The position numbers and the translations under genes are program-made. A DNA stretch of 64,000 nucleotides from Methanocellales archaeon (GTDB lineage Archaea; Halobacteriota; UBA148): contig JAQUQR010000002.1 in assembly GCA_028715985.1 (NCBI GenBank), forward strand, positions 207,121-271,120, written 5' to 3'. Numbering within the stretch: the first letter of the stretch is position 1; every line of letters begins with the position of its first letter. Below the pieces are notes generated by a model, which was given only the letters and a program-made list of their open reading frames with translations, ran no database searches and was not told the DNA's origin. This document shows, one piece after another, positions 1 through 64,000 of this stretch.

Positions 1-104
1 TCATTCAGGCTCTGAAAGATGAAAATTGGTATGCTCGAGAGGAAGCAGCAAAGGCTCTTGGAGAAATAAGAGATGAAAGAGCAGTAGAACCTCTTATTCA
101 GGCT
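1..104 (+). repeat. Exact 104-nt internal repeat of the HEAT gene (partner 589-692)
   Basis: Bases 1-104 are identical to bases 589-692 by eye; the match stops at base 105 (t versus c). The two copies sit 588 bases apart, in the same frame of the same gene, so the identity also holds at protein level. Such identity at silent positions points to recent duplication or gene conversion among repeat units. Confidence 0.85.
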
Positions 105-770
105 TTGCAGGATGAAAAGTGGGATGTTCGAAAGGAAGCAGCAAAGGCTCTTGGAGAAATAGGATGGAAGCCTAGAGATGATGCAGAGAAAGTTCGTTAC
201 TTAATGGCAAAGAGTGATTGGGGTGGTTGGAATGAATTAGTGAAAGTTGGAAAGCCAGCAGTAGAACCTCTTATTCAGGCTTTGAAGGATGGTGATCGGC
301 TTGTTCGAGAGGAAGCAGCAAAGGCTCTTGGAAAGATAGGAGATGAAAGAGCGGTAGAACCACTAATTCAGGCTTTGAAGGATGAATACCATTATTACCC
401 GGAGAGTGTTGGAATGGTAGTCTTGGAAAAGTACCCTGTCCGAGTAAAGGCAGCAGAAGCTCTTGGAAAGATAGGAGATGAAAGAGCAGTAGAACCACTA
501 ATTCAGGCTTTGAAGGATGAAGATTGGGATGTTCGAGAGGGAGCTGCAGAGGCTCTTGGAAAGATTGGAGAACCGGCGGTAGAACCTCTCATTCAGGCTC
601 TGAAAGATGAAAATTGGTATGCTCGAGAGGAAGCAGCAAAGGCTCTTGGAGAAATAAGAGATGAAAGAGCAGTAGAACCTCTTATTCAGGCTCTGAAGGA
701 TAAATATAGCAATGTTCGGAAAGTTGCAGAAGAGGCGTTAGAGAAGATTCAAAAAGGCAAGGGAAAATAA
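1..770 (+). CDS. HEAT-repeat (PBS-lyase-like) protein, 5' partial
   Basis: The reading frame is open from base 3 of the window, so the N-terminus lies outside. The protein is a string of about seven HEAT/PBS-lyase repeats of roughly 31 residues, each with a core like '[28 protein letters not shown]'. One longer irregular insert (about bases 165-250) separates the first repeats from the rest. Such alpha-solenoids bind proteins; no catalytic residue is visible and the partner cannot be told from sequence. It ends with a basic tail (IQKGKGK). Repeat units are nearly identical at DNA level, which indicates recent repeat exchange. The next gene lies 260 bases downstream and is not obviously related. 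Confidence 0.9.
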
Positions 771-799
771 TCCGTAGAGAAGCGACCAACAGCGTAACA

Positions 800-860
800 C
801 GGTGTAAAAGACTGCGCTTCGCTCATTCAAATTTGCCTTCGGCAAACTTCTTTTACACCG
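800..860. repeat. 61-nt nested palindrome (three-way-junction fold)
   Basis: The outer arms CGGTGTAAAAG (800-810) and CTTTTACACCG (850-860) are perfect 11-bp inverted repeats. Inside are two smaller hairpins: GCG-CTT-CGC (814-822) and TTTGCC-TTC-GGCAAA (832-846). The result is a cloverleaf-like element in the intergenic region 771-1032, which otherwise shows no gene. It resembles a small REP- or MITE-type palindromic repeat; no second copy was noticed in this window. Confidence 0.6.
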
Positions 861-1032
861 ATACCATTAGTCGAAATTTGAACTATCAATTTTCCGTGTT
901 TTCCAATACCTTCCAGTGAAGTTTAATACTAAGGTATTTTAAACCGCTATCAAACACTCTGCAAAACAGGTGAAAAAAGATGTCTTTGAATACTATGAAT
1001 AAATATATTTTATTTACAATGGAGTATTAACC

Positions 1033-1545
1033 ATGGACCCAATTTTTTTTATCTGGTTTGGGATATGCTTCATATGCTACATACTCCGTACTTCATTTCA
1101 CGTATTAGACAATAAAAAAAGTAATTTAGTGAAAAGCAAAAAACTACCTGCCATAATGTCAGTTACAATGTTTTTCCTATGGTTTTCATGGTTTCCCATG
1201 TCTTTTTTTGATCCAATCAAAATGAATATTTCTTTGGCAAAATACTTCGGATTTATACTGTTCTTAGCGGGATTTGCCCTTGTTATACTATCGCACCTAA
1301 AAATAGCGGGATTTGTTAGTGATGAACTAATCACAACTGGCATATACTCGAAGATAAGGCATCCGATGTATTTAGGGTTTATACTCTGGATTGTTGGTTT
1401 TCCCATGTTCATGCAGAGCCTTATCACTCTTGCATCATCGATTATATGGATGCCACAGATTATGTACTGGAAAACATCAGAAGAAAGAAAGTTGGAGAAG
1501 AAATACAAGGGTTATAAAGAATACAAAAAGAGGACGTGGTTTTAG
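1033..1545 (+). CDS. Membrane methyltransferase, isoprenylcysteine carboxyl methyltransferase (ICMT)/PEMT-like family
   Basis: This 170-residue protein has about four or five hydrophobic segments (residues 2-20, 38-56, 65-85 and 115-140). It carries the family signature near residue 110: 'GIYSKIRHPMYLGFILW', followed by a second hydrophobic stretch and a charged end (EERKLEKKYKGYKEYKKR). This RHPxYxG...E-R pattern is the SAM-binding hallmark of small integral-membrane methyltransferases of the ICMT/phospholipid methyltransferase type. The substrate cannot be told; lipids or prenylated compounds are usual. The gene stands alone and converges on thrC. The start ATG at 1033 follows a weak 'ggag' seven bases upstream. 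Confidence 0.75.
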   Translation: MDPIFFIWFGICFICYILRTSFHVLDNKKSNLVKSKKLPAIMSVTMFFLWFSWFPMSFFDPIKMNISLAKYFGFILFLAGFALVILSHLKIAGFVSDELITTGIYSKIRHPMYLGFILWIVGFPMFMQSLITLASSIIWMPQIMYWKTSEERKLEKKYKGYKEYKKRTWF

Positions 1546-1566
1546 AGGGTAAGCATACAAATAAAT

Positions 1567-1606
1567 CATTTATTAGAAAACGTGAACATTTATTAGAAAA
1601 CGTGAA
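1567..1606. repeat. 20-nt tandem duplication between convergent genes
   Basis: The unit CATTTATTAGAAAACGTGAA occurs twice with no spacer (1567-1586 and 1587-1606). It lies 21 bases after the stop of the upstream gene and before the 3' end of the convergent thrC. Similar duplications occur at two other convergent junctions in this window (7020-7067 and 33075-33110). Confidence 0.85.
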
Positions 1607-1654
1607 CTCAAAATGTCTTTACAATTTTGATACTCTTTTGTAGTCTAACACGGT

Positions 1655-2902
1655 TTATGCTGTTCTCAGCATCGGTGCAACATCCAAAGATTTAGAACCT
1701 TCAACAGCAAGCAAGCCACGTATCGCTTCTATATCTGCCTCGACCACCATTGGCTTGCCACAAACGCCTATCACCTCTTCGGGATCCTTCAATAGATGCC
1801 CCGTGGTGACGCAAACAACGCGCTCGTCCGGCTGGATCACACCTTCCCCCCTCAATTTTTTGAGACCTGCGATGGATGCTGCGCTGGCAGGCTCCACACC
1901 GATGCCCTCAAGGCGGGCGAGACTTTTTTGCGCCTCGATGATTTCGTCGTCTGATACCTTTTCGGCTATACCACCCGAATTGTATATCGCACGAAGCGCT
2001 TTCGGCGCGTTCACCGGATCGCCGATTCTTATGGCAGAGGCAATGGTCTCCGGATGTTTCTCAGGTACGATTTTCCTGGCGCCTTTACTAAAAGCATCAA
2101 CGATGGGACGCGCTCCCTCCGCTTGAATGCCCGTCATCCTGGGAATTTCCTCGATGATGTCGAATCGCTTGAACTCTGAGAAGCCCTTGTAGATGGCGGA
2201 AATGTTGCCAGCATTGCCAACCGGAAGGACGACCCTATCCGGCGATTTCCAGCCCAGTTGATCTATGATTTCAAAGCCGATGGTCTTCTGTCCCTCCAGT
2301 CGGAAAGGATTGATTGAGTTAAGCAGATAAAATTCCCTTTGCTCGCATAATTCGCGCACCAGCCTAAACGCATCGTCGAAGTTGCCCCTGATGGTGATCA
2401 CCTTAGCTCCATGCATCAGTGCCTGGGCTACCTTGCCCATGGCGACCTTGCCCTCCGGCAGCAGCACAACGGCAGAAATGCCTGCTTTTGCGGCATAGAT
2501 TGCCAGGGATGCAGAAGTATTGCCGGTGGATGCACATGCGACCGTCTTCATGCCCAGTTCGATTGCCTTCGACACGCCGACGGTCATCCCCCTGTCCTTG
2601 AACGAGCCCGTTGGATTCAGCCCCTCATTTTTGACGTATAATTCACGAATGCCGATTTTTTTCGCAAGCCTGTCGCATTTGTAAAGCGGAGTTCCCCCCT
2701 CTTTTATGGTTACGGGCTCCATCTTGATAGGCAGAAGCGAGGCATATTTCCATACGGATGGTGGTTGCTTTAGCTTTTGAACCCTGAGGTCGATCTTTGA
2801 ATAATCGTATATGACGTCCAGGAGTCCACCACATCTCTGGCATGTATATATGACTTCTGTATCAGAGTATTGGGCTTTACATTCGATGCATTCTAGTAAC
2901 AT
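1655..2902 (-). CDS. thrC: Threonine synthase
   Basis: PLP enzyme converting O-phosphohomoserine to threonine, the last step of threonine synthesis. With the start chosen here (ATG at 2902, 415 residues) there is an N-terminal zinc ribbon (C5, C8, C21, C24), then the fold-II PLP domain with the Schiff-base lysine K102 in 'NPTGSFKDRG'. The phosphate-binding loop looks like 'STGNTSAS' and the C-terminal region contains 'TTGHLLKDP'. A GTG at 2914 overlaps the alaS stop and would add four residues. I prefer ATG 2902 because an archaeal Shine-Dalgarno GGTGA lies eight bases upstream of it. It forms an operon with alaS, and the SD overlaps the alaS stop codon. Confidence 0.95.
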   Translation of the reverse strand: MLLECIECKAQYSDTEVIYTCQRCGGLLDVIYDYSKIDLRVQKLKQPPSVWKYASLLPIKMEPVTIKEGGTPLYKCDRLAKKIGIRELYVKNEGLNPTGSFKDRGMTVGVSKAIELGMKTVACASTGNTSASLAIYAAKAGISAVVLLPEGKVAMGKVAQALMHGAKVITIRGNFDDAFRLVRELCEQREFYLLNSINPFRLEGQKTIGFEIIDQLGWKSPDRVVLPVGNAGNISAIYKGFSEFKRFDIIEEIPRMTGIQAEGARPIVDAFSKGARKIVPEKHPETIASAIRIGDPVNAPKALRAIYNSGGIAEKVSDDEIIEAQKSLARLEGIGVEPASAASIAGLKKLRGEGVIQPDERVVCVTTGHLLKDPEEVIGVCGKPMVVEADIEAIRGLLAVEGSKSLDVAPMLRTA

Positions 2903-2910
2903 CTTAAATT

Positions 2911-5649
2911 TCACCTGAGTTGTTTTTTAACCAATTCTATACCTTGCTTCATGGCCTGATCCAGCTTTGCTACATCTGGACCGCCGCCCTGTGCAAGTTG
3001 CGACGTCCCTCCTCCGCTACCGCCTATCTCTTTACACACCTCTCTTACGATAGAGTCAGCATGGATGCCTCGTTCTATTGCATGATTACCTGAAGCATCA
3101 CATATATATGCCCTGTTCGAATCAGCAGTCCCAAGAATAACAACGATGTCTGGATGTTTCTCTGTCAAATGCGATGCAACTTCCCTCAGTTCCTCGGCAT
3201 CAGCACCCGGCAGAGTTTTCGAAATTATGCTGATATCACCACCGATCAACTTTAGATCCTTGATTAAATCTGACTCTCTGGACTTTGCCAACTCCTCTTT
3301 CAATCTGGCCTTCTCCTTTTGGAGTTCTTTCCACTCCCTGAAAAACTTATTGGCAGTCTTTGGAATGTCATCTGGGGAGACTCCCCAAAGATCGGACAGC
3401 TCTCTTAAAATTGATGCCTGACGCTGTATTTCCTTAATCGCACGCTCTCCGGAAACGTATTCCAATCGAACCACGCCATCCTGTATTCTTTCTGAGTTTA
3501 TGATCTTGATGAGTCCCACCTGCGAGGTACTCTTCACATAGGTCCCCCCGCAGGCTTCGACATCATATTTGCCGATGGCGACGATTCTCAACCTCTTTCC
3601 GGGAACTGCGCCGCCCTGATAGATCCTCATGCCATGCTTGCTTTCGGCTTCGTTCCTCGGCATTTCCTTGATCAGAATTGGGACGTCTTCCATCACGACA
3701 TCATTGGCTACTTTCTCTATTTCCTGGATTTGTTCAAAGCTCAATGATTTGTAGTGGGTGATATCCAATCTGGCTTTTTCCAACGTTTTTTCCGCGCCTG
3801 CCTGCCATATGTGATCTCCCAGAACCTTCCGAGCAGCGTAATTAACGATGTGCGTGGCAGTATGATGCTCTGATAAGATTTTTCGCACCTCCCAATCTAT
3901 TATGCCACGAACCTGATCCCCTTGAATGGGCTTCTCTAAAACATGGATGACGACTCCATTATCCTTGATTACATCAAAAACCTTTACGCCGTTGATCGTT
4001 CCGGTGTCATGTGCCTGTCCGCCACTCGTCGGGTAGAAAAGCGTTTGATCAAGCACTATCTTGGTCGGGGTAATTCTCTGCAGGACCTTTGCCTCAAACT
4101 CTCTCGAATCAGGCTCTTCCCAGAAAAGCAACTTTGTCTGGGGTATTCTTTCGAGGTCGTGACCGGATATTTCCCTTTTTTGCTCGGACTTTTCATGCAA
4201 CATCTGCACCCTCAAATAAAAATCATCTGGTATTACGATAGAGGAGTCAAACTCTTTCAGGGTATTGGGGGTTATACCCTGGGAATCGTATAATTTGACC
4301 AATTTTTCTATATCGAACTTCTCCTTTCGTCCGATCATTCTTTTTACCAGTTCCCTGTTTTTCTTGAGGGTCTCCTCATATCGCTTTTTCTCGACTTCCA
4401 ATATATCAAATAGGCTTCCATAGTCTTTGAGTTCCGTAAACCATGCCCCAAACTCCGTGATATGGAGTTTGAATAACTGCTCCAGATCCACATCGAGACC
4501 GTATTCATCGATTAGAGACCAACACCGCCTTAAGAGGTTTCTGAGGTTATACCCCCCACCCACGTTGCTTGGCAGTGCGCCGTCATGTATTGCAACCAAA
4601 AGCGTTCTCGTATGATCTGCCAAAGCGTATAATGCCCTTACTTTGTATACCTCTCCTTTTAGCGTGGAAGGCTCAACGCCCACCTGTTTAGCTACAGCAT
4701 TCCACGTAGAGCTTACATCGTCGATTTCCTCCACGTTCAGCAAACCCGCATATCTGGCGAATTTATTCCACAGCACCTTATCGGGAACGATGTCTGTCTT
4801 TTCATACAGGTAGCGCATAACCTTGGGGAATACCGTATCATAGGACATTGGCGTTCCCTGGGTAAACCAGGACCACCTCTCCAGTCCTGCCCCCATATCG
4901 ATAACTTTTGTGGAGAGCTCCCTGTAATCGCCGTCTGGCAGCAATTGATATTGAATATAAACTTGATTGCCCAGCTCAAGACCCCTTGAGAAGAACTCTA
5001 TGCATGGACCAAAATTCCCTCCGCCTGCCCAGACCTCTTCTTGGAAAAACAGTTCTTCGGAGGGGATTCCAAGTCCCCTTGTTAAAAACTCATGTATCTG
5101 GGTTATGCCCTCCTCTTTAAAATAGATGAATTTCTTCGGAGTGTTAAACACGTGTTGTCCGACCATTATAAAACCGGTGTAATGCCTGCCTGTGATTCCG
5201 ACGCTGTCGATGTCCGGAAACCTGAGGCAAAACTGCGGCTCAAGAACTGCATCAGCTGGTGGAGCCACTTCCCCGGAGACCACGTAGGGCTGGAAGTCGT
5301 TGATACCGGCGGTCACGAAATAGAGCTGATCATACCATCTGCATACGACCGGATACCTGTCCAAAGGAACATAGCCCCATTTCTCAAAAGTATCCACGTA
5401 TACATCCCAAGCTTCTTTATAGTCGAGCTTTTTGGTGATGCTCTGATCGATGAATCGGTAACCCCCGCTACATGCGGGTTCATCGCAGAAGTCTCTCGGA
5501 TTCATGCTCCAGAAACCGCTGCCACACCTCTTGCACACGCTCCTGGAAAAACCCAATGAGCCTAAAGCTTCCACCGGGTAAAACTTCCCATAATTATTAA
5601 AGAATCGGGACTTCATTTCCTTTTTTAGCTCTTTATCGTTCATACCCAT
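2911..5649 (-). CDS. alaS: Alanyl-tRNA synthetase, archaeal type
   Basis: Charges tRNA-Ala in the cytoplasm. The length of 912 residues fits the archaeal form. The N-terminus has the archaeal cysteine motif (CKRCGSGFWSMNP...CDEPAC). Then come the class II catalytic core, the editing domain with the zinc motif HHTATH and a later CGGTYV, and a coiled-coil linker (about residues 760-800, rich in K/E). A DHHA1-like C-terminus carries the glycine-rich stretch GGSGGGTSQLAQGGG. The start ATG at 5649 is followed two codons later by another ATG (5643); either is possible. It is divergent from the FAD-dependent dehydrogenase gene and is followed directly by thrC. Confidence 0.97.
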   Translation of the reverse strand: MGMNDKELKKEMKSRFFNNYGKFYPVEALGSLGFSRSVCKRCGSGFWSMNPRDFCDEPACSGGYRFIDQSITKKLDYKEAWDVYVDTFEKWGYVPLDRYPVVCRWYDQLYFVTAGINDFQPYVVSGEVAPPADAVLEPQFCLRFPDIDSVGITGRHYTGFIMVGQHVFNTPKKFIYFKEEGITQIHEFLTRGLGIPSEELFFQEEVWAGGGNFGPCIEFFSRGLELGNQVYIQYQLLPDGDYRELSTKVIDMGAGLERWSWFTQGTPMSYDTVFPKVMRYLYEKTDIVPDKVLWNKFARYAGLLNVEEIDDVSSTWNAVAKQVGVEPSTLKGEVYKVRALYALADHTRTLLVAIHDGALPSNVGGGYNLRNLLRRCWSLIDEYGLDVDLEQLFKLHITEFGAWFTELKDYGSLFDILEVEKKRYEETLKKNRELVKRMIGRKEKFDIEKLVKLYDSQGITPNTLKEFDSSIVIPDDFYLRVQMLHEKSEQKREISGHDLERIPQTKLLFWEEPDSREFEAKVLQRITPTKIVLDQTLFYPTSGGQAHDTGTINGVKVFDVIKDNGVVIHVLEKPIQGDQVRGIIDWEVRKILSEHHTATHIVNYAARKVLGDHIWQAGAEKTLEKARLDITHYKSLSFEQIQEIEKVANDVVMEDVPILIKEMPRNEAESKHGMRIYQGGAVPGKRLRIVAIGKYDVEACGGTYVKSTSQVGLIKIINSERIQDGVVRLEYVSGERAIKEIQRQASILRELSDLWGVSPDDIPKTANKFFREWKELQKEKARLKEELAKSRESDLIKDLKLIGGDISIISKTLPGADAEELREVASHLTEKHPDIVVILGTADSNRAYICDASGNHAIERGIHADSIVREVCKEIGGSGGGTSQLAQGGGPDVAKLDQAMKQGIELVKKQLR

Positions 5650-5722
5650 CTATCGCTCACATCAGAGGACAATATGCATTCATGTTCAAAAAAGTATTTG
5701 TCCTAAGATGTGATACCAGTGG

Positions 5723-7033
5723 ATGATGAAAAAGGTGATCATTGTCGGCGCAGGTCCTGCCGGATTGTTCGCAGCCCTGGAGCTAATGGATAAAGCAGAA
5801 GTTCTTGTCATAGATAAGGGGAAAAACATAGAGGAGCGTTCTAATGGCGTCCAGGGGGTCGGAGGTGCCGGCGGCATATCAGACGGCAAGCTAAACCTTC
5901 ATCCAAAAATAGGGGGAGATCTGACAGAGTTTGTTAGCGAAGAAAAAGCCTATGAACTGATCGATCGCGTAGATGAGACGTTCGTAAAGCATGGCGCCCC
6001 GGAGGGTAAGAGTTCTTCAGCTGAGGAGCTACTTCGAAGGGCAGCCTCCTCTGGCATTGAATTCCTTCCCATCAAGCAAAGACACATAGGGTCGGACAAA
6101 TTACCTGCTTTGATCAACTCGATCAAAAGAGAATTGGAAAGGGGCGGAGTGAGATTTCTTTTGCAAACTAACGTCGAAGATGTCCTAATCTCAGATGACG
6201 GTGTAGAAGGCGTCTTGACTGAAAAGGAGAAGATCGAATCCAACTATGTCATCTTAGCTCCAGGCAGGGCAGGTTCACATTGGCTTGGTCATGTGATGAA
6301 AAAGCATGGGATCCCCCTCAAACATATGCCCATAGATATAGGCGTACGTGTAGAAGTGCCATCCAAGATCTATGAAGACATAACAGAGATCAACTGGGAC
6401 CCAAAATTTAGAATGAGGGTGCCGACACATGATGACCTTGTCAGGACTTTCTGCACCTCACCGTATGGTTTCGTGGTACAAGATCCCTATGGGAATGCAG
6501 TCGGCGTCAACGGACATTCGATGAGGCATAAAAGATCAAATAACACGAACTTTGCCTTTCTCGTGAGGATTGGTCTGACCGAGCCCGTGGAAGATACAAC
6601 AGCATACGGATATTCGATAGCACAGCTCGCTACGACGATAGGAGGTGGAAAACCGCTCCTACAGAGGCTGGGCGACCTAAAGAGGGGAAGAAGGTCGACA
6701 TGGGACAGGATTAAAAGAAGCTATGTTACGCCAACGCTGCAAGAGGTTACTCCAGGCGATATCTCCATGGTATTGCCTTACAGGATATTGACTGACATAC
6801 TGGAGGGCCTCAATATGCTCGATCATGTAGTGCCAGGCGTAGCATCCGATTCCACATTACTCTATGCACCAGAGATCAAATTTTCTGCCATGCGCATAAT
6901 CACAAAAGAGGGATTCAAGACGTCCATCAAGGGATTATATGCAATAGGCGATGGAGCCGGTGTTAGCAGGAGCATAGTGAGCGCAGCAGCTACTGGATTG
7001 ATAGCGGCTGAGCACTTAATTGCAAATCTTTAG
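5723..7033 (+). CDS. FAD-dependent dehydrogenase, COG2509-like
   Basis: The 436-residue protein has an N-terminal dinucleotide-binding fold (G9-A-G11-P-A-G14). This is followed by the acidic end of strand 2 (VIDKG) and the motif 'NGVQGVGGAGGISDGKLN', typical of the uncharacterised FAD-dependent dehydrogenases grouped in COG2509. A second FAD motif near the C-terminus (GLYAIGDGAGVSRS) closes the flavin site. The reaction is unknown; relatives are flavoproteins often annotated only as oxidoreductases. The start could be ATG 5723 or ATG 5726. Transcribed alone, divergent from alaS and convergent with rpl12; its stop codon lies in a 24-nt tandem duplication. Confidence 0.85.
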   Translation: MMKKVIIVGAGPAGLFAALELMDKAEVLVIDKGKNIEERSNGVQGVGGAGGISDGKLNLHPKIGGDLTEFVSEEKAYELIDRVDETFVKHGAPEGKSSSAEELLRRAASSGIEFLPIKQRHIGSDKLPALINSIKRELERGGVRFLLQTNVEDVLISDDGVEGVLTEKEKIESNYVILAPGRAGSHWLGHVMKKHGIPLKHMPIDIGVRVEVPSKIYEDITEINWDPKFRMRVPTHDDLVRTFCTSPYGFVVQDPYGNAVGVNGHSMRHKRSNNTNFAFLVRIGLTEPVEDTTAYGYSIAQLATTIGGGKPLLQRLGDLKRGRRSTWDRIKRSYVTPTLQEVTPGDISMVLPYRILTDILEGLNMLDHVVPGVASDSTLLYAPEIKFSAMRIITKEGFKTSIKGLYAIGDGAGVSRSIVSAAATGLIAAEHLIANL

Positions 7034-7067
7034 CCCTTTAGCCTTGCAAATCTTTAGCCCTTTAGCC
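7020..7067. repeat. 24-nt tandem duplication spanning two convergent stop codons
   Basis: Two perfect copies (7020-7043 and 7044-7067) begin TTGCAAATCTTTAG and end CCTTTAGCC. The first copy carries the stop of the plus-strand dehydrogenase (TAG 7031-7033). The second carries the stop of rpl12 on the minus strand (7062-7064). Each copy therefore holds a stop signal for both directions. Confidence 0.9.
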
Positions 7068-7373
7068 GAACAAGGCACTAAGACCTTCCATCCCCGTCTC
7101 TTCTGCCTCTTCCTTCTTCTTTTCCTCTTTCTTTTCCTCTGCTACTGATGCGGCGGCTTCTGCATGTGTAGTCGCTGCTGGAGCTTGCACAGGCGTGAAA
7201 GCTGCTTGGGAGATTGCCTCCTCTATATTAACTCCCTCAAGTGCAGCTATAAGAGCTTTTACCCGCGAGGGATCGGCATCGATTCCAGCTGCTTTTAGCA
7301 CTGCATTTACGTCTTTTTCTGTGATATTTTTTCCAGAATTATGCAACAATAGGGCAGCATATACGTATTCCAT
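7062..7373 (-). CDS. rpl12p: Ribosomal protein P1/L12, archaeal
   Basis: Stalk protein of the large subunit that binds P0 and recruits translation factors. From ATG 7373 it is 103 residues, starting [19 protein letters not shown]. It has a helical dimerisation and P0-binding domain, an alanine-rich hinge (about residues 60-75), a charged E/K stretch, and the archaeal/eukaryal factor-binding tail [14 protein letters not shown] at 7382 would overlap the rpl10 stop. ATG 7373 is preferred because it matches the usual archaeal N-terminus and has AGGTG upstream. Last gene of the rpl1-rpl10-rpl12 operon. Confidence 0.95.
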
Positions 7374-7374
7374 A

Positions 7375-8208
7375 TCAAACACCTTTCTTTTCTATCAACT
7401 TAGATAATGAAGTCACTTGTGCGTACGCTTTATAGATAATACTTTCCATAACGTCTGGTTCAAAGATCGTTGCTTTTATAGCAAGATTTCTCGCACCAGT
7501 AGATGCTTTCGATAGCAACGCATGGATAGTCGCTTTGTTTGGATATCCTAGGCTGATTGCTAGATTAAAAGCATTTTGTACTGCTGACGTGAAATCTGAA
7601 AAGTATTTGAGCTCATCGATTGCAAGAACTTCATAGATAATGCCATTCTCATAGGCGGCACGTAGATCCAAACCAACTTCCATCGGATGTATCTCCAATC
7701 GTCTGAGCATTTCCGCTAGTTTGGGAGATATGGGCTCACCTTTTTTAGCTACAATTTTTGTCTCCCTAATTACCACTTTACCGCCCTCAATAGCAGCGGA
7801 TATGCCGGCGTTTTGCAGCTCACCCACGATAGGACCTGGTTTAAAGGAAGTGGGACCCTTCTCAACTAGGATGTCTTTTGGTGGGAGATCCCCGGGCTTT
7901 GCCGGCGATGGTAACTTACTCTTCTCAATCAGCCTATATAATTTGAAGGGATCTATCTCAGAGAAAATGAGTGCCGTCTGATCTTCAATGAAATTACCCA
8001 TGGGACGGATTTTTTTATCAGACTCTTCCAGCGCGCGTTTGATGAGCGTATTTCTTGACATTTTCAGGATTGCTGTTCCACGTAAATCCCTCCTCATGGA
8101 TTGCAATTGTTTGGCTGGCATGCCCCTCATGCCAACCAGTCCTACCATGGAGTGGGCCTGTATGTTTTGCTTGATGCCCTCGATTTCTTCTTTCTTCCAT
8201 TCTTTCAT
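7375..8208 (-). CDS. rpl10: Ribosomal protein P0 (L10e/uL10), short C-terminus
   Basis: Base of the ribosomal stalk; binds 23S rRNA and several L12 dimers. The N-terminal rRNA-binding domain is clear (about residues 1-105, '[22 protein letters not shown]'), followed by the inserted archaeal domain (about 110-190) and the helical spine. The protein is only 277 residues and stops at [11 protein letters not shown]. Archaeal homologues usually run to about 300-350 with an acidic tail ending like L12; that tail is absent here. No coding continuation exists because rpl12 starts at once. ATG 8208 directly follows the rpl1 stop, so the genes are coupled. Confidence 0.95.
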
Positions 8209-8844
8209 TCAAAGCACCCTTACAGAAGGTCCCATCGTAGTTTTCACATATATCGAACGAATTTTTTGTTTTTCTACCTTTGCCTCAAGTCTTTTAATGA
8301 CCGTTTCGATGTTCGCTGCAATCTCCTCAGGAGCCATGCTCTCGCACCCAACGATCGTATGGAATGTCACTTTATCCTTGGACCTTATCTTGACGGTCTT
8401 TCGTAACCGTTCTATGGGTTTAGCGACATCAGACCCCGGCGGGATTGGACTTGGCATATTCCCCCTAGGGCCAAGCACCGGACCCAAGCTTTTACCAATG
8501 GAGGGCATCAAAGACGCTTCTGCAATAAAGAAGTCATGCTCATTGGCAAGGGTCTTGGCCTGCGTTTTGTTCTCTCCGAGCACAGTGATTTGTTCTGGTG
8601 AGATTATTAAATCTGCACCTGCTTTTTTTGCATTCACTGCAAGTTCACCAGATGCAAAAACCGCAATCTTCACTGGCCTGCCCAGACCATTTGGCAGAAT
8701 GATCTCCTCCTCAATCCTGTTTTGAGGCTGGCTCATATCTATGTTTCGCAAGTTAATTGCCAGATCAATGCTCTCGGTAAAATTTCTTTTTACTGGTCTC
8801 TCTAGGGCTTTTTGAACAGCCTTTAATATATCCCTCTGTGCCAT
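8209..8844 (-). CDS. rpl1: Ribosomal protein L1 (uL1)
   Basis: L1-stalk protein of the 50S subunit, 211 residues, with the two-domain L1 fold. Recognisable segments are 'LPNGLGRPVKIAVFASG' in domain I, 'GPVLGPRGNMPSPIPP' in domain II and 'TFHTIVGCESM' returning to domain I. In archaea L1 is also known to repress its own operon by binding mRNA near the start of its gene. The leader here carries two stable hairpins overlapping the ribosome binding site (GGAGGGATGA just before the ATG), which fits such control. First gene of rpl1-rpl10-rpl12. Confidence 0.97.
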   Translation of the reverse strand: MAQRDILKAVQKALERPVKRNFTESIDLAINLRNIDMSQPQNRIEEEIILPNGLGRPVKIAVFASGELAVNAKKAGADLIISPEQITVLGENKTQAKTLANEHDFFIAEASLMPSIGKSLGPVLGPRGNMPSPIPPGSDVAKPIERLRKTVKIRSKDKVTFHTIVGCESMAPEEIAANIETVIKRLEAKVEKQKIRSIYVKTTMGPSVRVL

Positions 8845-8853
8845 TTCATCCCT

Positions 8854-8911
8854 CCGTAGTGTATGCGACCGATCGGTCTACTACGGTGTTGGGTTTCAAA
8901 GTTATCCCAAC
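8854..8911 (-). promoter_or_regulatory. Double-hairpin leader of rpl1 (candidate L1 autoregulatory site)
   Basis: Plus-strand arms CCGTAGT (8854-8860) and ACTACGG (8880-8886) pair over 7 bp. They enclose the perfect 12-nt palindrome GACCGATCGGTC (8867-8878), leaving an asymmetric internal loop of 6 against 1 nt. A second hairpin GTTGGG (8888-8893)/CCCAAC (8906-8911) lies directly upstream in the mRNA. The base of the first stem overlaps the rpl1 Shine-Dalgarno. Control by L1 is inference from known archaeal L1 autoregulation. The rest of 8845-9091 shows no gene. Confidence 0.6.
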
Positions 8912-9091
8912 CTATACTTTAATCTATCGGTGAATAGCCCCAGTAATCTCTCAAAAGATGGTTTTTGTAGATTGAAGATCGAGGAGGGGATGGTAAGGGA
9001 TTCAAAATTCTTCTGGAGGTGATAGGATCACAAGATTACAAAATAGAGAGAAAAGGAAAAATACGGTAAAAGAAGAGCAATCATAAAGCCC

Positions 9092-9568
9092 TTAACCTAC
9101 AAGAAGATTATCATACTTTCCTTTGTCAATATCTCGGATTACTTCTTTGGCTTTTTGACCCCCCACAGTGACTCCCATTGATAGACATGTTCCGAGTGCT
9201 TCCTTAACGGTATTTTTCAAGGTAAGCGAAAGCATAGAATCTTGTTTCATTTTAGCAATGCGCATAACCTTCTCCAAAGAGAGGTCCCCCACGAAATCTG
9301 TTCCCGGCGCGCCAGACCCTTTCTGGATGGCAAGTTCTTGCATGATTAAAGTCGACGTGGGCGGTGTTCCCACCTCTATGGACACGTTCTTTTTAGCATC
9401 TACGGTTAACTTAACGGGAACCTGCATTCCATTAAATTCCTTCGTTTTTTCGTTGATCTCGTCTACCACTTGTTTGATGTTTATCCCAAGCGGACCTAAT
9501 GACGGTCCTAGCGGAGGGCCTGGATTAGCATTTCCTCCTGGAACTAGGACTTCTATGACTTCTACCAT
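9092..9568 (-). CDS. rpl11: Ribosomal protein L11 (uL11)
   Basis: Binds the GTPase-associated region of 23S rRNA. It has 158 residues with the proline-rich switch '[19 protein letters not shown]' in the N-terminal domain and the RNA-binding C-terminal domain from about residue 70 ([16 protein letters not shown]...[11 protein letters not shown]). The ATG at 9568 sits next to the spt5 stop, and a GGAGG inside the spt5 tail serves as its ribosome binding site. Same operon as ftsZ-secE-spt5. Confidence 0.97.
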
Positions 9569-9569
9569 T

Positions 9570-10031
9570 TCATTCCTCCTCTTCCTTGCTTAAAACTCGT
9601 ACATGGTCTCCCCTTACAGTAACTGGAATAGGAACCATCGCTTCGAACAACTCAAGGGTGATCTCTTCTCTGGCCTCGTCCACTCGCTTAACCCGGGCTT
9701 TTTCACCTTTAAAAGGCCCTGCGATCAACTCGACGATGCTACCCTCGGAGATACCAGTAACAGTTGGCTTAGGCGTCAAGAAATGTTCTACTTCTGCCAG
9801 TGTGGTGCTGCCCTTAACCATTCCCTTAGCGTGGGGAATGCCTTTAATCACCTGATCTACTATCTCAGGAGCTGATGATTCAACCAATACATAGCCTTTC
9901 AGCTCATCTGGAACTAAAATAGCCCTGATATCATAGCCTTCTTTTTTGACAGCTTGCTCGATCAGGTTCGCAACTGGTCTTTCTTGATTTGCAGTAGTTT
10001 TTAACACATAGATAGGTATTTCATTTGACAA
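9570..10031 (-). CDS. spt5: Transcription elongation factor Spt5 (NusG-like)
   Basis: 153 residues with an NGN domain (about 1-85, [13 protein letters not shown]) that binds the RNA polymerase clamp with Spt4. A KOW domain follows (about 90-145, '[18 protein letters not shown]'). The glutamate-rich end (EEEE) overlaps the rpl11 ribosome binding site. The position between secE and rpl11 is the usual archaeal arrangement. Confidence 0.96.
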
Positions 10032-10042
10032 TAGATATCCCC

Positions 10043-10225
10043 CTATTTACCGATGATGAACTGCGGCATGCTAGTCATGACAAGATAAATCAAAAAACTT
10101 ATTAAACCGATTAGTAAGATGCCTGCACCAGCAATTTTTGCAATCATAGCAAACTCTTCTCTACTCGGTCTTCTCGTTAACTTGAGAATTCGCGCGTACT
10201 CACTGAGTTTATTTGACTTATCCAA
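10043..10225 (-). CDS. secE: Protein translocase subunit SecE/Sec61-gamma
   Basis: A 60-residue single-pass membrane protein. An amphipathic cytoplasmic helix carries the family pattern '[23 protein letters not shown]', followed by one membrane helix (about residues 31-52, [15 protein letters not shown]). It clamps the SecY channel. It lies between ftsZ and spt5, 11 bases before spt5. Confidence 0.95.
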
Positions 10226-10232
10226 TATTTAT

Positions 10233-11327
10233 TCACCCTAAGAAGTCGATACCGAACTTATGTGTAGTCCCTACTGTTTTCTCTGGTTTGCCATAGATTT
10301 GAGGAGATTTTACTCCAGTGATGATAAGCATGGTCCTAACAGTACGCTCCAGCTCTGGGTCGACTTGTGCCCCCCAAATCAATCTTGCATTTGGATCAAC
10401 GCGTCGATAAACCTCTTCTAACGCACCCTCTGCCTCTGCAACGGTCATATCAGGTCCACCGGTTACGTTTACCAACGCCGCAGTTGCACCAGAGACATCG
10501 ATATCCAATAGCGGAGATTTCAACGCTTTCTTTACAGACTCTGTAGCCCTATCTTCACCATCTGCTTCTCCTAAGCCGATCATCGCCACACCACCGTTCT
10601 CCATAACCGTTCGAATGTCTGCAAAGTCAAGGTTAACTATGCCAGGTTTAGTGATCAGTTCAGTGATCCCCTTGACTGCCCGCATAAGCACCTCATCAGC
10701 TACTTTAAATGCGGCTTGTAAGGGCAATCTTGGCACTACCTCCAGTAATTTATCGTTTGGCACAACTATCACGGTATCGGCAACATCCCTCAAACGATCC
10801 AAGCCTGCTTCAGCGTTTGTACTCCTAACCACACCCTCCACCGTAAATGGAAGTGTAACAATCACAATCGTTAGTGCATCGGAGTCCTTAGCCGCTTGAG
10901 CTACGACGGGTGATGCGCCAGTACCAGTACCGCCACCAAGACCGCATGTGACGAATACGACGTCTGCACCGTCTAAACATGCTCGAATCTCGTCTTCGCT
11001 TTCCCTCGCAGCTTCCTCACCTATTTGTGGAATGCTACCGGCGCCAAGTCCTCTGTTCCTCTTGCGCCCTATCAAGAGTTTTTTATCAGCAACGATGTTA
11101 AGTAAATGTTGGGCATCTGTGTTCAATGCAATTAATTCTGATCCCTCGATTCCCTCATCGACCATTCGTTGGATTGTATTCGATCCAGCACCACCGCACC
11201 CGATGACAACGATATTGGTCTTAAGCCCACTCAAAACTTTCTCAAGGTCCTCATTGGTCTGAGGATTGCGCTTAACTTGAGTTTTAGCTTCAGACCTTGT
11301 AATCGCCTCCTCTATGATAGATTTCAT
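10233..11327 (-). CDS. ftsZ: Cell division protein FtsZ
   Basis: Tubulin-like GTPase forming the division ring. Key motifs are CGGAGSNT near the N-terminus, the tubulin signature GGGTGTG, and NLDFADI of the T7 loop. It resembles the FtsZ1 type placed upstream of secE-spt5 in euryarchaea. I place the start at ATG 11327 (MKSIIEEAI, 364 residues) because GGGAGG (11337-11342) lies nine bases upstream. An upstream ATG at 11351 would add eight basic residues but has no such site. First gene of the ftsZ-secE-spt5-rpl11 unit. Confidence 0.97.
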
Positions 11328-11364
11328 TTTAATTTTCCTCCCATAACTCATAGCTTACAAGGAT

Positions 11365-12171
11365 TTATAAGTTTTTGTGAGAATTCACTCTGATATCGCC
11401 TTCTTGAAGTACCGTACATCCAAGTTTTTGTATGAGATTACACAAGCGATCACGTTGCTGAGCACTTGTTCTGGGATCGAAATATGCAAGATTTGCACTG
11501 GACTTCTCAAATGCTTGTTGGAGCATGAATTCGTCCACCTGGTACAGAGCATGATCAGGAAATATATGCCCAAATGCGATGTCAGAATTAAAGATCAATT
11601 TCGTCAGCCTACGGGCATAATGAGGGCCGCCAAGACCGATTGCTACTCTGCCGGAGGCAACTTTTAATGTCAAGATGGCATTTGCTATAGTCCTTGCTGG
11701 AGCTTCAAGACACCACTGATTTTTTGTGCTTCCGATTTCGACATACAACGAAGGTGTATGCAAAGAAGAGGGTCCATGATGCGTTGCCTCCATTGTCACC
11801 TCATCTTGGTAGGATTTTAATGATAGTAACAGAGCTCTAGCAGCATGAGGGGCTGCTATAGCTAATTCTCTTGGTTTTCCCCCGAATTTAGCATCAGAAA
11901 TGTTTCCTGTGAAATGTACTGTCAACATAGAACGTTTATCCTTGCCCTCATGTCTGGAGACAAAAATGATCAAATCTGATTTGATGCCATCATCTTCCAT
12001 TTTTCCGTCAATTCCATCCTGATAAAGATGCGATGCCTCTATTTCGATAAGCCTGAAATCCTTATATTCATATCCTTTGTCGACTGGTTTCCATCTTGCA
12101 GATTCTAACAGCTTGTTCCGGATATTTACGCTAGCCGGATCTTTCAGGGAGGAGACAATGGTGATGTTCAT
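11365..12171 (-). CDS. dtdA: D-aminoacyl-tRNA deacylase, archaeal (DtdA/GEK1 type)
   Basis: Hydrolyses D-amino acids wrongly charged on tRNA. It has 268 residues from ATG 12171, with the family segments 'FVSRHEGKDKRSMLTVHFTGN', 'EATHHGPSS' and 'GLGGPHYA'. The last two carry the conserved histidines and glycines of the DTD2/GEK1 family. A longer frame from 12201 exists, but GGTGA five bases before ATG 12171 supports the shorter form. It lies between ftsZ and the antiporter gene, all on the same strand. Confidence 0.93.
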   Translation of the reverse strand: MNITIVSSLKDPASVNIRNKLLESARWKPVDKGYEYKDFRLIEIEASHLYQDGIDGKMEDDGIKSDLIIFVSRHEGKDKRSMLTVHFTGNISDAKFGGKPRELAIAAPHAARALLLSLKSYQDEVTMEATHHGPSSLHTPSLYVEIGSTKNQWCLEAPARTIANAILTLKVASGRVAIGLGGPHYARRLTKLIFNSDIAFGHIFPDHALYQVDEFMLQQAFEKSSANLAYFDPRTSAQQRDRLCNLIQKLGCTVLQEGDIRVNSHKNL

Positions 12172-12175
12172 CTGG

Positions 12176-13336
12176 TCACCTGCGATGCCTAGTAAGTCCA
12201 ATTACATATTTCAAAGCGATGGGGGTGAATAGAACAGATATTGCCACCATCAATATCACTGCTGAAAAAACCTCGGACTCGATGATTCCCATAGTTTTAC
12301 CTATGCTAACGATGACTACTCCAACTTCAGCTCTCGGTATCATACCAACGCCAAAAATCAAGCTGTCATGGGAATCAAAACCAACAAGCTTTGATCCTAT
12401 GAAGCCACCGATCACTTTTCCTGATAATGCGAGGATTGTGAGAACTGCTGCGAATAAGCCTGCGGTGATTAGTGCGCTCAGATCGACGGACAAACCGATT
12501 AAAACGAAGAAAATTGGGACAAATATACCATAAGAAACACCGTTGACCTTGTTTTGCACATCTCTGATCTTGGCAAACGGGAGGTTGGAGAGCAACAGAC
12601 CGCCAAGAAAAGCCCCTATAACGGCATTTAGACCTAACTCATCTGCTAAAAAGGCAGAAAACAATGCCACCACAATCACGCCAGTAAATACCGCTTCCTC
12701 CACATGCATCTTATGGATGTATTCAAAGAGCTTTGGGAGTATGTGAAGCCCAAAGATGATCATTATGAGTATGAAGGTAACTAACTTACCACCCATGGTC
12801 AAAAGTTGACCCACCGATATCTTTGAGTATAATGCTATTTGCATGAGCACTGCCAAAGTGAATATAGCTATGACATCATCCAATATGGCTGCCGATAAAA
12901 TGGTTGATCCAACTTTGGTTGACAGTTGCTTAAGATCTATCAAGACCCTAACCGAGGCACCTATGGAAGTTGGGCACAATGCAACACCTATGAACAGGGA
13001 TTCCAAAAACGTAAAATTGAACACATTACCCAGAAGAAAACCAAAGAGGAACGGGACTATAACGCCAAATATCGTCGGAGGGAAAGATTGCTTTAACATG
13101 CCCTGTAATTCACGCAGATTTACCTCTTTATACCCTGTCGTAAACAAGAGGAGAATTACGCCAAGTTCTGCTAAGAACTTCAAGATCTCATTGTCCGGAT
13201 CGAGGGAGAACATCATTCCAAGGAAGATGCCAGCAGAGATTTCACCCAAGATGCTTGGAAAGCCAACTCTCTCAAAGAATTCTCCAAACGCCTTTGCCAA
13301 CAATAAGATCAAAATGACCTGGAGAAGTATATGCAT
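12176..13336 (-). CDS. Monovalent cation:proton antiporter, CPA2 (Kef/NapA-like)
   Basis: 386 residues from ATG 13336, about 11-13 membrane helices and almost no soluble part; no TrkA/RCK domain is attached. Family features include 'FPSILGEISAGIFLGMM' in helix 2, 'ILDDVIAIFTLAVL' (paired acidic residues of the transport site) and 'GVGMIPRAEVGVVIVS'. It probably exchanges Na+ or K+ for H+. The upstream CBS protein gene overlaps it by a few bases, so a regulatory partnership is plausible but not shown. A TTG at 13342 is an alternative start. Confidence 0.9.
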   Translation of the reverse strand: MHILLQVILILLLAKAFGEFFERVGFPSILGEISAGIFLGMMFSLDPDNEILKFLAELGVILLLFTTGYKEVNLRELQGMLKQSFPPTIFGVIVPFLFGFLLGNVFNFTFLESLFIGVALCPTSIGASVRVLIDLKQLSTKVGSTILSAAILDDVIAIFTLAVLMQIALYSKISVGQLLTMGGKLVTFILIMIIFGLHILPKLFEYIHKMHVEEAVFTGVIVVALFSAFLADELGLNAVIGAFLGGLLLSNLPFAKIRDVQNKVNGVSYGIFVPIFFVLIGLSVDLSALITAGLFAAVLTILALSGKVIGGFIGSKLVGFDSHDSLIFGVGMIPRAEVGVVIVSIGKTMGIIESEVFSAVILMVAISVLFTPIALKYVIGLTRHRR

Positions 13337-13338
13337 TC

Positions 13339-13797
13339 TCAATACCTTTTCCCATAAATCTCATTGATGATGTCCCTCTTGGCAAGGACACCCAGGAGTT
13401 TTTTGTCAGCAACAACCCACATCCTATTGATGGAATTTTTTATCATTAAAGTAGCAGCCTCCTCTAGGCTCGCATTTGGAGAGATCGTTATGGGGTGAGG
13501 ATCCATTATCCCTTTAGCATCTTCACCCAGCAACATAGTGATCGACCGACCGAACATCGCTGAAGGTATGCTACCTATCAAAAGACACTGTAAGACTATA
13601 TCCTCGTTGACCACTCCCTTCAACTCTCCTTCGGATGTGACGACCGGATAGCTGTGATAGTGGTATTTCTTGAACAACCCCAGCAAATCCTGCAGAGTGT
13701 CATCTTCCTTGACGGTCACGACATCCCTTGTCATTATATCCTTTACATTGGTGCCGATTTCCGCTTTTGTCATGGATGAGGATATATGAATGAGCAT
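13339..13797 (-). CDS. CBS-domain pair protein
   Basis: 152 residues made of two CBS domains: about 18-75 ('VKDIMTRDVVTVKEDDTLQD...HYHSYPVV') and 95-150 ('IMDPHPITISPNASLEEA...NRMWVV'). Such modules bind adenine nucleotides or SAM and sense energy state. The stop codon sits at the start of the antiporter gene, so the two are almost certainly co-expressed; control of the antiporter is inference. A start at M9 (13773) is also possible. Confidence 0.9.
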   Translation of the reverse strand: MLIHISSSMTKAEIGTNVKDIMTRDVVTVKEDDTLQDLLGLFKKYHYHSYPVVTSEGELKGVVNEDIVLQCLLIGSIPSAMFGRSITMLLGEDAKGIMDPHPITISPNASLEEAATLMIKNSINRMWVVADKKLLGVLAKRDIINEIYGKRY

Positions 13798-13854
13798 GCC
13801 TTAAAAACTTTCTTAAGTAAGATGGACATATTGTAAACCAATGGTTGGAATAGC

Positions 13855-14319
13855 ATGGATGAAAAATATTGTAAGTTCAAGAAATTCGATAAGGAGCAAT
13901 ATAATGAGGTAACTCGCTTCTTAAAGAAGCGCACGCATCTAACGGCAAGGGAATGGGCTATTGCTCGGCTATGCGCAGATTTTCAACATTCCGGAAGATC
14001 AGAGATTACACGAATAGGTGAACATCTACCAGAACTGGTGCCATTCATGAAAGAGCCCTATTCGCGCCAAGCGGTTTCCATGGCAAGAGCAGCCTTTAAG
14101 AAAAAGGTTCTGAAATCAGGAACCACCTTCTTTTATGCCTATTATTCCGGATTGGTCTCCATGGAAGATATCGTCGATATGATACATCAGATCTCAGAGA
14201 ACATAGAGTACTTGCTCAATGTTGGAGAAGGGAAAATTCCAAAAGGGGATTTGGATGTCGAAGTTCAGCAAAAGGTGGTAGAGGCACTAAGACAGATCAA
14301 TGATGCTTTTGGAAAGTAG
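13855..14319 (+). CDS. DUF5806-like archaeal protein
   Basis: 154 residues, mainly helical, no membrane segment. The N-terminal half ('RFLKKRTHLTAREWAIARLCADF' region, then 'IGENLPELVPFM'-like text) matches what I know of DUF5806, a family of methanogens and haloarchaea with no assigned function. Conserved-looking residues include the paired K/R near position 24 and W34. Divergent from the CBS gene; nothing in its context suggests a role. Confidence 0.7.
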   Translation: MDEKYCKFKKFDKEQYNEVTRFLKKRTHLTAREWAIARLCADFQHSGRSEITRIGEHLPELVPFMKEPYSRQAVSMARAAFKKKVLKSGTTFFYAYYSGLVSMEDIVDMIHQISENIEYLLNVGEGKIPKGDLDVEVQQKVVEALRQINDAFGK

Positions 14320-14702
14320 TTTAGATCGCTTTGCGTCCAGAAGTGTTATGAACAGCAAACATATATATTAAATTTCAATTCACAATTCCTTTCGAACCCC
14401 TACAATGCATTCTGCAAAAAATGGTTGTTCACAATCAAACTAAAACTGATGCGCAATGTATCAATCCAATTGATGATGTAAAAAAATAAAAGTTTACCCT
14501 CCATCTGGGAGGCAATTTTTACAAATGCCAATGAGTAAAGAGATCACAAGGAAAAATAAGCCTATTTTTTCTCAGATAAAAGTTATGCATATTGCATTAT
14601 TTATTTTATATTTTACCATTTACCAGTAATGACAAGATAGTTCATGCCCTCCTCTTTTTGTTTCATTCCAACATACGACTCTACAAAGATATACACGATT
14701 TA
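14320..14702. other. AT-rich intergenic region, weak terminator-like hairpin
   Basis: No gene is visible. A short hairpin CCTCC (14498-14502)/GGAGG (14508-14512) is followed by a T-run (14516-14520), terminator-like on the plus strand but far from the upstream stop at 14319. A TATA-like stretch occurs near 14361-14372. Nothing else is supportable. Confidence 0.4.
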
Positions 14703-14777
14703 CGGACGTGAGGGGATTTGAACCCCTGATCTACAGTTTAGGAGACTGTCGCCTTATCCTGGCTAGGCCACACGTCC
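14703..14777 (-). tRNA. tRNA-Arg (anticodon CCT)
   Basis: The minus strand folds into a full cloverleaf of 75 nt. The acceptor stem is GGACGTG/CACGTCC with discriminator G; U8 is present. The D stem is GCCT/AGGC with GG in the loop. The anticodon stem ACAGT/ACTGT encloses loop CTCCTAA, giving anticodon CCT at plus positions 14740-14742. The T arm is AGGGG-TTCAAAT-CCCCT. CCA is not encoded, and no intron is seen. It decodes AGG arginine codons. Confidence 0.96.
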
Positions 14778-14821
14778 CGCATGAGTCACATATTTGTGTA
14801 AACATGTCAATATGTATCTGG

Positions 14822-14830
14822 TTATAAATA
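14822..14830 (-). promoter_or_regulatory. TATA box upstream of tRNA-Arg
   Basis: On the minus strand TATTTATAA lies about 45-53 bases upstream of the mature tRNA 5' end. This suits an archaeal box A with a short 5' leader removed by RNase P. No BRE was assigned. Confidence 0.45.
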
Positions 14831-15600
14831 AAATATGTTTTCAACTTAGGTCTATCTATAAATAATGCCCTAATAAATCCATATGTCCCAACCCATGTAT
14901 TTATTTTAACCACTATAGGGATATACAAAGATTCTTAAACACAGTTCTCAAGCAATTAATTAATGTTACGACCATAAATATTCTCATGAGGAGAATACCG
15001 CTCGAAATGAGGAAAATACTGTTTGAATGATTTAGCAACTGACCACAGTACTAAACTAAATTTGACTCTCTGCATTCTAAAAGCAATTAAGGGGAAGCTA
15101 TTACTTGTAATAGAGCGGCTTACAGAGATTAACAAATACAGCAATTAACAAATTATGTAACATGTCTACCTACCAAAACAAGCATCAAATATTACTCAAA
15201 TATCCTCCGAATTTCAAATCTTGAGAAGGTGCAACTTGCCCCTAAAGTGCTAATTTTAGTCGACTTTAAACGCAAAGCTAGGAAAAACTATTAATAGTTT
15301 CTCTCAGTTCATAATTTACAAACATCATTCCTCCCCTATCCTAGAGGGCATTTTCCCCCACCACCAATGATTAAAAATAACAACCAGACCATATAAAGGC
15401 ATAAACAAAACACGAATGACACAAAAAATAGAGCACAAAAAGAGTGCGTAGCGGTATAAAAAAATTGGATATGGGCGTGTTCGTAGCATAGAAATCATTA
15501 AAATTGGGATCTGAACAAAGTGGTAAGATCAGCCAATTTGAGATAAAACTACCAAAGGCATTGTAATCCACCCATAAATAAGGAGGCATAATAGCGATAA
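14831..15600. other. AT-rich non-coding stretch
   Basis: Only short frames without recognisable protein features occur here, none with a convincing ribosome binding site. AAGGAGG near 15578-15584 lies about 14-16 bases before the ATG of the next gene and may serve it. No repeat family, RNA gene or mobile element was recognised. Confidence 0.45.
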
Positions 15601-16149
15601 ATGAAACTAAAAAAGACCGATTACTATAAGCTATTAGTTAGACCCGTGGTCGTCGTATCTACAATCTCTGAAAAAGGCATTTCAAATGCGGCACCTTTCA
15701 GCTTTAGCACCCCATTGAGCTTCAACCCCCCATTGTATGGTTTTTCCTGCTCACCAGAGCACCATACATGGAGGAATATCAAAGAAAACGAGGAGTTCGT
15801 GGTAAACATAGTTGGAAAGGATCTTGGCCCACTCATGCACCTTCTTGAGCAAATGTTTCCCTACGAGGTCAGCGAAATTGAAAAGGCTGGATTAACTGAA
15901 GAAAGATCAAAAAAGGTAAGTCCGCCAAGAATTAAAGAGGCAATAGCGTGGATAGAGTGCAAACTGGAAAGTTTTGAAGAGATAGGAGACCACATGTGGA
16001 TCGTTGGCAGTGTTCTGGAAGCGGATGTCAAAGACGAATTCTGGAGCGAAGTGATCGATGTAGAAAAAGCAAGCCTTTTGTGCCACATAAGTGGAACTTT
16101 TTTTGCAACTGAAATGAAAATGAAGAAGTATGAAAGGGCTATGAAATGA
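15601..16149 (+). CDS. Flavin reductase-like FMN-binding protein
   Basis: 182 residues of the split-barrel flavin reductase family (DIM6/NTAB type). Typical features are 'RPVVVVSTISEKGISNAAPFSF' at the N-terminus, which binds FMN phosphate, and 'FVVNIVGKDL' further on. Members bind FMN and act as flavin reductases or hydrogen-peroxide-forming/electron-transfer flavoproteins in anaerobes; the partner is unknown. It overlaps the next gene by ATGA, so both are translated together. Confidence 0.88.
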   Translation: MKLKKTDYYKLLVRPVVVVSTISEKGISNAAPFSFSTPLSFNPPLYGFSCSPEHHTWRNIKENEEFVVNIVGKDLGPLMHLLEQMFPYEVSEIEKAGLTEERSKKVSPPRIKEAIAWIECKLESFEEIGDHMWIVGSVLEADVKDEFWSEVIDVEKASLLCHISGTFFATEMKMKKYERAMK

Positions 16150-16589
16150 CCATAAAGCCAGTTGAAGAGATAATTAGGGAGATAAAAGAGCACTATGACG
16201 AGGAGCCAAAAGGATGGAGAGTATTGAGAGGAAAAGACCAGCGAGGACATTATAACACCTATATCTCAAGCCCTACGTTTTTATGGCAGATGAAAACAGA
16301 ACTTAAGAACCCATATCAGCCTGTGGGAGTGGGTACGATTGTGACAGAAGATGTGAGCAAAAAGATCAAAAGAATCATGGATACCGGTGATCCTCTTCCG
16401 TTTGCAGAGATATATCCTCAAAAAAAGGATTTCGCAATAATCGCCATGGGAATCGGGAACTATTCTCCGGAGTCTACTGATAGGCTAAGAGGGATCATTT
16501 CGAGCAAGCAGAGAAAGCTAGAGTCAGACCTGACCTCGAGTCTCAATAAATTGCTACAGAAAGAAGGTCTGTACATGGGATATATTTAG
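16146..16589 (+). CDS. Uncharacterised protein coupled to the flavin reductase-like gene
   Basis: 147 residues, soluble, unrecognised. An N-terminal helix (VEEIIREIKEHY) is followed by a mixed region with WRVLRGKDQRGHYNTY, then a helical end (DRLRGIISSKQRKLESDLTSSLNKL). It contains no cysteines or obvious cofactor motif. The ATGA overlap with the preceding flavoprotein gene is the only hint of function: a partner or substrate-handling protein is possible. Confidence 0.6.
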   Translation: MTIKPVEEIIREIKEHYDEEPKGWRVLRGKDQRGHYNTYISSPTFLWQMKTELKNPYQPVGVGTIVTEDVSKKIKRIMDTGDPLPFAEIYPQKKDFAIIAMGIGNYSPESTDRLRGIISSKQRKLESDLTSSLNKLLQKEGLYMGYI

Positions 16590-16805
16590 GGGTATTGTTA
16601 AGTTCTTCGCACAACCATTTTCGGCAATTTATTTACAGAATTGAGACTTTATGTGCAAGATCGACTTTTTGCGCAAAGGTGTACCAATATTTAAAGATTC
16701 CATCAAGTGGATTTAAGACGAATGGAAGAAGTATCAGGGGGTTATAACTCTCGTCCAGCATTATGATAAAGGGATTATCAAAAGTGGGATATTCCTTATA
16801 ATTTT

Positions 16806-16900
16806 TTGAAGCTTTCAAGAGGTGGCTTCAAGGGGCTTGCATCCTGTCAAGGGCAAGCCGACAGACCTGACCCGATAAGGAGGATTGGACACAAGCCACC
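16806..16900. other. Structured element between convergent genes: candidate small RNA or IS200/IS605 end relic
   Basis: Perfect 8-bp arms GGTGGCTT (16821-16828) and AAGCCACC (16893-16900) enclose a 7-bp hairpin GGCTTGC (16834-16840)/GCAAGCC (16853-16859). An alternative outer hairpin TTGAAGC (16806-16812)/GCTTCAA (16825-16831) competes with the left arm. A TATA-like TTATAATT (about 16796-16803) stands some 25 bases before 16821, which would suit transcription of a plus-strand RNA. Read on the minus strand the block also resembles the non-coding right end of a TnpB-type element. The rest of 16590-16955 shows no gene. Confidence 0.35.
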
Positions 16901-16955
16901 ATTCTCAACCAACAGTTCCATTCATCGCGCTCTGTAGGAGACTTGGCCACCTATT

Positions 16956-18524
16956 TTAATCTTCCCTTTCGCAAACATCTATGCTGATTCCAAGAATGCC
17001 TTCTATTCGATCTATATTCTTACCACCTTTGCCTAAGATCCTAGGGATATCTTGCTCATCAAGATAGACGATAGCTTTTCCGTCTGAGATCATCAAAACA
17101 TCTACTTGACCACGTGCATACTTGCTAATTACCTTATGGATTTCCTTTTCCGCCAGAGACCACGCTGGTTTGCTTAGATTGTCAACAGGCATGACCACAA
17201 CTTGGTCCCCATATGAATATATCTCGTATTCCGTACGTCCCGACTCAAAGTCCACCACATCTATGACTGGCCTAGCCAAATCCTCCTCGACCATTCCATT
17301 AGGCACTTTCACTTTGAACATCACGTCATATACCTTTGCGATTTCACCCATATCGATGAATATAACCGTGTCAACGATCTGCGGGATGATGCCCAGCTCA
17401 ACCCTTCCTATCAATCGTTGCACCGCATCTATGGCCCTGTTGGAGTGAACCACCCCCACCATTCCCACACCTGCTAATCGCATGTCTGCAAATACACGAA
17501 AGTCGGATGTCTTTCGCAATTCGTCATAGATTGTATAATCCGGTCTGACCAGAAGAAGTATATCTGCAGTAGCAGCCATGTCGTTTTCCAGAGGAGCGTA
17601 CTGCGTAATCTCATCTGGTACCTGAAGATCTCTGGGGGATTCCATGGTCTTCACCACATATCCACTCTTTTGCAGAAATTCTGCCACACAGGCCGCAAAA
17701 GTAGACTTTCCAGCACCAGGCGGTCCAGCAACGACGATCCCTCTTTGCCTCTCAACCAACCTTGCTTTTAATTCATCACAAAATCGATAGTTATCTAGCG
17801 TGACTTTCGCAATAGGGCGTACTGCCGTTATTTCCATGCCGTCCGAGAAAGGCGGGCTAGCTATCGCGATTCTCATAGATCCAAGCTGGACGATGGTGAC
17901 TCCTTTCTTTTCAAACTCGATAAAGCCGTCAGGATCACTCTTGGCTCTTTCCAAGATTTCATGTGAGATTTCGCGCAGTTCCTTCTCTGTACAAGGTTGA
18001 TCTCTTATCTTAACCAATCGCATCTTTCCGACCGTGCCCCTCTTTGCCATTGGTCGAACCCTAGACTTCAAAAGTACGAACATCGTGTCATCGGTGAAGA
18101 ATTTCTGGATAGAAAGGGGGCCAAACTCCTCCTTCTCTGGATACAGATAGATGACTTCCAGCCCTTTTGCTCGAGCTACCTCTGACTGTACGATATCACT
18201 AGTGATGAAAATGGCTTTGTGCTGAACCGCTACAGCCCTAATTATGGCATCGATCGCCCCCCTAGATGCAAGCCTGATCTGCTCAAGCGTGGGAATTTCA
18301 CCTGTGTATTCCAATGTGATCTTGCCTTCTTTTGCCATCTCGTTTAATTTCTTGAGTTCCTCCAAGCCACTGAATCCAATATCTCTGCCTTTGTTAGCCT
18401 GTGCCTCAAGTTCTGTGACCACTGCCTCCGGTATGAGAATTTGGGCTCCATCGAACTCGCCTCTCTCTATTTTAGCGGTAATCCTTCCATCTATGATGAC
18501 ACTTGTATCTGGAACTAGTTTCAA
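16956..18524 (-). CDS. PIN-domain / PilT-type ATPase / KH-domain protein
   Basis: 522 residues in three parts. The N-terminal PIN nuclease-like domain (about 1-135) starts [14 protein letters not shown] with acidic residues D6 and D12. The central secretion-type ATPase has Walker [10 protein letters not shown] near residue 265. The C-terminal KH domain carries [15 protein letters not shown]. This architecture is the archaeal PINc/VapC-ATPase family (COG1855) whose role is unsettled, with RNA binding or RNA processing likely. The start is TTG 18524, chosen because GGTGA lies six bases upstream and no ATG is near. It stands at the border of the glycan island. Confidence 0.92.
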
Positions 18525-18670
18525 TTTTTTTCACCCCAACCGATTAATTATTGTTATTATGATGTGTAATATACTTGCCCTGCAGAATGGGGGGCATATC
18601 CCATTACATTATGCTTTTGTGCAAAGTGTAAAGTAAAGATAAGATGCTAATGGAATGAATGACTGAGGAC

Positions 18671-19570
18671 TTACTTTTTTCTTAGCTCCCTCATCACTTC
18701 TTTGTGGAATAACGAGAGGAGATCGCTTAGAAGACCGAAGATTAACATTTGAACGCCCATAACGATCAACAAAGTGGCAAGTATGGTCATTGGAATGCGA
18801 GTTGTTCCTTTGAGCCACTCTAGTACGACGTAGACTCCTACACAAGTGCCCGACACCATGAAAACTCCCCCAAGCAGGCCAAAATATAATAATGGGTTGT
18901 GAGTTTTGGTAAGCTTATATAGGGTGAGTCCAATCCTAAAGCCATCCTTAAGAGGATGAAGTTTGGTTACAGATCTTTCAGGCCTGGATAGATAGGATAT
19001 TGGCACTTCCACCATTCTCAAATCTTTTTTAACGCTCTCTATGGTGATCTCGGCCTCTACCTCAAAGCCGGTCCTGTTAAGCTCTAATTCCTGGACTGCT
19101 TTCTTGGTAAACGCCCTATATCCGGACAAAATATCGGTGATCCAAGTACCGTATGCAAGACCAAAAGACTTGTTCAAAATTCTGTTGCCAAATAGATTCA
19201 GTTTTGTAAAGGCGCCATCCTTCTGCTCTGCAAATCTGTTTCCAATAACATGATCGGCAGTCCCCTTCTCGATCGGCTCTATTAATCTATCCACCTCTTC
19301 TGGGAGATAGGTCCCATCACCGTCGATCATCACGATGATGTCCTCCTCAATCAGATCAAACGCTTGTTGAATAGCTTGACCCTTGCCTCTTCCTTTCTGG
19401 GTCACAACCTTAGCACCCTTCTCCGTCGCTATTTTGACGGTACCATCAGTGCTATGCCCATCCATCACCAATATGTTTGGAAATCCCATAGAACTGAACT
19501 CTTCAACTACATCCCCTATGGTGGGGGCTTCGTTGAGCGTTGGGATCAGTATACAAACTTTATCTCTCAT
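18671..19570 (-). CDS. GT2 glycosyltransferase, dolichyl-phosphate-sugar synthase-like (AglJ/DPM1 type)
   Basis: 299 residues. The GT2 domain (about 1-210) has 'ILIPTLNEAPTIGDVV', the nucleotide-binding 'MDGHSTDGT' and the catalytic metal motif DGDGTY. Two C-terminal membrane helices follow (about 228-250 and 260-285). This form transfers a sugar from a nucleotide donor to a polyprenyl phosphate at the inner face of the membrane. The neighbouring aglB suggests it starts the N-glycan lipid carrier, as AglJ does in haloarchaea; the sugar is unknown. Confidence 0.88.
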   Translation of the reverse strand: MRDKVCILIPTLNEAPTIGDVVEEFSSMGFPNILVMDGHSTDGTVKIATEKGAKVVTQKGRGKGQAIQQAFDLIEEDIIVMIDGDGTYLPEEVDRLIEPIEKGTADHVIGNRFAEQKDGAFTKLNLFGNRILNKSFGLAYGTWITDILSGYRAFTKKAVQELELNRTGFEVEAEITIESVKKDLRMVEVPISYLSRPERSVTKLHPLKDGFRIGLTLYKLTKTHNPLLYFGLLGGVFMVSGTCVGVYVVLEWLKGTTRIPMTILATLLIVMGVQMLIFGLLSDLLSLFHKEVMRELRKK

Positions 19571-19924
19571 TTGAAGTTCACCTAAAATTTCTTAGATTCC
19601 CATTATTTCAGTTTACTGCTCATTTCCACCAGGTTCATATAAGATTTGCTGTGTGTTTTTATATCAAGTTGGCTTATTTGTATATCCAACCCCCATCGCG
19701 TTATCGATTCAATCAACAAGATGTCAAAAGGTTATACGTTAACAATTGTTGATTCAAAGAGGGTTTTAAGCTTCCAAGAAGTTTTGTGTTAAAAAGGCGG
19801 GCTATTTGAGATATTTTGAATAACATATTGTCAAGAGTGGAGAATCATTTAAAAACAAAAGTTAAGGCTAAATGAACACGGAGAATGTTAGAATAATAAA
19901 TAGGATATAAAAAAATAAATCAAA
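19571..19924. other. Intergenic region upstream of the GT2 gene, no gene seen
   Basis: The 354-base stretch is AT-rich. A 9-bp inverted repeat AATCAACAA (19711-19719)/TTGTTGATT (19746-19754) with a 26-base spacer is the only structure noted and is weak. The region separates the start of the GT2 gene from the 3' end of aglB. Confidence 0.4.
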
Positions 19925-22615
19925 CTAAGTCAATAAGATGATTTCTCCGGTCATCACTTGCCCCTCTGTGACCCTAACTTCCCCTATCATATCTCCAATT
20001 ATTATAGTGTACGGTCTCACTGGCATCGTGTCAAACTGTGTTCCACCAGCCACAGGACCCTCTGTAGAGTACGGAACGATGAACTCATAGGTTCCATTAT
20101 TAGAAGTTGTAGTTTGGGTATAATTGAACGTTCGACCTTGATTTGTCTTGATTTCAACGTTGATTAATGCATTAGTACCATCAGGTGCACTTCCAACTAT
20201 CTTCGCCCCGGGAACATATTCAAAAACCTTCACAAATTTGACTTCTTGCCCACCTATACTGATTATGGTGCTGGTAGACTCGTGGACAAGCCTATAATGA
20301 AGTAAAGGCTCCAGATAGATGTCTTCACTAAGTTGCACTCCTCTGCCATCAAATATGTGCAATCTGGCTTCCATTGTGCTGAAATACTTGGGGCTGGGGG
20401 TAAATCCAGTCCCGCCCCCAGTATTGTTAACCTGCACATAATATCCCTCAGTATCACCAGCCCACACGGTCATAGCCCCAAACTTGTTATAAAATGCATT
20501 CCATACGTCAGCCATCATGAAGTCACTTACTACATATTTCACACCGAGTTCATCTGCAACTTCATTTGCTTCTGCTTCAGTTTTTGAGATGAAAAAAACG
20601 CAAGCTCCAGGATTGTCACTTCCTATAGGACCACCTATGCCTGATTGGAATGGATTCGCATTCGGGATTCTGTGCGCTATTCTGGTGATCCAGTGACCAT
20701 AATCCCACCAACTCATCACGCCATAGGCTGAGTCCGGATATCGATATGTTTCTCCCGGCGCAGGCGCTTCATAGAGCGCATAATAATCTAAACCAGGATC
20801 AGGCGTGTTATATCTCATCCAGTCCAAGGCAGAGTGCCAATCCATACTCGGCCCGCCGGTCCACCTTGCTGCACCTGGGCCTGATCCCATCGTTATGTTG
20901 ACGTTAGGATATATGAAAAGCAAAACAACCAGTATAACGACAAATACGTGAACCAGTTTCACATATCTGGAAACGAAATAACCGATATCGCTAGAGTCTT
21001 TCACCCTTCTCTTGAAGTCCTTATGTAATTCACCTAGTCCGCCCCATTCCAACATCTTGATGCCAAAATATCCAGAGAGAATTGCGACATTCACAGCGAA
21101 GTAATATGCGAACCTGTTCTGCCCAACGATGGCAAAGAACATGACGGTGCTCCATACCACTAGCAACGTGTCCTCTGGTATCCATTCTTTAAGCATTCTA
21201 TAGACTACCATCACAAGGGCGATGAGCGCAGTATAAAAGCACATCGTAAAGTTCTCCCACACCCACTGTAAGGAAAACTGTCCCCCCCTATAAAAGATCG
21301 ATGTAGCTTCTGCGACTGTTAGTAGGCCCCCACTCGGCTGGAATATGCTAAACGACCCAAATATCGAGCTAAGAAGAGAGGGATTAATCAGATGAATGCC
21401 TGCTGCTCCTATCGCACCAATTCCGATTAAAATCAAAGGATAATAACTCCGAGCGATTTCTTTGTGGTCCATTAACTTTGAGGTACCGCTCAGCAATAAA
21501 AACGCCAGGATACCTATAATGAACGAGAATATGTGTAGCGACGAATACTGACCAGCACCCTGCATAATAGTTGGTATAACCATCATAAGCGGTATTAAAA
21601 AGGTGATCACGCCCACGATGCAAAGATGGTCGGTTGATTTATTCCTTAGATGGTCGGTGATGTGCTGGATGATGACAGATACGGCAATTATGAATCCAAT
21701 CAACAAGGCCCCTGCCCAACAGAGCAGATAGCATCCAAACATAAGCCCAGCCAATATTGAATATGCCAGTGGGCCCCTCAAGATGCCTTTTTCTTCCCCC
21801 AATACATGCTCAAACCTTGTTCCCTCTGCCCTTCTGATCGCCATCATGAAAAACATAATCGTCAGAGTGCTAAAAAGCGTCTCGGCAACATGGTGATCTG
21901 TGAATCCCAAGAGAGATCGGGATAAGAATTGCCCTGGCATGATTACAACGATAAGTGCGGATAGTAACCCTACTCGCTTATCGAATACTATCTTTCCAAT
22001 GAAATAGACGGGTAAAGCGACCAATGCCCCCAGAACTGCTGGGAAATAGGCTCCCATGATCTCTATGGTACGCAGACTGGGATGCCCTAACCCAACGAGT
22101 AATGCAATGAACGCTATTATCTGATCATACAGTGGCCCAAAATGGAGAACGTCGCCGAATGGAAAATGCGTATATGGATCGAAAAAAATCCTGTGTGGGA
22201 AGTTACGAATCGTGTTTTCTACGAGACGCATGTGATACCAGGGGTCATTTCCACCAAATCGAACTGTATCACCGATAAACACGTTATCGTATGGCAAAAC
22301 AGCCCTGATATAGAAAGCGAGTGCAACTATGGCGATTAATAACACATTATAGATCGATATTTTCTGCTTGATATTCTCAAAAAAGGAGACGTGCTCAAGC
22401 TCCTTGAGATTATCCGCATACTCCACCTTAAGTTTTTCATATGCCTCTTTGGAGATCTTGCCTTGTTTATATTCCTTCTCCAAATTTTCTAGGGATGAGA
22501 GAAGCTGCGTGACCTCTGCTTCTCTTTTCGATATCTTTTGTGCCTCTTTCTTCTCTGCTTTGGGTTTTTGCCCAGACTTCTTTTTTATTTTCTTGCTTGT
22601 TTTTTTGCCCACCAA
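19925..22615 (-). CDS. aglB: Oligosaccharyltransferase AglB (STT3)
   Basis: Transfers the finished glycan from dolichyl phosphate to Asn in N-X-S/T of surface proteins. It has 896 residues. A lysine-rich cytoplasmic N-terminus is followed by a short helical SHOCT-like segment (about 37-75). About 12-13 membrane helices follow, with the loop motif GGNDPWYH after the first. The extracellular domain carries the catalytic-site signature WWDYGHW near residue 636 and a DK/MI-type helix (DFMMADVWNAF). The C-terminus is beta-rich. The start is TTG 22615, with GGAG seven bases upstream; an ATG just before it is out of frame. Confidence 0.96.
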   Translation of the reverse strand: MVGKKTSKKIKKKSGQKPKAEKKEAQKISKREAEVTQLLSSLENLEKEYKQGKISKEAYEKLKVEYADNLKELEHVSFFENIKQKISIYNVLLIAIVALAFYIRAVLPYDNVFIGDTVRFGGNDPWYHMRLVENTIRNFPHRIFFDPYTHFPFGDVLHFGPLYDQIIAFIALLVGLGHPSLRTIEIMGAYFPAVLGALVALPVYFIGKIVFDKRVGLLSALIVVIMPGQFLSRSLLGFTDHHVAETLFSTLTIMFFMMAIRRAEGTRFEHVLGEEKGILRGPLAYSILAGLMFGCYLLCWAGALLIGFIIAVSVIIQHITDHLRNKSTDHLCIVGVITFLIPLMMVIPTIMQGAGQYSSLHIFSFIIGILAFLLLSGTSKLMDHKEIARSYYPLILIGIGAIGAAGIHLINPSLLSSIFGSFSIFQPSGGLLTVAEATSIFYRGGQFSLQWVWENFTMCFYTALIALVMVVYRMLKEWIPEDTLLVVWSTVMFFAIVGQNRFAYYFAVNVAILSGYFGIKMLEWGGLGELHKDFKRRVKDSSDIGYFVSRYVKLVHVFVVILVVLLFIYPNVNITMGSGPGAARWTGGPSMDWHSALDWMRYNTPDPGLDYYALYEAPAPGETYRYPDSAYGVMSWWDYGHWITRIAHRIPNANPFQSGIGGPIGSDNPGACVFFISKTEAEANEVADELGVKYVVSDFMMADVWNAFYNKFGAMTVWAGDTEGYYVQVNNTGGGTGFTPSPKYFSTMEARLHIFDGRGVQLSEDIYLEPLLHYRLVHESTSTIISIGGQEVKFVKVFEYVPGAKIVGSAPDGTNALINVEIKTNQGRTFNYTQTTTSNNGTYEFIVPYSTEGPVAGGTQFDTMPVRPYTIIIGDMIGEVRVTEGQVMTGEIILLT

Positions 22616-22679
22616 TCATCTTCTCCTTTACATTAAGCATTAAACACAGCATCACACTCACATAAATCTTTTGAATATG

Positions 22680-23837
22680 TTATTTGTTTCTGATCCTATC
22701 AATTACATCAAAGTATTTGGATGTGGTGGTATCCCAACTAAACTCTGCTAGATCACATTTGATTTCTTTGGGTCGCTCATAGCAGCCTATGAGGGCTTTG
22801 GCAATCGCATTTGCATCACCTGGCGGAACGAAAGATGCCCCCCCATATTTTGACATAGATTCATTCAATCCTCCAACCGCCGAAGTTATGATAGGTTTTT
22901 TAAAGCACATGGCTATATGAGCTGCGCCACTCTGTGATGCCCTTAGGTAGGGAAAAACGATAACATCAGCGGCTGAAAAATATAGAGGTATATCGTCATC
23001 AGAGACGTATTTCGGTATCAGTATTATCTTATCCCTGAGTTTTGAAGTTTCAACCCTCTGAACTACCTCTTCTCCGCCCTCCCATAGTTCTCCAATGATA
23101 AGCAATCTAGATTGCTCAGCTACGTCCTCTGGCATTCGTTCGAATGCATCGATGAGGTAGGGAATGCCCTTATATTTCCTGATCAATCCAAAATGCAAAA
23201 TGACGAATTTCTCCTTGATCTTCAGTGCAGATTTTGCTTTTTCTTTATCAATTGGTTTATAATGATTATAAAGGCCGTGGGGAATGATATACATTTCCCC
23301 TTCATCGAGGCGATATTTAGATGCGATCTGCTCCTTGTCAAAACTGGAGTGTACCACATAGGCATCGACTTTATGCGCTAACAAACGACAAAATATGCGT
23401 GAATACAACCTAATCGGCAAAATAGACTCCTCCAATGGATCTACAACCTCATGAAACTCGATTATGAGCTTTGATTTAATAAAAAGCGCATTGAAAATCT
23501 TTAAAAAAAGGTGCATGTGTACCACAGAAGAGGTCCACCATTGTAATATGATCACATCAGGATTTTTCTTTTTGATGAAGTTAAACGCCCTGATCCAACT
23601 CAATGGCGAATTGTAGTCCATGCCATCATAAACTGAGATTTTAGACGAGAATTCAAGATCTGATAGCTTTTTTCCAACGTGTTCTTTTCCTGGAAACAAA
23701 AATTGAGGCAACAATTTTCTCAAACATACAACTGACACATCATTTGACATTGCCAATGCATTAGCCAAGCGGATCGTGTAATAACTAAGACCGCTTAAAA
23801 ATTTTTTTGATGGCCCAACTATGCATATGGTCCTCAT
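22680..23837 (-). CDS. GT4-family glycosyltransferase
   Basis: 385 residues with the GT-B fold. The N-terminal Rossmann domain contains 'SGLSYYTIRLANAL'. The C-terminal donor-binding domain (from about 200) has 'VILHFGLIRKYKGIPYLIDAFE' and the acidic end 'VFPYLRASQSGAAHIAMCFKKPIITSAVGGL' region. Sugar and acceptor are unknown. It follows the same direction as aglB, which lies 64 bases downstream, and has its own TATA box (23863-23871), so it probably begins the aglB transcript. Confidence 0.9.
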   Translation of the reverse strand: MRTICIVGPSKKFLSGLSYYTIRLANALAMSNDVSVVCLRKLLPQFLFPGKEHVGKKLSDLEFSSKISVYDGMDYNSPLSWIRAFNFIKKKNPDVIILQWWTSSVVHMHLFLKIFNALFIKSKLIIEFHEVVDPLEESILPIRLYSRIFCRLLAHKVDAYVVHSSFDKEQIASKYRLDEGEMYIIPHGLYNHYKPIDKEKAKSALKIKEKFVILHFGLIRKYKGIPYLIDAFERMPEDVAEQSRLLIIGELWEGGEEVVQRVETSKLRDKIILIPKYVSDDDIPLYFSAADVIVFPYLRASQSGAAHIAMCFKKPIITSAVGGLNESMSKYGGASFVPPGDANAIAKALIGCYERPKEIKCDLAEFSWDTTTSKYFDVIDRIRNK

Positions 23838-23862
23838 CGTAACAAGTAATAGGTCAGTAAGG

Positions 23863-23871
23863 ATTTATAAA
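23863..23871 (-). promoter_or_regulatory. TATA box of the GT4-aglB unit
   Basis: On the minus strand TTTATAAAT is centred about 30 bases before the ATG at 23837. Transcription would start about 5 bases before the start codon, giving an almost leaderless mRNA. Confidence 0.5.
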
Positions 23872-23932
23872 TAGTTCTGGGATAATGGATGAGGTTAGTC
23901 AATTGAAAATGGCACAGGTTTTCCCTGATAAT

Positions 23933-23940
23933 CTTTATAA
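23933..23940 (+). promoter_or_regulatory. TATA box of the MNT/HEPN-glycosyltransferase operon
   Basis: CTTTATAA is centred about 28 bases before the ATG at 23965, so the transcript should begin within a few bases of the start codon (leaderless or nearly so). Confidence 0.55.
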
Positions 23941-23964
23941 CTCACTAAATGCAACTAAATAACC

Positions 23965-24414
23965 ATGAAGCAAGACATAGCGTCCATACTTAAAAAACTC
24001 CTTGACAAATGTAAGGAAAAATTTGGAGTGGATTTAATTTCCGTGGTATTATTTGGTTCGTATGCTACTGGTGTCGAGCATGAGTATAGTGACGTCGATC
24101 TGCTCATTATTGCCGAAAACCTATCATATGATTGGAGAAAAAGAGATGAGATAGCTACTGACTTAAAAACGCCATTTGTCTTTGAAAAGAAGATGGACAT
24201 AACTCTAATCGATAAAAAGGACCTAGTAGACTCTATGAAGTGGTTTGATCCATTAGTTTTAGGAATAAGCGAGGCATACGTCATTTTGTATGATAAAAAG
24301 GGCTTTTTTGGGGATAAGATGAAGAAGTTTAAGGAGAAAGTCAAAGAAATGCATGTGAAAAAAATAGGAGACAACAGTTACGAGATACCAGTTGGTGACT
24401 TGATTGAGGTATGA
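23965..24414 (+). CDS. Minimal nucleotidyltransferase (MNT), antitoxin-like
   Basis: 149 residues with the pol-beta-type motif 'LFGSYATGVEHEYSDVDLLII', that is GSx10DxD with both metal-binding aspartates, and a further aspartate near residue 91 (KKMDITLID). In HEPN/MNT modules such enzymes transfer AMP to the HEPN partner and neutralise it. The C-terminal 40 residues are charged and helical. The next gene encodes a HEPN protein and overlaps it by 11 bases. Confidence 0.88.
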   Translation: MKQDIASILKKLLDKCKEKFGVDLISVVLFGSYATGVEHEYSDVDLLIIAENLSYDWRKRDEIATDLKTPFVFEKKMDITLIDKKDLVDSMKWFDPLVLGISEAYVILYDKKGFFGDKMKKFKEKVKEMHVKKIGDNSYEIPVGDLIEV

Positions 24415-24841
24415 AAAGATTTCTAAAGCTTTTTTGATCGAAGCGAAAGATGATATAGAGATGGCAGAAATCGCCTATTCACATGGAAAATTTAGTAAGG
24501 CAGTTTATCATTCTCAACAATGCGTTGAAAAGGCATTTAAAGCAGCCTTAGTACTAAAGGGAAAGTTCATCTCAGAGCACGAAGTTTTAACGGATTTTCT
24601 AAAGGTGTATCAAAACGAACTTTCCCGTGAAACGATAGAAAAAATCATGAAGGATACGCCAAAACTTGAGTCTCAATTCAAAAGGGTGCGATACCCTTTG
24701 TTTGGAAGAACGGATTTGCCGATCTGGATTCCAAGTAAAGAGTACGATGAAAGCGACGCAAAAAGTGCGATAGAAAAAGCCAATCTTATTTTTGGCATTT
24801 TGTCAAAATATCTAGAGGGTAAACACCGATCTTCCAAGTGA
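24404..24841 (+). CDS. HEPN-domain protein
   Basis: 145 residues, all helical, with the HEPN hallmark 'KAVYHSQQCVEKAFKAALV' and the later 'FKRVRYPLF'. A canonical R-x4-6-H nuclease motif is not evident after that arginine, so it may not be an active RNase. The start is TTG 24404, chosen because GGTGA (24394-24398) lies five bases upstream and the ATG at 24411 is out of frame. It overlaps the MNT gene at its start and the following glycosyltransferase frame at its end, so all three are one transcript. Confidence 0.85.
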   Translation: MRYEKISKAFLIEAKDDIEMAEIAYSHGKFSKAVYHSQQCVEKAFKAALVLKGKFISEHEVLTDFLKVYQNELSRETIEKIMKDTPKLESQFKRVRYPLFGRTDLPIWIPSKEYDESDAKSAIEKANLIFGILSKYLEGKHRSSK

Positions 24842-24846
24842 ACATC

Positions 24847-25902
24847 ATGAAAATAGCCCAAGTTTGCCCCAGATATCATCCGGATATAGGCGGCGTGGAG
24901 ACGCATGTAAGGGAGATAAGTGAGCGCATAGCAAAAAAGGGATGGAACGTAGAAGTAATATGCACGTCCGATAAGCTACAAAAAAAAGAGGAGATAAATG
25001 GCGTCAAAGTCACCAGATTTAGGTCAATAGCGCCCAATGATGCCTTTTTCCTGGCACCCCAGATTTATGGTTATATCCTAAATCAAGAATATGACATAAT
25101 TCATGCGCACAATTACCATGCATTTCCAGCGTTATTCTGCTCCCTGGCCAAAAAGGACCGAAAACTGGTTTTCACACCCCATTATCATGGAGCAGGGCAT
25201 TCATTCATCCGAAATCAGCTCCACAAACCCTATCGTCCGATTGGAAAGATGATGTTTAAAAGAGCAGACAAAATAGTATGCGTATCAAAGTTTGAGCTGA
25301 ATCTAATAAAAGAGAATTTCAAAATTCCTTCATCAAAATTGACGCACATTCCCAACGGCATAAACTTAGATGAGTTTAAGGACGTTAAACCACTCGAAAG
25401 AAAGCATAAAACGATCTTGTTTGTGGGGCGCCTCGAGAAATACAAAGGTGTGCAGTACGTCATTCAAGCGTTGCCATTGCTGGAATATCGATTAGAGATC
25501 GTGGGGAAAGGTCCCTATGAGCAAAAATTAAAAAAATTGGCAAGTGATCTAGGCGTAAGTAAGAAGATTGACTGGATAAGAGAGCTTCCGAGATCCGAAT
25601 TACTTAAACGTTACAAATCAGCAGACGTCTTCGTCATGCTATCTGAGCACGAAGCGTATGGCATAACAGTGGCAGAGGCTCTTGCAAGCGGAACACCCTG
25701 TATCGTCTCAGATATCGATTCATTAGGCGAATTCTTAGATAACAAAATGTGCTTTAAGGTTAAGTCACATCCGAATGCTAACGACCTTACCCAAACGATA
25801 AAAAGAGTGGCCTCTATCAAGCAAGTCAAATATGGCGGAGAATTGATGGATTGGGACAGGGTCACAGAGCGTTTGATTGATGTGTACGAGGAAATAAGAT
25901 GA
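24847..25902 (+). CDS. GT4-family glycosyltransferase
   Basis: GT-B enzyme of 351 residues from ATG 24847 (MKIAQVCPRYHPDIGGVETHV). The N-terminal glycine-rich loop 'GGVETHV' and C-terminal 'ILFVGRLEKYKGVQYVIQAL' and 'EHEAYGITVAEALASGTP' are clear GT4 motifs, the last containing the E-x7-E pattern. A GTG at 24838, overlapping the HEPN stop, is an alternative start. It is the first of three GT4 genes joined by four-base overlaps. Confidence 0.92.
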   Translation: MKIAQVCPRYHPDIGGVETHVREISERIAKKGWNVEVICTSDKLQKKEEINGVKVTRFRSIAPNDAFFLAPQIYGYILNQEYDIIHAHNYHAFPALFCSLAKKDRKLVFTPHYHGAGHSFIRNQLHKPYRPIGKMMFKRADKIVCVSKFELNLIKENFKIPSSKLTHIPNGINLDEFKDVKPLERKHKTILFVGRLEKYKGVQYVIQALPLLEYRLEIVGKGPYEQKLKKLASDLGVSKKIDWIRELPRSELLKRYKSADVFVMLSEHEAYGITVAEALASGTPCIVSDIDSLGEFLDNKMCFKVKSHPNANDLTQTIKRVASIKQVKYGGELMDWDRVTERLIDVYEEIR

Positions 25903-27026
25903 AAATCTGCATTGTAGTACCATTCTTCACGCCTTTTGTTAGAGGCAACGAATATGGGCTTGCGCATAGTCTAACAAATCTAGGACATGAAGTAACGATT
26001 GTAACTTCCACTGCAAGGGCTCCCAGGGAGGGGATGATTAAGGAGGAGGAATCAAACTTTTCCCATGATTTTAAGGTAAAATATCTCCCAACGCCCTTGA
26101 AGTTAGGGGAGAACCCCATCGTTCCTTCCGTTTTTGCCCATATTCTAAAAAATGATTATGATGTGCTGCTCCTGCAAGAGGACTACCCCTTCATATGTCA
26201 CCTCGCCTACTTTGCAGCAAGGTTAAAGCGAACGCCCACCATATTGTCTACGGAGAGAACATATTATCCCGCAGATGTTACGAAGAAAATTTCATTGAAA
26301 ATTCTTGACAAAACGCTCAACAAAATCTTGAGAAATGGTGTTGATGCAATAACTGCACACTGCAATGCAGCCAAGGAATTCATGATAAAAGAGTTGGGAG
26401 TAAAAAGAGAGATAAAGGTGATACATGTTGGCGTGGACACGACATTGTTCAGACCAATGAGAGGAAAAGGCGAGCATCTCAAATCATCAAAGATGAAGAT
26501 TCTAACGGTTGCCAGATTGCACAGATATAAAGGATTAGATTATTTAATAAAGGCGATGCAACTCTTACGAGATAAGTCAAAGGCAAAATTATACATTTTG
26601 GGTGGGGGTGTGGAAGAAGATAATTTGAAAAATCTTGTGAAAAGATTAGATTTAGAAACAGAAGTTGAATTTCTCAAAAAGCCCATTCCGAACCATGAAA
26701 TGCCTTTTTTATACTCAGAGTGTGATGTTTACGTCCAACCAAGCACAATAGAGCCTTACGGGATTGTGGTCCTAGAGGCAATGGCATGTGAAAAACCCGT
26801 CATAGGGACCAAAGTTGGCGGTATGCTGGATACGATAAAAGATGGCGAAACAGGATATTTGGTCGAACCGAGAAATGCGAAGGAGATTGCAGATAGAATA
26901 ACGATTTTAATGGATGAAGATAAAAAAGCGGAGATGGGGAAAAAAGCCAGAGAATGGGTTGTTGATAATTTTGATTGGATGACGATTGGAAAGAGATATG
27001 AAAAGATTATTGAGGATTTATTATGA
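25899..27026 (+). CDS. GT4-family glycosyltransferase
   Basis: 375 residues, GT-B. The N-terminal domain begins KICIVVPFFTPFVRGNEYG. The C-terminal donor domain has 'KILTVARLHRYKGLDYLIKAM' and 'EPYGIVVLEAMACEKPVIGTKVGG', with both conserved glutamates. ATGA overlaps at both ends show tight translational coupling with the flanking GT4 genes. Substrate unknown. Confidence 0.93.
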   Translation: MKICIVVPFFTPFVRGNEYGLAHSLTNLGHEVTIVTSTARAPREGMIKEEESNFSHDFKVKYLPTPLKLGENPIVPSVFAHILKNDYDVLLLQEDYPFICHLAYFAARLKRTPTILSTERTYYPADVTKKISLKILDKTLNKILRNGVDAITAHCNAAKEFMIKELGVKREIKVIHVGVDTTLFRPMRGKGEHLKSSKMKILTVARLHRYKGLDYLIKAMQLLRDKSKAKLYILGGGVEEDNLKNLVKRLDLETEVEFLKKPIPNHEMPFLYSECDVYVQPSTIEPYGIVVLEAMACEKPVIGTKVGGMLDTIKDGETGYLVEPRNAKEIADRITILMDEDKKAEMGKKAREWVVDNFDWMTIGKRYEKIIEDLL

Positions 27027-28216
27027 ACATCCTGTACGTTGCTCCTGACATCCCCATTCCACACACAGGAGAGTTCATAGGTGGCTCTACACATGTTTTG
27101 AAAATAGCAGAGGGATTGGTAAAGAGGGGCAATAAAGTGATCATCCTATCTAGGAGGATGACAAAGAAACAGAAGAAATACCAAAAAATAGGTGAGAACA
27201 TTTTTACGAGACGTGTTTACCGAGGATTAATCTTTCCCATTCGAGGCAAAATATCGATGAAAGAGGAGGAAAGTACTTTTTTGCTCAGTTTTGTTCAAAA
27301 AACGTATTTCTTCATTTACCGTTTTGTCTTAATTATCCTCGCGCTTTATTTGCTAAAAAAACACAAAATAGATTTTGTTCTTGACAGAAGTTCATCAAAA
27401 GGAGTAGGGGTATTTTCAGGATTTTTGCTTGGAATTCCAACCATCATAGAGCTTTTGGACCCGGATTACAACAACTTATCGATGAAACTAACGAAGAAGA
27501 TTTTTGCTTATACTAAAAACATAATTAATCCGAGTTTTCATTACAAGGTAAAAATTATAAGTGCCGGTGTAGACCCAAATATTTTTAAACCCGCTTATGA
27601 AGAGGATATCAGGAGTAAATACAACTTAAAAGACAAAAAAGTGGTTGTTTACGTAGGAGCGATGAGTGCATGGCATGGTGCAGAAGATCTTATTGAGATT
27701 GCTAATAAACTCGATGAAGACGTAAGGTTTCTTATGGTTGGCAAAGGATTGGATATTCTTGAAGGAGAATCAAAGGAAGAAAGCATTTCCTCTAGGTTCA
27801 TATTCACAGGATTTGTTGAGTATGAAGATGTGCCAAAATATGTTTCTGCTGCAGATGTTGCGGTTGCCCCATACAATCCAAAAGGATTTAGATATATGGA
27901 GAGATATGGCTTTTATTTCTCGCCAATAAAGATTTTTGAGTATATGGCCTGTAGAAAGCCTGTTGTAGCGAGTGATTTAGAGATAATAAGAGACATCATA
28001 AATGAAAACAGATGCGGTTTGTTGGCAAAGCCCGGGGATGCTGAGGATTTTGCTGAGAAGATAAGAATGCTGATGGAGGATGAAGTTTCGAGGAAAAAGT
28101 TTGGTGATAATGGCAGGAATGCCGTGATAGGGAAGTATACCTGGGAAAAAGTTGCAGATAAAATTTATGGGTGTATGGAGGCTAAAAATAAATTAAGCGA
28201 TGAGTTGGGGGTATAA
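27023..28216 (+). CDS. GT4-family glycosyltransferase
   Basis: 397 residues. The N-terminal domain contains 'GEFIGGSTHVLKIAEGLVKRG' and a hydrophobic stretch about 92-115 that may rest on the membrane. The C-terminal domain has 'VVVYVGAMSAWHGAEDLIEIA' and 'SPIKIFEYMACRKPVVASDLE', where the E-x7-E motif is partly altered. It is coupled to the previous gene by ATGA and followed five bases later by a GT2 gene. Confidence 0.92.
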   Translation: MNILYVAPDIPIPHTGEFIGGSTHVLKIAEGLVKRGNKVIILSRRMTKKQKKYQKIGENIFTRRVYRGLIFPIRGKISMKEEESTFLLSFVQKTYFFIYRFVLIILALYLLKKHKIDFVLDRSSSKGVGVFSGFLLGIPTIIELLDPDYNNLSMKLTKKIFAYTKNIINPSFHYKVKIISAGVDPNIFKPAYEEDIRSKYNLKDKKVVVYVGAMSAWHGAEDLIEIANKLDEDVRFLMVGKGLDILEGESKEESISSRFIFTGFVEYEDVPKYVSAADVAVAPYNPKGFRYMERYGFYFSPIKIFEYMACRKPVVASDLEIIRDIINENRCGLLAKPGDAEDFAEKIRMLMEDEVSRKKFGDNGRNAVIGKYTWEKVADKIYGCMEAKNKLSDELGV

Positions 28217-28221
28217 GAAAA

Positions 28222-29172
28222 ATGGTAGAGGTAACATCATCAAAAAAGGATAAATTAGTGGTCATGATACCTGCATATAACGAAGAAAAATCGATAGGGG
28301 AGGTCATAAAGGAAATTCCACGTGAAATGGAGGGTTTAGAAAAAACAGAAATTTTAGTAATAAACGATGGGTCTACTGATGGGTCTGTAAATATAGCTGA
28401 AAATGCTGGTGCCAAGGTCTTCTCTCATAAAACAAACCTTGGTTTAGGCGTTACCTTTAGGGATGGACTAGAAAAAGCATTAGAAATGGATGCAGACATA
28501 ATCGTGAATATAGATGCAGATTTTCAGTACGATCCAAAAGAGATTCCAAAATTAATAGAGCCGGTGATTAACGAAAGAGCGGATATAGTTTTGGGGGACA
28601 GGCAAATAGATAAATTAAAGCATATGCCGCTGAGCAAAAAATGGGGTAATAAAATCGCCACATGGTTGGTCAGAAGAATCACCGGGCTACCCATAAGAGA
28701 TGCACAGACAGGTTTCAGAGCATTCTCTCGAGATGCTGCTTTACGAATGAACTTGAGAGGAGATTACACGTATGTTCAAGAAACGCTTATACAAGCAGCT
28801 AATAAAAATTTAAAAATAGAGCAAATACCTGTTGAATTCAGAGAGAGAGACGGAGAGTCGAGACTGATTACAAATATTTTCAGTTATGCGAAATACGCGG
28901 GGCTTAATATAATTAAAAGTTATCGAGATTATCGCCCTCTTGAAGTCTTCACTGCAATAGGTGGCACTATAATTTTAATCGGATTCATATTCGGTGTAAG
29001 AGTTGTAATGGACTTTTTAAATTTTGGCCAGGTGGCACACTTGCCGTCAGCAATTTTAACCACCATGTTAGTTGTCACAGGCCTGTTGGTAATAACATTC
29101 GGACTGCTTGCAGATATGCTGAAAACACAGCGTATTTTTTTAGAGGAAATGATGTATAGACTGAAAAAATGA
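28222..29172 (+). CDS. GT2 glycosyltransferase with two C-terminal membrane helices (DPM1-like)
   Basis: 316 residues. The GT2 core has 'VVMIPAYNEEKSIGEVIKE', 'VINDGSTDGS' and the metal-binding 'NIDADFQYDP'. A membrane pair lies at about 238-262 and 276-300. The same architecture as the gene at 18671-19570 suggests transfer of a sugar to a lipid phosphate, here probably for a second or branching sugar. Five bases after the preceding GT4. Confidence 0.9.
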   Translation: MVEVTSSKKDKLVVMIPAYNEEKSIGEVIKEIPREMEGLEKTEILVINDGSTDGSVNIAENAGAKVFSHKTNLGLGVTFRDGLEKALEMDADIIVNIDADFQYDPKEIPKLIEPVINERADIVLGDRQIDKLKHMPLSKKWGNKIATWLVRRITGLPIRDAQTGFRAFSRDAALRMNLRGDYTYVQETLIQAANKNLKIEQIPVEFRERDGESRLITNIFSYAKYAGLNIIKSYRDYRPLEVFTAIGGTIILIGFIFGVRVVMDFLNFGQVAHLPSAILTTMLVVTGLLVITFGLLADMLKTQRIFLEEMMYRLKK

Positions 29173-29384
29173 AGTATAATAAAGATAGTAGGCACAGTAA
29201 GGAGATGAAGAAAAATAAAAGTGGCCTAAAATGCCAAAGAAGGATAAGAGAGAAGACAAAGATGCCACCACAGGATGGATTGAAATTAATATGTGACTTT
29301 ATTGGAAATCTTGAGGGGAAAGAGAAATTAAAACAATTCGGGAGGTTTCAAACGATAGAGAGGGACCAATATGGAAGGAAATAA
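29169..29384 (+). CDS. Small basic protein, doubtful
   Basis: 71 residues, strongly basic and unrecognised, filling the 198-base space between the GT2 and the next GT4. It starts by an ATGA overlap with the GT2 stop and ends 14 bases inside the next gene. No domain is visible. Coupling at both ends argues for translation; composition and lack of motifs argue for a chance frame. Confidence 0.3.
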   Translation: MKYNKDSRHSKEMKKNKSGLKCQRRIREKTKMPPQDGLKLICDFIGNLEGKEKLKQFGRFQTIERDQYGRK

Positions 29385-30477
29385 AGTTCCGAAGGCGAGA
29401 ATCATTTTTATTTCTGGTCGTGAACCGGGCTACGTGAGAAATGCAGTGATATTGAACGGTTTGAGAGCAAATGGCGTTGACGTGATTGAATGCACCGATA
29501 CATCAAAATCTTATATAGGGAGGTATCCGAAAGCGGTGGGGAAGTTTCTCTTGAGAAATAAAACGGATTATGATGCAATTTTTATTGGTTTTTTTAGTCA
29601 GCCTTTGGTATCTATAATAAGAAAACTGACTCCGAAGACTAAACCCATAATCTTTGATGCGTTTTTGTCTGCATACGACACAATGTGTTTTGATAGAAAA
29701 AAGTTCAGACCAGAGTCGTTAATGGGGAAATATTTTTATAGACTAGATAAGCATTCCTGCGAAATCGCAGATAAAGTTCTGTTAGATACAAATGCGCACA
29801 TAGATTATTTTGTGAAAACATTTGGGTTGGTAAGGAGAAAATTCCAGAGGGTTTTTATAGGCGCGGATGATTCGATTTTTTATCCTATGAGTGTGGAAAG
29901 AGATGATGATAAATTTATAGTATTCTGGCATGGTAATTTTTTACCTCTCTCTGGACTAGAGTATGTTATTAAAGCAGCCAAACTGTTAGAACCTTGTAGC
30001 GATATAGTATTTAAGATAGCGGGATGCGGGATAATGTATGATGAAATAGAGAAACTTATAGAAAAATTAGGCATCAGCAACGTTGAACTATTGGGTTGGA
30101 TTCCACACCAAAAATTGCCAGAGCAGATTGCAAAAGCGGATGTTTGTTTGGGAGGGCATTTTTCCGATATTGACAAGGCAAAAAGAGTAATAGCAGGAAA
30201 AGCATTTGAAGCAATAGCAATGAAGAGGGCGGTTATAGTGGGGAATAATCCTGCAAATAGGGAATTATTCACAGATAAGGAGAGTGCTTTACTGGTAGAG
30301 ATGGCGAATGCTGATGCCTTAGCAGATTCAATAGTGGAGCTGAAAGAGAGAGAAAAGTTAAGAAAGAGAATTGCAGAAAGAGGATATAAAGTATTTACTG
30401 AGAAATGCCGTCCTGAAGTAATAGGTAGGGAGGTGAAGGGAATAATAGAAGAGTTTAGTTTCAGTAGGGATAGGTGA
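29371..30477 (+). CDS. GT4-like glycosyltransferase
   Basis: 368 residues with a GT-B layout. The N-terminal domain is diverged ('IIFISGREPGYVRNAVILNGL'). The C-terminal domain is clear ('FIVFWHGNFLPLSGLEYVIKAAKLL', 'VELLGWIPHQKLPEQIAKADVCLGG', 'KAFEAIAMKRAVIVGNN'). Last glycosyltransferase of the plus-strand run that begins at the MNT/HEPN genes. Confidence 0.88.
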   Translation: MEGNKVPKARIIFISGREPGYVRNAVILNGLRANGVDVIECTDTSKSYIGRYPKAVGKFLLRNKTDYDAIFIGFFSQPLVSIIRKLTPKTKPIIFDAFLSAYDTMCFDRKKFRPESLMGKYFYRLDKHSCEIADKVLLDTNAHIDYFVKTFGLVRRKFQRVFIGADDSIFYPMSVERDDDKFIVFWHGNFLPLSGLEYVIKAAKLLEPCSDIVFKIAGCGIMYDEIEKLIEKLGISNVELLGWIPHQKLPEQIAKADVCLGGHFSDIDKAKRVIAGKAFEAIAMKRAVIVGNNPANRELFTDKESALLVEMANADALADSIVELKEREKLRKRIAERGYKVFTEKCRPEVIGREVKGIIEEFSFSRDR

Positions 30478-30598
30478 AAAATGACATAAATGGCAAGTAG
30501 ATTGATATGTTAGATCTTTTCTTAATTTCACTATCCCAACACAGCAATCGAAAATTCTTATATGGTTTGAAACTACAGTATTATTGGAGTAATTGCAC

Positions 30599-31250
30599 AT
30601 GATAACTAACGAATTTGGGGAAAGTATAAAATATTATATTGAGAATGAGGATATGTCTTATCTTAAAAATTTAGCAGGAAGAATAAAAAAAATTTGGTTT
30701 TAGTAATTTTGATCCTCACGGAATAACAAGTTATTTAACTTTCAGATACCCAATTGGAAATTTAACTATGTTTGAGGATTATAAGAAAATACCTTGCTGT
30801 GCAGAGTTAAAAGACGGTAAAATTCAATATTACTGGTATCCAAAGCTTGAAAATGACGATATTGCTTTCGATAGAGCTCTTAAAAGGGTTGAAGAGTTAT
30901 TAATAAAAAGTATTGAAGGTATAACCTCGGATAAGAAAATAGCTATTCCTTTAAGCGGGGATATTGATAGTTCTTTGATATTAGCAATATGTAGAAAATT
31001 ATATCCCGATAAAAAGATTTACACATATAGCACTGGTTTTTATGGTGAGGACGAATTTGAATATTCCAGATTGGTAGCAAAAAAAAATAATTCCATACAT
31101 AAAGAAAAAGTATTGTACAAGGAGGACTTTATTGGTGAAAATTCACTGTTGAAACCCCTTATAGAGCAAAAGTGTGAGCCATTACATCCAAATAAGATCG
31201 CATTAGCCAATATATATATAAAATGGCGAAAAGTGACGGATGTGATATAG
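30599..31250 (+). pseudogene. Asparagine-synthetase-like gene lacking the amidotransferase domain, N-terminal part (frameshifted)
   Basis: ATG 30599 opens a frame (MITNEFGESIKYY...) that runs into a stop at 30701-30703. Removing one A from the A8 run at 30685-30692 joins it to the frame that continues as GFSNFDPHGITSYLTF...PIGNLTMFEDYKKIPC, the linker typical of asparagine synthetases. The PP-loop follows (PLSGDIDSSLILAI). SGD in place of the usual SGG is unusual. The frame ends at 31250, while the true continuation is the frame from 31223. No glutaminase domain precedes it, so ammonia or another protein would supply nitrogen if it were active. Confidence 0.75.
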
Positions 31251-31951
31251 CTGTCTGTGGAGAGGGTGCTGACGACATTTTTGGAGGTTATGGACAAAAT
31301 CTTAGGATGTACATAAACTATAAAAATGATAAGCCTTTTTTTAAATTCTTTTTAGATAATTATAGATATTTTAGCTTAGAAGATAGAAGCAAAATTATAA
31401 GAGATAAATATTTAGTAAATGATTTTCAATTATTGAACTCATTTTTAGATGAAAGGGAGATGCCCGAAGACATTAGAGATAAAGTTTTTTATTTTATACA
31501 GAAAGTACATACTCCAGGCCTAATAATCAGAGGTGCAAACGCTATGCGATTTAATGATATAGATATGGGTTTCCCATACACGGATATTGAACTGGTTAAT
31601 TTTGTTAATTCCTTACCTTTTGATTTTAAAGTAAATTGGAAATCAGAAAAACATAAAAAAGCTGCTAAAGAGATATATTTTAGAGATATAAGTGAAAAAA
31701 TGGATATACCTAAATATATTTTAAAGAAACTAGCAGAGAGATATATCCCACATAATGTAGTATATCGCCCAAAATACGCTTCCCCACTTCCTTTTGATAA
31801 ATGGTTCAGAGACCTTAATAAATGGGATTTAGATGAAAATATTTTTAAAACTAAGAATATTAGCGCTTTTAATGGTCGGAAAAAGTTCATGATAGTAAAT
31901 CCCAACATATTTATAGAGGTATTCAGAAAATATAAACATAAGATTAAATGA
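31223..31951 (+). pseudogene. Asparagine-synthetase-like gene, C-terminal part
   Basis: 242 residues continuing the synthetase domain: 'MAKSDGCDIAVCGEGADDIFGGYGQ' is the conserved pyrophosphate/aspartate-site segment, followed by the helical C-terminus. The preceding frame reads ...ALANIYIK into the A4 run at 31220-31223; one more A there would join both. Restoring two single-base changes yields one continuous protein. It overlaps the next gene by ATGA, showing it belonged to the same operon. Sequencing error in homopolymers or real decay cannot be told apart here. Confidence 0.75.
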
Positions 31952-33087
31952 AAAAGAAAAAAGCGATATTTTCTGGAATACTGGTAATTGCTCTTTTAGT
32001 ATCCTCCTTTTTAGGAGGGGCTTATTCACAATACAGATATGAAATATCTTCTGATTTTTCTTCTTTTATTCCTAGCGCAATCAAACATGAAATCAGAACC
32101 CCTCCATCACAAAGTGTAGATGATGTTCTTTTAAAGCTAATTGAAAAAAAACCTGCCTTTTCATATAACGGCGACTATGAAACCTTTAAAAATGATTTTG
32201 AAAGATATAAATATATCTCGTTTGGCTACCCCACAGAGTTACATCAAGAATTTTTAAACTCGGAGATGTTAGGGAATATTACAATTGATGATACGCATTA
32301 TTCTGAAGGATTGGAAATTTCCAACATTAAATTCTCTGTAATTGGAGGAGATTTGCCTGGATTAATAGTCAAAAAAAAAGATCAACCAATAGGTAAAGTT
32401 GTTATTGTAGTGCCCGGTCATCCATCAAAAAGTAATCCACTAGATGACTTGATTGATAGACATTCCTATCAAAAGGGAATAGCTGTTGAACTTGCTAAGG
32501 AGGGATATACCGTATTTGCAATGGGATTACGGGGATTTAATACACAAATGGATCATAACGATTTTAACGAAATTGCTTCAATGTATTCTCTTTCGTGGTA
32601 TGGATTTCTAACATCAGATGCATTAATATTCCGGGAGCATATATCAAAAAAATATGATGTAAAACGTGAATCCATAGGAATGATAGGTCTTTCTACTGGT
32701 GGGGGGGTGTGTTTGTTTGCATCTTCTATCGATAAGACAATACCCTATGCAATAATATGCGGGTTTTTTGGCAGTTTCAGTCATAATTTTGTATTTGAGA
32801 ATCATTGTAGGTGTGGTAGAATTCCTGACATCCTAAATTACTTTGATATGAGAGATTACTTAATCGCGAGGGCCCCAGAGAAAGTCGTGGTTATCAACGG
32901 GGAATATGATACATTTAGCCCCACAGAAGCAGAAGAACAGTTTAGACAAGTCAAAGAAGTATATAAGATGATGGACGCGGAGTCAAACGCAACGTTTTAC
33001 TCACCAAAAAATCTAGGACATGAATATGATATCCCATTAATAAAAGAAGTTTTAAAAGAACAATTTAATGAAGGATATATACTATAA
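31948..33087 (+). CDS. Membrane-anchored alpha/beta hydrolase
   Basis: 379 residues. An N-terminal signal anchor (about 4-24, KKKAIFSGILVIALLVSSFL) would place the enzyme outside the membrane. The hydrolase core has the nucleophile elbow GLSTGGG, a likely acid in 'NGEYDTFSP' and the histidine in 'LGHEYD'. It resembles acetyl-ester or dienelactone-type hydrolases. Within a glycan cluster an esterase removing acetyl groups is plausible but unproven. It overlaps the preceding frame by ATGA; its stop codon lies in a tandem duplication. Confidence 0.8.
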   Translation: MKKKKAIFSGILVIALLVSSFLGGAYSQYRYEISSDFSSFIPSAIKHEIRTPPSQSVDDVLLKLIEKKPAFSYNGDYETFKNDFERYKYISFGYPTELHQEFLNSEMLGNITIDDTHYSEGLEISNIKFSVIGGDLPGLIVKKKDQPIGKVVIVVPGHPSKSNPLDDLIDRHSYQKGIAVELAKEGYTVFAMGLRGFNTQMDHNDFNEIASMYSLSWYGFLTSDALIFREHISKKYDVKRESIGMIGLSTGGGVCLFASSIDKTIPYAIICGFFGSFSHNFVFENHCRCGRIPDILNYFDMRDYLIARAPEKVVVINGEYDTFSPTEAEEQFRQVKEVYKMMDAESNATFYSPKNLGHEYDIPLIKEVLKEQFNEGYIL

Positions 33088-33110
33088 CAGAAATATATAC
33101 TATAACAGAA
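33075..33110. repeat. 18-nt tandem duplication at convergent gene ends
   Basis: ATATATACTATAACAGAA occurs twice (33075-33092 and 33093-33110). The first copy contains the hydrolase stop TAA (33085-33087); the convergent asnB ends at 33118. Same placement as the duplications at 1567 and 7020. Confidence 0.9.
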
Positions 33111-33117
33111 GGAGATA

Positions 33118-34932
33118 TTAAAGAAATTTAGAGATATCTAAATCACTTTGTTTAATTCTCTCTCTTTCTATAAACAGCTCATTAGACAATTCAAGAGTTG
33201 TAAAAAACAATACCTGCCTTAAAGAATTATCACTGATCTCCTTTTCCCTTTTTATTTTCTGTATTAATTCCATAACTTTCTCGGATTTAACAAGTCCTTT
33301 CTTAAAGATTTGTGATTTAGACAGAATACTGTCAGCAACTTCAACAAATTCTTCTTTAAAATACCTAAATAAGGGCATGCCAAAGGGTAGTTTGACTCTA
33401 TTTGTTATTTCATCAGGAAGCATGCCTCTCATTGCTTTTTGCAAAATATACTTTTTATTATTACCATTCCATTTAAGAGCGGAAGGTATCGTCATAGCGA
33501 ATTCAACAATGTGATGATCCAAAAAAGGAACCCTAACTTCATGGGAGTACGCCATGCTTGTTCTATCAGCTCTTATCAATTGTATCCCGGGCAATTCTGT
33601 TTTTAGCTCAAATTCAAGTGCGGCATTGAGCAATTCCTCTTTATCCGCTTTTTCAAGGTAAGTACCAAACGCAGTTGCTGGTTTAAGATTGTTATCCAGA
33701 TTATTTATCAAAAAGTCTTTAAAAAATATTTTTTTTTCTAACTGTGTATTAAAAAATCCCGAAGTTATTTTATTTGCTTTCCCCTTTATCGATGATCTCC
33801 TTGTTGCCGCTTTGTATAAATAAACATCATATCGGTTATAACCAGCAAAAAGTTCATCAGAGCCGTCGCCTGCCAAATCAATAATAACTCCATTCCTATT
33901 TATACCTCTTGATAAGAAAAAACCAGAAAACACTGAGGGCCTTCCAAAAGGGCCTTCCATATACCAAACGATCTTTACTAAATTCTTCGTTAATTCTTTA
34001 AATGGCACTATAATTTCATGATGTTCTGTGTTACAATAATCTGCAACAATTCTTGCTTTATCAAGCTCATCAGATGGATCATCAAAACCAATACTAAATG
34101 TTTTAATTGGATTATCCACAATCTGACTCATAAAAGCTACAATCGAACTTGAATCAATTCCACCTGATAAAGAAGCTCCTAAGGGCACATCACTCACCAA
34201 TGTTTTCTTAACAGCTTCTTTTAAGATGATTCGTAATTTTTTAGTGAAATAATCTTCGGATTTATAGTCTACGTTCGTCTTAACCTCCCAATATTTTTTT
34301 ATGACAACTCCTTCAGAATTCAAGGTGAGTATATGCCCTGGTAAGAGCTCATATATATCTTTTAGCATAGTCTCCCCATTTATGCAATAGGCATATGTAA
34401 TGAATTGGCTAAGCCCATGTAGGTTAAGCTCTTTTTTAACAGAGTTGGTTCTCGTTATTGACTTAATTTCAGAGCCAAAAATAAATTTTTTGTCTTTGTA
34501 ATGATAAAACAACGGTTTAATGCCTAATCTGTCTCTTGCTAATATTATTTTCCTATTAATAGAATCCCATAGTGCAAATGCGAACATGCCATTGAATAAT
34601 TTAACACAATCCTCTCCATATTCTTCATAAGAATGAATTATAACTTCAGTATCTGAATTTGATTTGAATGTGTGTCTTTTTTTTAGTCCAGATTTAATCT
34701 CCTTAAAATTATATATTTCTCCATTATAAACAACCCATATTGTACCATCTTCGTTTGACATTGGCTGTCTACCGTTCTCAGTTAAATCAATAATACTCAA
34801 CCGTTTATGGCCAAGGGAAAAAAAAGAATCAGTATAAAAACCATCCTGGTCAGGACCCCTATGACTAAGTGTTGCAGCCATTTCTTTGACAAGCCGCTTA
34901 TCTTCCCAATTAAAACCACATATACCACACAT
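33118..34932 (-). CDS. asnB: Glutamine-dependent asparagine synthetase-like (AsnB family)
   Basis: 604 residues with both domains. The N-terminal glutaminase starts MCGICGF with the catalytic Cys2 after Met removal, plus SHRGPDQDG and the 'YNGEIYN' loop. The C-terminal ATP-pyrophosphatase domain has SGGIDSSSIV and 'DLAGDGSDELFAGYNRY'. Family members make asparagine, but those in glycan clusters can amidate sugar uronic acids (for example WbpS). The presence of UDP-glucose dehydrogenase in the same island makes that possible. Downstream of the dehydrogenase and nucleotidyltransferase genes on the same strand. Confidence 0.92.
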   Translation of the reverse strand: MCGICGFNWEDKRLVKEMAATLSHRGPDQDGFYTDSFFSLGHKRLSIIDLTENGRQPMSNEDGTIWVVYNGEIYNFKEIKSGLKKRHTFKSNSDTEVIIHSYEEYGEDCVKLFNGMFAFALWDSINRKIILARDRLGIKPLFYHYKDKKFIFGSEIKSITRTNSVKKELNLHGLSQFITYAYCINGETMLKDIYELLPGHILTLNSEGVVIKKYWEVKTNVDYKSEDYFTKKLRIILKEAVKKTLVSDVPLGASLSGGIDSSSIVAFMSQIVDNPIKTFSIGFDDPSDELDKARIVADYCNTEHHEIIVPFKELTKNLVKIVWYMEGPFGRPSVFSGFFLSRGINRNGVIIDLAGDGSDELFAGYNRYDVYLYKAATRRSSIKGKANKITSGFFNTQLEKKIFFKDFLINNLDNNLKPATAFGTYLEKADKEELLNAALEFELKTELPGIQLIRADRTSMAYSHEVRVPFLDHHIVEFAMTIPSALKWNGNNKKYILQKAMRGMLPDEITNRVKLPFGMPLFRYFKEEFVEVADSILSKSQIFKKGLVKSEKVMELIQKIKREKEISDNSLRQVLFFTTLELSNELFIERERIKQSDLDISKFL

Positions 34933-34980
34933 TTTAATTAGTAAACTCTTAATGCCTTCTCCACTCCATACCGACCGAAA

Positions 34981-36042
34981 CTAACTTATTTTTATCAGAA
35001 TTTTTATGGATCGTAAAGGATTAAAAGCCATTTCTATTGCTTTATTAATCTCCTCTAAATTAAAGGTGTGAGTTATCATGTCTTTTACATTAATCTTTCT
35101 TGAAAAAATTAATTCCGCAGATTTGTCATGTAAACTATAATCAGAGGAGTAACTCCCGATTATATCAATCTCTTTATTAGAAACCAGATTTGGATCAATC
35201 ACCACTTCTTTATCTTTTATTTTATCAAAGACAAAGATAATATCTCCTCCTCTATCAATAGCATCTAAACCCTGTTTAACAGCACTAAGAGATTCTACCG
35301 CAACTAAGCACTTATTTGCATCCCTCCCGTTATTAAATTTTCTAATTTTTTCGACAAAGGAGGGATCTTCTGTGTAGATAGTGTAATCAGCTCCAAAATT
35401 TTTTGATAGGTTAAGTTTAAAATCGACTAAATCCGTTGCGATTACTGTGGCTTTTTCTATTTTACAAAGTTGGGTGAGGGTAAGACCAATAGACCCTTGT
35501 CCTAGTATTAATACGGTATCCTTTTCTGAAATATTTGCTCTCTTTATTGCTTTAAAACAACAATTCAGAGGTTCTACAAAAACAGCTTCTTCATATTTTA
35601 CATCGTCAGGTATCTTTATCAGTCCTCTTCTTGCAACTAGATTAGGTATTTTAGTATACTCTGCAAATCCACCTCCACTTGGTTTACCGTAGCCCGCTGT
35701 TGTGTCTATTTCTCCATAAGTTTCACATTGTGAATATTTTTCATTGAGACAATAGAAACACTCTAAACAAGGAACATGATGGAAAACTAAAACCCGATCC
35801 CCAACCTCAAACTTCTTTTCGCCATTCCTCCATACATTTTCTCCCACTTTTGCTATTTCTCCAACAATTTCATGACCAAAGATCCTTGGAGGATCTAATA
35901 AGTTATACACCACTTTTTTAACATCTGTTTTGCATAAGCCTACTGTTTTTGCCTTCAATAGGACTTCGTCATTGTTAATCTCTGGTATTGGTATGTCTTC
36001 AATTTCTATTTTCCCATTTCCTACATAAACTGCTGCTTTCAT
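34981..36042 (-). CDS. Zinc-dependent medium-chain dehydrogenase (threonine/sorbitol dehydrogenase-like)
   Basis: 353 residues. The catalytic zinc ligands C37 and H57-E58 are likely in 'GLCKTDVKK' and 'FGHEIVGEI'. The structural zinc loop has four cysteines in CLECFYCLNEKYSQC. The NAD(P) Rossmann motif is 'VLILGQGSIGLTL'. It oxidises or reduces an alcohol, probably a polyol or sugar. The position between a nucleotidyltransferase and an AsnB-like enzyme suggests synthesis of an unusual cyclitol or sugar precursor; that is inference. Confidence 0.88.
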   Translation of the reverse strand: MKAAVYVGNGKIEIEDIPIPEINNDEVLLKAKTVGLCKTDVKKVVYNLLDPPRIFGHEIVGEIAKVGENVWRNGEKKFEVGDRVLVFHHVPCLECFYCLNEKYSQCETYGEIDTTAGYGKPSGGGFAEYTKIPNLVARRGLIKIPDDVKYEEAVFVEPLNCCFKAIKRANISEKDTVLILGQGSIGLTLTQLCKIEKATVIATDLVDFKLNLSKNFGADYTIYTEDPSFVEKIRKFNNGRDANKCLVAVESLSAVKQGLDAIDRGGDIIFVFDKIKDKEVVIDPNLVSNKEIDIIGSYSSDYSLHDKSAELIFSRKINVKDMITHTFNLEEINKAIEMAFNPLRSIKILIKIS

Positions 36043-36075
36043 TTTTCTTATAAATTTAATAGGTCTTAAAACATT

Positions 36076-36825
36076 TTATTCTTTTCTATTGTTCTCCTCT
36101 AGCATCTTTTCAACTATTTTCTCTCCAATTTTTAAGTCATTATAGGTATCTATATCAATCCATGATAAACCTTTCGTACTTATAGGAAACACCTCTAAAT
36201 CATTCATTATTAAATTCTTTACTGCTTTTGTAAATAGTTGATCAAGAATTTTGCTGTCAACTAATCTTTTTAGTTCTTTGTAAAGCTTTGTCTTTCCTTT
36301 TGGACCAAATTTGTATAATCCTATTGCAACACCATGTGCCCTTTCAGGAGGGATTTGCTTGCTAACATCTTTGATTACGCCATTGATGATTGTAACTTTC
36401 ATTGCCTCTTCAGAAATTTCCCCTATTAAGGTATCATCAGTTGCTAAGGCAATTTCATAAGGTGATTCACTGAGATGTTGTAATATACGTTTACTAAACA
36501 AAGTGTCAGCATTTATAACAACAAAACTGTCCCCAACAACATTTTCAGCCAGCCACAACGAGTAAATGCTGTTTGTTCTATCAAAAACGGGGTTAAATAC
36601 ATATGTTACTGGAAAACCTTTATAGGTATTCCCGATTATTCCTCTAATTTTATCCCCACAGAAACCTATAACAATAACAATTTCTTGAATATTATTCTCA
36701 ACAATCCTATCCAAAATATACTCCAAAATGGTTTTATCTTTTATTTTGAGTAAACATTTAGGCAAATCTTCAGTTTGAGGCGATAACCTTGTGCCTTTGC
36801 CCGCAGCCAATAGAATAGCTTTCAT
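36076..36825 (-). CDS. Sugar/alditol-phosphate nucleotidyltransferase
   Basis: 249 residues beginning MKAILLAAGKGTRLSPQT with the signature GxGxRL...PK (LPKCLLKI). Length and lack of a C-terminal beta-helix resemble cytidylyltransferases such as LicC or phosphonate cytidylyltransferases more than RmlA. 'VVINADTLFSK' holds the metal-binding aspartate. First gene of a three-gene minus-strand unit with the dehydrogenase and asnB. A CDP-alcohol phosphotransferase gene lies nearby at 38226; a CDP-activated headgroup would link the two. Confidence 0.88.
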   Translation of the reverse strand: MKAILLAAGKGTRLSPQTEDLPKCLLKIKDKTILEYILDRIVENNIQEIVIVIGFCGDKIRGIIGNTYKGFPVTYVFNPVFDRTNSIYSLWLAENVVGDSFVVINADTLFSKRILQHLSESPYEIALATDDTLIGEISEEAMKVTIINGVIKDVSKQIPPERAHGVAIGLYKFGPKGKTKLYKELKRLVDSKILDQLFTKAVKNLIMNDLEVFPISTKGLSWIDIDTYNDLKIGEKIVEKMLEENNRKE

Positions 36826-36995
36826 TACTTGATCCCCTAAAAGGTGATTATTAGTATCTATTTAAAAAGTTTGTGCTAGAAGTTAGCACAAGAGTACTTC
36901 CGAATCCTACCTCCAACCAGGAAGGATTTTCATTTTAATCCAAAAAAGAGACCGTAAAAAGAGAGGATACACACATTTACGATGGGCAAAGGTCT

Positions 36996-37325
36996 TCAGC
37001 GAACAAGCAGACCGATTATTAACCGAGATACGGGAATGCATGGGGCGACCTCGTCAATGCCGAGTCTCTTCGGATTCGGACCCTCAAGCCCCGTAACCAG
37101 TCTGCTCAGGTATTTTTTGTCAATCCGCTTTGCCGCCTTCCGTCCATCTCGGCGACCGATGCGACGTCGTGAACATCATCTTCTCGCACAGCATGCTCAC
37201 ATAGGCCTCGAAACGTTTGGTATAGGGGCTGTATTTGTCACGAAGTTCAGATGTTCAACGCCTCGATAGCCACATCGACATCGGATCTTCCGTTCAGCGA
37301 AGAGGAGAAAGCGCTGCTTCTTTTC
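36996..37325 (-). pseudogene. Relic of an ISL3-family transposase
   Basis: Minus-strand translation gives successive pieces in different frames: ERKIRCRCGYRGVEHL, KYSPYTKRFEAYVSMLCEK, DVASVAEMDGR and AKRIDKKYLSRL followed shortly by RLGIDEVA. In order these match the layout of ISL3 transposases: zinc-binding N-terminus, RFE...LC helix, helix-turn-helix, then the first catalytic Asp in GIDE. At least two frameshifts and the loss of the C-terminal half show it is dead. GC content is clearly above the flanks. The rest of 36826-37390 holds only likely promoters (TATA-like 37344-37357 for the next gene). Confidence 0.75.
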
Positions 37326-37390
37326 CCCTCTTAATCGTGTGAAAAGTTTAAATATAAGGATAATGAAATTGATTTGGAAGAAGACATACT

Positions 37391-38242
37391 GTGAAATTTC
37401 TACTCATGATCTCAAAACAGTTGATAAAAGGGATAAAAAATCCGTGGAAAGCAATTTTATTTTTGGTAAGCACGATTTATAATATTTTTATAGATTTAAA
37501 ACATCATAAGAAATTAATTTCCGCCGAAGAGTTAAAAGAATTGGATAAAATAAAAGAACATTTAATCACAAGGACTAATATAGAGGAGCATCTAATTTTA
37601 AAAGAATTAGAAGATATAAAGAGGCAATCAATTAAGAAGACAGATATAAGTGACCATTTAGTTACTTTATTCGTTGAATCACTGAGTACAAAGCCTAGAT
37701 TGATAGTAGAACTGGGGGTGAGGGGAGGGGAGAGCACTTTTGTTTTAGAACGTGTGGCTAAATTGTGCGATTCAACACTAATTAGTGTTGACATTGAAGA
37801 TTGTTCTGATATTTCTTCCTATAAAAACTGGATATTTGTTCAAAGTGACGATATAGAATTTGCAAAGAGATTTGAAAAATGGTGTGCCAGACATGATATT
37901 CAACCAAAGATTAATGTGCTTTTTGTAGATACCAGTCATATTTTTGAGAATACAGTTCAAGAAATAGAAAATTGGTTTCCTTTCTTAAGAGAGAGATCAA
38001 AGGTTTTTTTCCACGACACAAATCTTAAAAGGCTATTTTTTAGAAGAGACGGAAGTATGGGTGTTGGACGGAATAATAAAAGAGGTGTAATTAGAGCGAT
38101 AGAGGAATATTTTGACAAAGGTTTTAATGAAAAAGAGGATTTTATTGAGCTTATAGACGGCTGGCAGATTAAACACTATGCCAATTGTAATGGTTTTACT
38201 ATATTGGAAAAAATAGAACAATCGAGTGGATATGAAAAATAA
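37391..38242 (+). CDS. SAM-dependent methyltransferase, CmcI/Methyltransf_24-like
   Basis: 283 residues. The N-terminal 95 residues are helical and charged, with a short repeated pattern ('EHLITRTNIEEHLILKELED'). The methyltransferase core has motif I 'LIVELGVRGGESTFVL', the acidic end of strand 2 'LISVDIEDCSD' and 'VLFVDTSHIFENTVQEIE', with a late DTN loop as in cephalosporin-hydroxylase-like enzymes. It probably methylates a sugar. The start is GTG 37391 or ATG 37406; neither has a strong SD. Its 3' end overlaps the next gene by 17 bases. Confidence 0.78.
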   Translation: MKFLLMISKQLIKGIKNPWKAILFLVSTIYNIFIDLKHHKKLISAEELKELDKIKEHLITRTNIEEHLILKELEDIKRQSIKKTDISDHLVTLFVESLSTKPRLIVELGVRGGESTFVLERVAKLCDSTLISVDIEDCSDISSYKNWIFVQSDDIEFAKRFEKWCARHDIQPKINVLFVDTSHIFENTVQEIENWFPFLRERSKVFFHDTNLKRLFFRRDGSMGVGRNNKRGVIRAIEEYFDKGFNEKEDFIELIDGWQIKHYANCNGFTILEKIEQSSGYEK

Positions 38243-38951
38243 AAAGCCATCGCATTTGGATATGTCGCAATTAAAGGGAGCGAAATTTCAAGATCTTCAT
38301 GCTCCTATCGTAATTAAGCTTCATAGAATAGCCAGTACGTATGTAGCAGAAAGGATAGCGAAATATACAGAAATAACACCAAACCAGATAACGCTGCTTT
38401 CATCCTTATTGATTTTAATAGCCGCGTACTTTATCTTTGTTGGAAAGTATCCATACCTTATCTTCTCTTCAATTCTTATAATATTTGCATTCTTTTTTGA
38501 TTCTATGGATGGTTCTTTAGCAAGAATCACGGGCACAGCGAGTACCTATGGAAAGTGGGTGGATATGTTTTTGGGTTTGGGTCCGTTTGCTTTGGTGATT
38601 CTCTTTTATGCGGCGATGTATGGTTTATTCCGAAATACCGGGAACTATTTAGTATGGGTTTATGGACCCTTGGGTCTTATTGCTTCGTTGATTATAGCTC
38701 TTATTTACAATACCTTTTTAAGGCTTCATACAAATGGGTTAGAGGAAATAGAGAGAGAGAAGAAGAAAAGTTCTTTTTTGACAAATTTCTATTATACCGA
38801 ATACTTTGTTTTCCACCTTTTAGCTCTTGCGTGCCTTTTTAACAGGGTAAACGAATATTTGATTTTTTGTGCGGTTTACGGCTGGATTTTCTTGATAGCA
38901 GTGTTTATAAAATTGACAAAGAAGGCACATCATCTGAAGCGATCTGAATGA
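38226..38951 (+). CDS. CDP-alcohol phosphotransferase family protein with altered active site
   Basis: 241 residues with about six membrane helices. The family motif D-x2-D-G-x2-A-R-x8-G-x3-D-x3-D is present as D92, D95, G96, A99, R100, G109 and D113, but the final aspartate, proposed catalytic base, is Gly117. Members join a CDP-activated alcohol to a second alcohol in phospholipid synthesis. Activity is uncertain here. The first 40 residues are cytoplasmic and basic. It overlaps the preceding methyltransferase gene. Confidence 0.85.
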   Translation: MDMKNKKPSHLDMSQLKGAKFQDLHAPIVIKLHRIASTYVAERIAKYTEITPNQITLLSSLLILIAAYFIFVGKYPYLIFSSILIIFAFFFDSMDGSLARITGTASTYGKWVDMFLGLGPFALVILFYAAMYGLFRNTGNYLVWVYGPLGLIASLIIALIYNTFLRLHTNGLEEIEREKKKSSFLTNFYYTEYFVFHLLALACLFNRVNEYLIFCAVYGWIFLIAVFIKLTKKAHHLKRSE

Positions 38952-39015
38952 GTGCTGGAAAAAGGAAAGGTGAAGAAAAAGTGGGTTGCATCCAAGTTAG
39001 AACATTAACTTCTTC

Positions 39016-39972
39016 TCACCCCTGAACAATCTTCTTAGTTAAAGTTGCTACTTCTTTTATCTCCTTGACATGAAACCCAAGAAAGGCAGAAGCGAGTATG
39101 TATCGCATGAAAGTTACAAATAAGAATATCCCACCAGTTATAGTAGGGTCCACGTCTATTTTGTAGAATAAATAGACAGCACTACTTTCTGTAATTCCTA
39201 ATCCTGATATAGAAACAGGAAGCATAGTAAGTATAGCGCCTATACTAGTAATTACCAATACAGCGAAAAAGGAAACGTGTACATCAAAATATAAGAACAT
39301 TAAATACTTAACAAAAGCCCCCAGCACCCATTGTCCAAAGGTGAGCGAAGCATTTAACGCAATTCTTCCTTTTCTGTGTCTCAGTAAGAACTCTAAATTA
39401 CGATAGAACCCCTCAAGAGATTTCGCGTACTTCGCTAGGAGGATATCTTGAATAAGTCTCCTGGCTCTTTTCGATCGTATCAAAAGAACACCAAGAAGTA
39501 GAAGTAATATCAGGTAGAACGTAACTTGTAATGCGGCCTCTCGTTCAAAAAAGATAAAAAAACCATAAATGGCAATCACAGAAAGGACAACATAAGTAAT
39601 TAGTTTATCCAGCACTAAAACTGCAAGGGTTTTTCCATATGAAATTTCATTTTTCTTAAAAAAATACAGCAGTGATAGATTCCCAACTTTCCCAGGGGTG
39701 AGTAGACCTAAAGCATATGTTGGCAAATAATATCTGAATGAATCGACAGCGCTAATTTCTTCCCCTAAACCACTTATCAATATTTTAATGTTGATTGAAG
39801 CCAGGAAGTAGATAAAAAGCGAGGAAAATAACACTAAGAAAACTATATAAAGGTTCATATTTGAGATAACATCTAATACTTCTGACACACCTAATTTAAG
39901 AATTAAAAAGGAAAGGATAGACACTCCTATAAAAATTCTGAAAATATCCCATATTCTTTTTTTGATTTTCAT
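39016..39972 (-). CDS. Flippase-like integral membrane protein (LPG synthase TM/UPF0104 family)
   Basis: 318 residues and about eight membrane helices, starting KKRIWDIFRIFIGVSILSFLIL. Family features include 'LLTPGKVGNLSLLYFFKK' and 'LPVSISGLGITESSAVYLF', as in the lysylphosphatidylglycerol synthetase membrane domain/DUF2 group. Members are thought to move or shield lipid-linked intermediates. Last gene of the minus-strand run 46622-39016. Confidence 0.85.
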   Translation of the reverse strand: MKIKKRIWDIFRIFIGVSILSFLILKLGVSEVLDVISNMNLYIVFLVLFSSLFIYFLASINIKILISGLGEEISAVDSFRYYLPTYALGLLTPGKVGNLSLLYFFKKNEISYGKTLAVLVLDKLITYVVLSVIAIYGFFIFFEREAALQVTFYLILLLLLGVLLIRSKRARRLIQDILLAKYAKSLEGFYRNLEFLLRHRKGRIALNASLTFGQWVLGAFVKYLMFLYFDVHVSFFAVLVITSIGAILTMLPVSISGLGITESSAVYLFYKIDVDPTITGGIFLFVTFMRYILASAFLGFHVKEIKEVATLTKKIVQG

Positions 39973-39990
39973 TTTAGTTAATTCCTTTTG

Positions 39991-41775
39991 TTACTTTGAC
40001 CTATAAACAAAATAATGATTATTGTAAGACCTTATAACTTCGGTCTCAGTTCCCACTTCCAGAACTAAGGGCAAGTTTAGTCTATGGAGAGAGACTACAT
40101 AATCCGCCTCAACAGCGCTAACATTGCCGATTTTTATTATATTATCAGTCCAGAACATCGTCCCCCACATCGCCCAATTCATTCTATCTGCATCTCGCTC
40201 ATCAAACAATATCGCCGAATTTTTAGGCGCATGATTATGTAACCATAATCCGACTTTCATTTCATCCTGAGCATCGGTGGATGCAGCATACATAACACCT
40301 GATGCCAGCATGCTGCCTGTTACAAAAAATATCAGAAGTAATGGTGCTATGCATTTCCATTTTAATGCGTTCTTTTTGGCTAAAATCAAAAAGAAGAAGG
40401 GCAATATCAATAAAAACAGTTTAATAAAGATAACATTGGGTTCGAATGACAAGACATCCATTTCATACAAACGTTGTGGTACCAAAAGTATATACGCATC
40501 AGGGGTATTAAATGCACGTATCATTGAGTTTATTGGGATAAACACCAATACCACTGAGCAAACGATAAGTGTGCCAAAAAATGGTTTAAAATCCCGTTTA
40601 GTAAATGAATCCAACCCTACTGCGCCCATGATTATAAATGCAGGTAGAATTGGATCAAGATATCTACCCATTAGATAATTACCTCCATGAAATTTGTGAT
40701 ATGCACATAATAATACAAGTGTTGTAAAAGAAACCCATGAAATTAGGATAAAGGCTTTAAGTTTTATATTCACATATGTAGTTTTATTTATTGGTTTTTG
40801 CGTTACAATTTTCCATGTTTGAAGCATAGCAAGTGCGAAAAATATTATTCCTGTTGCAAAGATGAAATATCCAATGTGCATCGCAGCCCAATAGATAAAA
40901 TCTATTATTGGAATATTTGTTGGCTGTGATCCACCATACTTAGCGATACCGCCAGCCATGCCGATAGACTCGCCCGTTAATCCATAAGATGTGAATCCAA
41001 AATAATAGCCATTCCTTAAGAGCCAAGGGAACGCAACCACAGCGGAAGATAAAAAGATGCACCACTTATCAATAAAAGCCTGGAATATTTTCCCAATTTT
41101 TATTCTTACAGTAATACCATCTTCTGGCAAAATCGTATATATACCTTTCACCAATAAAGCGAATAACAAAATAATCAATAATGCAAGACCAGGCATTCTT
41201 GTTAAAATTGATAATCCGATAAACAATCCACAAAGGATATCCCACTTTTTATCGTCTTCGATGATTGATTTCATCATAAAAAAGAGGGAGAACATGAATA
41301 ATGGATAAAACAAATTTTCACTCATTATCGTGGAAGTGAATGAGAAACTTGCAGGCAGTAAAGAGGATAAAAATGCAACAATTAAAGATTTCTTAATAGA
41401 TATAAACTCATCAGCGATCAGAAAAACCGGAATGATTATTAAAGAAGATAGAAATGCATTGATGACTTTCATTACCGGATATGCGGCAGTTATATCTCCA
41501 AATATGTAGGATATTGATAATATTACTGGATATAACGGTGGGGGATAGCCTGCGGGTACGCCCCATAACGAGAAGGTTTTAGATTCAAAAAAAGACAGTG
41601 CCATTTTTGAATATGCAGTTTCATCAGAGAAGATAAAGGGAGAAGGTATTTGCAGTACAAAAAAGATTTTTATAATGGTAACTGTTAGATAAATTAATAG
41701 TAAACTTAAAAGTAGCTCACTCGTAGTTGTTGATTTTTCAATTAAAGAGTATTTTTTTTTCAGTATAATCGTCAT
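39991..41775 (-). CDS. GT39-like membrane glycosyltransferase (PMT/ArnT type)
   Basis: 594 residues with 11-13 membrane helices. The first extracellular loop has 'FSDETAYSKMALSF', the conserved D-E of lipid-sugar-dependent GT-C enzymes, followed by 'GYPPPLYPVILSI'. A soluble C-terminal part (about 500-594) faces outside. Such enzymes take sugar from polyprenyl phosphate and act on the outer face, decorating a glycan or protein. It lies 10 bases after the upstream GT4 gene and 18 bases before the flippase-like gene. Confidence 0.85.
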   Translation of the reverse strand: MTIILKKKYSLIEKSTTTSELLLSLLLIYLTVTIIKIFFVLQIPSPFIFSDETAYSKMALSFFESKTFSLWGVPAGYPPPLYPVILSISYIFGDITAAYPVMKVINAFLSSLIIIPVFLIADEFISIKKSLIVAFLSSLLPASFSFTSTIMSENLFYPLFMFSLFFMMKSIIEDDKKWDILCGLFIGLSILTRMPGLALLIILLFALLVKGIYTILPEDGITVRIKIGKIFQAFIDKWCIFLSSAVVAFPWLLRNGYYFGFTSYGLTGESIGMAGGIAKYGGSQPTNIPIIDFIYWAAMHIGYFIFATGIIFFALAMLQTWKIVTQKPINKTTYVNIKLKAFILISWVSFTTLVLLCAYHKFHGGNYLMGRYLDPILPAFIIMGAVGLDSFTKRDFKPFFGTLIVCSVVLVFIPINSMIRAFNTPDAYILLVPQRLYEMDVLSFEPNVIFIKLFLLILPFFFLILAKKNALKWKCIAPLLLIFFVTGSMLASGVMYAASTDAQDEMKVGLWLHNHAPKNSAILFDERDADRMNWAMWGTMFWTDNIIKIGNVSAVEADYVVSLHRLNLPLVLEVGTETEVIRSYNNHYFVYRSK

Positions 41776-41785
41776 ATTTCTACAC

Positions 41786-42943
41786 TTATCTTTTCAGTAT
41801 ACCTTCATAAACCTCCAAAGTTCTTTTTGCAATATCGTCCCAAGTAAACTTTTCAGCAGTTCTCCTTGCATTCCTGCCCATCTGCTTTCTTATGCTCTCA
41901 TCCTCGATGAGTGTACTCATTTTTTTTGCTATTTCCATGACATTGGTTGGGTCATCAATCAGCAACCCGTTCTTGCCAGGTTCAACAGCATCTTCTCCGG
42001 CAGCCGTATTAGTTGTTACTACGGGCAACCCTGCAGCCATCGCTTCTACAACAGGTATTCCAAATCCTTCGTATTTTGTAGGAAAAACAAAAATATCTGC
42101 TAAATTATAATGCTTATTTAAATCTCCCTTTTTGTTATTTATAGGTCCTGTAAAGATTATGTTATTCTTGAAACCCAACTTTTCTATAAGTCCAAGATAA
42201 TCAAAAGGAATATTTTTCCCCGATCCGACAACCAGCAATTTCAGATTTGCTTTTTCTTTGTTTTTAACAATAGACAAAGATTTGATCAATTCAGTTAAAC
42301 CTTTTCGATGGAACTCTGTTGCAACAATAATAAGAACAATATCGTTCTCATATATTCCGTATTTTTGTTTCAAATCAATCAAATTTTTATCCTGCAAAGG
42401 TCTGAACTCATCCAAATTCACACCCAAGGGAATAACTTCAATGTCTTCTTTTGGGACATTATAATACTTCATAAGTTCACGTTTAGTAGAAGAAGAACAT
42501 GCTATCAATTTCTTGTATTTTCTTTTACCATAACTATATTTTTCTAATGCTAAAACAATCAAATTACCTGGGGTTAATATTTTTCTACCAAAGATGGTTC
42601 TCCACTTCTCTTTTTTCAATACTTCCAGCCATGCTTTGTGTATACTCATGGTATTAATTATATCCGCAGAAAAGCGATCTGCACCATTAGATTGAACTAT
42701 ATCAAAATCGTGCACTTTTATGTTTAAGGTTGTTGAGAAAAGATATGAGAGGATAAATATGCTAGGGGGTTTTGGTATCGACATAGTTTTATGAAATACC
42801 AAATTATCGTCTCCAACATCTTTCCATTCAGACGAGAAGATATGAACTTCATGATCTTTCACGAAACGTTCAGCTAATTCTGAAACATATCTTGATATAC
42901 CACCTTCTTTACTGTAACCAGATACGGTCATCGCTATTTTCAT
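41786..42943 (-). CDS. GT4-family glycosyltransferase
   Basis: 385 residues from ATG 42943 (MKIAMTVSGYSKEGGISRYV), preceded by GGTGA four bases upstream; a longer frame from 42970 would overlap the upstream gene. C-terminal donor motifs include 'VATEFHRKGLTELIKSL' and 'YEGFGIPVVEAMAAGLPVVTTN'. Resembles mannosyl- or glucosyltransferases of exopolysaccharide clusters; substrate unknown. Confidence 0.92.
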   Translation of the reverse strand: MKIAMTVSGYSKEGGISRYVSELAERFVKDHEVHIFSSEWKDVGDDNLVFHKTMSIPKPPSIFILSYLFSTTLNIKVHDFDIVQSNGADRFSADIINTMSIHKAWLEVLKKEKWRTIFGRKILTPGNLIVLALEKYSYGKRKYKKLIACSSSTKRELMKYYNVPKEDIEVIPLGVNLDEFRPLQDKNLIDLKQKYGIYENDIVLIIVATEFHRKGLTELIKSLSIVKNKEKANLKLLVVGSGKNIPFDYLGLIEKLGFKNNIIFTGPINNKKGDLNKHYNLADIFVFPTKYEGFGIPVVEAMAAGLPVVTTNTAAGEDAVEPGKNGLLIDDPTNVMEIAKKMSTLIEDESIRKQMGRNARRTAEKFTWDDIAKRTLEVYEGILKR

Positions 42944-42947
42944 AGTT

Positions 42948-43589
42948 TCACCTTTTCGCTTTAATAACAATACCAGTGGATAAAAACTCTTTTAAGGTTT
43001 CTTTACCAAAAACTCCTGCCTTCATGACTATCTTGAAATTGTTTATCTTTAAAAGAGTTTCAATATCTTTGTATGTGAAGTAATGCAAATGTCCGCCATC
43101 ATAGTGTTCCGTGTTATTTGAAGTTTTCGGAAACTTTCCTTTGATAACCAAATCAAATAAATGATGCCAATATCTAACATTTGGTGTTGAAATCACTACC
43201 AACCCACCTTCAATCAATACTCTATATATCTCCTTAATCAAAACTATTGGCTCAAATACATGCTCTATTACGTCTAAACAAGTAATAGCATCGAAATAAT
43301 TATCTTTAAACGGTAAATTCTCGTCGTTTAAGTTTACTTTTTTTGTTATCACACCTCTTTTCTTCGCAATTTCCAAGGCATTATCCGATATATCAACACC
43401 ATATACCTCTCGGTAATTATTTTTGGCAAAATATCCTAATGTTCCATCACCACAACCAATGTCCAAAATCCTATCACCTTTCTCAATTAATTTTAAAGCC
43501 ACGTCTACTCTTGAGTCTTTATCAATTTTGGCTCTTCCATTACCTTCACTTTGCCATATTCTTTCATATAATTTTTCTTCTATGTTCAT
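42948..43589 (-). CDS. Class I SAM-dependent methyltransferase
   Basis: 213 residues. Motif I is 'DRILDIGCGDGTLGYFA', followed by 'VYGVDISDNALEIAKKRG' and the post-motif 'FDAITCLDVIEHVFEP'. The fold matches small-molecule methyltransferases of the Methyltransf_11/23 group; a sugar O-methyltransferase is likely given the neighbours. Its start overlaps the stop of the upstream GT4 (ATGA). Confidence 0.88.
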   Translation of the reverse strand: MNIEEKLYERIWQSEGNGRAKIDKDSRVDVALKLIEKGDRILDIGCGDGTLGYFAKNNYREVYGVDISDNALEIAKKRGVITKKVNLNDENLPFKDNYFDAITCLDVIEHVFEPIVLIKEIYRVLIEGGLVVISTPNVRYWHHLFDLVIKGKFPKTSNNTEHYDGGHLHYFTYKDIETLLKINNFKIVMKAGVFGKETLKEFLSTGIVIKAKR

Positions 43590-44770
43590 TTATTCAACAC
43601 CTTTTCATACACCTCTATCGTATCCTCAACCATTTTGTCCGAACTAAATTTCTCCACAATTTTCTTTCTGGCATTTTTCCCAAGTCTGCTTGCTAACTCT
43701 TCGTTACTTAAAACCTCTAAAATTCTTTCTTTCAGTTCTTTTAAATCCCCTGGCTTAATTAAGATTCCATCTTTATTATTTTCTATTATCGTTGGTATCC
43801 CTCCAATACAAGAGGCTATAACTGGCTTCTCACAAGCCATTGCTTCTGCGGTTACTAATCCAAAACTCTCTAATCTTAATGTTGGGAACACAAAGACATC
43901 AGCTAAATTGTAATATTTAGGCAAATCTTCATTTGAAACTCTTCCAGTAAAAACAACTTTACCCAAAATATTTAATTTCATAGCCATATCCTTTAAATCT
44001 TGTAAATAAAGACCAGTTCCAACGATGAATAATTTTATATTTTTGTTCTTCTTTAGAATATCTGGGAAAACCTTTAATAGCAAGTGAAAACCTTTTTGTT
44101 TATTTATTGCCCCAACTGATATTATAACTTTCTCATCGGTTAAATTCCATTTTTCTCTTAGATGTGTAACTTCCATTGTTTTAAACTTGTTAACATCAAT
44201 ACCATTAGGGATTGCAACCAATTTTTCTTCAGAAATTTTGTATTGTTTTTTAATATCTTCTTTTAAGTCATTGCTCACTGCGATTATTTTGTTCGCTCTT
44301 TTTAATGTTATTTTATCAACCTGACTTAGTAGGATATAGGTATAATACATATAAGATGCAACAATAAAACCTTTTATTGATTTTGTATTTAATGCACTCT
44401 TTACTTCATTTAATGCAGTTCCGTGTAAAGTTACAATAAGAAATATTTTTTTATGGTAGAATTTAGCAAGTCCAAAACCAGATGTACTTTGACTATGTAC
44501 GATGTCAAACATTTCTTCTTTATTTAATTTATCAAATAATTCCGAAGATTCTTTATAAAATCTCCTTGTGCATTTTAAGGATATATCACCAACATAATAA
44601 ATCCTTAAATTTCCTTTTTCCTCTTTTTTAATTCCTTTTGGATGTTTCGTTGTTATTATTGTTACTTTATGATCTCTTTTAACTAAACCCTCAACTAACT
44701 CCTGTACATGTATTTCCATCCCACCTGTTATATGCACAGGCAAGCCATTAGCGAACATGCAGATTTTCAA
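43586..44770 (-). CDS. GT4-family glycosyltransferase
   Basis: 394 residues from TTG 44770 (L-KICMFANGLPVHITGGMEIHV). GGAGGGA lies directly upstream, overlapping the asnB stop codon; an ATG at 44836 would run 65 bases into asnB and lacks such a site. The donor-binding domain has 'VISVGAINKQKGFHLLLKV' and 'ESFGLVTAEAMACEKPVIAS'. A central hydrophobic stretch near residue 125 may contact the membrane. Confidence 0.92.
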   Translation of the reverse strand: MKICMFANGLPVHITGGMEIHVQELVEGLVKRDHKVTIITTKHPKGIKKEEKGNLRIYYVGDISLKCTRRFYKESSELFDKLNKEEMFDIVHSQSTSGFGLAKFYHKKIFLIVTLHGTALNEVKSALNTKSIKGFIVASYMYYTYILLSQVDKITLKRANKIIAVSNDLKEDIKKQYKISEEKLVAIPNGIDVNKFKTMEVTHLREKWNLTDEKVIISVGAINKQKGFHLLLKVFPDILKKNKNIKLFIVGTGLYLQDLKDMAMKLNILGKVVFTGRVSNEDLPKYYNLADVFVFPTLRLESFGLVTAEAMACEKPVIASCIGGIPTIIENNKDGILIKPGDLKELKERILEVLSNEELASRLGKNARKKIVEKFSSDKMVEDTIEVYEKVLNK

Positions 44771-44771
44771 T

Positions 44772-46622
44772 CTATCCCTCCAAATACCTTTCATACCATT
44801 TAGCCAAAACAAATAAGCCCCACAGTTTATGCGCATGCCAATGACCTGGTTTTGGAATCATCATTTTTCGAACTCTTTCTATATTCAATTTTTCATTTAT
44901 AATTTCTGAATCAGATATACTGTTAAACACAAAATCTCTGAAATCTTTGTTGCTGGACACCCAGCGCTCATGTGGTGCGATGAATCCTTTCTTCTTCCTT
45001 TTTAGTACGCTGTCCGGTAAAATATTATATTTCAAACTTGCTTTTCTCAAAATATATTTCTCAACGCCATTTTTGAGTCTCAAATTTTCTGGAATAGTAA
45101 ATGCAGTCTCCACCATGTGGTAGTCTAAAAAGGGGTGCCTACATTCTACTGCGTGAGCCATATTCATTTTATCAAAGTGAAGCATGTGAGCATCGATATA
45201 GATTTTTATATCTACATACTGACATTTATTTAATAAACCATGAATTTCTGGATTATAAAAATAATTCATAACTACATCCCTCCCATGAGTATTAAACCTA
45301 TTATCTCTTCTATAAAGCGTTTTCAATTCATCATAGGAAAACAAATCACCATTACTCAGGTAAGGTTCTTCATCAGAGATTGCTCTTAAATATTTTTTAA
45401 CTCCTTTACTCTTAGGGAGGGAAACGGGAATTAAATTAGCAACTTTTGGGAGACTTGAACAGATCGTTTTGGGTATATGTCCCCTGATTTTTTCACAAAA
45501 TACCCTATCTTTATAGCCCCCATACCCTCCAAATAATTCATCACCTCCATAGCCATAAAGAACTACCTTTATACCTTGCTTCTGTGTTTCTTTGGATAAA
45601 AAATAGTCTTTAATTTCTCCAAAATCTGCAATCGGATCGTCTAAATACCAGAAGATTTTATCAGACTCCTTCATAACCATTTCGGGATATAATATTACTT
45701 CATGATAATTTGCTCCAACGTATTCTGCCATTGCTCTCGCATAGTCCGTCTCGTCAACATCTTTATAATCAAATCCCAACGTGAATGTATCGATAGCACT
45801 CTTATAATAGATACCCATAATAGATAAAATAATACTTGAATCAATTCCTCCTGAAAGATACATACCAACTGGAACATCGCTTATCAGATGCGATTGCACT
45901 GCATCTTTTAATTTTTCCATAAGCTCTTGAGTATAATATTCTTCTGGAAAGTTATCTGGAACAAAATTTGTGATATCCCAATATTTTTTGGACGTAACCT
46001 TCCCTGCTTCACAGATAATCATATATCCAGGAAGCAATTCTTTAATACCTTTAAACAAGGTATGAGGTCCTACTGGTGCCTGAAAGAGCAGATAATCAAT
46101 TAAACCTTTATCATCAATTTCTACTGGTTTTTCTTTATATTCTAATATAGATTTTATTTCCGATGCAAAAAGCAGTTTGTTATCAAGCATCGTATAATAT
46201 AATGGACAGATTCCTAACCTATCCCGCACCAAAATTAATTTCCTTCTGTTTGAGTCCCAAAGAGCAAAAGCAAATTGGCCCCTGAGATAACGAACAAATT
46301 CCTCTTTATATTCCTCATAAAGATGAACCAATACTTCTGTATCCGAATTGGAATAAAACTTATGCTGTGATTCAAGTCTTTTTCGCAATTCCTTGTAATT
46401 AAATATTTCTCCATTTAAAATCGTCCAAATTGACTCATCCTCATTATACATTGGCTGATGTCCGCCTTTTATATCTATAATGCTTAACCTTGTATGGCCT
46501 AAGGATATGTTATTAGCTATAAAATAGCCTTCATCTTCTGGTCCACGATGTGAAAGGATACTACACATTCTTCTTAAAAGAACTTCATCTTCAAATCCAT
46601 ATATTCCACATATTCCACACAT
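44772..46622 (-). CDS. asnB: Glutamine-dependent asparagine synthetase-like (AsnB family), second complete copy
   Basis: 616 residues, complete two-domain form: MCGICGIYGF with Cys2, SHRGPEDEG, 'LNGEIFNYKEL', then SGGIDSSIILSI and 'VLYGYGGDELFGGYGGY'. It is clearly diverged from the copy at 33118-34932, so it is not a recent duplicate. It heads a six-gene run with three glycosyltransferase-type enzymes, a methyltransferase and the flippase-like protein, which suggests a product entering the glycan, for example a uronamide. The TATA box about 23-32 bases upstream predicts a leaderless mRNA. Confidence 0.92.
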   Translation of the reverse strand: MCGICGIYGFEDEVLLRRMCSILSHRGPEDEGYFIANNISLGHTRLSIIDIKGGHQPMYNEDESIWTILNGEIFNYKELRKRLESQHKFYSNSDTEVLVHLYEEYKEEFVRYLRGQFAFALWDSNRRKLILVRDRLGICPLYYTMLDNKLLFASEIKSILEYKEKPVEIDDKGLIDYLLFQAPVGPHTLFKGIKELLPGYMIICEAGKVTSKKYWDITNFVPDNFPEEYYTQELMEKLKDAVQSHLISDVPVGMYLSGGIDSSIILSIMGIYYKSAIDTFTLGFDYKDVDETDYARAMAEYVGANYHEVILYPEMVMKESDKIFWYLDDPIADFGEIKDYFLSKETQKQGIKVVLYGYGGDELFGGYGGYKDRVFCEKIRGHIPKTICSSLPKVANLIPVSLPKSKGVKKYLRAISDEEPYLSNGDLFSYDELKTLYRRDNRFNTHGRDVVMNYFYNPEIHGLLNKCQYVDIKIYIDAHMLHFDKMNMAHAVECRHPFLDYHMVETAFTIPENLRLKNGVEKYILRKASLKYNILPDSVLKRKKKGFIAPHERWVSSNKDFRDFVFNSISDSEIINEKLNIERVRKMMIPKPGHWHAHKLWGLFVLAKWYERYLEG

Positions 46623-46644
46623 TATTATTTATAAAAGCTAAACC

Positions 46645-46654
46645 TTTATATAAA
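46645..46654. promoter_or_regulatory. Palindromic TATA box shared by divergent genes
   Basis: TTTATATAAA is its own reverse complement and is the only strong TATA in the 72-base gap. On the minus strand it would start transcription about at the asnB ATG (46622), giving a leaderless mRNA. On the plus strand the start would fall near 46675, about 20 bases before the methyltransferase gene. Confidence 0.6.
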
Positions 46655-46694
46655 CCTGAAGCTTGGAATAGTTATTATAGGTAGAGGAAACAAT

Positions 46695-47822
46695 ATGCAT
46701 CTTTTACTAATGAACGAACTGGTATGTCCACTATGTAAAGGTAATATTAATGCTATTAATTTTCAGCGAAATATAGGCAAAGGTGAAAGCGAGGTAGAAT
46801 GTCAAACCATCAAAGAAGGTGTTCTGGCATGTGATAAATGCAAACTAATATACCCAATCATAAATTATATCCCGATAATGTTGGATTTCCCAACTAACAT
46901 TACCACTGAGTTTCTGGGGAGATATAACGATAAACTCGAAGAATTCAAAGATTATACTATTCCAAATAACAAGCCCCGCCCGGGAGAGGTATACATCCAA
47001 AAAGCGTTTTCAAAGCAATGGGAAGCTCATGGAACCGAGCAGGAATTCCAATATGGATATACTGAAGATGAACTCCGCTATATCCTTAAAATAGAGCTAG
47101 GACTTGAAGCAGATTGGTTTAAAGATAAGATGTTATTAAACGTCGGCTGTGGTGCGGGACGTGAAGCAATTATGATATATGAATATACAAAATCTACTGT
47201 AGTTGGAATAGATTTAAACTTCAGTTTGTTAAATCTCGGAGAAAAAACGGTTTCATACCCTGATCTTCATTTCGTCCAGGCATCCCTATTCAATCTTCCA
47301 TTTAGAGAGAGAGCGTTTGATTATGTATTCAGCCACGGTGTGATTCACCATACTTATTCGACAGAAGAGGCATTTAAGTGTATTTCTAAGTTTGTTAAAA
47401 GCCAGGGCTACATATACATCTGGGTTTATGGAATAAGGAAAGTAAAAAGTTTGATACAGGGCCTTTATGTTGTTTTTGGCCATCATCTCGTTAGACCATT
47501 AATTGCGAAATCGCCCACAAGCCTGCAAACAGTAGGTGTATTTCCCATTGTACTAGCAAATTATCTGGTGCAAAAGATCCAGGGTAAAAACCCTAACTGG
47601 AATGATTTGTGGTTGCAGAAACGTGATTCTTATGCTGTTTATTATTTGCATTGGCACTGGATGGCAGAAGTTATTGTATGGTTAAAAGAGGCTGGAATGT
47701 CTAACATAACTCCTTTAGAAATTGAAAAGATACCGCGAGATCTATGGGGCTCTTTGAGAGAGAACGTTGGGTTGAGAGCTCAATATACAGAATCTAAAAT
47801 GACAAATCCAAAGGAGCTGTAA
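46695..47822 (+). CDS. Methyltransferase with N-terminal zinc-ribbon (Trm112-like)
   Basis: 375 residues. The N-terminal Trm112/zinc-ribbon segment has CPLC and CDKC pairs (about residues 11-14 and 46-49). The central SAM domain has 'LLNVGCGAGREAIMIYE', 'VVGIDLNFSLLNLGE' and 'FDYVFSHGVIHHTYS'. The C-terminal 100 residues include a hydrophobic segment. Such fusions occur in glycan and lipid clusters; substrate unknown. A start at M6 (46710) is possible. Confidence 0.85.
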   Translation: MHLLLMNELVCPLCKGNINAINFQRNIGKGESEVECQTIKEGVLACDKCKLIYPIINYIPIMLDFPTNITTEFLGRYNDKLEEFKDYTIPNNKPRPGEVYIQKAFSKQWEAHGTEQEFQYGYTEDELRYILKIELGLEADWFKDKMLLNVGCGAGREAIMIYEYTKSTVVGIDLNFSLLNLGEKTVSYPDLHFVQASLFNLPFRERAFDYVFSHGVIHHTYSTEEAFKCISKFVKSQGYIYIWVYGIRKVKSLIQGLYVVFGHHLVRPLIAKSPTSLQTVGVFPIVLANYLVQKIQGKNPNWNDLWLQKRDSYAVYYLHWHWMAEVIVWLKEAGMSNITPLEIEKIPRDLWGSLRENVGLRAQYTESKMTNPKEL

Positions 47823-48135
47823 ATGTAAAAAAAATACCTTTTCTACATCAAAATTTGTATCTGACTTTCTATCTACGCCCCCTATTAAATTAAATAGGAT
47901 ATCAAACCTTTTTTATGTATGAGGATCCACCACTTCAAGGAATCCTTGTTTCAGTGCAGTAGTTCTTCAAAGATCTCTCTTAGTTTTTAATTCTCTTTTC
48001 ATCTCTGAAAAAACACCTTACCTTACTTTAGTTTACTCAGGAGTTTTAAAAGGCGTTTCTTTCTTTTTTCCATTTACCTCACTCTGCTTTCATTATATGA
48101 CATCTCATATTATAGGACATTTATTATAGGATATT
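47823..48135. other. AT-rich intergenic region with a diverged edge of the duplication
   Basis: No gene. Bases 48070-48099 match 53196-53225 exactly and mark the left edge of the large duplication. An imperfect 14-nt tandem repeat (48109-48122 and 48123-48136, one difference) sits at the FkbM gene's 3' end and is absent from the second copy. Confidence 0.6.
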
Positions 48136-49940
48136 TCAGTCCCATTTCATCACTTCTCCTTTGTAAAAAAAGTACATATCACAAACACTTTCGTTTTTTA
48201 TATTTTTAAAAGAAGTTACAGGAATTAATCCGCTTTTAGTTATCGAATAAATATTATAGTTATATTGTTTGAGAATTTCTTCAATTTTTTCGGCACTGTA
48301 ACCCAAAGAAGAGAGGTGAGAAGGAGTAACCTCAAATATTATCTTCGCTTTTCCTTTAGCCAAAATCTTTTTCATTCCATTTATAACCTCTAGCTCTGCT
48401 CCGTCAACATCTAAAAAGGAATCCAGAGAGATTGTGTTTACGGTAATAATACCAATAGTGTTATTTTTGATTGCGAAACTTTTATGTGCCGTCAAATTGC
48501 CCATTTTCCTTTCCCCATTGGAATCAGAAACCGCAAACTGGAATGCACGAACATTCTTCCATCCATTAATTCGAATATTTTCTAACAATCCACAAAAAGC
48601 AACTGGATCCGGTTCAAATGCTATCACCTCCCCCTTATCACCCACACGCTTTGCAGCAAGTAATGTGTAATAACCTAAAGAAGCACCGATGTCCAGAACC
48701 ACCATACCCTCTTCAAGCATGGAGCAGAAAAGAGAGGAAATGAGGGGTTCGTAATTATTTGTGTAGTATAATAAATCCTTTGTTGCAGGATCAAAAATCG
48801 CCACCATCTTCTGGCCATCGACCTCATGAGTTTTCCCGTTAAGAATCGAAGCTGCAAGGTACGTGTGCAGTCTTGATACTCCAGGAATCTTACTTACCCA
48901 TGTGCCTGCAAACTGAACGCCTACGCGCCTCCAAATATCTATGACCACTTCGACTAGTTTGATTTTTAGCATTGCTAACATCCTATATTTCATGCAGATG
49001 TTCATTTATAATTTCTAAACTTCCTCTTCCTGTTATCCTTGAATCAAATAATTCTAATGCTCGGATTTTAGCATTTTCTCCAAGTTCTCTAATTGATTCC
49101 TCTTTCTTTAAACATTCTACAGTCTTATTTGCAAGCATTTCATAATCTCCTACTTCTACTAAAAATCCGGTCTTGCCATCAATAACTGCCTCTGGTATTC
49201 CAGCAATTTTGAACCCTATAACAGGTGTTTCTAATAACATTGCCTCTTTCATTGACATACCCATACATTCGCTTTCCGTTATTGATGGGAATATTAAAAT
49301 ATCTGCTGCTCGTATGTATAAAGGTAAATCCTCTTCTGAAACAGAATCCATAAACAGAATATTTTCTTTTACATCATCGGTAATCTTTTCTATCTCTTTT
49401 TTCATTCCTAAATCCGAGCCAACAAAGACTATCCTAGAGTCTGGAATTTCTTCTACTATTTTTGGTGCTGTTTTTGCCAAAAATTGTGGTCCTTTTCTCC
49501 AATGTAATTGACCTACAAATAACGCTATCTTTTTGTTTTTCAAACCTATCTTATTTTTTGCTTCTTCTTTTTTTATTTCCAAATATTTTTCATAGGTTTG
49601 GATGTCAATTCCGCTATACACAACCGTAACTTTATCTTCAGAGACGTATTTTAGAGGTCCTTTTGCACAGTGCGCACTTGGAGAGATTATATGAGCAGAA
49701 TTCTTAGCTACATACTTAAACATTTTATCATATCTTTCTGCCCAGCTTTTCTCCCCTTCTTTTTCTTTCCACCATAACATTTCTGAATAAGAAGTTAGCA
49801 CTACTGGAATGCCTTTCTTTTTGCAGATTAGCATTGCAATAAAACTCTTCCCAAAGGCGTGATGGGCATTTACAATATCAGGTTGTATTTCATCTAAAAC
49901 CTCATTAAACCTAACTGCAAATGCAGAAAAGCCAAGAAGG
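48070..49940. repeat. Large direct repeat, copy 1
   Basis: Matches 53196-55051. From 48204 to 49940 the match is nearly perfect apart from a 27-nt deletion in this copy and four substitutions, all left of the deletion. Left of 48204 the similarity is broken by small indels. The right edge is sharp (…gccaagaagg at 49940 and 55051). The offset is 5111 bases right of the deletion and 5084 left of it. Confidence 0.92.
48136..49005 (-). CDS. FkbM-family methyltransferase, copy 1, signature deleted
   Basis: 289 residues. Motif I is intact (VVLDIGASLGYYTLLA, then IAFEPDPVAF). Compared with copy 2 (53247-54116), nine residues are missing where copy 2 reads LDVDPDMIKIDVDGAELE; this copy reads LDVDGAELE. 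The lost piece is the FkbM signature strand IKIDVD, so activity is doubtful. The C-terminus also differs and ends FFYKGEVMKWD. The start overlaps the upstream GT4 by 23 bases if ATG 49005 is used; ATG 48981 after the GT4 stop is an alternative. Confidence 0.85.
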   Translation of the reverse strand: MNICMKYRMLAMLKIKLVEVVIDIWRRVGVQFAGTWVSKIPGVSRLHTYLAASILNGKTHEVDGQKMVAIFDPATKDLLYYTNNYEPLISSLFCSMLEEGMVVLDIGASLGYYTLLAAKRVGDKGEVIAFEPDPVAFCGLLENIRINGWKNVRAFQFAVSDSNGERKMGNLTAHKSFAIKNNTIGIITVNTISLDSFLDVDGAELEVINGMKKILAKGKAKIIFEVTPSHLSSLGYSAEKIEEILKQYNYNIYSITKSGLIPVTSFKNIKNESVCDMYFFYKGEVMKWD

Positions 49941-50230
49941 TGTCTAAGATCGGTAACATTGTAAAGCAATGACATGGATAATGCTTTTAAAAACAAATTT
50001 GGATTTTTTAAAAAACAACTTAAAAGCCATTTTACTGCTGATGAACTCTGTTCGTAGAGTAAGTTAATAGAGACATCAAGGGCATCTTCGTTTTCCTTCT
50101 TTCTTGATGTCAGGAAATAAACCCTATTACCCTCGCTAACCCACTCTCTTGTATGTAATAATACTCTCTTAGCCATTCCTCCATAGGGAGGTGGTATTTC
50201 CACTCCGCAGACAAGTATTTTTATAGACAT
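48983..50230 (-). CDS. GT4-family glycosyltransferase, full-length copy
   Basis: 415 residues. The N-terminal domain starts IKILVCGVEIPPPYGGMAKR. The C-terminal domain has 'IALFVGQLHWRKGPQFLAKTA' and 'ESECMGMSMKEAMLLETPVIGF'. Residues from about 98 on are identical to the truncated copy at 54094-55051. It starts four bases after the stop of the decayed acetyltransferase, in the same operon as the perosamine genes, so a deoxyaminosugar donor is a reasonable guess. Confidence 0.9.
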   Translation of the reverse strand: MSIKILVCGVEIPPPYGGMAKRVLLHTREWVSEGNRVYFLTSRKKENEDALDVSINLLYEQSSSAVKWLLSCFLKNPNLFLKALSMSLLYNVTDLRHLLGFSAFAVRFNEVLDEIQPDIVNAHHAFGKSFIAMLICKKKGIPVVLTSYSEMLWWKEKEGEKSWAERYDKMFKYVAKNSAHIISPSAHCAKGPLKYVSEDKVTVVYSGIDIQTYEKYLEIKKEEAKNKIGLKNKKIALFVGQLHWRKGPQFLAKTAPKIVEEIPDSRIVFVGSDLGMKKEIEKITDDVKENILFMDSVSEEDLPLYIRAADILIFPSITESECMGMSMKEAMLLETPVIGFKIAGIPEAVIDGKTGFLVEVGDYEMLANKTVECLKKEESIRELGENAKIRALELFDSRITGRGSLEIINEHLHEI

Positions 50231-50233
50231 GCT

Positions 50234-50838
50234 TTAAAACCTCTTTTTAATAACTTTTGCAGGTATTCCAACAGCAATAGAATTTTCTGGTATATCACCA
50301 GTAACTACAGCACCAGCACCTATTACACTATGAACGCCTACATTTACACCCCCGGTAATATCACAACATTTGCACCAATCCACACATCGTCTCCAATTAT
50401 AACCTCTGCATACTTTGTTGGTTGTTCTACAATCTGTAACTCTAGATCATAATCATGTCTGTTTGTTTGAGAATATACCTTAACATCAGAAGAAATAGCG
50501 AGTGCACATTTTTTGATCTTGACACCACCATAACCCTAAATTGAAGTGAAAAAACATCTATATGCGTGAAGCCTCCTATTTCAATAAACTTATCTGCATC
50601 TAAATAAATGTTACTATATAATATCTATCACGTTTTTCCCATTTTAATGTTTTTAAATCCATGAATTATAACGTTTCCTCTTATATACAATGGGAATTCT
50701 GCATCTTTAAATTTTCTGTGATACATGCATCATAAGCCCCTTCTTACTTTTATAATTTAAAAGGGAAACGAATATTTGATTTATAATTAGAAGTCCTGTG
50801 ATTTTAGAAAATCTCTCAACGAATTCCATGCTCTTCAT
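50234..50838 (-). pseudogene. Hexapeptide-repeat O/N-acetyltransferase (WbbJ/WcaF-like), multiply frameshifted
   Basis: The start ATG 50838 has a strong GAGGTGG upstream. The pieces, read in changing frames, are [63 protein letters not shown], '[18 protein letters not shown]' and '[20 protein letters not shown]' ending PAKVIKKRF. They are in the right order for a left-handed beta-helix acetyltransferase. At least four frame changes are needed, one at the G5 run near 50350. It probably once acetylated the 4-amino sugar made by the neighbouring enzymes. Confidence 0.8.
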
Positions 50839-50929
50839 TTAACCACCTCAAGATAAGGAAAACATTCATCGCAGGAATAAGAGCCCCTATTGTACATCTT
50901 TTTCCACAACCTAAATCTAAAACCCTCAT
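50816..50929 (-). pseudogene. N-terminal fragment of a SAM methyltransferase
   Basis: A 37-codon frame starts by an ATGA overlap with the aminotransferase stop and reads MRVLDLGCGKRCTIG, a clear motif I. It then runs into the acetyltransferase region and stops. The body of the gene has been deleted. The coupling shows it was once the next gene of the operon. Confidence 0.6.
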
Positions 50930-52029
50930 AAATTACATAACTCTCCTATCGTTTTACATATATATAGTATTTCCTTCTCTCTCAGTTTGAGACTTGAAGG
51001 TAGATTGAGCCCTCTCTTCGCCAAATCCTCTGCTACTTTATATCTTCCTTCGCTTTTGTAAATTGGTAGGACGTGCATCGGATAAAAGAAAGGTCTTGTC
51101 TCAATCCCTTTGTTCCCTAATTTCTTTATCAAATCATATCTACCCACACCAAATTTATCTTTAACTAAAATACAATACATCCAATAGACGCATTTTGCCC
51201 AAGGCATTTCTGGATGTAAAGTTATCAGCCCTTTATCAGCCAAATCCTCCAACTCTTTTATATACCATCTCGCAATCTCTCTCTTCTTTTCCACGAAATT
51301 ATCAAGTTTACTCAGCTGAGCAACTCCAACTGCTGCCTGTAAGTTCGTCATTCTATAATTAAACCCAACGATATCATGCCAATATCTTTTGTTTTGATCC
51401 ATCCCATGGTCTCTTAAAAGTTTCATTTTCTCTGCTAAATCCCCATTATCCGTTAAGCACATACCTCCTTCTCCAGTTGTGATGATTTTATTTCCATAAA
51501 ATGAGAAACAGCTCACGTCTCCAAAAGATCCGACCTTCTTTCCTTTGTACTCAGCACCATGAGCCTCTGCAGCATCTTCTACAACATACAGATTATGATC
51601 TTCTGCTATATCTATAATAGTATCCATATAGCAGGGATGACCATATAAATGAACAGGAATTATTGCTTTTGTATTTTTTGTTATTTTCTCCTCTATTTTC
51701 TCTGGGTCAATACACCAATAATCGGGATGAGATTCTATAAAAATGGGTTTGGCATTGCAGTAGGTTACAGCATTTGCAACAGCAACAAAAGTTAAATCTG
51801 GAACTATAACTTCGTCTCCCTTTTTTATTTCTAATGCCTCTAAAGCTAAATGTAATGAAACAGTTCCATTAGAAGTCACAATACCATAATCGACTTCACA
51901 GTATCTTGCAAATTTCCGCTCAAAATCTTCGATAAATTTTCCTTTTGATGAAATCCAGCCACTTTTTACCGCTTCTAAAACATTCTTTAGTTCTTCCTCT
52001 CCTAAACAAGGCTCTGCTAATGGAATCAT
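50926..52029 (-). CDS. DegT/DnrJ/EryC1 aminotransferase, GDP-perosamine-synthase-like
   Basis: 367 residues from ATG 52029 (GGTGA four bases upstream), PLP-dependent. The N-terminus IPLAEPCLGEEELKNVLEAV and GWISSKGKFIEDFE resemble RfbE/Per perosamine synthases. The Schiff-base lysine lies in 'CFSFYGNKIITTGEGG'. The enzyme would add an amino group at C4 of GDP-4-keto-6-deoxymannose, the product of the adjacent gmd, to give GDP-perosamine. The pairing with gmd is the main argument; related sugar aminotransferases are the alternative. Confidence 0.88.
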   Translation of the reverse strand: MIPLAEPCLGEEELKNVLEAVKSGWISSKGKFIEDFERKFARYCEVDYGIVTSNGTVSLHLALEALEIKKGDEVIVPDLTFVAVANAVTYCNAKPIFIESHPDYWCIDPEKIEEKITKNTKAIIPVHLYGHPCYMDTIIDIAEDHNLYVVEDAAEAHGAEYKGKKVGSFGDVSCFSFYGNKIITTGEGGMCLTDNGDLAEKMKLLRDHGMDQNKRYWHDIVGFNYRMTNLQAAVGVAQLSKLDNFVEKKREIARWYIKELEDLADKGLITLHPEMPWAKCVYWMYCILVKDKFGVGRYDLIKKLGNKGIETRPFFYPMHVLPIYKSEGRYKVAEDLAKRGLNLPSSLKLREKEILYICKTIGELCNL

Positions 52030-52068
52030 GAATTCACCTTTTTCGTGAAACAAAAAAACCAACAAATT

Positions 52069-53121
52069 CTACACCTTTAGAGTTCTCGTAAGTATTCTTG
52101 CCTCGCTTGGATAATTCGGGGCATCCCAAGGAAATCCCTCTCCATTTTGCCATTTTTCCCATCTGTCCAAATCTTCCTTGACTAATATCTTCACAAGTTC
52201 ACCAAATTTTACCTTTGGTTCCCAACTTAGCTCTTTCTTTGCCTTTGAATAGTCCCCCTGTAAGAAATTAACATCTATGGGTCTTAAAAATCTTTTGTCA
52301 AGTTTAGTGTATTCTTGCCAATCCAACCCTACAATATCAAATGCCCTCTCTGCAAATTCTCTCACAGAATGAGATTCGTTTGTAGCTATTACATAATCGT
52401 CTGGCTCTTTTTGCTGTAGCATTAACCACATTGATTCAACGTAATCAGGAGCATACCCCCAATCCCTTTTTGCCTCTAAATTACCAAGAGGCAGCTCTTT
52501 TTCTAGTCCCAAAGAAATCTTTGCAACTGCATTGGATATTTTTCTCGTTACAAACTCTAAGCCTCTTAACGGGCTTTCATGATTAAAAAGAATGCCATTA
52601 CATGCAAAAATATTGTATCCTTCCCTATAGAGCGTTGTCAGCCAATAACCATACAATTTCGCTGCGGCGTATGGACTTGATGGCTGAAAAGGTGAGTTTT
52701 CGGTTAAACTCGAAGAGTGCCCTCTTCCATATAATTCGCTTGTAGATGCTTGATAAAACTTTATTTTCGGGTTAATCTGCCTGATAGCTTCTAACACTTT
52801 TGTCACACCTAAACCCGTTATCTCGCCAGTGCCAATTGGTTGTTCAAAAGAAGCCCCCACAAAACTCTGCGCAGCTAAATGATACGCCTCATCAGGTTCA
52901 GCAATTTTAACCGCTTCTACCATTGACCCTGCATCAATCAAATCCGCTGGTATTAAACTCACACGTTCAAAGATATCTAAATAGTGTAATCGCCAGAAGT
53001 TCGGCGTTGAAAGCCGCCTATATGTGCCATATACCTCATATCCCTTATCCAAAAGGAACTTTGCTAAATATACTCCATCTTGCCCAGTTATACCGGTTAT
53101 CAATGCTTTTTTCTCCATCAA
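52069..53121 (-). CDS. gmd: GDP-mannose 4,6-dehydratase
   Basis: 350 residues, extended SDR. The NADP-binding motif is TGITGQDG, followed by 'GTYRRLSTPNFWR'. The catalytic Ser lies in 'ASTSELYG' and Tyr-Lys in YAAAK. 'ILFNHESPLRGLEFVTRKI' is the characteristic GMD substrate loop, and 'AKRDWGYAPDYVESMW' is also typical. It makes GDP-4-keto-6-deoxymannose for the aminotransferase 39 bases downstream. The start is ATG 53121 or 53118. Confidence 0.94.
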   Translation of the reverse strand: MMEKKALITGITGQDGVYLAKFLLDKGYEVYGTYRRLSTPNFWRLHYLDIFERVSLIPADLIDAGSMVEAVKIAEPDEAYHLAAQSFVGASFEQPIGTGEITGLGVTKVLEAIRQINPKIKFYQASTSELYGRGHSSSLTENSPFQPSSPYAAAKLYGYWLTTLYREGYNIFACNGILFNHESPLRGLEFVTRKISNAVAKISLGLEKELPLGNLEAKRDWGYAPDYVESMWLMLQQKEPDDYVIATNESHSVREFAERAFDIVGLDWQEYTKLDKRFLRPIDVNFLQGDYSKAKKELSWEPKVKFGELVKILVKEDLDRWEKWQNGEGFPWDAPNYPSEARILTRTLKV

Positions 53122-53195
53122 TTCCTACCTCTTTGCAACTTACTATTCATAACGTTACATACCCCTATAAATCCTTCTTTCATATTCACTTTTTG

Positions 53196-55051
53196 CCATT
53201 TACCTCACTCTGCTTTCATTATATGCGACATTTCAGTTCTATTTCATCACCTTACCTTTTCCCTTGTAAACAAGTACACATCCTCCGTTTTAAAAGAAGT
53301 TACAGGAATTAATCCGCTTTTAGTTATCGAATAAATATTATAGTTGTATTGTTTGAGAATTTCTTCAATTTTTTCGGCACTGTAATCCAAAGAAGAGAGG
53401 TGAAAAGGAGTAACCTCACATATTATCTTCGCTTTTCCTTTAGCCAAAATCTTTTTCATTCCATTTATAACCTCTAGCTCTGCTCCGTCAACGTCTATCT
53501 TAATCATGTCAGGATCAACATCTAAAAAGGAATCCAGAGAGATTGTGTTTACGGTAATAATACCAATAGTGTTATTTTTGATTGCGAAACTTTTATGTGC
53601 CGTCAAATTGCCCATTTTCCTTTCCCCATTGGAATCAGAAACCGCAAACTGGAATGCACGAACATTCTTCCATCCATTAATTCGAATATTTTCTAACAAT
53701 CCACAAAAAGCAACTGGATCCGGTTCAAATGCTATCACCTCCCCCTTATCACCCACACGCTTTGCAGCAAGTAATGTGTAATAACCTAAAGAAGCACCGA
53801 TGTCCAGAACCACCATACCCTCTTCAAGCATGGAGCAGAAAAGAGAGGAAATGAGGGGTTCGTAATTATTTGTGTAGTATAATAAATCCTTTGTTGCAGG
53901 ATCAAAAATCGCCACCATCTTCTGGCCATCGACCTCATGAGTTTTCCCGTTAAGAATCGAAGCTGCAAGGTACGTGTGCAGTCTTGATACTCCAGGAATC
54001 TTACTTACCCATGTGCCTGCAAACTGAACGCCTACGCGCCTCCAAATATCTATGACCACTTCGACTAGTTTGATTTTTAGCATTGCTAACATCCTATATT
54101 TCATGCAGATGTTCATTTATAATTTCTAAACTTCCTCTTCCTGTTATCCTTGAATCAAATAATTCTAATGCTCGGATTTTAGCATTTTCTCCAAGTTCTC
54201 TAATTGATTCCTCTTTCTTTAAACATTCTACAGTCTTATTTGCAAGCATTTCATAATCTCCTACTTCTACTAAAAATCCGGTCTTGCCATCAATAACTGC
54301 CTCTGGTATTCCAGCAATTTTGAACCCTATAACAGGTGTTTCTAATAACATTGCCTCTTTCATTGACATACCCATACATTCGCTTTCCGTTATTGATGGG
54401 AATATTAAAATATCTGCTGCTCGTATGTATAAAGGTAAATCCTCTTCTGAAACAGAATCCATAAACAGAATATTTTCTTTTACATCATCGGTAATCTTTT
54501 CTATCTCTTTTTTCATTCCTAAATCCGAGCCAACAAAGACTATCCTAGAGTCTGGAATTTCTTCTACTATTTTTGGTGCTGTTTTTGCCAAAAATTGTGG
54601 TCCTTTTCTCCAATGTAATTGACCTACAAATAACGCTATCTTTTTGTTTTTCAAACCTATCTTATTTTTTGCTTCTTCTTTTTTTATTTCCAAATATTTT
54701 TCATAGGTTTGGATGTCAATTCCGCTATACACAACCGTAACTTTATCTTCAGAGACGTATTTTAGAGGTCCTTTTGCACAGTGCGCACTTGGAGAGATTA
54801 TATGAGCAGAATTCTTAGCTACATACTTAAACATTTTATCATATCTTTCTGCCCAGCTTTTCTCCCCTTCTTTTTCTTTCCACCATAACATTTCTGAATA
54901 AGAAGTTAGCACTACTGGAATGCCTTTCTTTTTGCAGATTAGCATTGCAATAAAACTCTTCCCAAAGGCGTGATGGGCATTTACAATATCAGGTTGTATT
55001 TCATCTAAAACCTCATTAAACCTAACTGCAAATGCAGAAAAGCCAAGAAGG
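53196..55051. repeat. Large direct repeat, copy 2
   Basis: Partner of 48070-49940. It carries an FkbM gene with intact signature and a GT4 that lacks its N-terminal domain because the match ends at 55051. The left edge lies 75 bases upstream of the gmd start, so the segment containing acetyltransferase, aminotransferase and gmd is bracketed by the two copies. Confidence 0.92.
53247..54116 (-). CDS. FkbM-family methyltransferase, copy 2, signature intact
   Basis: 289 residues with the full FkbM pattern: VVLDIGASLGYYTLL, 'IAFEPDPVAFCGLLENI' and 'MIKIDVDGAELEVINGM'. FkbM enzymes O-methylate sugars or polyketides. Differences from copy 1 are a 9-residue segment retained here, substitutions near residues 235-250 (C, F and D for F, S and G), and a different C-terminus (TEDVYLFTREKVR). 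It overlaps the truncated GT4 upstream by 23 bases. Confidence 0.88.
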   Translation of the reverse strand: MNICMKYRMLAMLKIKLVEVVIDIWRRVGVQFAGTWVSKIPGVSRLHTYLAASILNGKTHEVDGQKMVAIFDPATKDLLYYTNNYEPLISSLFCSMLEEGMVVLDIGASLGYYTLLAAKRVGDKGEVIAFEPDPVAFCGLLENIRINGWKNVRAFQFAVSDSNGERKMGNLTAHKSFAIKNNTIGIITVNTISLDSFLDVDPDMIKIDVDGAELEVINGMKKILAKGKAKIICEVTPFHLSSLDYSAEKIEEILKQYNYNIYSITKSGLIPVTSFKTEDVYLFTREKVR

Positions 55052-55173
55052 CATAAGAAGTAGGTCAAGGAGATCAAGATAAATATTGCAACACACAATA
55101 CAATATCGATGGGGTTGTCCAAGGAACATTTATATTCATTTAGATAGAGGTTTTCTACAAGGCAGAAAATCAT
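54094..55173 (-). CDS. Truncated, chimeric GT4 glycosyltransferase (copy 2)
   Basis: 359 residues. From LLGFSAFAVRF on it is identical to residues 98-415 of the full copy. The first 41 residues come from unrelated DNA (55052-55173) and contain one hydrophobic helix (PIDIVLCVAIFILISLTYFL). The GT-B acceptor-side N-terminal domain, including the glycine-rich loop, is therefore missing. The donor domain is whole, but normal activity is unlikely. The frame is open by chance or through fusion with a membrane-protein remnant. Confidence 0.75.
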   Translation of the reverse strand: MIFCLVENLYLNEYKCSLDNPIDIVLCVAIFILISLTYFLCLLGFSAFAVRFNEVLDEIQPDIVNAHHAFGKSFIAMLICKKKGIPVVLTSYSEMLWWKEKEGEKSWAERYDKMFKYVAKNSAHIISPSAHCAKGPLKYVSEDKVTVVYSGIDIQTYEKYLEIKKEEAKNKIGLKNKKIALFVGQLHWRKGPQFLAKTAPKIVEEIPDSRIVFVGSDLGMKKEIEKITDDVKENILFMDSVSEEDLPLYIRAADILIFPSITESECMGMSMKEAMLLETPVIGFKIAGIPEAVIDGKTGFLVEVGDYEMLANKTVECLKKEESIRELGENAKIRALELFDSRITGRGSLEIINEHLHEI

Positions 55174-55260
55174 CTCACAATATAAAGGATTTTAGTTTCT
55201 CTATCAGACGTTAAGACATATGTTATTGATCAGTTTTTTGCGGGAATAACTATGTCTAAA

Positions 55261-55280
55261 AATAGCCATAAATAGCCATA
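55261..55280. repeat. 10-nt tandem duplication
   Basis: AATAGCCATA occurs twice (55261-55270 and 55271-55280), five bases from the stop end of the following minus-strand epimerase gene. Confidence 0.7.
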
Positions 55281-55284
55281 TTAT

Positions 55285-56397
55285 CTATTCTTCTACTAAG
55301 CCCTTTGCTTTTAGCTCTTCATGAGCTTTTTCAAACTTGTCCACTGCTTCTTCTTTTTCGCCCCAATCTACCAGCTCTGTTATACCTTCCTCAAAAGCAA
55401 CCTTCGGCTCAAATCCCAGCTCATTCTTTATCCTTGAAATATCAGCAAAACAATGTCGTATATCCCCCGCCCGGTATTTATTTATAATTTGAGGCTTCAA
55501 CTCTTTACCATACAGTTTTATGAGCGTATGAGCGATCTCCAAAATATTGGTTGATTTACCCGTCCCAACATTGAAAACCTCATAGTCCGCACTTAATTTT
55601 TTCATCGCTAAAATATTCGCTTCGACAATGTCATGAACACTCACGAAGTCCCTCGATTGTAACCCATCCTCAAAAATTAATGGAGGATTATTGTTCTTTA
55701 TCCTAGAGGAAAAAATCGCACAAACGCCTGTGTAGGGATTATTAAGTGATTGTCTCGGACCGTAGACATTGAAATACCTTAATGCAACAGTAGGAACGCC
55801 ATAAGCTCTCCCAATATTCAAGCACATCTCTTCCTGATCTCTTTTGGTTATTGCATAGATCGAAGTGGGATGCAACGGCTTATCCTCACTTGTGGGTATT
55901 GCTTTAACAATTTTCCCGCAATTTGAACATTTCATTTCCCATTTTCTGCTCTTCAATTGCTCCTCTGACCTCAATTTTGGATAAACTATGCCACAATCTT
56001 CGCACTCATAAGCTCCTTCACCATATATGCTCATCGAAGATGCAACTATCAACTTCCTCACTTCATTCTCACCATTTACCAAAAGGTCTAAAAGTTTCGC
56101 AGTTGCCATAGTATTGACATCCACGTATTTCTCGACCTGATACATGCTCTGCCCAACGCCGACAGCAGCAGCTTCATGAAAGATTACTTCTGCGCCCTCG
56201 ATAGCTTTTTTCAAAACACGCTTATCCCTTATATCTCCAAACAAATACTCTGCCTTTGGATTTAGGTATTCTGGTTTCTTTGTATGAACTTGCTCCTCTA
56301 AATTATCCAATACAAATACGTTGTTGCCCATTTCAACTAGTTTGTCTACCAAGTGACTTCCTATGAAGCCTGCACCGCCTGTTACAAGTATTTTCAT
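55285..56397 (-). CDS. NAD-dependent sugar epimerase/dehydratase with a zinc-ribbon insert
   Basis: 370 residues, extended SDR. The N-terminus is '[18 protein letters not shown]', the catalytic serine lies in SSMSIYG, and Tyr-Lys in YAITK. Between them about 40 residues are inserted, with two CxxC pairs (CEDC and CSNC) forming a likely zinc ribbon. Some dTDP-L-rhamnose 4-epimerase-like and UDP-glucose-epimerase-like SDRs carry such an insert; the exact substrate cannot be told. It is on the same strand as the flippase gene upstream and the truncated GT4 downstream. Confidence 0.88.
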   Translation of the reverse strand: MKILVTGGAGFIGSHLVDKLVEMGNNVFVLDNLEEQVHTKKPEYLNPKAEYLFGDIRDKRVLKKAIEGAEVIFHEAAAVGVGQSMYQVEKYVDVNTMATAKLLDLLVNGENEVRKLIVASSMSIYGEGAYECEDCGIVYPKLRSEEQLKSRKWEMKCSNCGKIVKAIPTSEDKPLHPTSIYAITKRDQEEMCLNIGRAYGVPTVALRYFNVYGPRQSLNNPYTGVCAIFSSRIKNNNPPLIFEDGLQSRDFVSVHDIVEANILAMKKLSADYEVFNVGTGKSTNILEIAHTLIKLYGKELKPQIINKYRAGDIRHCFADISRIKNELGFEPKVAFEEGITELVDWGEKEEAVDKFEKAHEELKAKGLVEE

Positions 56398-56699
56398 TTT
56401 TCCACCCGAATTTTCTTTACTTTATTATGAATGGAATGGAGCTTATCTTCACTTAAATTAAACGCTTTAGTTGTTAGAGTTTTAAATTTATATACAAAAA
56501 CCCAAAGTCAACAAGATGTACTGATAAAAATTTCACTTCTTTGATTTGAAAATGTCCAATAAGGCAATAATCCGATAAATTTAGAAAATACCTTATTAGA
56601 GCAACAGACACCCCGTACCTTATCTAAAAAAGAGTTTATTAAATACCTTATTTTATCTTTTCTTTTTTACCACTTTTATAGATACTTTTTACCGTTATG
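56398..56699. other. Intergenic, likely promoter of the epimerase gene
   Basis: No gene. A TATA-like TTTATATAC (56489-56497 region) lies about 95 bases before the epimerase start and could serve either strand. The rest is AT-rich without clear structure. Confidence 0.35.
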
Positions 56700-58217
56700 T
56701 TATTTAACACCTCTTTGCAACTTGCTGTCCACTGCGTTATACATCTTCTTTAACCTTTCCTGCTGCCCAAAAACTGCGCTCAAATAGATCACATCTTCTT
56801 TATCTATTCCCTTTATCAAAAGCATCACTAAAATATAAATAACCGCAGCAAAGATAATTCCAATTATGCCATCTAAAAGGGTTGTGGGACTTGGTATCAG
56901 ATAAAGGAAAGCAAGCATCACAAAGGAAGAAAACAGGGGCTTATAAATCGAATCAAATCCGGGGGATATATTTAAAACTCTCTTTGACAGGACACCCATG
57001 GTAAAAGCACCAAAGTATCTTGCGGTTAAGGTTGCAATCGCTGCACCTATCAATCCAAACCGTAGAATAAAGAGATAATTGAGCACAATATTTAATCCAG
57101 AAGCCATAACAGTAACTTTTGCAGGATATTCCGGTTTTTCTTTTGAATCAAACAAAATGCTAAAGAAATCCATAGGCACAATGAGGATCAACAAGCATAA
57201 CGCGTAAAAAGGCATCACTGATGGCAAATATTCTGCCCCATACATAACCTGTATAAGAGGGCGTGCTATGAAAGCTAATCCAAAAGCACATGGAAAAGCG
57301 AATATTGACGAATACCTAAAGACCTTCACAAAGGCATTTCTCAATTCGTCTCCTTCCAATTGTGTAAAAACAGGAAAAAGAACTGAGGTGATGGATACTA
57401 GGCTTATGAATGCAGTGACTATGCTAAATGCCGCTTTATAAAAACCAACATCCTTGGCAGTCATAAGAATGCCAAGCATTATGGCATCAACATGAAGAAA
57501 GAATAGACCTGAAACCAGAGTTGAAAATGTCAGATATCCTAAAAATCTTAAAACCCTTCGATCATCTATTTTTATCGTCTCCCCCTTAAACAGATAAGAA
57601 TATCTCTTCGCTAAGAAAAAAAATAGAACCAAAACCACAATGATAACTGATAGGGTAAGTCCAACTAAAGCCCCATAAACTGAATAACCAAGGAGGACAA
57701 ATAAAGGAATAATAGTCACTCTAGATATCTCATAAATCATACTCCTTGCCGTAGAATACTGAAATTTTTGAAGCGCAACAAAGGTTCCATCCAGAAAATC
57801 CATAAAAGAGTAGAAGAATGTGAGGATGCCCACAATCTCCAGGGGTAAAATAAGATCGGGCTTGTGAAAAACGTAGATAGCTAAGGGTTTAGCCAAAGCA
57901 ATAAGCGCCATAGATGTCAAAGTTGTCAATAAAAATTTTATTTTCAGTAAATACCTGAAAAAACTCCTAGCTAAGCTCTTGTCATTTTTCCCCAATGCAT
58001 GGGAAACATATCTTGTCATTGTTCTGTTTACACCAAGATCGGTAAACGTAAGCGTGACAAGCGCAACCGATAAAGCCAAATGATAGATGCCAAATAGCTC
58101 CGGGTGCAGTAATCTGGCTAAAATAACAGTGAAAACTAATCCACCAATGCCGCTTATGATAATGCTTGAGCTATTAAAAGCCGTGTTTTTCAGGACTTTT
58201 CTTGCTAAATGCGTCAT
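56700..58217 (-). CDS. Polysaccharide flippase (Wzx/RfbX-like, MOP superfamily)
   Basis: 505 residues with 12-14 membrane helices. The typical start is 'KNTAFNSSSIIISGIGGLVFTVILARLLHPELFG', with later 'GVNRTMTRYVSHALGKND' and 'LIGAAIATLTARYFG'. It would flip the lipid-linked glycan to the outside before AglB acts. Stands between two sugar-epimerase genes on the same strand. Confidence 0.93.
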   Translation of the reverse strand: MTHLARKVLKNTAFNSSSIIISGIGGLVFTVILARLLHPELFGIYHLALSVALVTLTFTDLGVNRTMTRYVSHALGKNDKSLARSFFRYLLKIKFLLTTLTSMALIALAKPLAIYVFHKPDLILPLEIVGILTFFYSFMDFLDGTFVALQKFQYSTARSMIYEISRVTIIPLFVLLGYSVYGALVGLTLSVIIVVLVLFFFLAKRYSYLFKGETIKIDDRRVLRFLGYLTFSTLVSGLFFLHVDAIMLGILMTAKDVGFYKAAFSIVTAFISLVSITSVLFPVFTQLEGDELRNAFVKVFRYSSIFAFPCAFGLAFIARPLIQVMYGAEYLPSVMPFYALCLLILIVPMDFFSILFDSKEKPEYPAKVTVMASGLNIVLNYLFILRFGLIGAAIATLTARYFGAFTMGVLSKRVLNISPGFDSIYKPLFSSFVMLAFLYLIPSPTTLLDGIIGIIFAAVIYILVMLLIKGIDKEDVIYLSAVFGQQERLKKMYNAVDSKLQRGVK

Positions 58218-58386
58218 GTTAACCTGTAAACAGATAAGTCTGTAATTTTATCGTTCATTTCATTAATATTGTTTCATTGTCTTTGTTCTTAGGAATTTCT
58301 ACAACTGGAATTGAATCGATTTTTTATGTCTCCTTCTTATGATTTAGGTGTAGGCAATATAATATAAACAAAACAAAATGAAATCT

Positions 58387-59439
58387 TCATCGCCCCCTAC
58401 TAAACAAGCTGCTATTTTCTTTTACCCAATCCACAAGCTTATTAACACCTTCTCTTGGATTTACTTCAGGCTTCCATTTAAGTTTCTCTCTAATTTCACC
58501 AATATCTGAAATGTAAACCTTTTGATCGGATGGTCTCCAATCATCATAACTTATTTTTGCCCTCATGCCAGTTGAATCTTTTAATAAATCCAAAAGCTCC
58601 AGAAGTGAGAGGGTATTTTCTGATCCTCCGCCTATGTTGAAAACCTCCTGCTTCAAATTACTCTCCATAAACAAATCGTAAGCTTTTACTAAATCATCGA
58701 CATATAAAACATCCCTCACCTGCTTTCCATCTCCATAAATGGTAATTGGCTTATTCGTAAGCGTAGCGATAATAAACCAAGCAACCCAGCCCTGGTCTTC
58801 AACACCAAATTGCCTTGTCCCATATATGCAACTCATCCTGAAAACGGCTGTTTTCAAGCCATAAACATGAGCATAATCTTGTACGCAAATATCCCCTGCA
58901 AATTTTGAAGCGCCATAAGGTGTGTGCTCACACAGGTCTGTTGGAAAGGTTTCTTTAATGCCGTTTTTGTACCTTAAGTCATTAAATACGTATCTTTTTT
59001 CTTGCTCTTTCACTGGGATTTTATTTACGTTGTCCCCATAAACTTTATTGGTAGAACAGAAGATGACTGAGGTATTTGATTCGGATTTGCGTGCTGCCTC
59101 AAGTACATTGAAAGTTCCCAAAGCATTTATTTCAAAATCAGTTCTAGGATCTTTAACAGAAGTTGTAACTGCAGTTTGAGCAGCCGTATGTATGATTACA
59201 TCAGCATCTTTCGAAGCTAGTTCTAGTGCCTCAATATCCCTAATATCTCCTTTTATCCGATCAATATTAGCGTAGCTCTTAAGATAATTCCAATTATACA
59301 CAGCATTCGAAGCATCATATCCTAACAACGTCGCTCTCGACAGATTGTCAAATATGGCCACTTCATCACACTTTTTTGCATAATATTCCGCTACATGGCT
59401 TCCGACAAAGCCCGCACCACCTGTTACTAATACCTTCAT
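58387..59439 (-). CDS. NAD-dependent epimerase, CDP-paratose 2-epimerase-like
   Basis: 350 residues. It opens [18 protein letters not shown], with 'HTAAQTAVTTSVKDPRTDFEINALGTFNVLEA' and the serine region 'FCSTNKVYGDNVNKIP', plus YGASK for Tyr-Lys. The threonine-rich 'AAQ.AVTTS' and 'STNKVYGD' segments are characteristic of CDP-tyvelose epimerase (RfbE) and relatives, which epimerise C2 of the sugar. The sugar here is unproven because no CDP-glucose pathway genes are seen. Confidence 0.88.
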   Translation of the reverse strand: MKVLVTGGAGFVGSHVAEYYAKKCDEVAIFDNLSRATLLGYDASNAVYNWNYLKSYANIDRIKGDIRDIEALELASKDADVIIHTAAQTAVTTSVKDPRTDFEINALGTFNVLEAARKSESNTSVIFCSTNKVYGDNVNKIPVKEQEKRYVFNDLRYKNGIKETFPTDLCEHTPYGASKFAGDICVQDYAHVYGLKTAVFRMSCIYGTRQFGVEDQGWVAWFIIATLTNKPITIYGDGKQVRDVLYVDDLVKAYDLFMESNLKQEVFNIGGGSENTLSLLELLDLLKDSTGMRAKISYDDWRPSDQKVYISDIGEIREKLKWKPEVNPREGVNKLVDWVKENSSLFSRGR

Positions 59440-59463
59440 ATTATTACCCCAACAATCTTTTAA

Positions 59464-60420
59464 CTATAAATGCCCTGATGTCTCCACAGTTTCTTCAAAC
59501 CATCTTATTGTCCTATCTAATCCCTCTTCCAGATCAACTACAGGTCCCCAGCCCAAGATTTTTTTTGCCTTGGATGTATCCGGACATCTCTGCTTCGGAT
59601 CGTCCTCGGGCAATTTCTTAAATACGATCTTTGAATGAGAGTTAGTGATACTCTTTATTCTTTCAGCCAATTCAAGTACCGGTATCTCGCTTTGATTGCC
59701 CAGATTCACGACTTCACCTCTCATATCCTTTGAGAGAGCCGCCTTGTATATGCCCTCCACCATGTCAGATACATAACAAAAACTTCTCGTTTGAGAGCCG
59801 TCACCGTAGACCGTAATTGGTTCATCAGCCATAGCCTGAGTTATGAAGTTAGGGATTGCCCTACCATCATCCTTTCTCATCCTTTGCCCGTAAGTGTTAA
59901 ATATCCGAACAATTCGCACGTTTAGATCATACTTACGATGATACGCCATCGTTAACGCCTCAGCAAACCGCTTAGCCTCATCATAACAACTTCTTGGACC
60001 GATCGGGTTTACATTGCCCCAATAATCTTCCCGCTGCGGATGTATTGCAGGGTCACCATAGACCTCAGATGTTGATGCTAGCAAGAGCACTGCCTCCTTT
60101 TCTTTGGCCAACTCCAGTGCATTATGAGTGCCGAACGATCCTGCCAATAACGTCTCTATAGGCAATCGTTTATAATCCACGGGGCTGGCAGGGCTCGCCA
60201 AATGGAAAATATGGTCGATTTTTTCCGTGATTTTCAAGGGCTTGGTTATATCCTGTTTTAAGTAAGTGAACCTAGCATCACTCAGCAAGTGATGGATATT
60301 ATTTTCATTTCCAGTAGATAAATCATCAAGACATATGACCTTATGACCTTCAACCAGCAGTTTTTCACACAGATGTGAGCCTATGAATCCTGCCCCACCC
60401 GTTACAAGCACTGTTTTCAT
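59464..60420 (-). CDS. UDP-glucuronate decarboxylase-like (UDP-xylose synthase)
   Basis: 318 residues, extended SDR. The order of motifs is that of UXS enzymes: '[18 protein letters not shown]', [11 protein letters not shown], '[13 protein letters not shown]' and '[18 protein letters not shown]' (catalytic Tyr-Lys). It would convert UDP-glucuronate, made by the dehydrogenase at 62150-63457, to UDP-xylose. GGTGA nine bases before the ATG gives a firm start. Confidence 0.92.
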
Positions 60421-61116
60421 TTTATTTATTCACCGCCTGCGATCAAATTTTCAGCACCTTAATTTTTTGCTCTATCAAAATTAAATTAATATCAAATCTC
60501 CTAATTTCTATTAGACCTTTTCTATGACCGTGTAACATATATTATATCTCTTGATTGCAGATTGTCTTAATTAACTACGTCCTGCCTACTATAAACGACT
60601 TTTTCCAAGCCCATTAATTAGTTTTAGATGAAGTAACGCTCAAGATACATTCCTCTTCTCTTTAGCACTACCAAGAAAGAAGACCTTTTTCAAAACCATC
60701 AATTACCCCTAATCCGACTCAGGCATGAAGATCGTGCCTTCAGGCGGCAATTTACAATTTTAAGAAATATTTTTGTTCATTTTTTCTCTCCTACTTTTAT
60801 ATTACCCCAACCATATATGATTACCTAACCTATATGAGCAATTTGCATCAAAATACTTTTCATAAAAAGCTGTCTAAGATCTGAACAGAATATTTTCTTT
60901 TTAATTTAATCTTCTTTTTAAATGATAAGCAACGCTCTTCGAAAAGGTTTAATCACTACCGCATTTTTTTTTATCCTGAAGAGGTTTTGAGCCCGAGATA
61001 ACCCCTTAAATCCTTTTTTATCACTATTTGATTTTTTGATTCGATGTGCTTATGACTTTGCATTCCAAACACAAAGTAGGAGCGTACACTTGATTAAACT
61101 TTAGCGGTTACCTTTT
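60421..61116. other. 696-base AT-rich intergenic region
   Basis: No convincing gene, RNA or repeat is seen on either strand; frames are short and without ribosome binding sites. It separates the UXS-epimerase side from the nucleotidyltransferase/dehydrogenase genes, and the promoter of the UXS gene must lie in it. Several TATA-like strings (for example near 60840) cannot be ranked. Confidence 0.4.
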
Positions 61117-61135
61117 AGATCATAGGTTATGATCT
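61117..61135 (-). terminator. Hairpin just after a nucleotidyltransferase gene
   Basis: AGATCATA (61117-61124) and TATGATCT (61128-61135) form a perfect 8-bp stem with a 3-base loop, five bases after the stop codon. No U-run follows on the minus strand, so it may only mark or protect the 3' end. Confidence 0.35.
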
Positions 61136-61140
61136 GCTAT

Positions 61141-62169
61141 TTAGAATTCTATGGTTGACGAGTCACCTATGTTGAGCGTATTTGGTTTGCCAGCGAGACT
61201 GACTGCATCCCCAAGTATACTTGTTTGGAGATTCATATTAATTATCTTTGCACAAGAGCCCACGATACTGTCAGCAATGATAGAATTTTTGACAAATGTA
61301 TCGTCAGCGATAGACACGTCTGGACCGATGACTGAGTTAACTATTTCAACACCATCTCCGACAGCTACTGGCTGGATTATAATAGAATTAGTGGAGCTTA
61401 TTATCTCTCTTGGAATTTCTGCCAGTAACAACCGATTGACCTCCAACAAAGTTTCCGCCCTACCACAATCGTACCAGTCATGTACATGAAAGGTTTTTAG
61501 CATTGCACCTGCTTCTACCATGATTTGTAGAGCATCAGTAAGCTGGTATTCTCCCTCTTTCTTGGTATCATTACTAATCAGCTTTTCCAGTGATTCAAAG
61601 AGTAGGGGCGTATCATCTATGATGTAGATGCCAGCTATACCAAGATCTGATGTAGACAGTTGTGGCTTTTCCTCCAGCCTGACTATAGTTCCTTCATCGT
61701 CCAGGTATACAACGCCATAGTATTGAGGCATGTCAACGATCTTAACCCCTATTGAACCTGAACATTCACCATTTTTTTCATGAAACTTTAAGAACTTTTT
61801 ATAGCCTGCCTTGAAGATCATATCACCCAGGGCAATCATAATGGGTGAGTCTCCAATAACATCCTTTGTGACATATATGGAGTGACCCAAACCAAGTGGT
61901 TTATCCTGAGTTACATAGGAGATTTTGCCAAAGCAAGAAGAATAGTTCGCATCGATGTAAGAGATGGTCTTATCTTTCATGTATCCAACGACTATGACCA
62001 ACTCTTCCGCCTGAACATCAATCAATCGATCAAGAATATGTCCGATGATCGGCTTGCCAGCCACGGATACCATCGATTTTGGTTTTGTAAGCGTATGAGG
62101 GTACAACCTTTTGCCAACACCAGCAGCAGGAATGACTACTTTTATTTGATCACCAACATAGCCCTTCAT
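61141..62169 (-). CDS. Sugar-1-phosphate nucleotidyltransferase with left-handed beta-helix tail
   Basis: 342 residues. The catalytic domain has 'PAAGVGKRLYPHTLTKPKSM' and the metal-site segment 'IALGDMIFKAGY'. From about residue 250 hexapeptide-like repeats (VAVGDGVEIVNSVIGPDVSI) form a beta-helix, as in archaeal UDP-glucose/UDP-GlcNAc-type pyrophosphorylases. It probably makes UDP-glucose (or UDP-GlcNAc) for the dehydrogenase encoded upstream, whose 3' end it overlaps by 20 bases. The start is ATG 62169. Confidence 0.9.
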   Translation of the reverse strand: MKGYVGDQIKVVIPAAGVGKRLYPHTLTKPKSMVSVAGKPIIGHILDRLIDVQAEELVIVVGYMKDKTISYIDANYSSCFGKISYVTQDKPLGLGHSIYVTKDVIGDSPIMIALGDMIFKAGYKKFLKFHEKNGECSGSIGVKIVDMPQYYGVVYLDDEGTIVRLEEKPQLSTSDLGIAGIYIIDDTPLLFESLEKLISNDTKKEGEYQLTDALQIMVEAGAMLKTFHVHDWYDCGRAETLLEVNRLLLAEIPREIISSTNSIIIQPVAVGDGVEIVNSVIGPDVSIADDTFVKNSIIADSIVGSCAKIINMNLQTSILGDAVSLAGKPNTLNIGDSSTIEF

Positions 62170-63457
62170 AATCGATGCCCTCTCTGGGAGAGATAACTTT
62201 TCTTCCGTCGATGATTATCCTGTTTTTCATAACATCAAATTCATGATCCAATTTTTTAAACTCATCCCATTCAGTCACCACTAAACACGCATCCGCATTT
62301 CTGAGCGATTCCTCAGCGCTAGTGCAGTACTCGATGTCAGGATCAGGAAAGATGGAGCGCATATTTTCGTTAGCCAGAGGATCATAGACAGAAACCCTGA
62401 CATTCTTGTCCATCAACATTTTTATTATTGGAATAGCTCTGGACTCTCGTATGTCATCAGTGTCATTCTTGAAGGCAAGACCCAACACAGCAACCTTCTT
62501 GCCTTTCAAGGAAGGCAGTTTTCTTTCGAGGAGTTTAATCATCCTTTTCGGCTGCTCCTCATTGACATTCATCACGGCCTTCAGAAGTTTGGGATCGTAG
62601 CCAATATCCTTTGCCTTATGGATGAGCGCTTTCACATCCTTTGGAAAACAGCTGCCACCAAATCCAACACCAGCTCGTAAGAAGTGCGGCGACAGTCTGT
62701 GGTCCATGCCGACGGCACGCATGACTTCATAGGCATCTATGCCAAACTCTTTACAGATGTTGCCAATCTCATTTGCGAAGGAAATCTTTGTGGAAAGAAG
62801 TGCATTAGAGGCGTATTTGACCATCTCTGCTGCAACAAGGCTCATCCTTAGGATCGGAGAACACTTTTCACCGTAGAACTCGCGATAGAATTCTTCTAGA
62901 GCGTCTCCCGCGGATTTATCACTCTCACCTATTACAATTCGATCAGGATGCAAGGTATCATAGACTGCGTTGCCTTCTCTCAAAAACTCTGGGCTCATGC
63001 ATAGCCCAAAATCCGATCCAATTTTTTTACCAGAGTGTTTTTCTATCACTGGTTTGACAATTTCTTCCGTTGTACCTGGAGCTACGGTGCTTTTTACTAC
63101 AACTAGATGGCCGTCTTTATCCTTTAGGGCTTCACCTATTTCTTTAGCAGAAGATTTGATGAATCCGAGATCGATGCTCCCATCTGCTTTACTTGGTGTC
63201 CCTACGGCAATGAAAGTGATATCGGAGTCGAGGATTGCCTCTTTCCTTCCTACCATTACCCTTAAGTTGCCTTTTTTCACAGCCCCCACCAAAATGGGAG
63301 TCAGGTCCTTCTCATAAAAAGGCGCCTTTCCCTCCTTGATCAGTTCGACTTTCTTGGGGTCATGTGTGGAGGCTATGACATCAAAACCTTTATGGGCAAA
63401 GCAAGCTGCGCTAACCAAGCCAACAAAGCCCATCCCGATAACAGATATTCGTTTCAT
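62150..63457 (-). CDS. UDP-glucose/GDP-mannose 6-dehydrogenase family, probably UDP-glucose dehydrogenase
   Basis: 435 residues from ATG 63457. The NAD motif is VIGMGFVGLVSA, the central helix region follows, and the catalytic cysteine lies in 'GVGFGGSCFPKDVKAL'. The C-terminal UDP-binding domain contains 'GLAFKNDTDDIRESRAIPII'. It oxidises the sugar C6 to a uronic acid in two NAD-dependent steps. GGTGA five bases before ATG 63457, overlapping the previous stop, decides the start. The product feeds the UXS-like enzyme and possibly AsnB-like amidation. Confidence 0.94.
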   Translation of the reverse strand: MKRISVIGMGFVGLVSAACFAHKGFDVIASTHDPKKVELIKEGKAPFYEKDLTPILVGAVKKGNLRVMVGRKEAILDSDITFIAVGTPSKADGSIDLGFIKSSAKEIGEALKDKDGHLVVVKSTVAPGTTEEIVKPVIEKHSGKKIGSDFGLCMSPEFLREGNAVYDTLHPDRIVIGESDKSAGDALEEFYREFYGEKCSPILRMSLVAAEMVKYASNALLSTKISFANEIGNICKEFGIDAYEVMRAVGMDHRLSPHFLRAGVGFGGSCFPKDVKALIHKAKDIGYDPKLLKAVMNVNEEQPKRMIKLLERKLPSLKGKKVAVLGLAFKNDTDDIRESRAIPIIKMLMDKNVRVSVYDPLANENMRSIFPDPDIEYCTSAEESLRNADACLVVTEWDEFKKLDHEFDVMKNRIIIDGRKVISPREGIDYEGLCW

Positions 63458-63462
63458 GTCCT

Positions 63463-64000
63463 TCACCGCTTGTAAAAATCTTTTAACCTGATAGTATCCT
63501 CTAGATCCGGAGTGGACACCTCGTGAATTAGCGTGTTCTCCAAGGCGACGATCGTGTGGGGGGTATTCGGTTTTATCCGAATGGTATCATTCCGCCCGAA
63601 TCGCTTCTTTCCATCCTCAAATTCAATGTAACCTGAGCCGCTCATTATAAACATGGTTTCATCCTTTCGCTCGTGATAATGATGCGATGTTCTATAGGCT
63701 TCTTTGAGGAACAATTCCTTGGTCAAATACTTATCGGTGGAGATCAAAATCTTCTCGTAGCCCCAGGGCTTATCTTCTCTATGGGCATACTCTTTTTTGA
63801 TTTCCTCTATGTCCTTGGTCGTATCGATAGAACTCCAGAACAGGCCATCTTCTTTATAATAACCCAGTTTTCCTGAATCAGCCAGCATTGGAAATACGGT
63901 TTTCTCTATATCACCACCTTCAAAGTTATCAAAGCATGAAGAACAATCCTTTTTAAAACAATAGATGCCACCATTTATGTAATGCTCCAAAAAGGGCTTC
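63463..64000 (-). CDS. Nucleotidyltransferase fused to a cupin (5' partial)
   Basis: The frame is open at the window edge, so the N-terminal catalytic part lies outside. Visible are the last part of a sugar nucleotidyltransferase ([15 protein letters not shown], then '[18 protein letters not shown]') and a cupin from about 90 residues before the end ('[19 protein letters not shown]', '[21 protein letters not shown]'). A nucleotidyltransferase plus cupin recalls type II mannose-6-phosphate isomerase/GDP-mannose pyrophosphorylases, or a heptose-phosphate guanylyltransferase. GDP-mannose supply for gmd would fit. Confidence 0.85.

Follow-up and report, generated by a model that had tools for sequence, protein, structure and literature searches.

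The archaeal island near aglB in the 64,000-nucleotide stretch analysed (the window) holds two intact and one broken asparagine-synthetase-family genes. The two intact products, AsnB1 and AsnB2, are probably glutamine-dependent amidotransferases of surface-glycan synthesis, with AsnB2 acting on a hexuronic acid, AsnB1 on a small phospho-carboxylate, and the third copy, AsnB3, in decay. A location among glycosyltransferases had been predicted from the sequence and is borne out; sugar-nucleotide genes and the AglB oligosaccharyltransferase also surround AsnB1 and AsnB2. The features of the island are as follows.

19925-22615, minus strand: AglB oligosaccharyltransferase (STT3, AglB_core-like and AglB_L1 matches)
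30599-31951, plus strand: AsnB3, synthetase-only copy without glutaminase domain, two frame changes (PF00733 pieces)
31948-33087, plus strand: hydrolase-like protein, 4-bp overlap with AsnB3
33118-34932, minus strand: AsnB1, complete, 604 aa, glutamine amidotransferase and Asn_synthase domains (Pfam, NCBIfam)
34981-36042, minus strand: Zn-dependent alcohol dehydrogenase, ketose-reductase/sorbitol-DH type (PF08240/PF00107)
36076-36825, minus strand: LicC-like nucleotidyltransferase (CT), at the head of the AsnB1 unit (NTP_transferase)
37391-38242, plus strand: methyltransferase, divergent from the CT unit (PF13578, Methyltransf_24)
38226-38951, plus strand: CDP-alcohol phosphotransferase (PF01066, E 3e-10)
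39016-39972, minus strand: LPG_synthase_TM-family membrane protein, last gene of the AsnB2 unit (PF03706)
39991-41775, minus strand: PMT_2 membrane glycosyltransferase-like protein, AsnB2 unit (PF13231)
41786-42970, minus strand: GT4-type glycosyltransferase, AsnB2 unit (PF00534, PF13439)
42948-43589, minus strand: SAM methyltransferase, AsnB2 unit (PF13489/PF08241)
43586-44836, minus strand: GT4-type glycosyltransferase (PF00534, PF13439)
44772-46622, minus strand: AsnB2, complete, 616 aa, glutamine amidotransferase and Asn_synthase domains (Pfam, NCBIfam)
61141-62169, minus strand: sugar-1-phosphate nucleotidyltransferase, adjoining the UDP-glucose dehydrogenase (PF00483)
62150-63466, minus strand: UDP-glucose/nucleotide-sugar 6-dehydrogenase (PF03721/00984/03720)

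The expected two complete AsnB-type enzymes are evident from the profile scores, as AsnB1 and AsnB2 both exceed the cut-offs of PF00733, PF13537, PF13522 and TIGR01536 (500 and 478 bits, respectively, cut-off 267). AsnB1 retains the catalytic columns C1, R49, N74, E76, D98, S234, D238, D351 and K449, and the glutaminase and PP-loop columns are intact in both enzymes. The domains, catalytic Cys, PP-loop, D351 and K449 are common to E. coli AsnB and human ASNS. The AlphaFold model of AsnB2 (pLDDT 88.9) has 7ylz, 1ct9 and 6gq3 as its closest folds, and the TM-score to the E. coli and human asparagine synthetases is 0.61-0.66 by query length. By analogy with the family, glutamine would give up its ammonia at the N-terminal domain, a carboxylate would be adenylated with ATP at the C-terminal PP-ATPase domain, and the ammonia would then replace AMP to give a primary amide.

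AsnB2 would most likely amidate a hexuronic acid made via the UDP-glucose dehydrogenase of the island, before or after its transfer to the lipid-linked N-glycan of AglB. A uronic acid is its likeliest substrate because distant AsnB2 relatives in two archaeal genomes (L081 and L083) share one co-directional gene run with a UDPGDH homologue, 52-55% identical to that of the window. The dehydrogenase foreseen by the original prediction does exist, but it is located 15.5 kb from AsnB2, outside both AsnB units; it scores 477 bits with TIGR03026 and 549 with AglM (below the AglM cut-off of 670), and is a likely source of UDP-uronic acid. The longest frame of the GT4-type gene at 43586-44836 overlaps the end of AsnB2 by 65 bp, an arrangement also found in the E. 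coli O121 O-antigen cluster, where asnB overlaps a GT4 gene. The second GT4-type glycosyltransferase (41786-42970) is 73% identical to a 267-aa partial ORF of the congener G002. The proposed uronamide chemistry is plausible for AsnB2, whereas the context of AsnB1 indicates a CDP-activated substrate.

AsnB1, in a weaker proposal than that for AsnB2, would most likely amidate the carboxylate of a small phospho-compound, which the adjacent LicC-like enzyme may activate with CTP and the dehydrogenase may reduce or oxidise. The dehydrogenase gene, 48 bp upstream of AsnB1, has the ketose reductase 1e3j as its top PDB match (E 3e-36), and the CT has the CTP:phosphocholine cytidylyltransferase 1jyk (E 3e-17). 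The closest full-length relative of AsnB1 (54%) occurs in a Pacearchaeote (L101), where a CT homologue, 33% identical to that of the window, overlaps the AsnB gene and a PF01066 protein lies 1.4 kb upstream, with no dehydrogenase beside the CT-AsnB pair. The CT-AsnB linkage, seen in these two genomes, suggests a CDP-activated carboxylate as the AsnB1 substrate; the neighbourhood argues for such a compound, not necessarily a uronic acid. Unlike LicC systems, the CT is partnered by AsnB and the Zn-dehydrogenase, and the genome gives no match to LicD or PEP mutase. AsnB1, the CT, the dehydrogenase and the CDP-alcohol phosphotransferase might, as a tentative suggestion, constitute an undescribed pathway for making and transferring an amidated CDP-activated acid, i.e. 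a phospho-linked carboxamide on archaeal surface glycans or lipids, common to a Halobacteriota archaeon and a Pacearchaeote.

Asparagine supply had been doubted as the role of these enzymes, and the genome agrees with that doubt. It encodes a nondiscriminating AspRS (TIGR00458 648 bits, cut-off 368), GatA, GatB and another GatB_N protein with the length of a GatE, and shows no match to AsnRS or AsnA; at 96% completeness, however, an AsnRS gene could have escaped the assembly. With the AsnB-specific NF006949 (cut-off 499), AsnB1 scores 351 and AsnB2 321, as compared to 1050 for E. coli AsnB. At the aspartate-site pair D384/R387 (human D400/R403), AsnB1 has Q/R and AsnB2 has H/H, so that neither keeps it in full; D/R is present in only 2 of 133 rows. 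Both also lack the TT-R-A-S stretch that the E. coli and human enzymes have in common. Position E348 corresponds to human E364, which is required according to passages of PMC6748925, E364A/Q being inactive. AsnB1 carries D there, a conservative change and the commonest residue among 132 homologues, and AsnB2 carries Y, which together with H at R387 is found in AsnB2 only among 132 aligned rows. Asparagine synthesis is therefore an unlikely role, owing to the tRNA route, the lack of an AsnRS match, the sub-cut-off AsnB scores and the altered aspartate-site pair.

It is accordingly improbable that one complete enzyme, AsnB1 being the likelier, is the ordinary asparagine synthetase of the cell, placed in the glycan island by chance and supplying free asparagine. 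Such a role would suit the TIGR01536 label of asparagine synthase on both proteins and a genome that, beyond the island, has only short, weak PF00733 matches and none to AsnA; but TIGR01536 accepts WbqG too (460 bits), and PF00733 finds nothing stronger than E 8.6e-6 in G001 (76% complete) or in G003 and G004 (both 94%), which leaves the single divergent copy of G002 among the four closest genomes. AsnB1 as query finds at best 4.4e-7 in G003 and 2.2e-7 in G004. Against the amidation reading stand the retention of R387 and the D at E348 in AsnB1, and the AU tests, which include one verified AsnB and in which joining to E. coli AsnB and L026 is not rejected for AsnB2 (p 0.446) or for AsnB1 with L101 (p 0.168).

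Amidation of a non-sugar envelope carboxylate, such as a lipid head group or polyol phosphate, with the UDP-glucose dehydrogenase product used unamidated, is also quite unlikely. The position of AsnB1 beside the CT and Zn-dehydrogenase and near the divergent CDP-alcohol phosphotransferase, and the CT and PF01066 genes by its relative in L101, are consistent with it, as is the amidation of diaminopimelate in bacterial walls by AsnB members (passages of PMC8554201). However, AsnB2 is co-linear with glycosyltransferases, its distant relatives occur with UDPGDH and AglB, and two unrelated substrates for the two enzymes are equally possible. Very improbable is the joining of an amino acid or other amine to a uronic acid. 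Threonine-substituted mannuronic acid does occur in Methanococcus N-glycans (passages of PMC2952790), and AsnB3, having no glutaminase domain, could use another amine; but AsnB3 is broken. The intact glutaminase domains of AsnB1 and AsnB2 point to ammonia and hence to a primary amide, which disfavours the amino-acid-linked sugars proposed earlier.

Glutamine-dependent amidation of glycan precursors has its nearest parallels in the uronamide amidotransferases WbqG (E. coli O121), WbpS (Pseudomonas aeruginosa O6, Helicobacter pullorum) and PGN_1234 (Porphyromonas gingivalis), of which WbqG was compared by sequence. All are AsnB-type two-domain enzymes in glycan clusters with glycosyltransferases and a nucleotide-sugar 6-dehydrogenase. 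WbqG also lacks the D384/R387 pair (I/K, with D at E348) and scores higher with TIGR03108 (529) than with NF006949 (268). The XrtA/PEP-CTERM amidotransferase profile TIGR03108, likewise from a glycan-cluster setting, is the second-best NCBIfam profile of AsnB1 (473) and AsnB2 (445), above their NF006949 scores; its cut-off of 817 exceeds all three values, and in E. coli AsnB (245) the order is reversed. WbqG differs in its identity of only 30%, its bacterial host and the position of the dehydrogenase, which in the window is outside the AsnB units. The mDAP-amidating AsnB/LtsA of Gram-positive bacteria, likened here by description, are AsnB relatives acting on an envelope carboxylate; their hosts differ from this archaeon, in which, to our knowledge, peptidoglycan is not expected. 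The Listeria enzyme is without the aspartate-binding D and R (passages of PMC8554201, the residues meant being read from two ASNS papers), and other AsnB-type enzymes may be promiscuous according to the same passages.

Phylogeny, suggested at the outset as a check, does not extend the likeness to WbqG. The deep trees are unstable, with AsnB1 among archaea in one and with bacteria and WbqG in another; in the WbqG-containing tree WbqG lies among bacterial rows, and AsnB1 and AsnB2 are not in one clade with it. The neighbourhood survey, with BLAST-based labels and counts made without a matched control gene, recorded glycan genes within 8 kb of 18 of 19 clade relatives, a UDPGDH homologue in five and AglB in four. 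AglB is the immediate neighbour of AsnB in 4 of 20 stretches (L075, L077, L084, L088), and three others (L073, L074, L087) have it at a distance of one or two genes. At least two AsnB-type genes per 18 kb are common among AsnB-bearing loci (17/80, one locus with three; 2/20 in a second set).

If AsnB2 acts as proposed, archaeal N-glycans would bear primary uronamides and so present, in neutral form, a surface that is otherwise acidic, and the responsible enzymes would be those that pipelines currently annotate as asparagine synthase. The mislabel would extend to 7 of the 20 genome stretches, those with an AsnB-type gene close to aglB. Strains with such genes would allow a direct mass-spectrometric test. 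The chemistry, presented originally as undescribed, is so only in part, since bacterial uronamides have been described from Porphyromonas (PMC7468200), Tannerella (PMC6120980) and the N-glycans of Helicobacter pullorum (PMC6025236), and methanococci are known to carry a threonine-substituted uronic acid. In passages of the open-access literature, from which subscription journals are largely missing, no archaeal uronamide is recorded, the word being used of bacteria, and no AsnB is placed in an AglB pathway, the co-occurring words naming a regulator family.

The synthetase-only third form does lack the glutaminase domain, as described, but it is not intact. AsnB3 is split into three open segments that occupy two reading frames (30599-30703, about 30704-31250 and 31223-31951); the breaks fall at an A-run and an AT-run. 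Its PP motif reads SGDID, the altered residue being, by motif reading, the second Gly, which is present in 133 of 133 complete homologues. Its C-terminal piece has no match at E 1e-8 in 59 other genomes searched, and its middle piece matches, among the fetched loci, only ordinary AsnB-type proteins at up to 36%; comparison therefore does not distinguish gene damage from assembly error. That a single gene has two breaks and also lacks a conserved motif residue speaks for a decaying copy that would yield no product. The overlapping hydrolase-like protein has no Pfam or NCBIfam match at E 0.001 and a weak PDB match to an MHETase (E 0.0065); as read from its residues, it has the look of a serine hydrolase with an N-terminal membrane anchor.

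Three asparagine-synthetase-family genes had been predicted in the glycan island. This is borne out for two of them, which are complete AsnB-type genes, while the synthetase-only third copy proves to be broken by two frame changes. The genes and features concerned are as follows.

19925-22615, reverse strand: AglB oligosaccharyltransferase
30599-31951, forward strand: AsnB3, synthetase-only copy
31948-33087, forward strand: intact hydrolase-like protein, with a 4 bp overlap with the broken AsnB3
33118-34932, reverse strand: AsnB1, 604 aa
34981-36042, reverse strand: Zn-dehydrogenase (ADH)
36076-36825, reverse strand: LicC-like nucleotidyltransferase (CT)
36905-37340: single-copy stretch, richer in G+C than its surroundings (0.495 against 0.36), between CT and the methyltransferase gene that diverges from it
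37123-37254, reverse strand: HTH domain of the ISL3 transposase, matched below the cut-off (20.0 against 27.4 bits)
44772-46622, reverse strand: AsnB2, 616 aa
62150-63466, reverse strand: UDP-glucose-dehydrogenase-family protein (UDPGDH)

Both AsnB1 and AsnB2 retain the glutaminase columns C1, R49, N74, E76 and D98 and the synthetase columns S234, G235, G236, D238, D351, E352 and K449 (E. coli numbering, Cys = 1). The AlphaFold model of AsnB2, made from an alignment of 28 sequences, is confident (pLDDT 88.9, pTM 0.90), and the folds closest to this predicted structure are those of the hydroxyamidotransferase TsnB9, E. coli AsnB and human ASNS.

The supply of asparagine was examined in the 1.5-Mb genome (96% complete), of which the window is a part of contig 2. 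A PF00152 search for class-II synthetases of the Asp/Asn/Lys group gave two matches, one of them below the cut-off. The other, which is strong, is a nondiscriminating AspRS (TIGR00458, 648 bits versus a cut-off of 368), on which the AsnRS models stay under their cut-offs. GatA and GatB, both above their cut-offs, adjoin each other, and another GatB_N protein, as long as GatE, is encoded elsewhere; no AsnA was found in the genome. In three of the four nearest genomes (two 94% and one 76% complete), the best PF00733 match is no better than E 8.6e-6, and the fourth holds a divergent copy. Judged from this gene content, neither AsnB1 nor AsnB2 would be needed for asparagine. The divergent copy, in the congener G002 (L090:6723-8582, 27%), lies inside a stretch of glycan genes, and probably lacks ordinary synthetase activity because its E348 and D351 columns hold W and E, respectively.

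TIGR01536, the source of the product name, accepted all six scored proteins. The AsnB-specific model NF006949 gave AsnB1 351 and AsnB2 321 bits, below its cut-off of 499, and TIGR03108 gave 473 and 445 bits, respectively. The corresponding TIGR03108 and NF006949 scores are 529 and 268 for WbqG, and 245 and 1050 for E. coli AsnB. The gene taken to be wbqG is annotated asnB in the O-antigen cluster of E. coli O121, where it is located between wzy and two GT4 genes; this name and the uronamide role are those described in PMC7468200, not in the O121 record, and the role of the WbpS homologues is described in PMC6025236.

Human ASNS is reported to require E364, as E364A and E364Q are inactive (PMC6748925), and in a computed model of that enzyme R403 contacts the carboxylate of the intermediate (PMC11615228). 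A Listeria enzyme that amidates diaminopimelate is described as being without the aspartate-binding D and R (PMC8554201). The aspartate-binding residues had been named by the original prediction as a check, and D384 is changed in both proteins, whereas R387 is changed in AsnB2 but retained in AsnB1: the D384/R387 pair reads Q/R in AsnB1, H/H in AsnB2 and I/K in WbqG, as against D/R in E. coli AsnB and in only 2 of 133 rows. The E348 column holds D in AsnB1 and WbqG, Y in AsnB2 and E in E. coli AsnB. This column tells little for AsnB1, as D is found in it more often than any other residue (57 of 132 rows), and the change was no longer counted as evidence that AsnB1 had lost asparagine activity; the combination of Y with H at E348/R387 occurs in AsnB2 only among the 132 rows. 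By sequence, AsnB1 and AsnB2 would be classed as unlike true AsnB.

Phylogeny against WbpS and true AsnB had also been proposed as a check, and with WbqG and E. coli AsnB it gave a divided answer. A quick tree of 132 rows, limited to ORFs of 480-760 aa so that short and truncated homologues are uncounted, placed AsnB1 and AsnB2 within one archaeal group of 21 rows (support 99), whereas in a careful tree of 48 of the 133 rows, picked for spread and speed, AsnB1 shifts to the bacterial/WbqG side. All three groupings put to AU tests stood unrejected, and the tree was therefore not used to decide function. Recent duplication of AsnB1 and AsnB2 was rejected on their mutual identity of 38-39% and the much nearer relative of AsnB1, although their joint clade was one of the groupings that the AU tests let stand (p 0.263). 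Among the best 80 loci of the matches listed in the scan of named genomes, the nearest relative of AsnB1 over its full length is that of Pacearchaeote L101 (54%), the other 79 loci reaching 43% or less. The N-terminal 368 residues of AsnB1 alone reach 52% in genome G087 and 48-49% in G205, G210 and G284.

From about 24 to 60 kb of the window the G+C content is 0.36, compared with 0.44 ahead of it. The genes of the island encode glycosyltransferases, methyltransferases, epimerases, an aminotransferase, a flippase, nucleotidyltransferases and, confirming the predicted UDP-glucose dehydrogenase, a member of that family; AglB is also encoded in the window and marks it as archaeal. Nineteen archaeal rows fall together with AsnB1 and AsnB2 in the quick tree of 132 rows, and 18 of these have glycan genes within 8 kb, including a UDPGDH homologue in five and AglB in four; the neighbours were labelled by BLAST to window proteins, with unlisted window matches tagged GT4, and single tags may be wrong (a flavin-reductase-like match in L101 was tagged GT4). 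The one exception lies on a 3.6-kb contig. AglB adjoins AsnB in four of 20 stretches (L075, L077, L084 and L088; L075 is the same place as L107 of Methanolobus vulcani PL 12/M) and is one or two genes away in three (L073, L074 and L087). Loci L081 and L083 share the order dehydrogenase, nucleotidyltransferase, GT, epimerase, (GT,) AsnB; their dehydrogenases are 52 and 55% identical to the window UDPGDH, and their AsnB proteins are distant relatives of AsnB2, as the identity is only 38-41%. L084, L087, L088 and their relatives share a GQGADE motif and form a separate AsnB-type clade within the phylum of the window; some lie beside aglB, and they are candidates for another group of glycan amidotransferases. 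Among acidobacterial loci, L177 has three AsnB-type genes within 18 kb, and L175 at least two, perhaps three.

The AsnB1 unit consists of the LicC-like cytidylyltransferase, a ketose-reductase-like dehydrogenase and AsnB1, with gaps of 33 and 48 bp. In L101 the AsnB gene shares 23 bp with a LicC-like gene (33% to the window CT, E 1e-47). Both places also have a CDP-alcohol phosphotransferase at a distance of 1.4 kb, upstream of AsnB in L101 and counted from the AsnB1 unit's start in the window. Among the best 80 loci of the matches listed, CT was tagged in three (L101, L111 and L118), beside AsnB only in L101, and no ADH homologue was tagged in any of the 80 at E 1e-12, so that a linkage of AsnB1 with the dehydrogenase outside the window was rejected for these loci. 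Conservation of the CT-AsnB linkage across the distance between the window archaeon and the Pacearchaeote suggests that AsnB1 may act in a CDP pathway.

Woesearchaeote L111:1-10892 brings together a UDPGDH homologue, AsnB, deacetylase, PEP mutase, TPP enzyme, Fe-ADH and a LicC-like gene, and is probably a DPANN locus for a glycan decorated with phosphonate. A phosphonate pathway, which this locus prompted for the AsnB1 unit, was ruled out because a PEP_mutase search of the archaeon's own genome gave no match; transfer by LicD was rejected likewise, a LicD search of that genome giving no match.

The chemistry had been put forward as undescribed, and this holds only in part, as uronamides made by enzymes of the AsnB type are described in bacteria. 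An N-glycan of H. pullorum has a composition fitting HexNAcAN and is truncated when wbpS is mutated (PMC6025236); deletion of PGN_1234 is reported to convert the glucuronamide to the acid (PMC7468200). A ManNAc uronamide is described in Tannerella, whose O-glycan cluster includes an asnB gene, although the role that the authors proposed for this gene is an acetamidino one (PMC6120980). Methanococcus N-glycans are reported to carry a threonine-substituted uronic acid (PMC2952790). PMC5198076 was set aside as a link between AglB and AsnB, since it concerns an Lrp/AsnC regulator. New here are the occurrence of archaeal members close to aglB, an AsnB2 pocket without a second example in the 132 rows, and the pairing of AsnB1 with CT.

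AsnB3 has its two frame changes at an A-run near 30690 and an AT-run near 31220. Its PP motif, by which the residue was placed, has Asp at a position that is Gly in all 133 complete homologues. It is read as a putative decaying copy, though it may instead be a split or assembly-damaged gene. The neighbouring hydrolase-like protein gave no match at E 0.001 in Pfam and NCBIfam searches, and its single-sequence structure model (pLDDT 37) has no usable fold. Another piece of 36905-37340 is without the ISL3 HTH match; this stretch looks like a transposase remnant, a possible sign of decay in the island.
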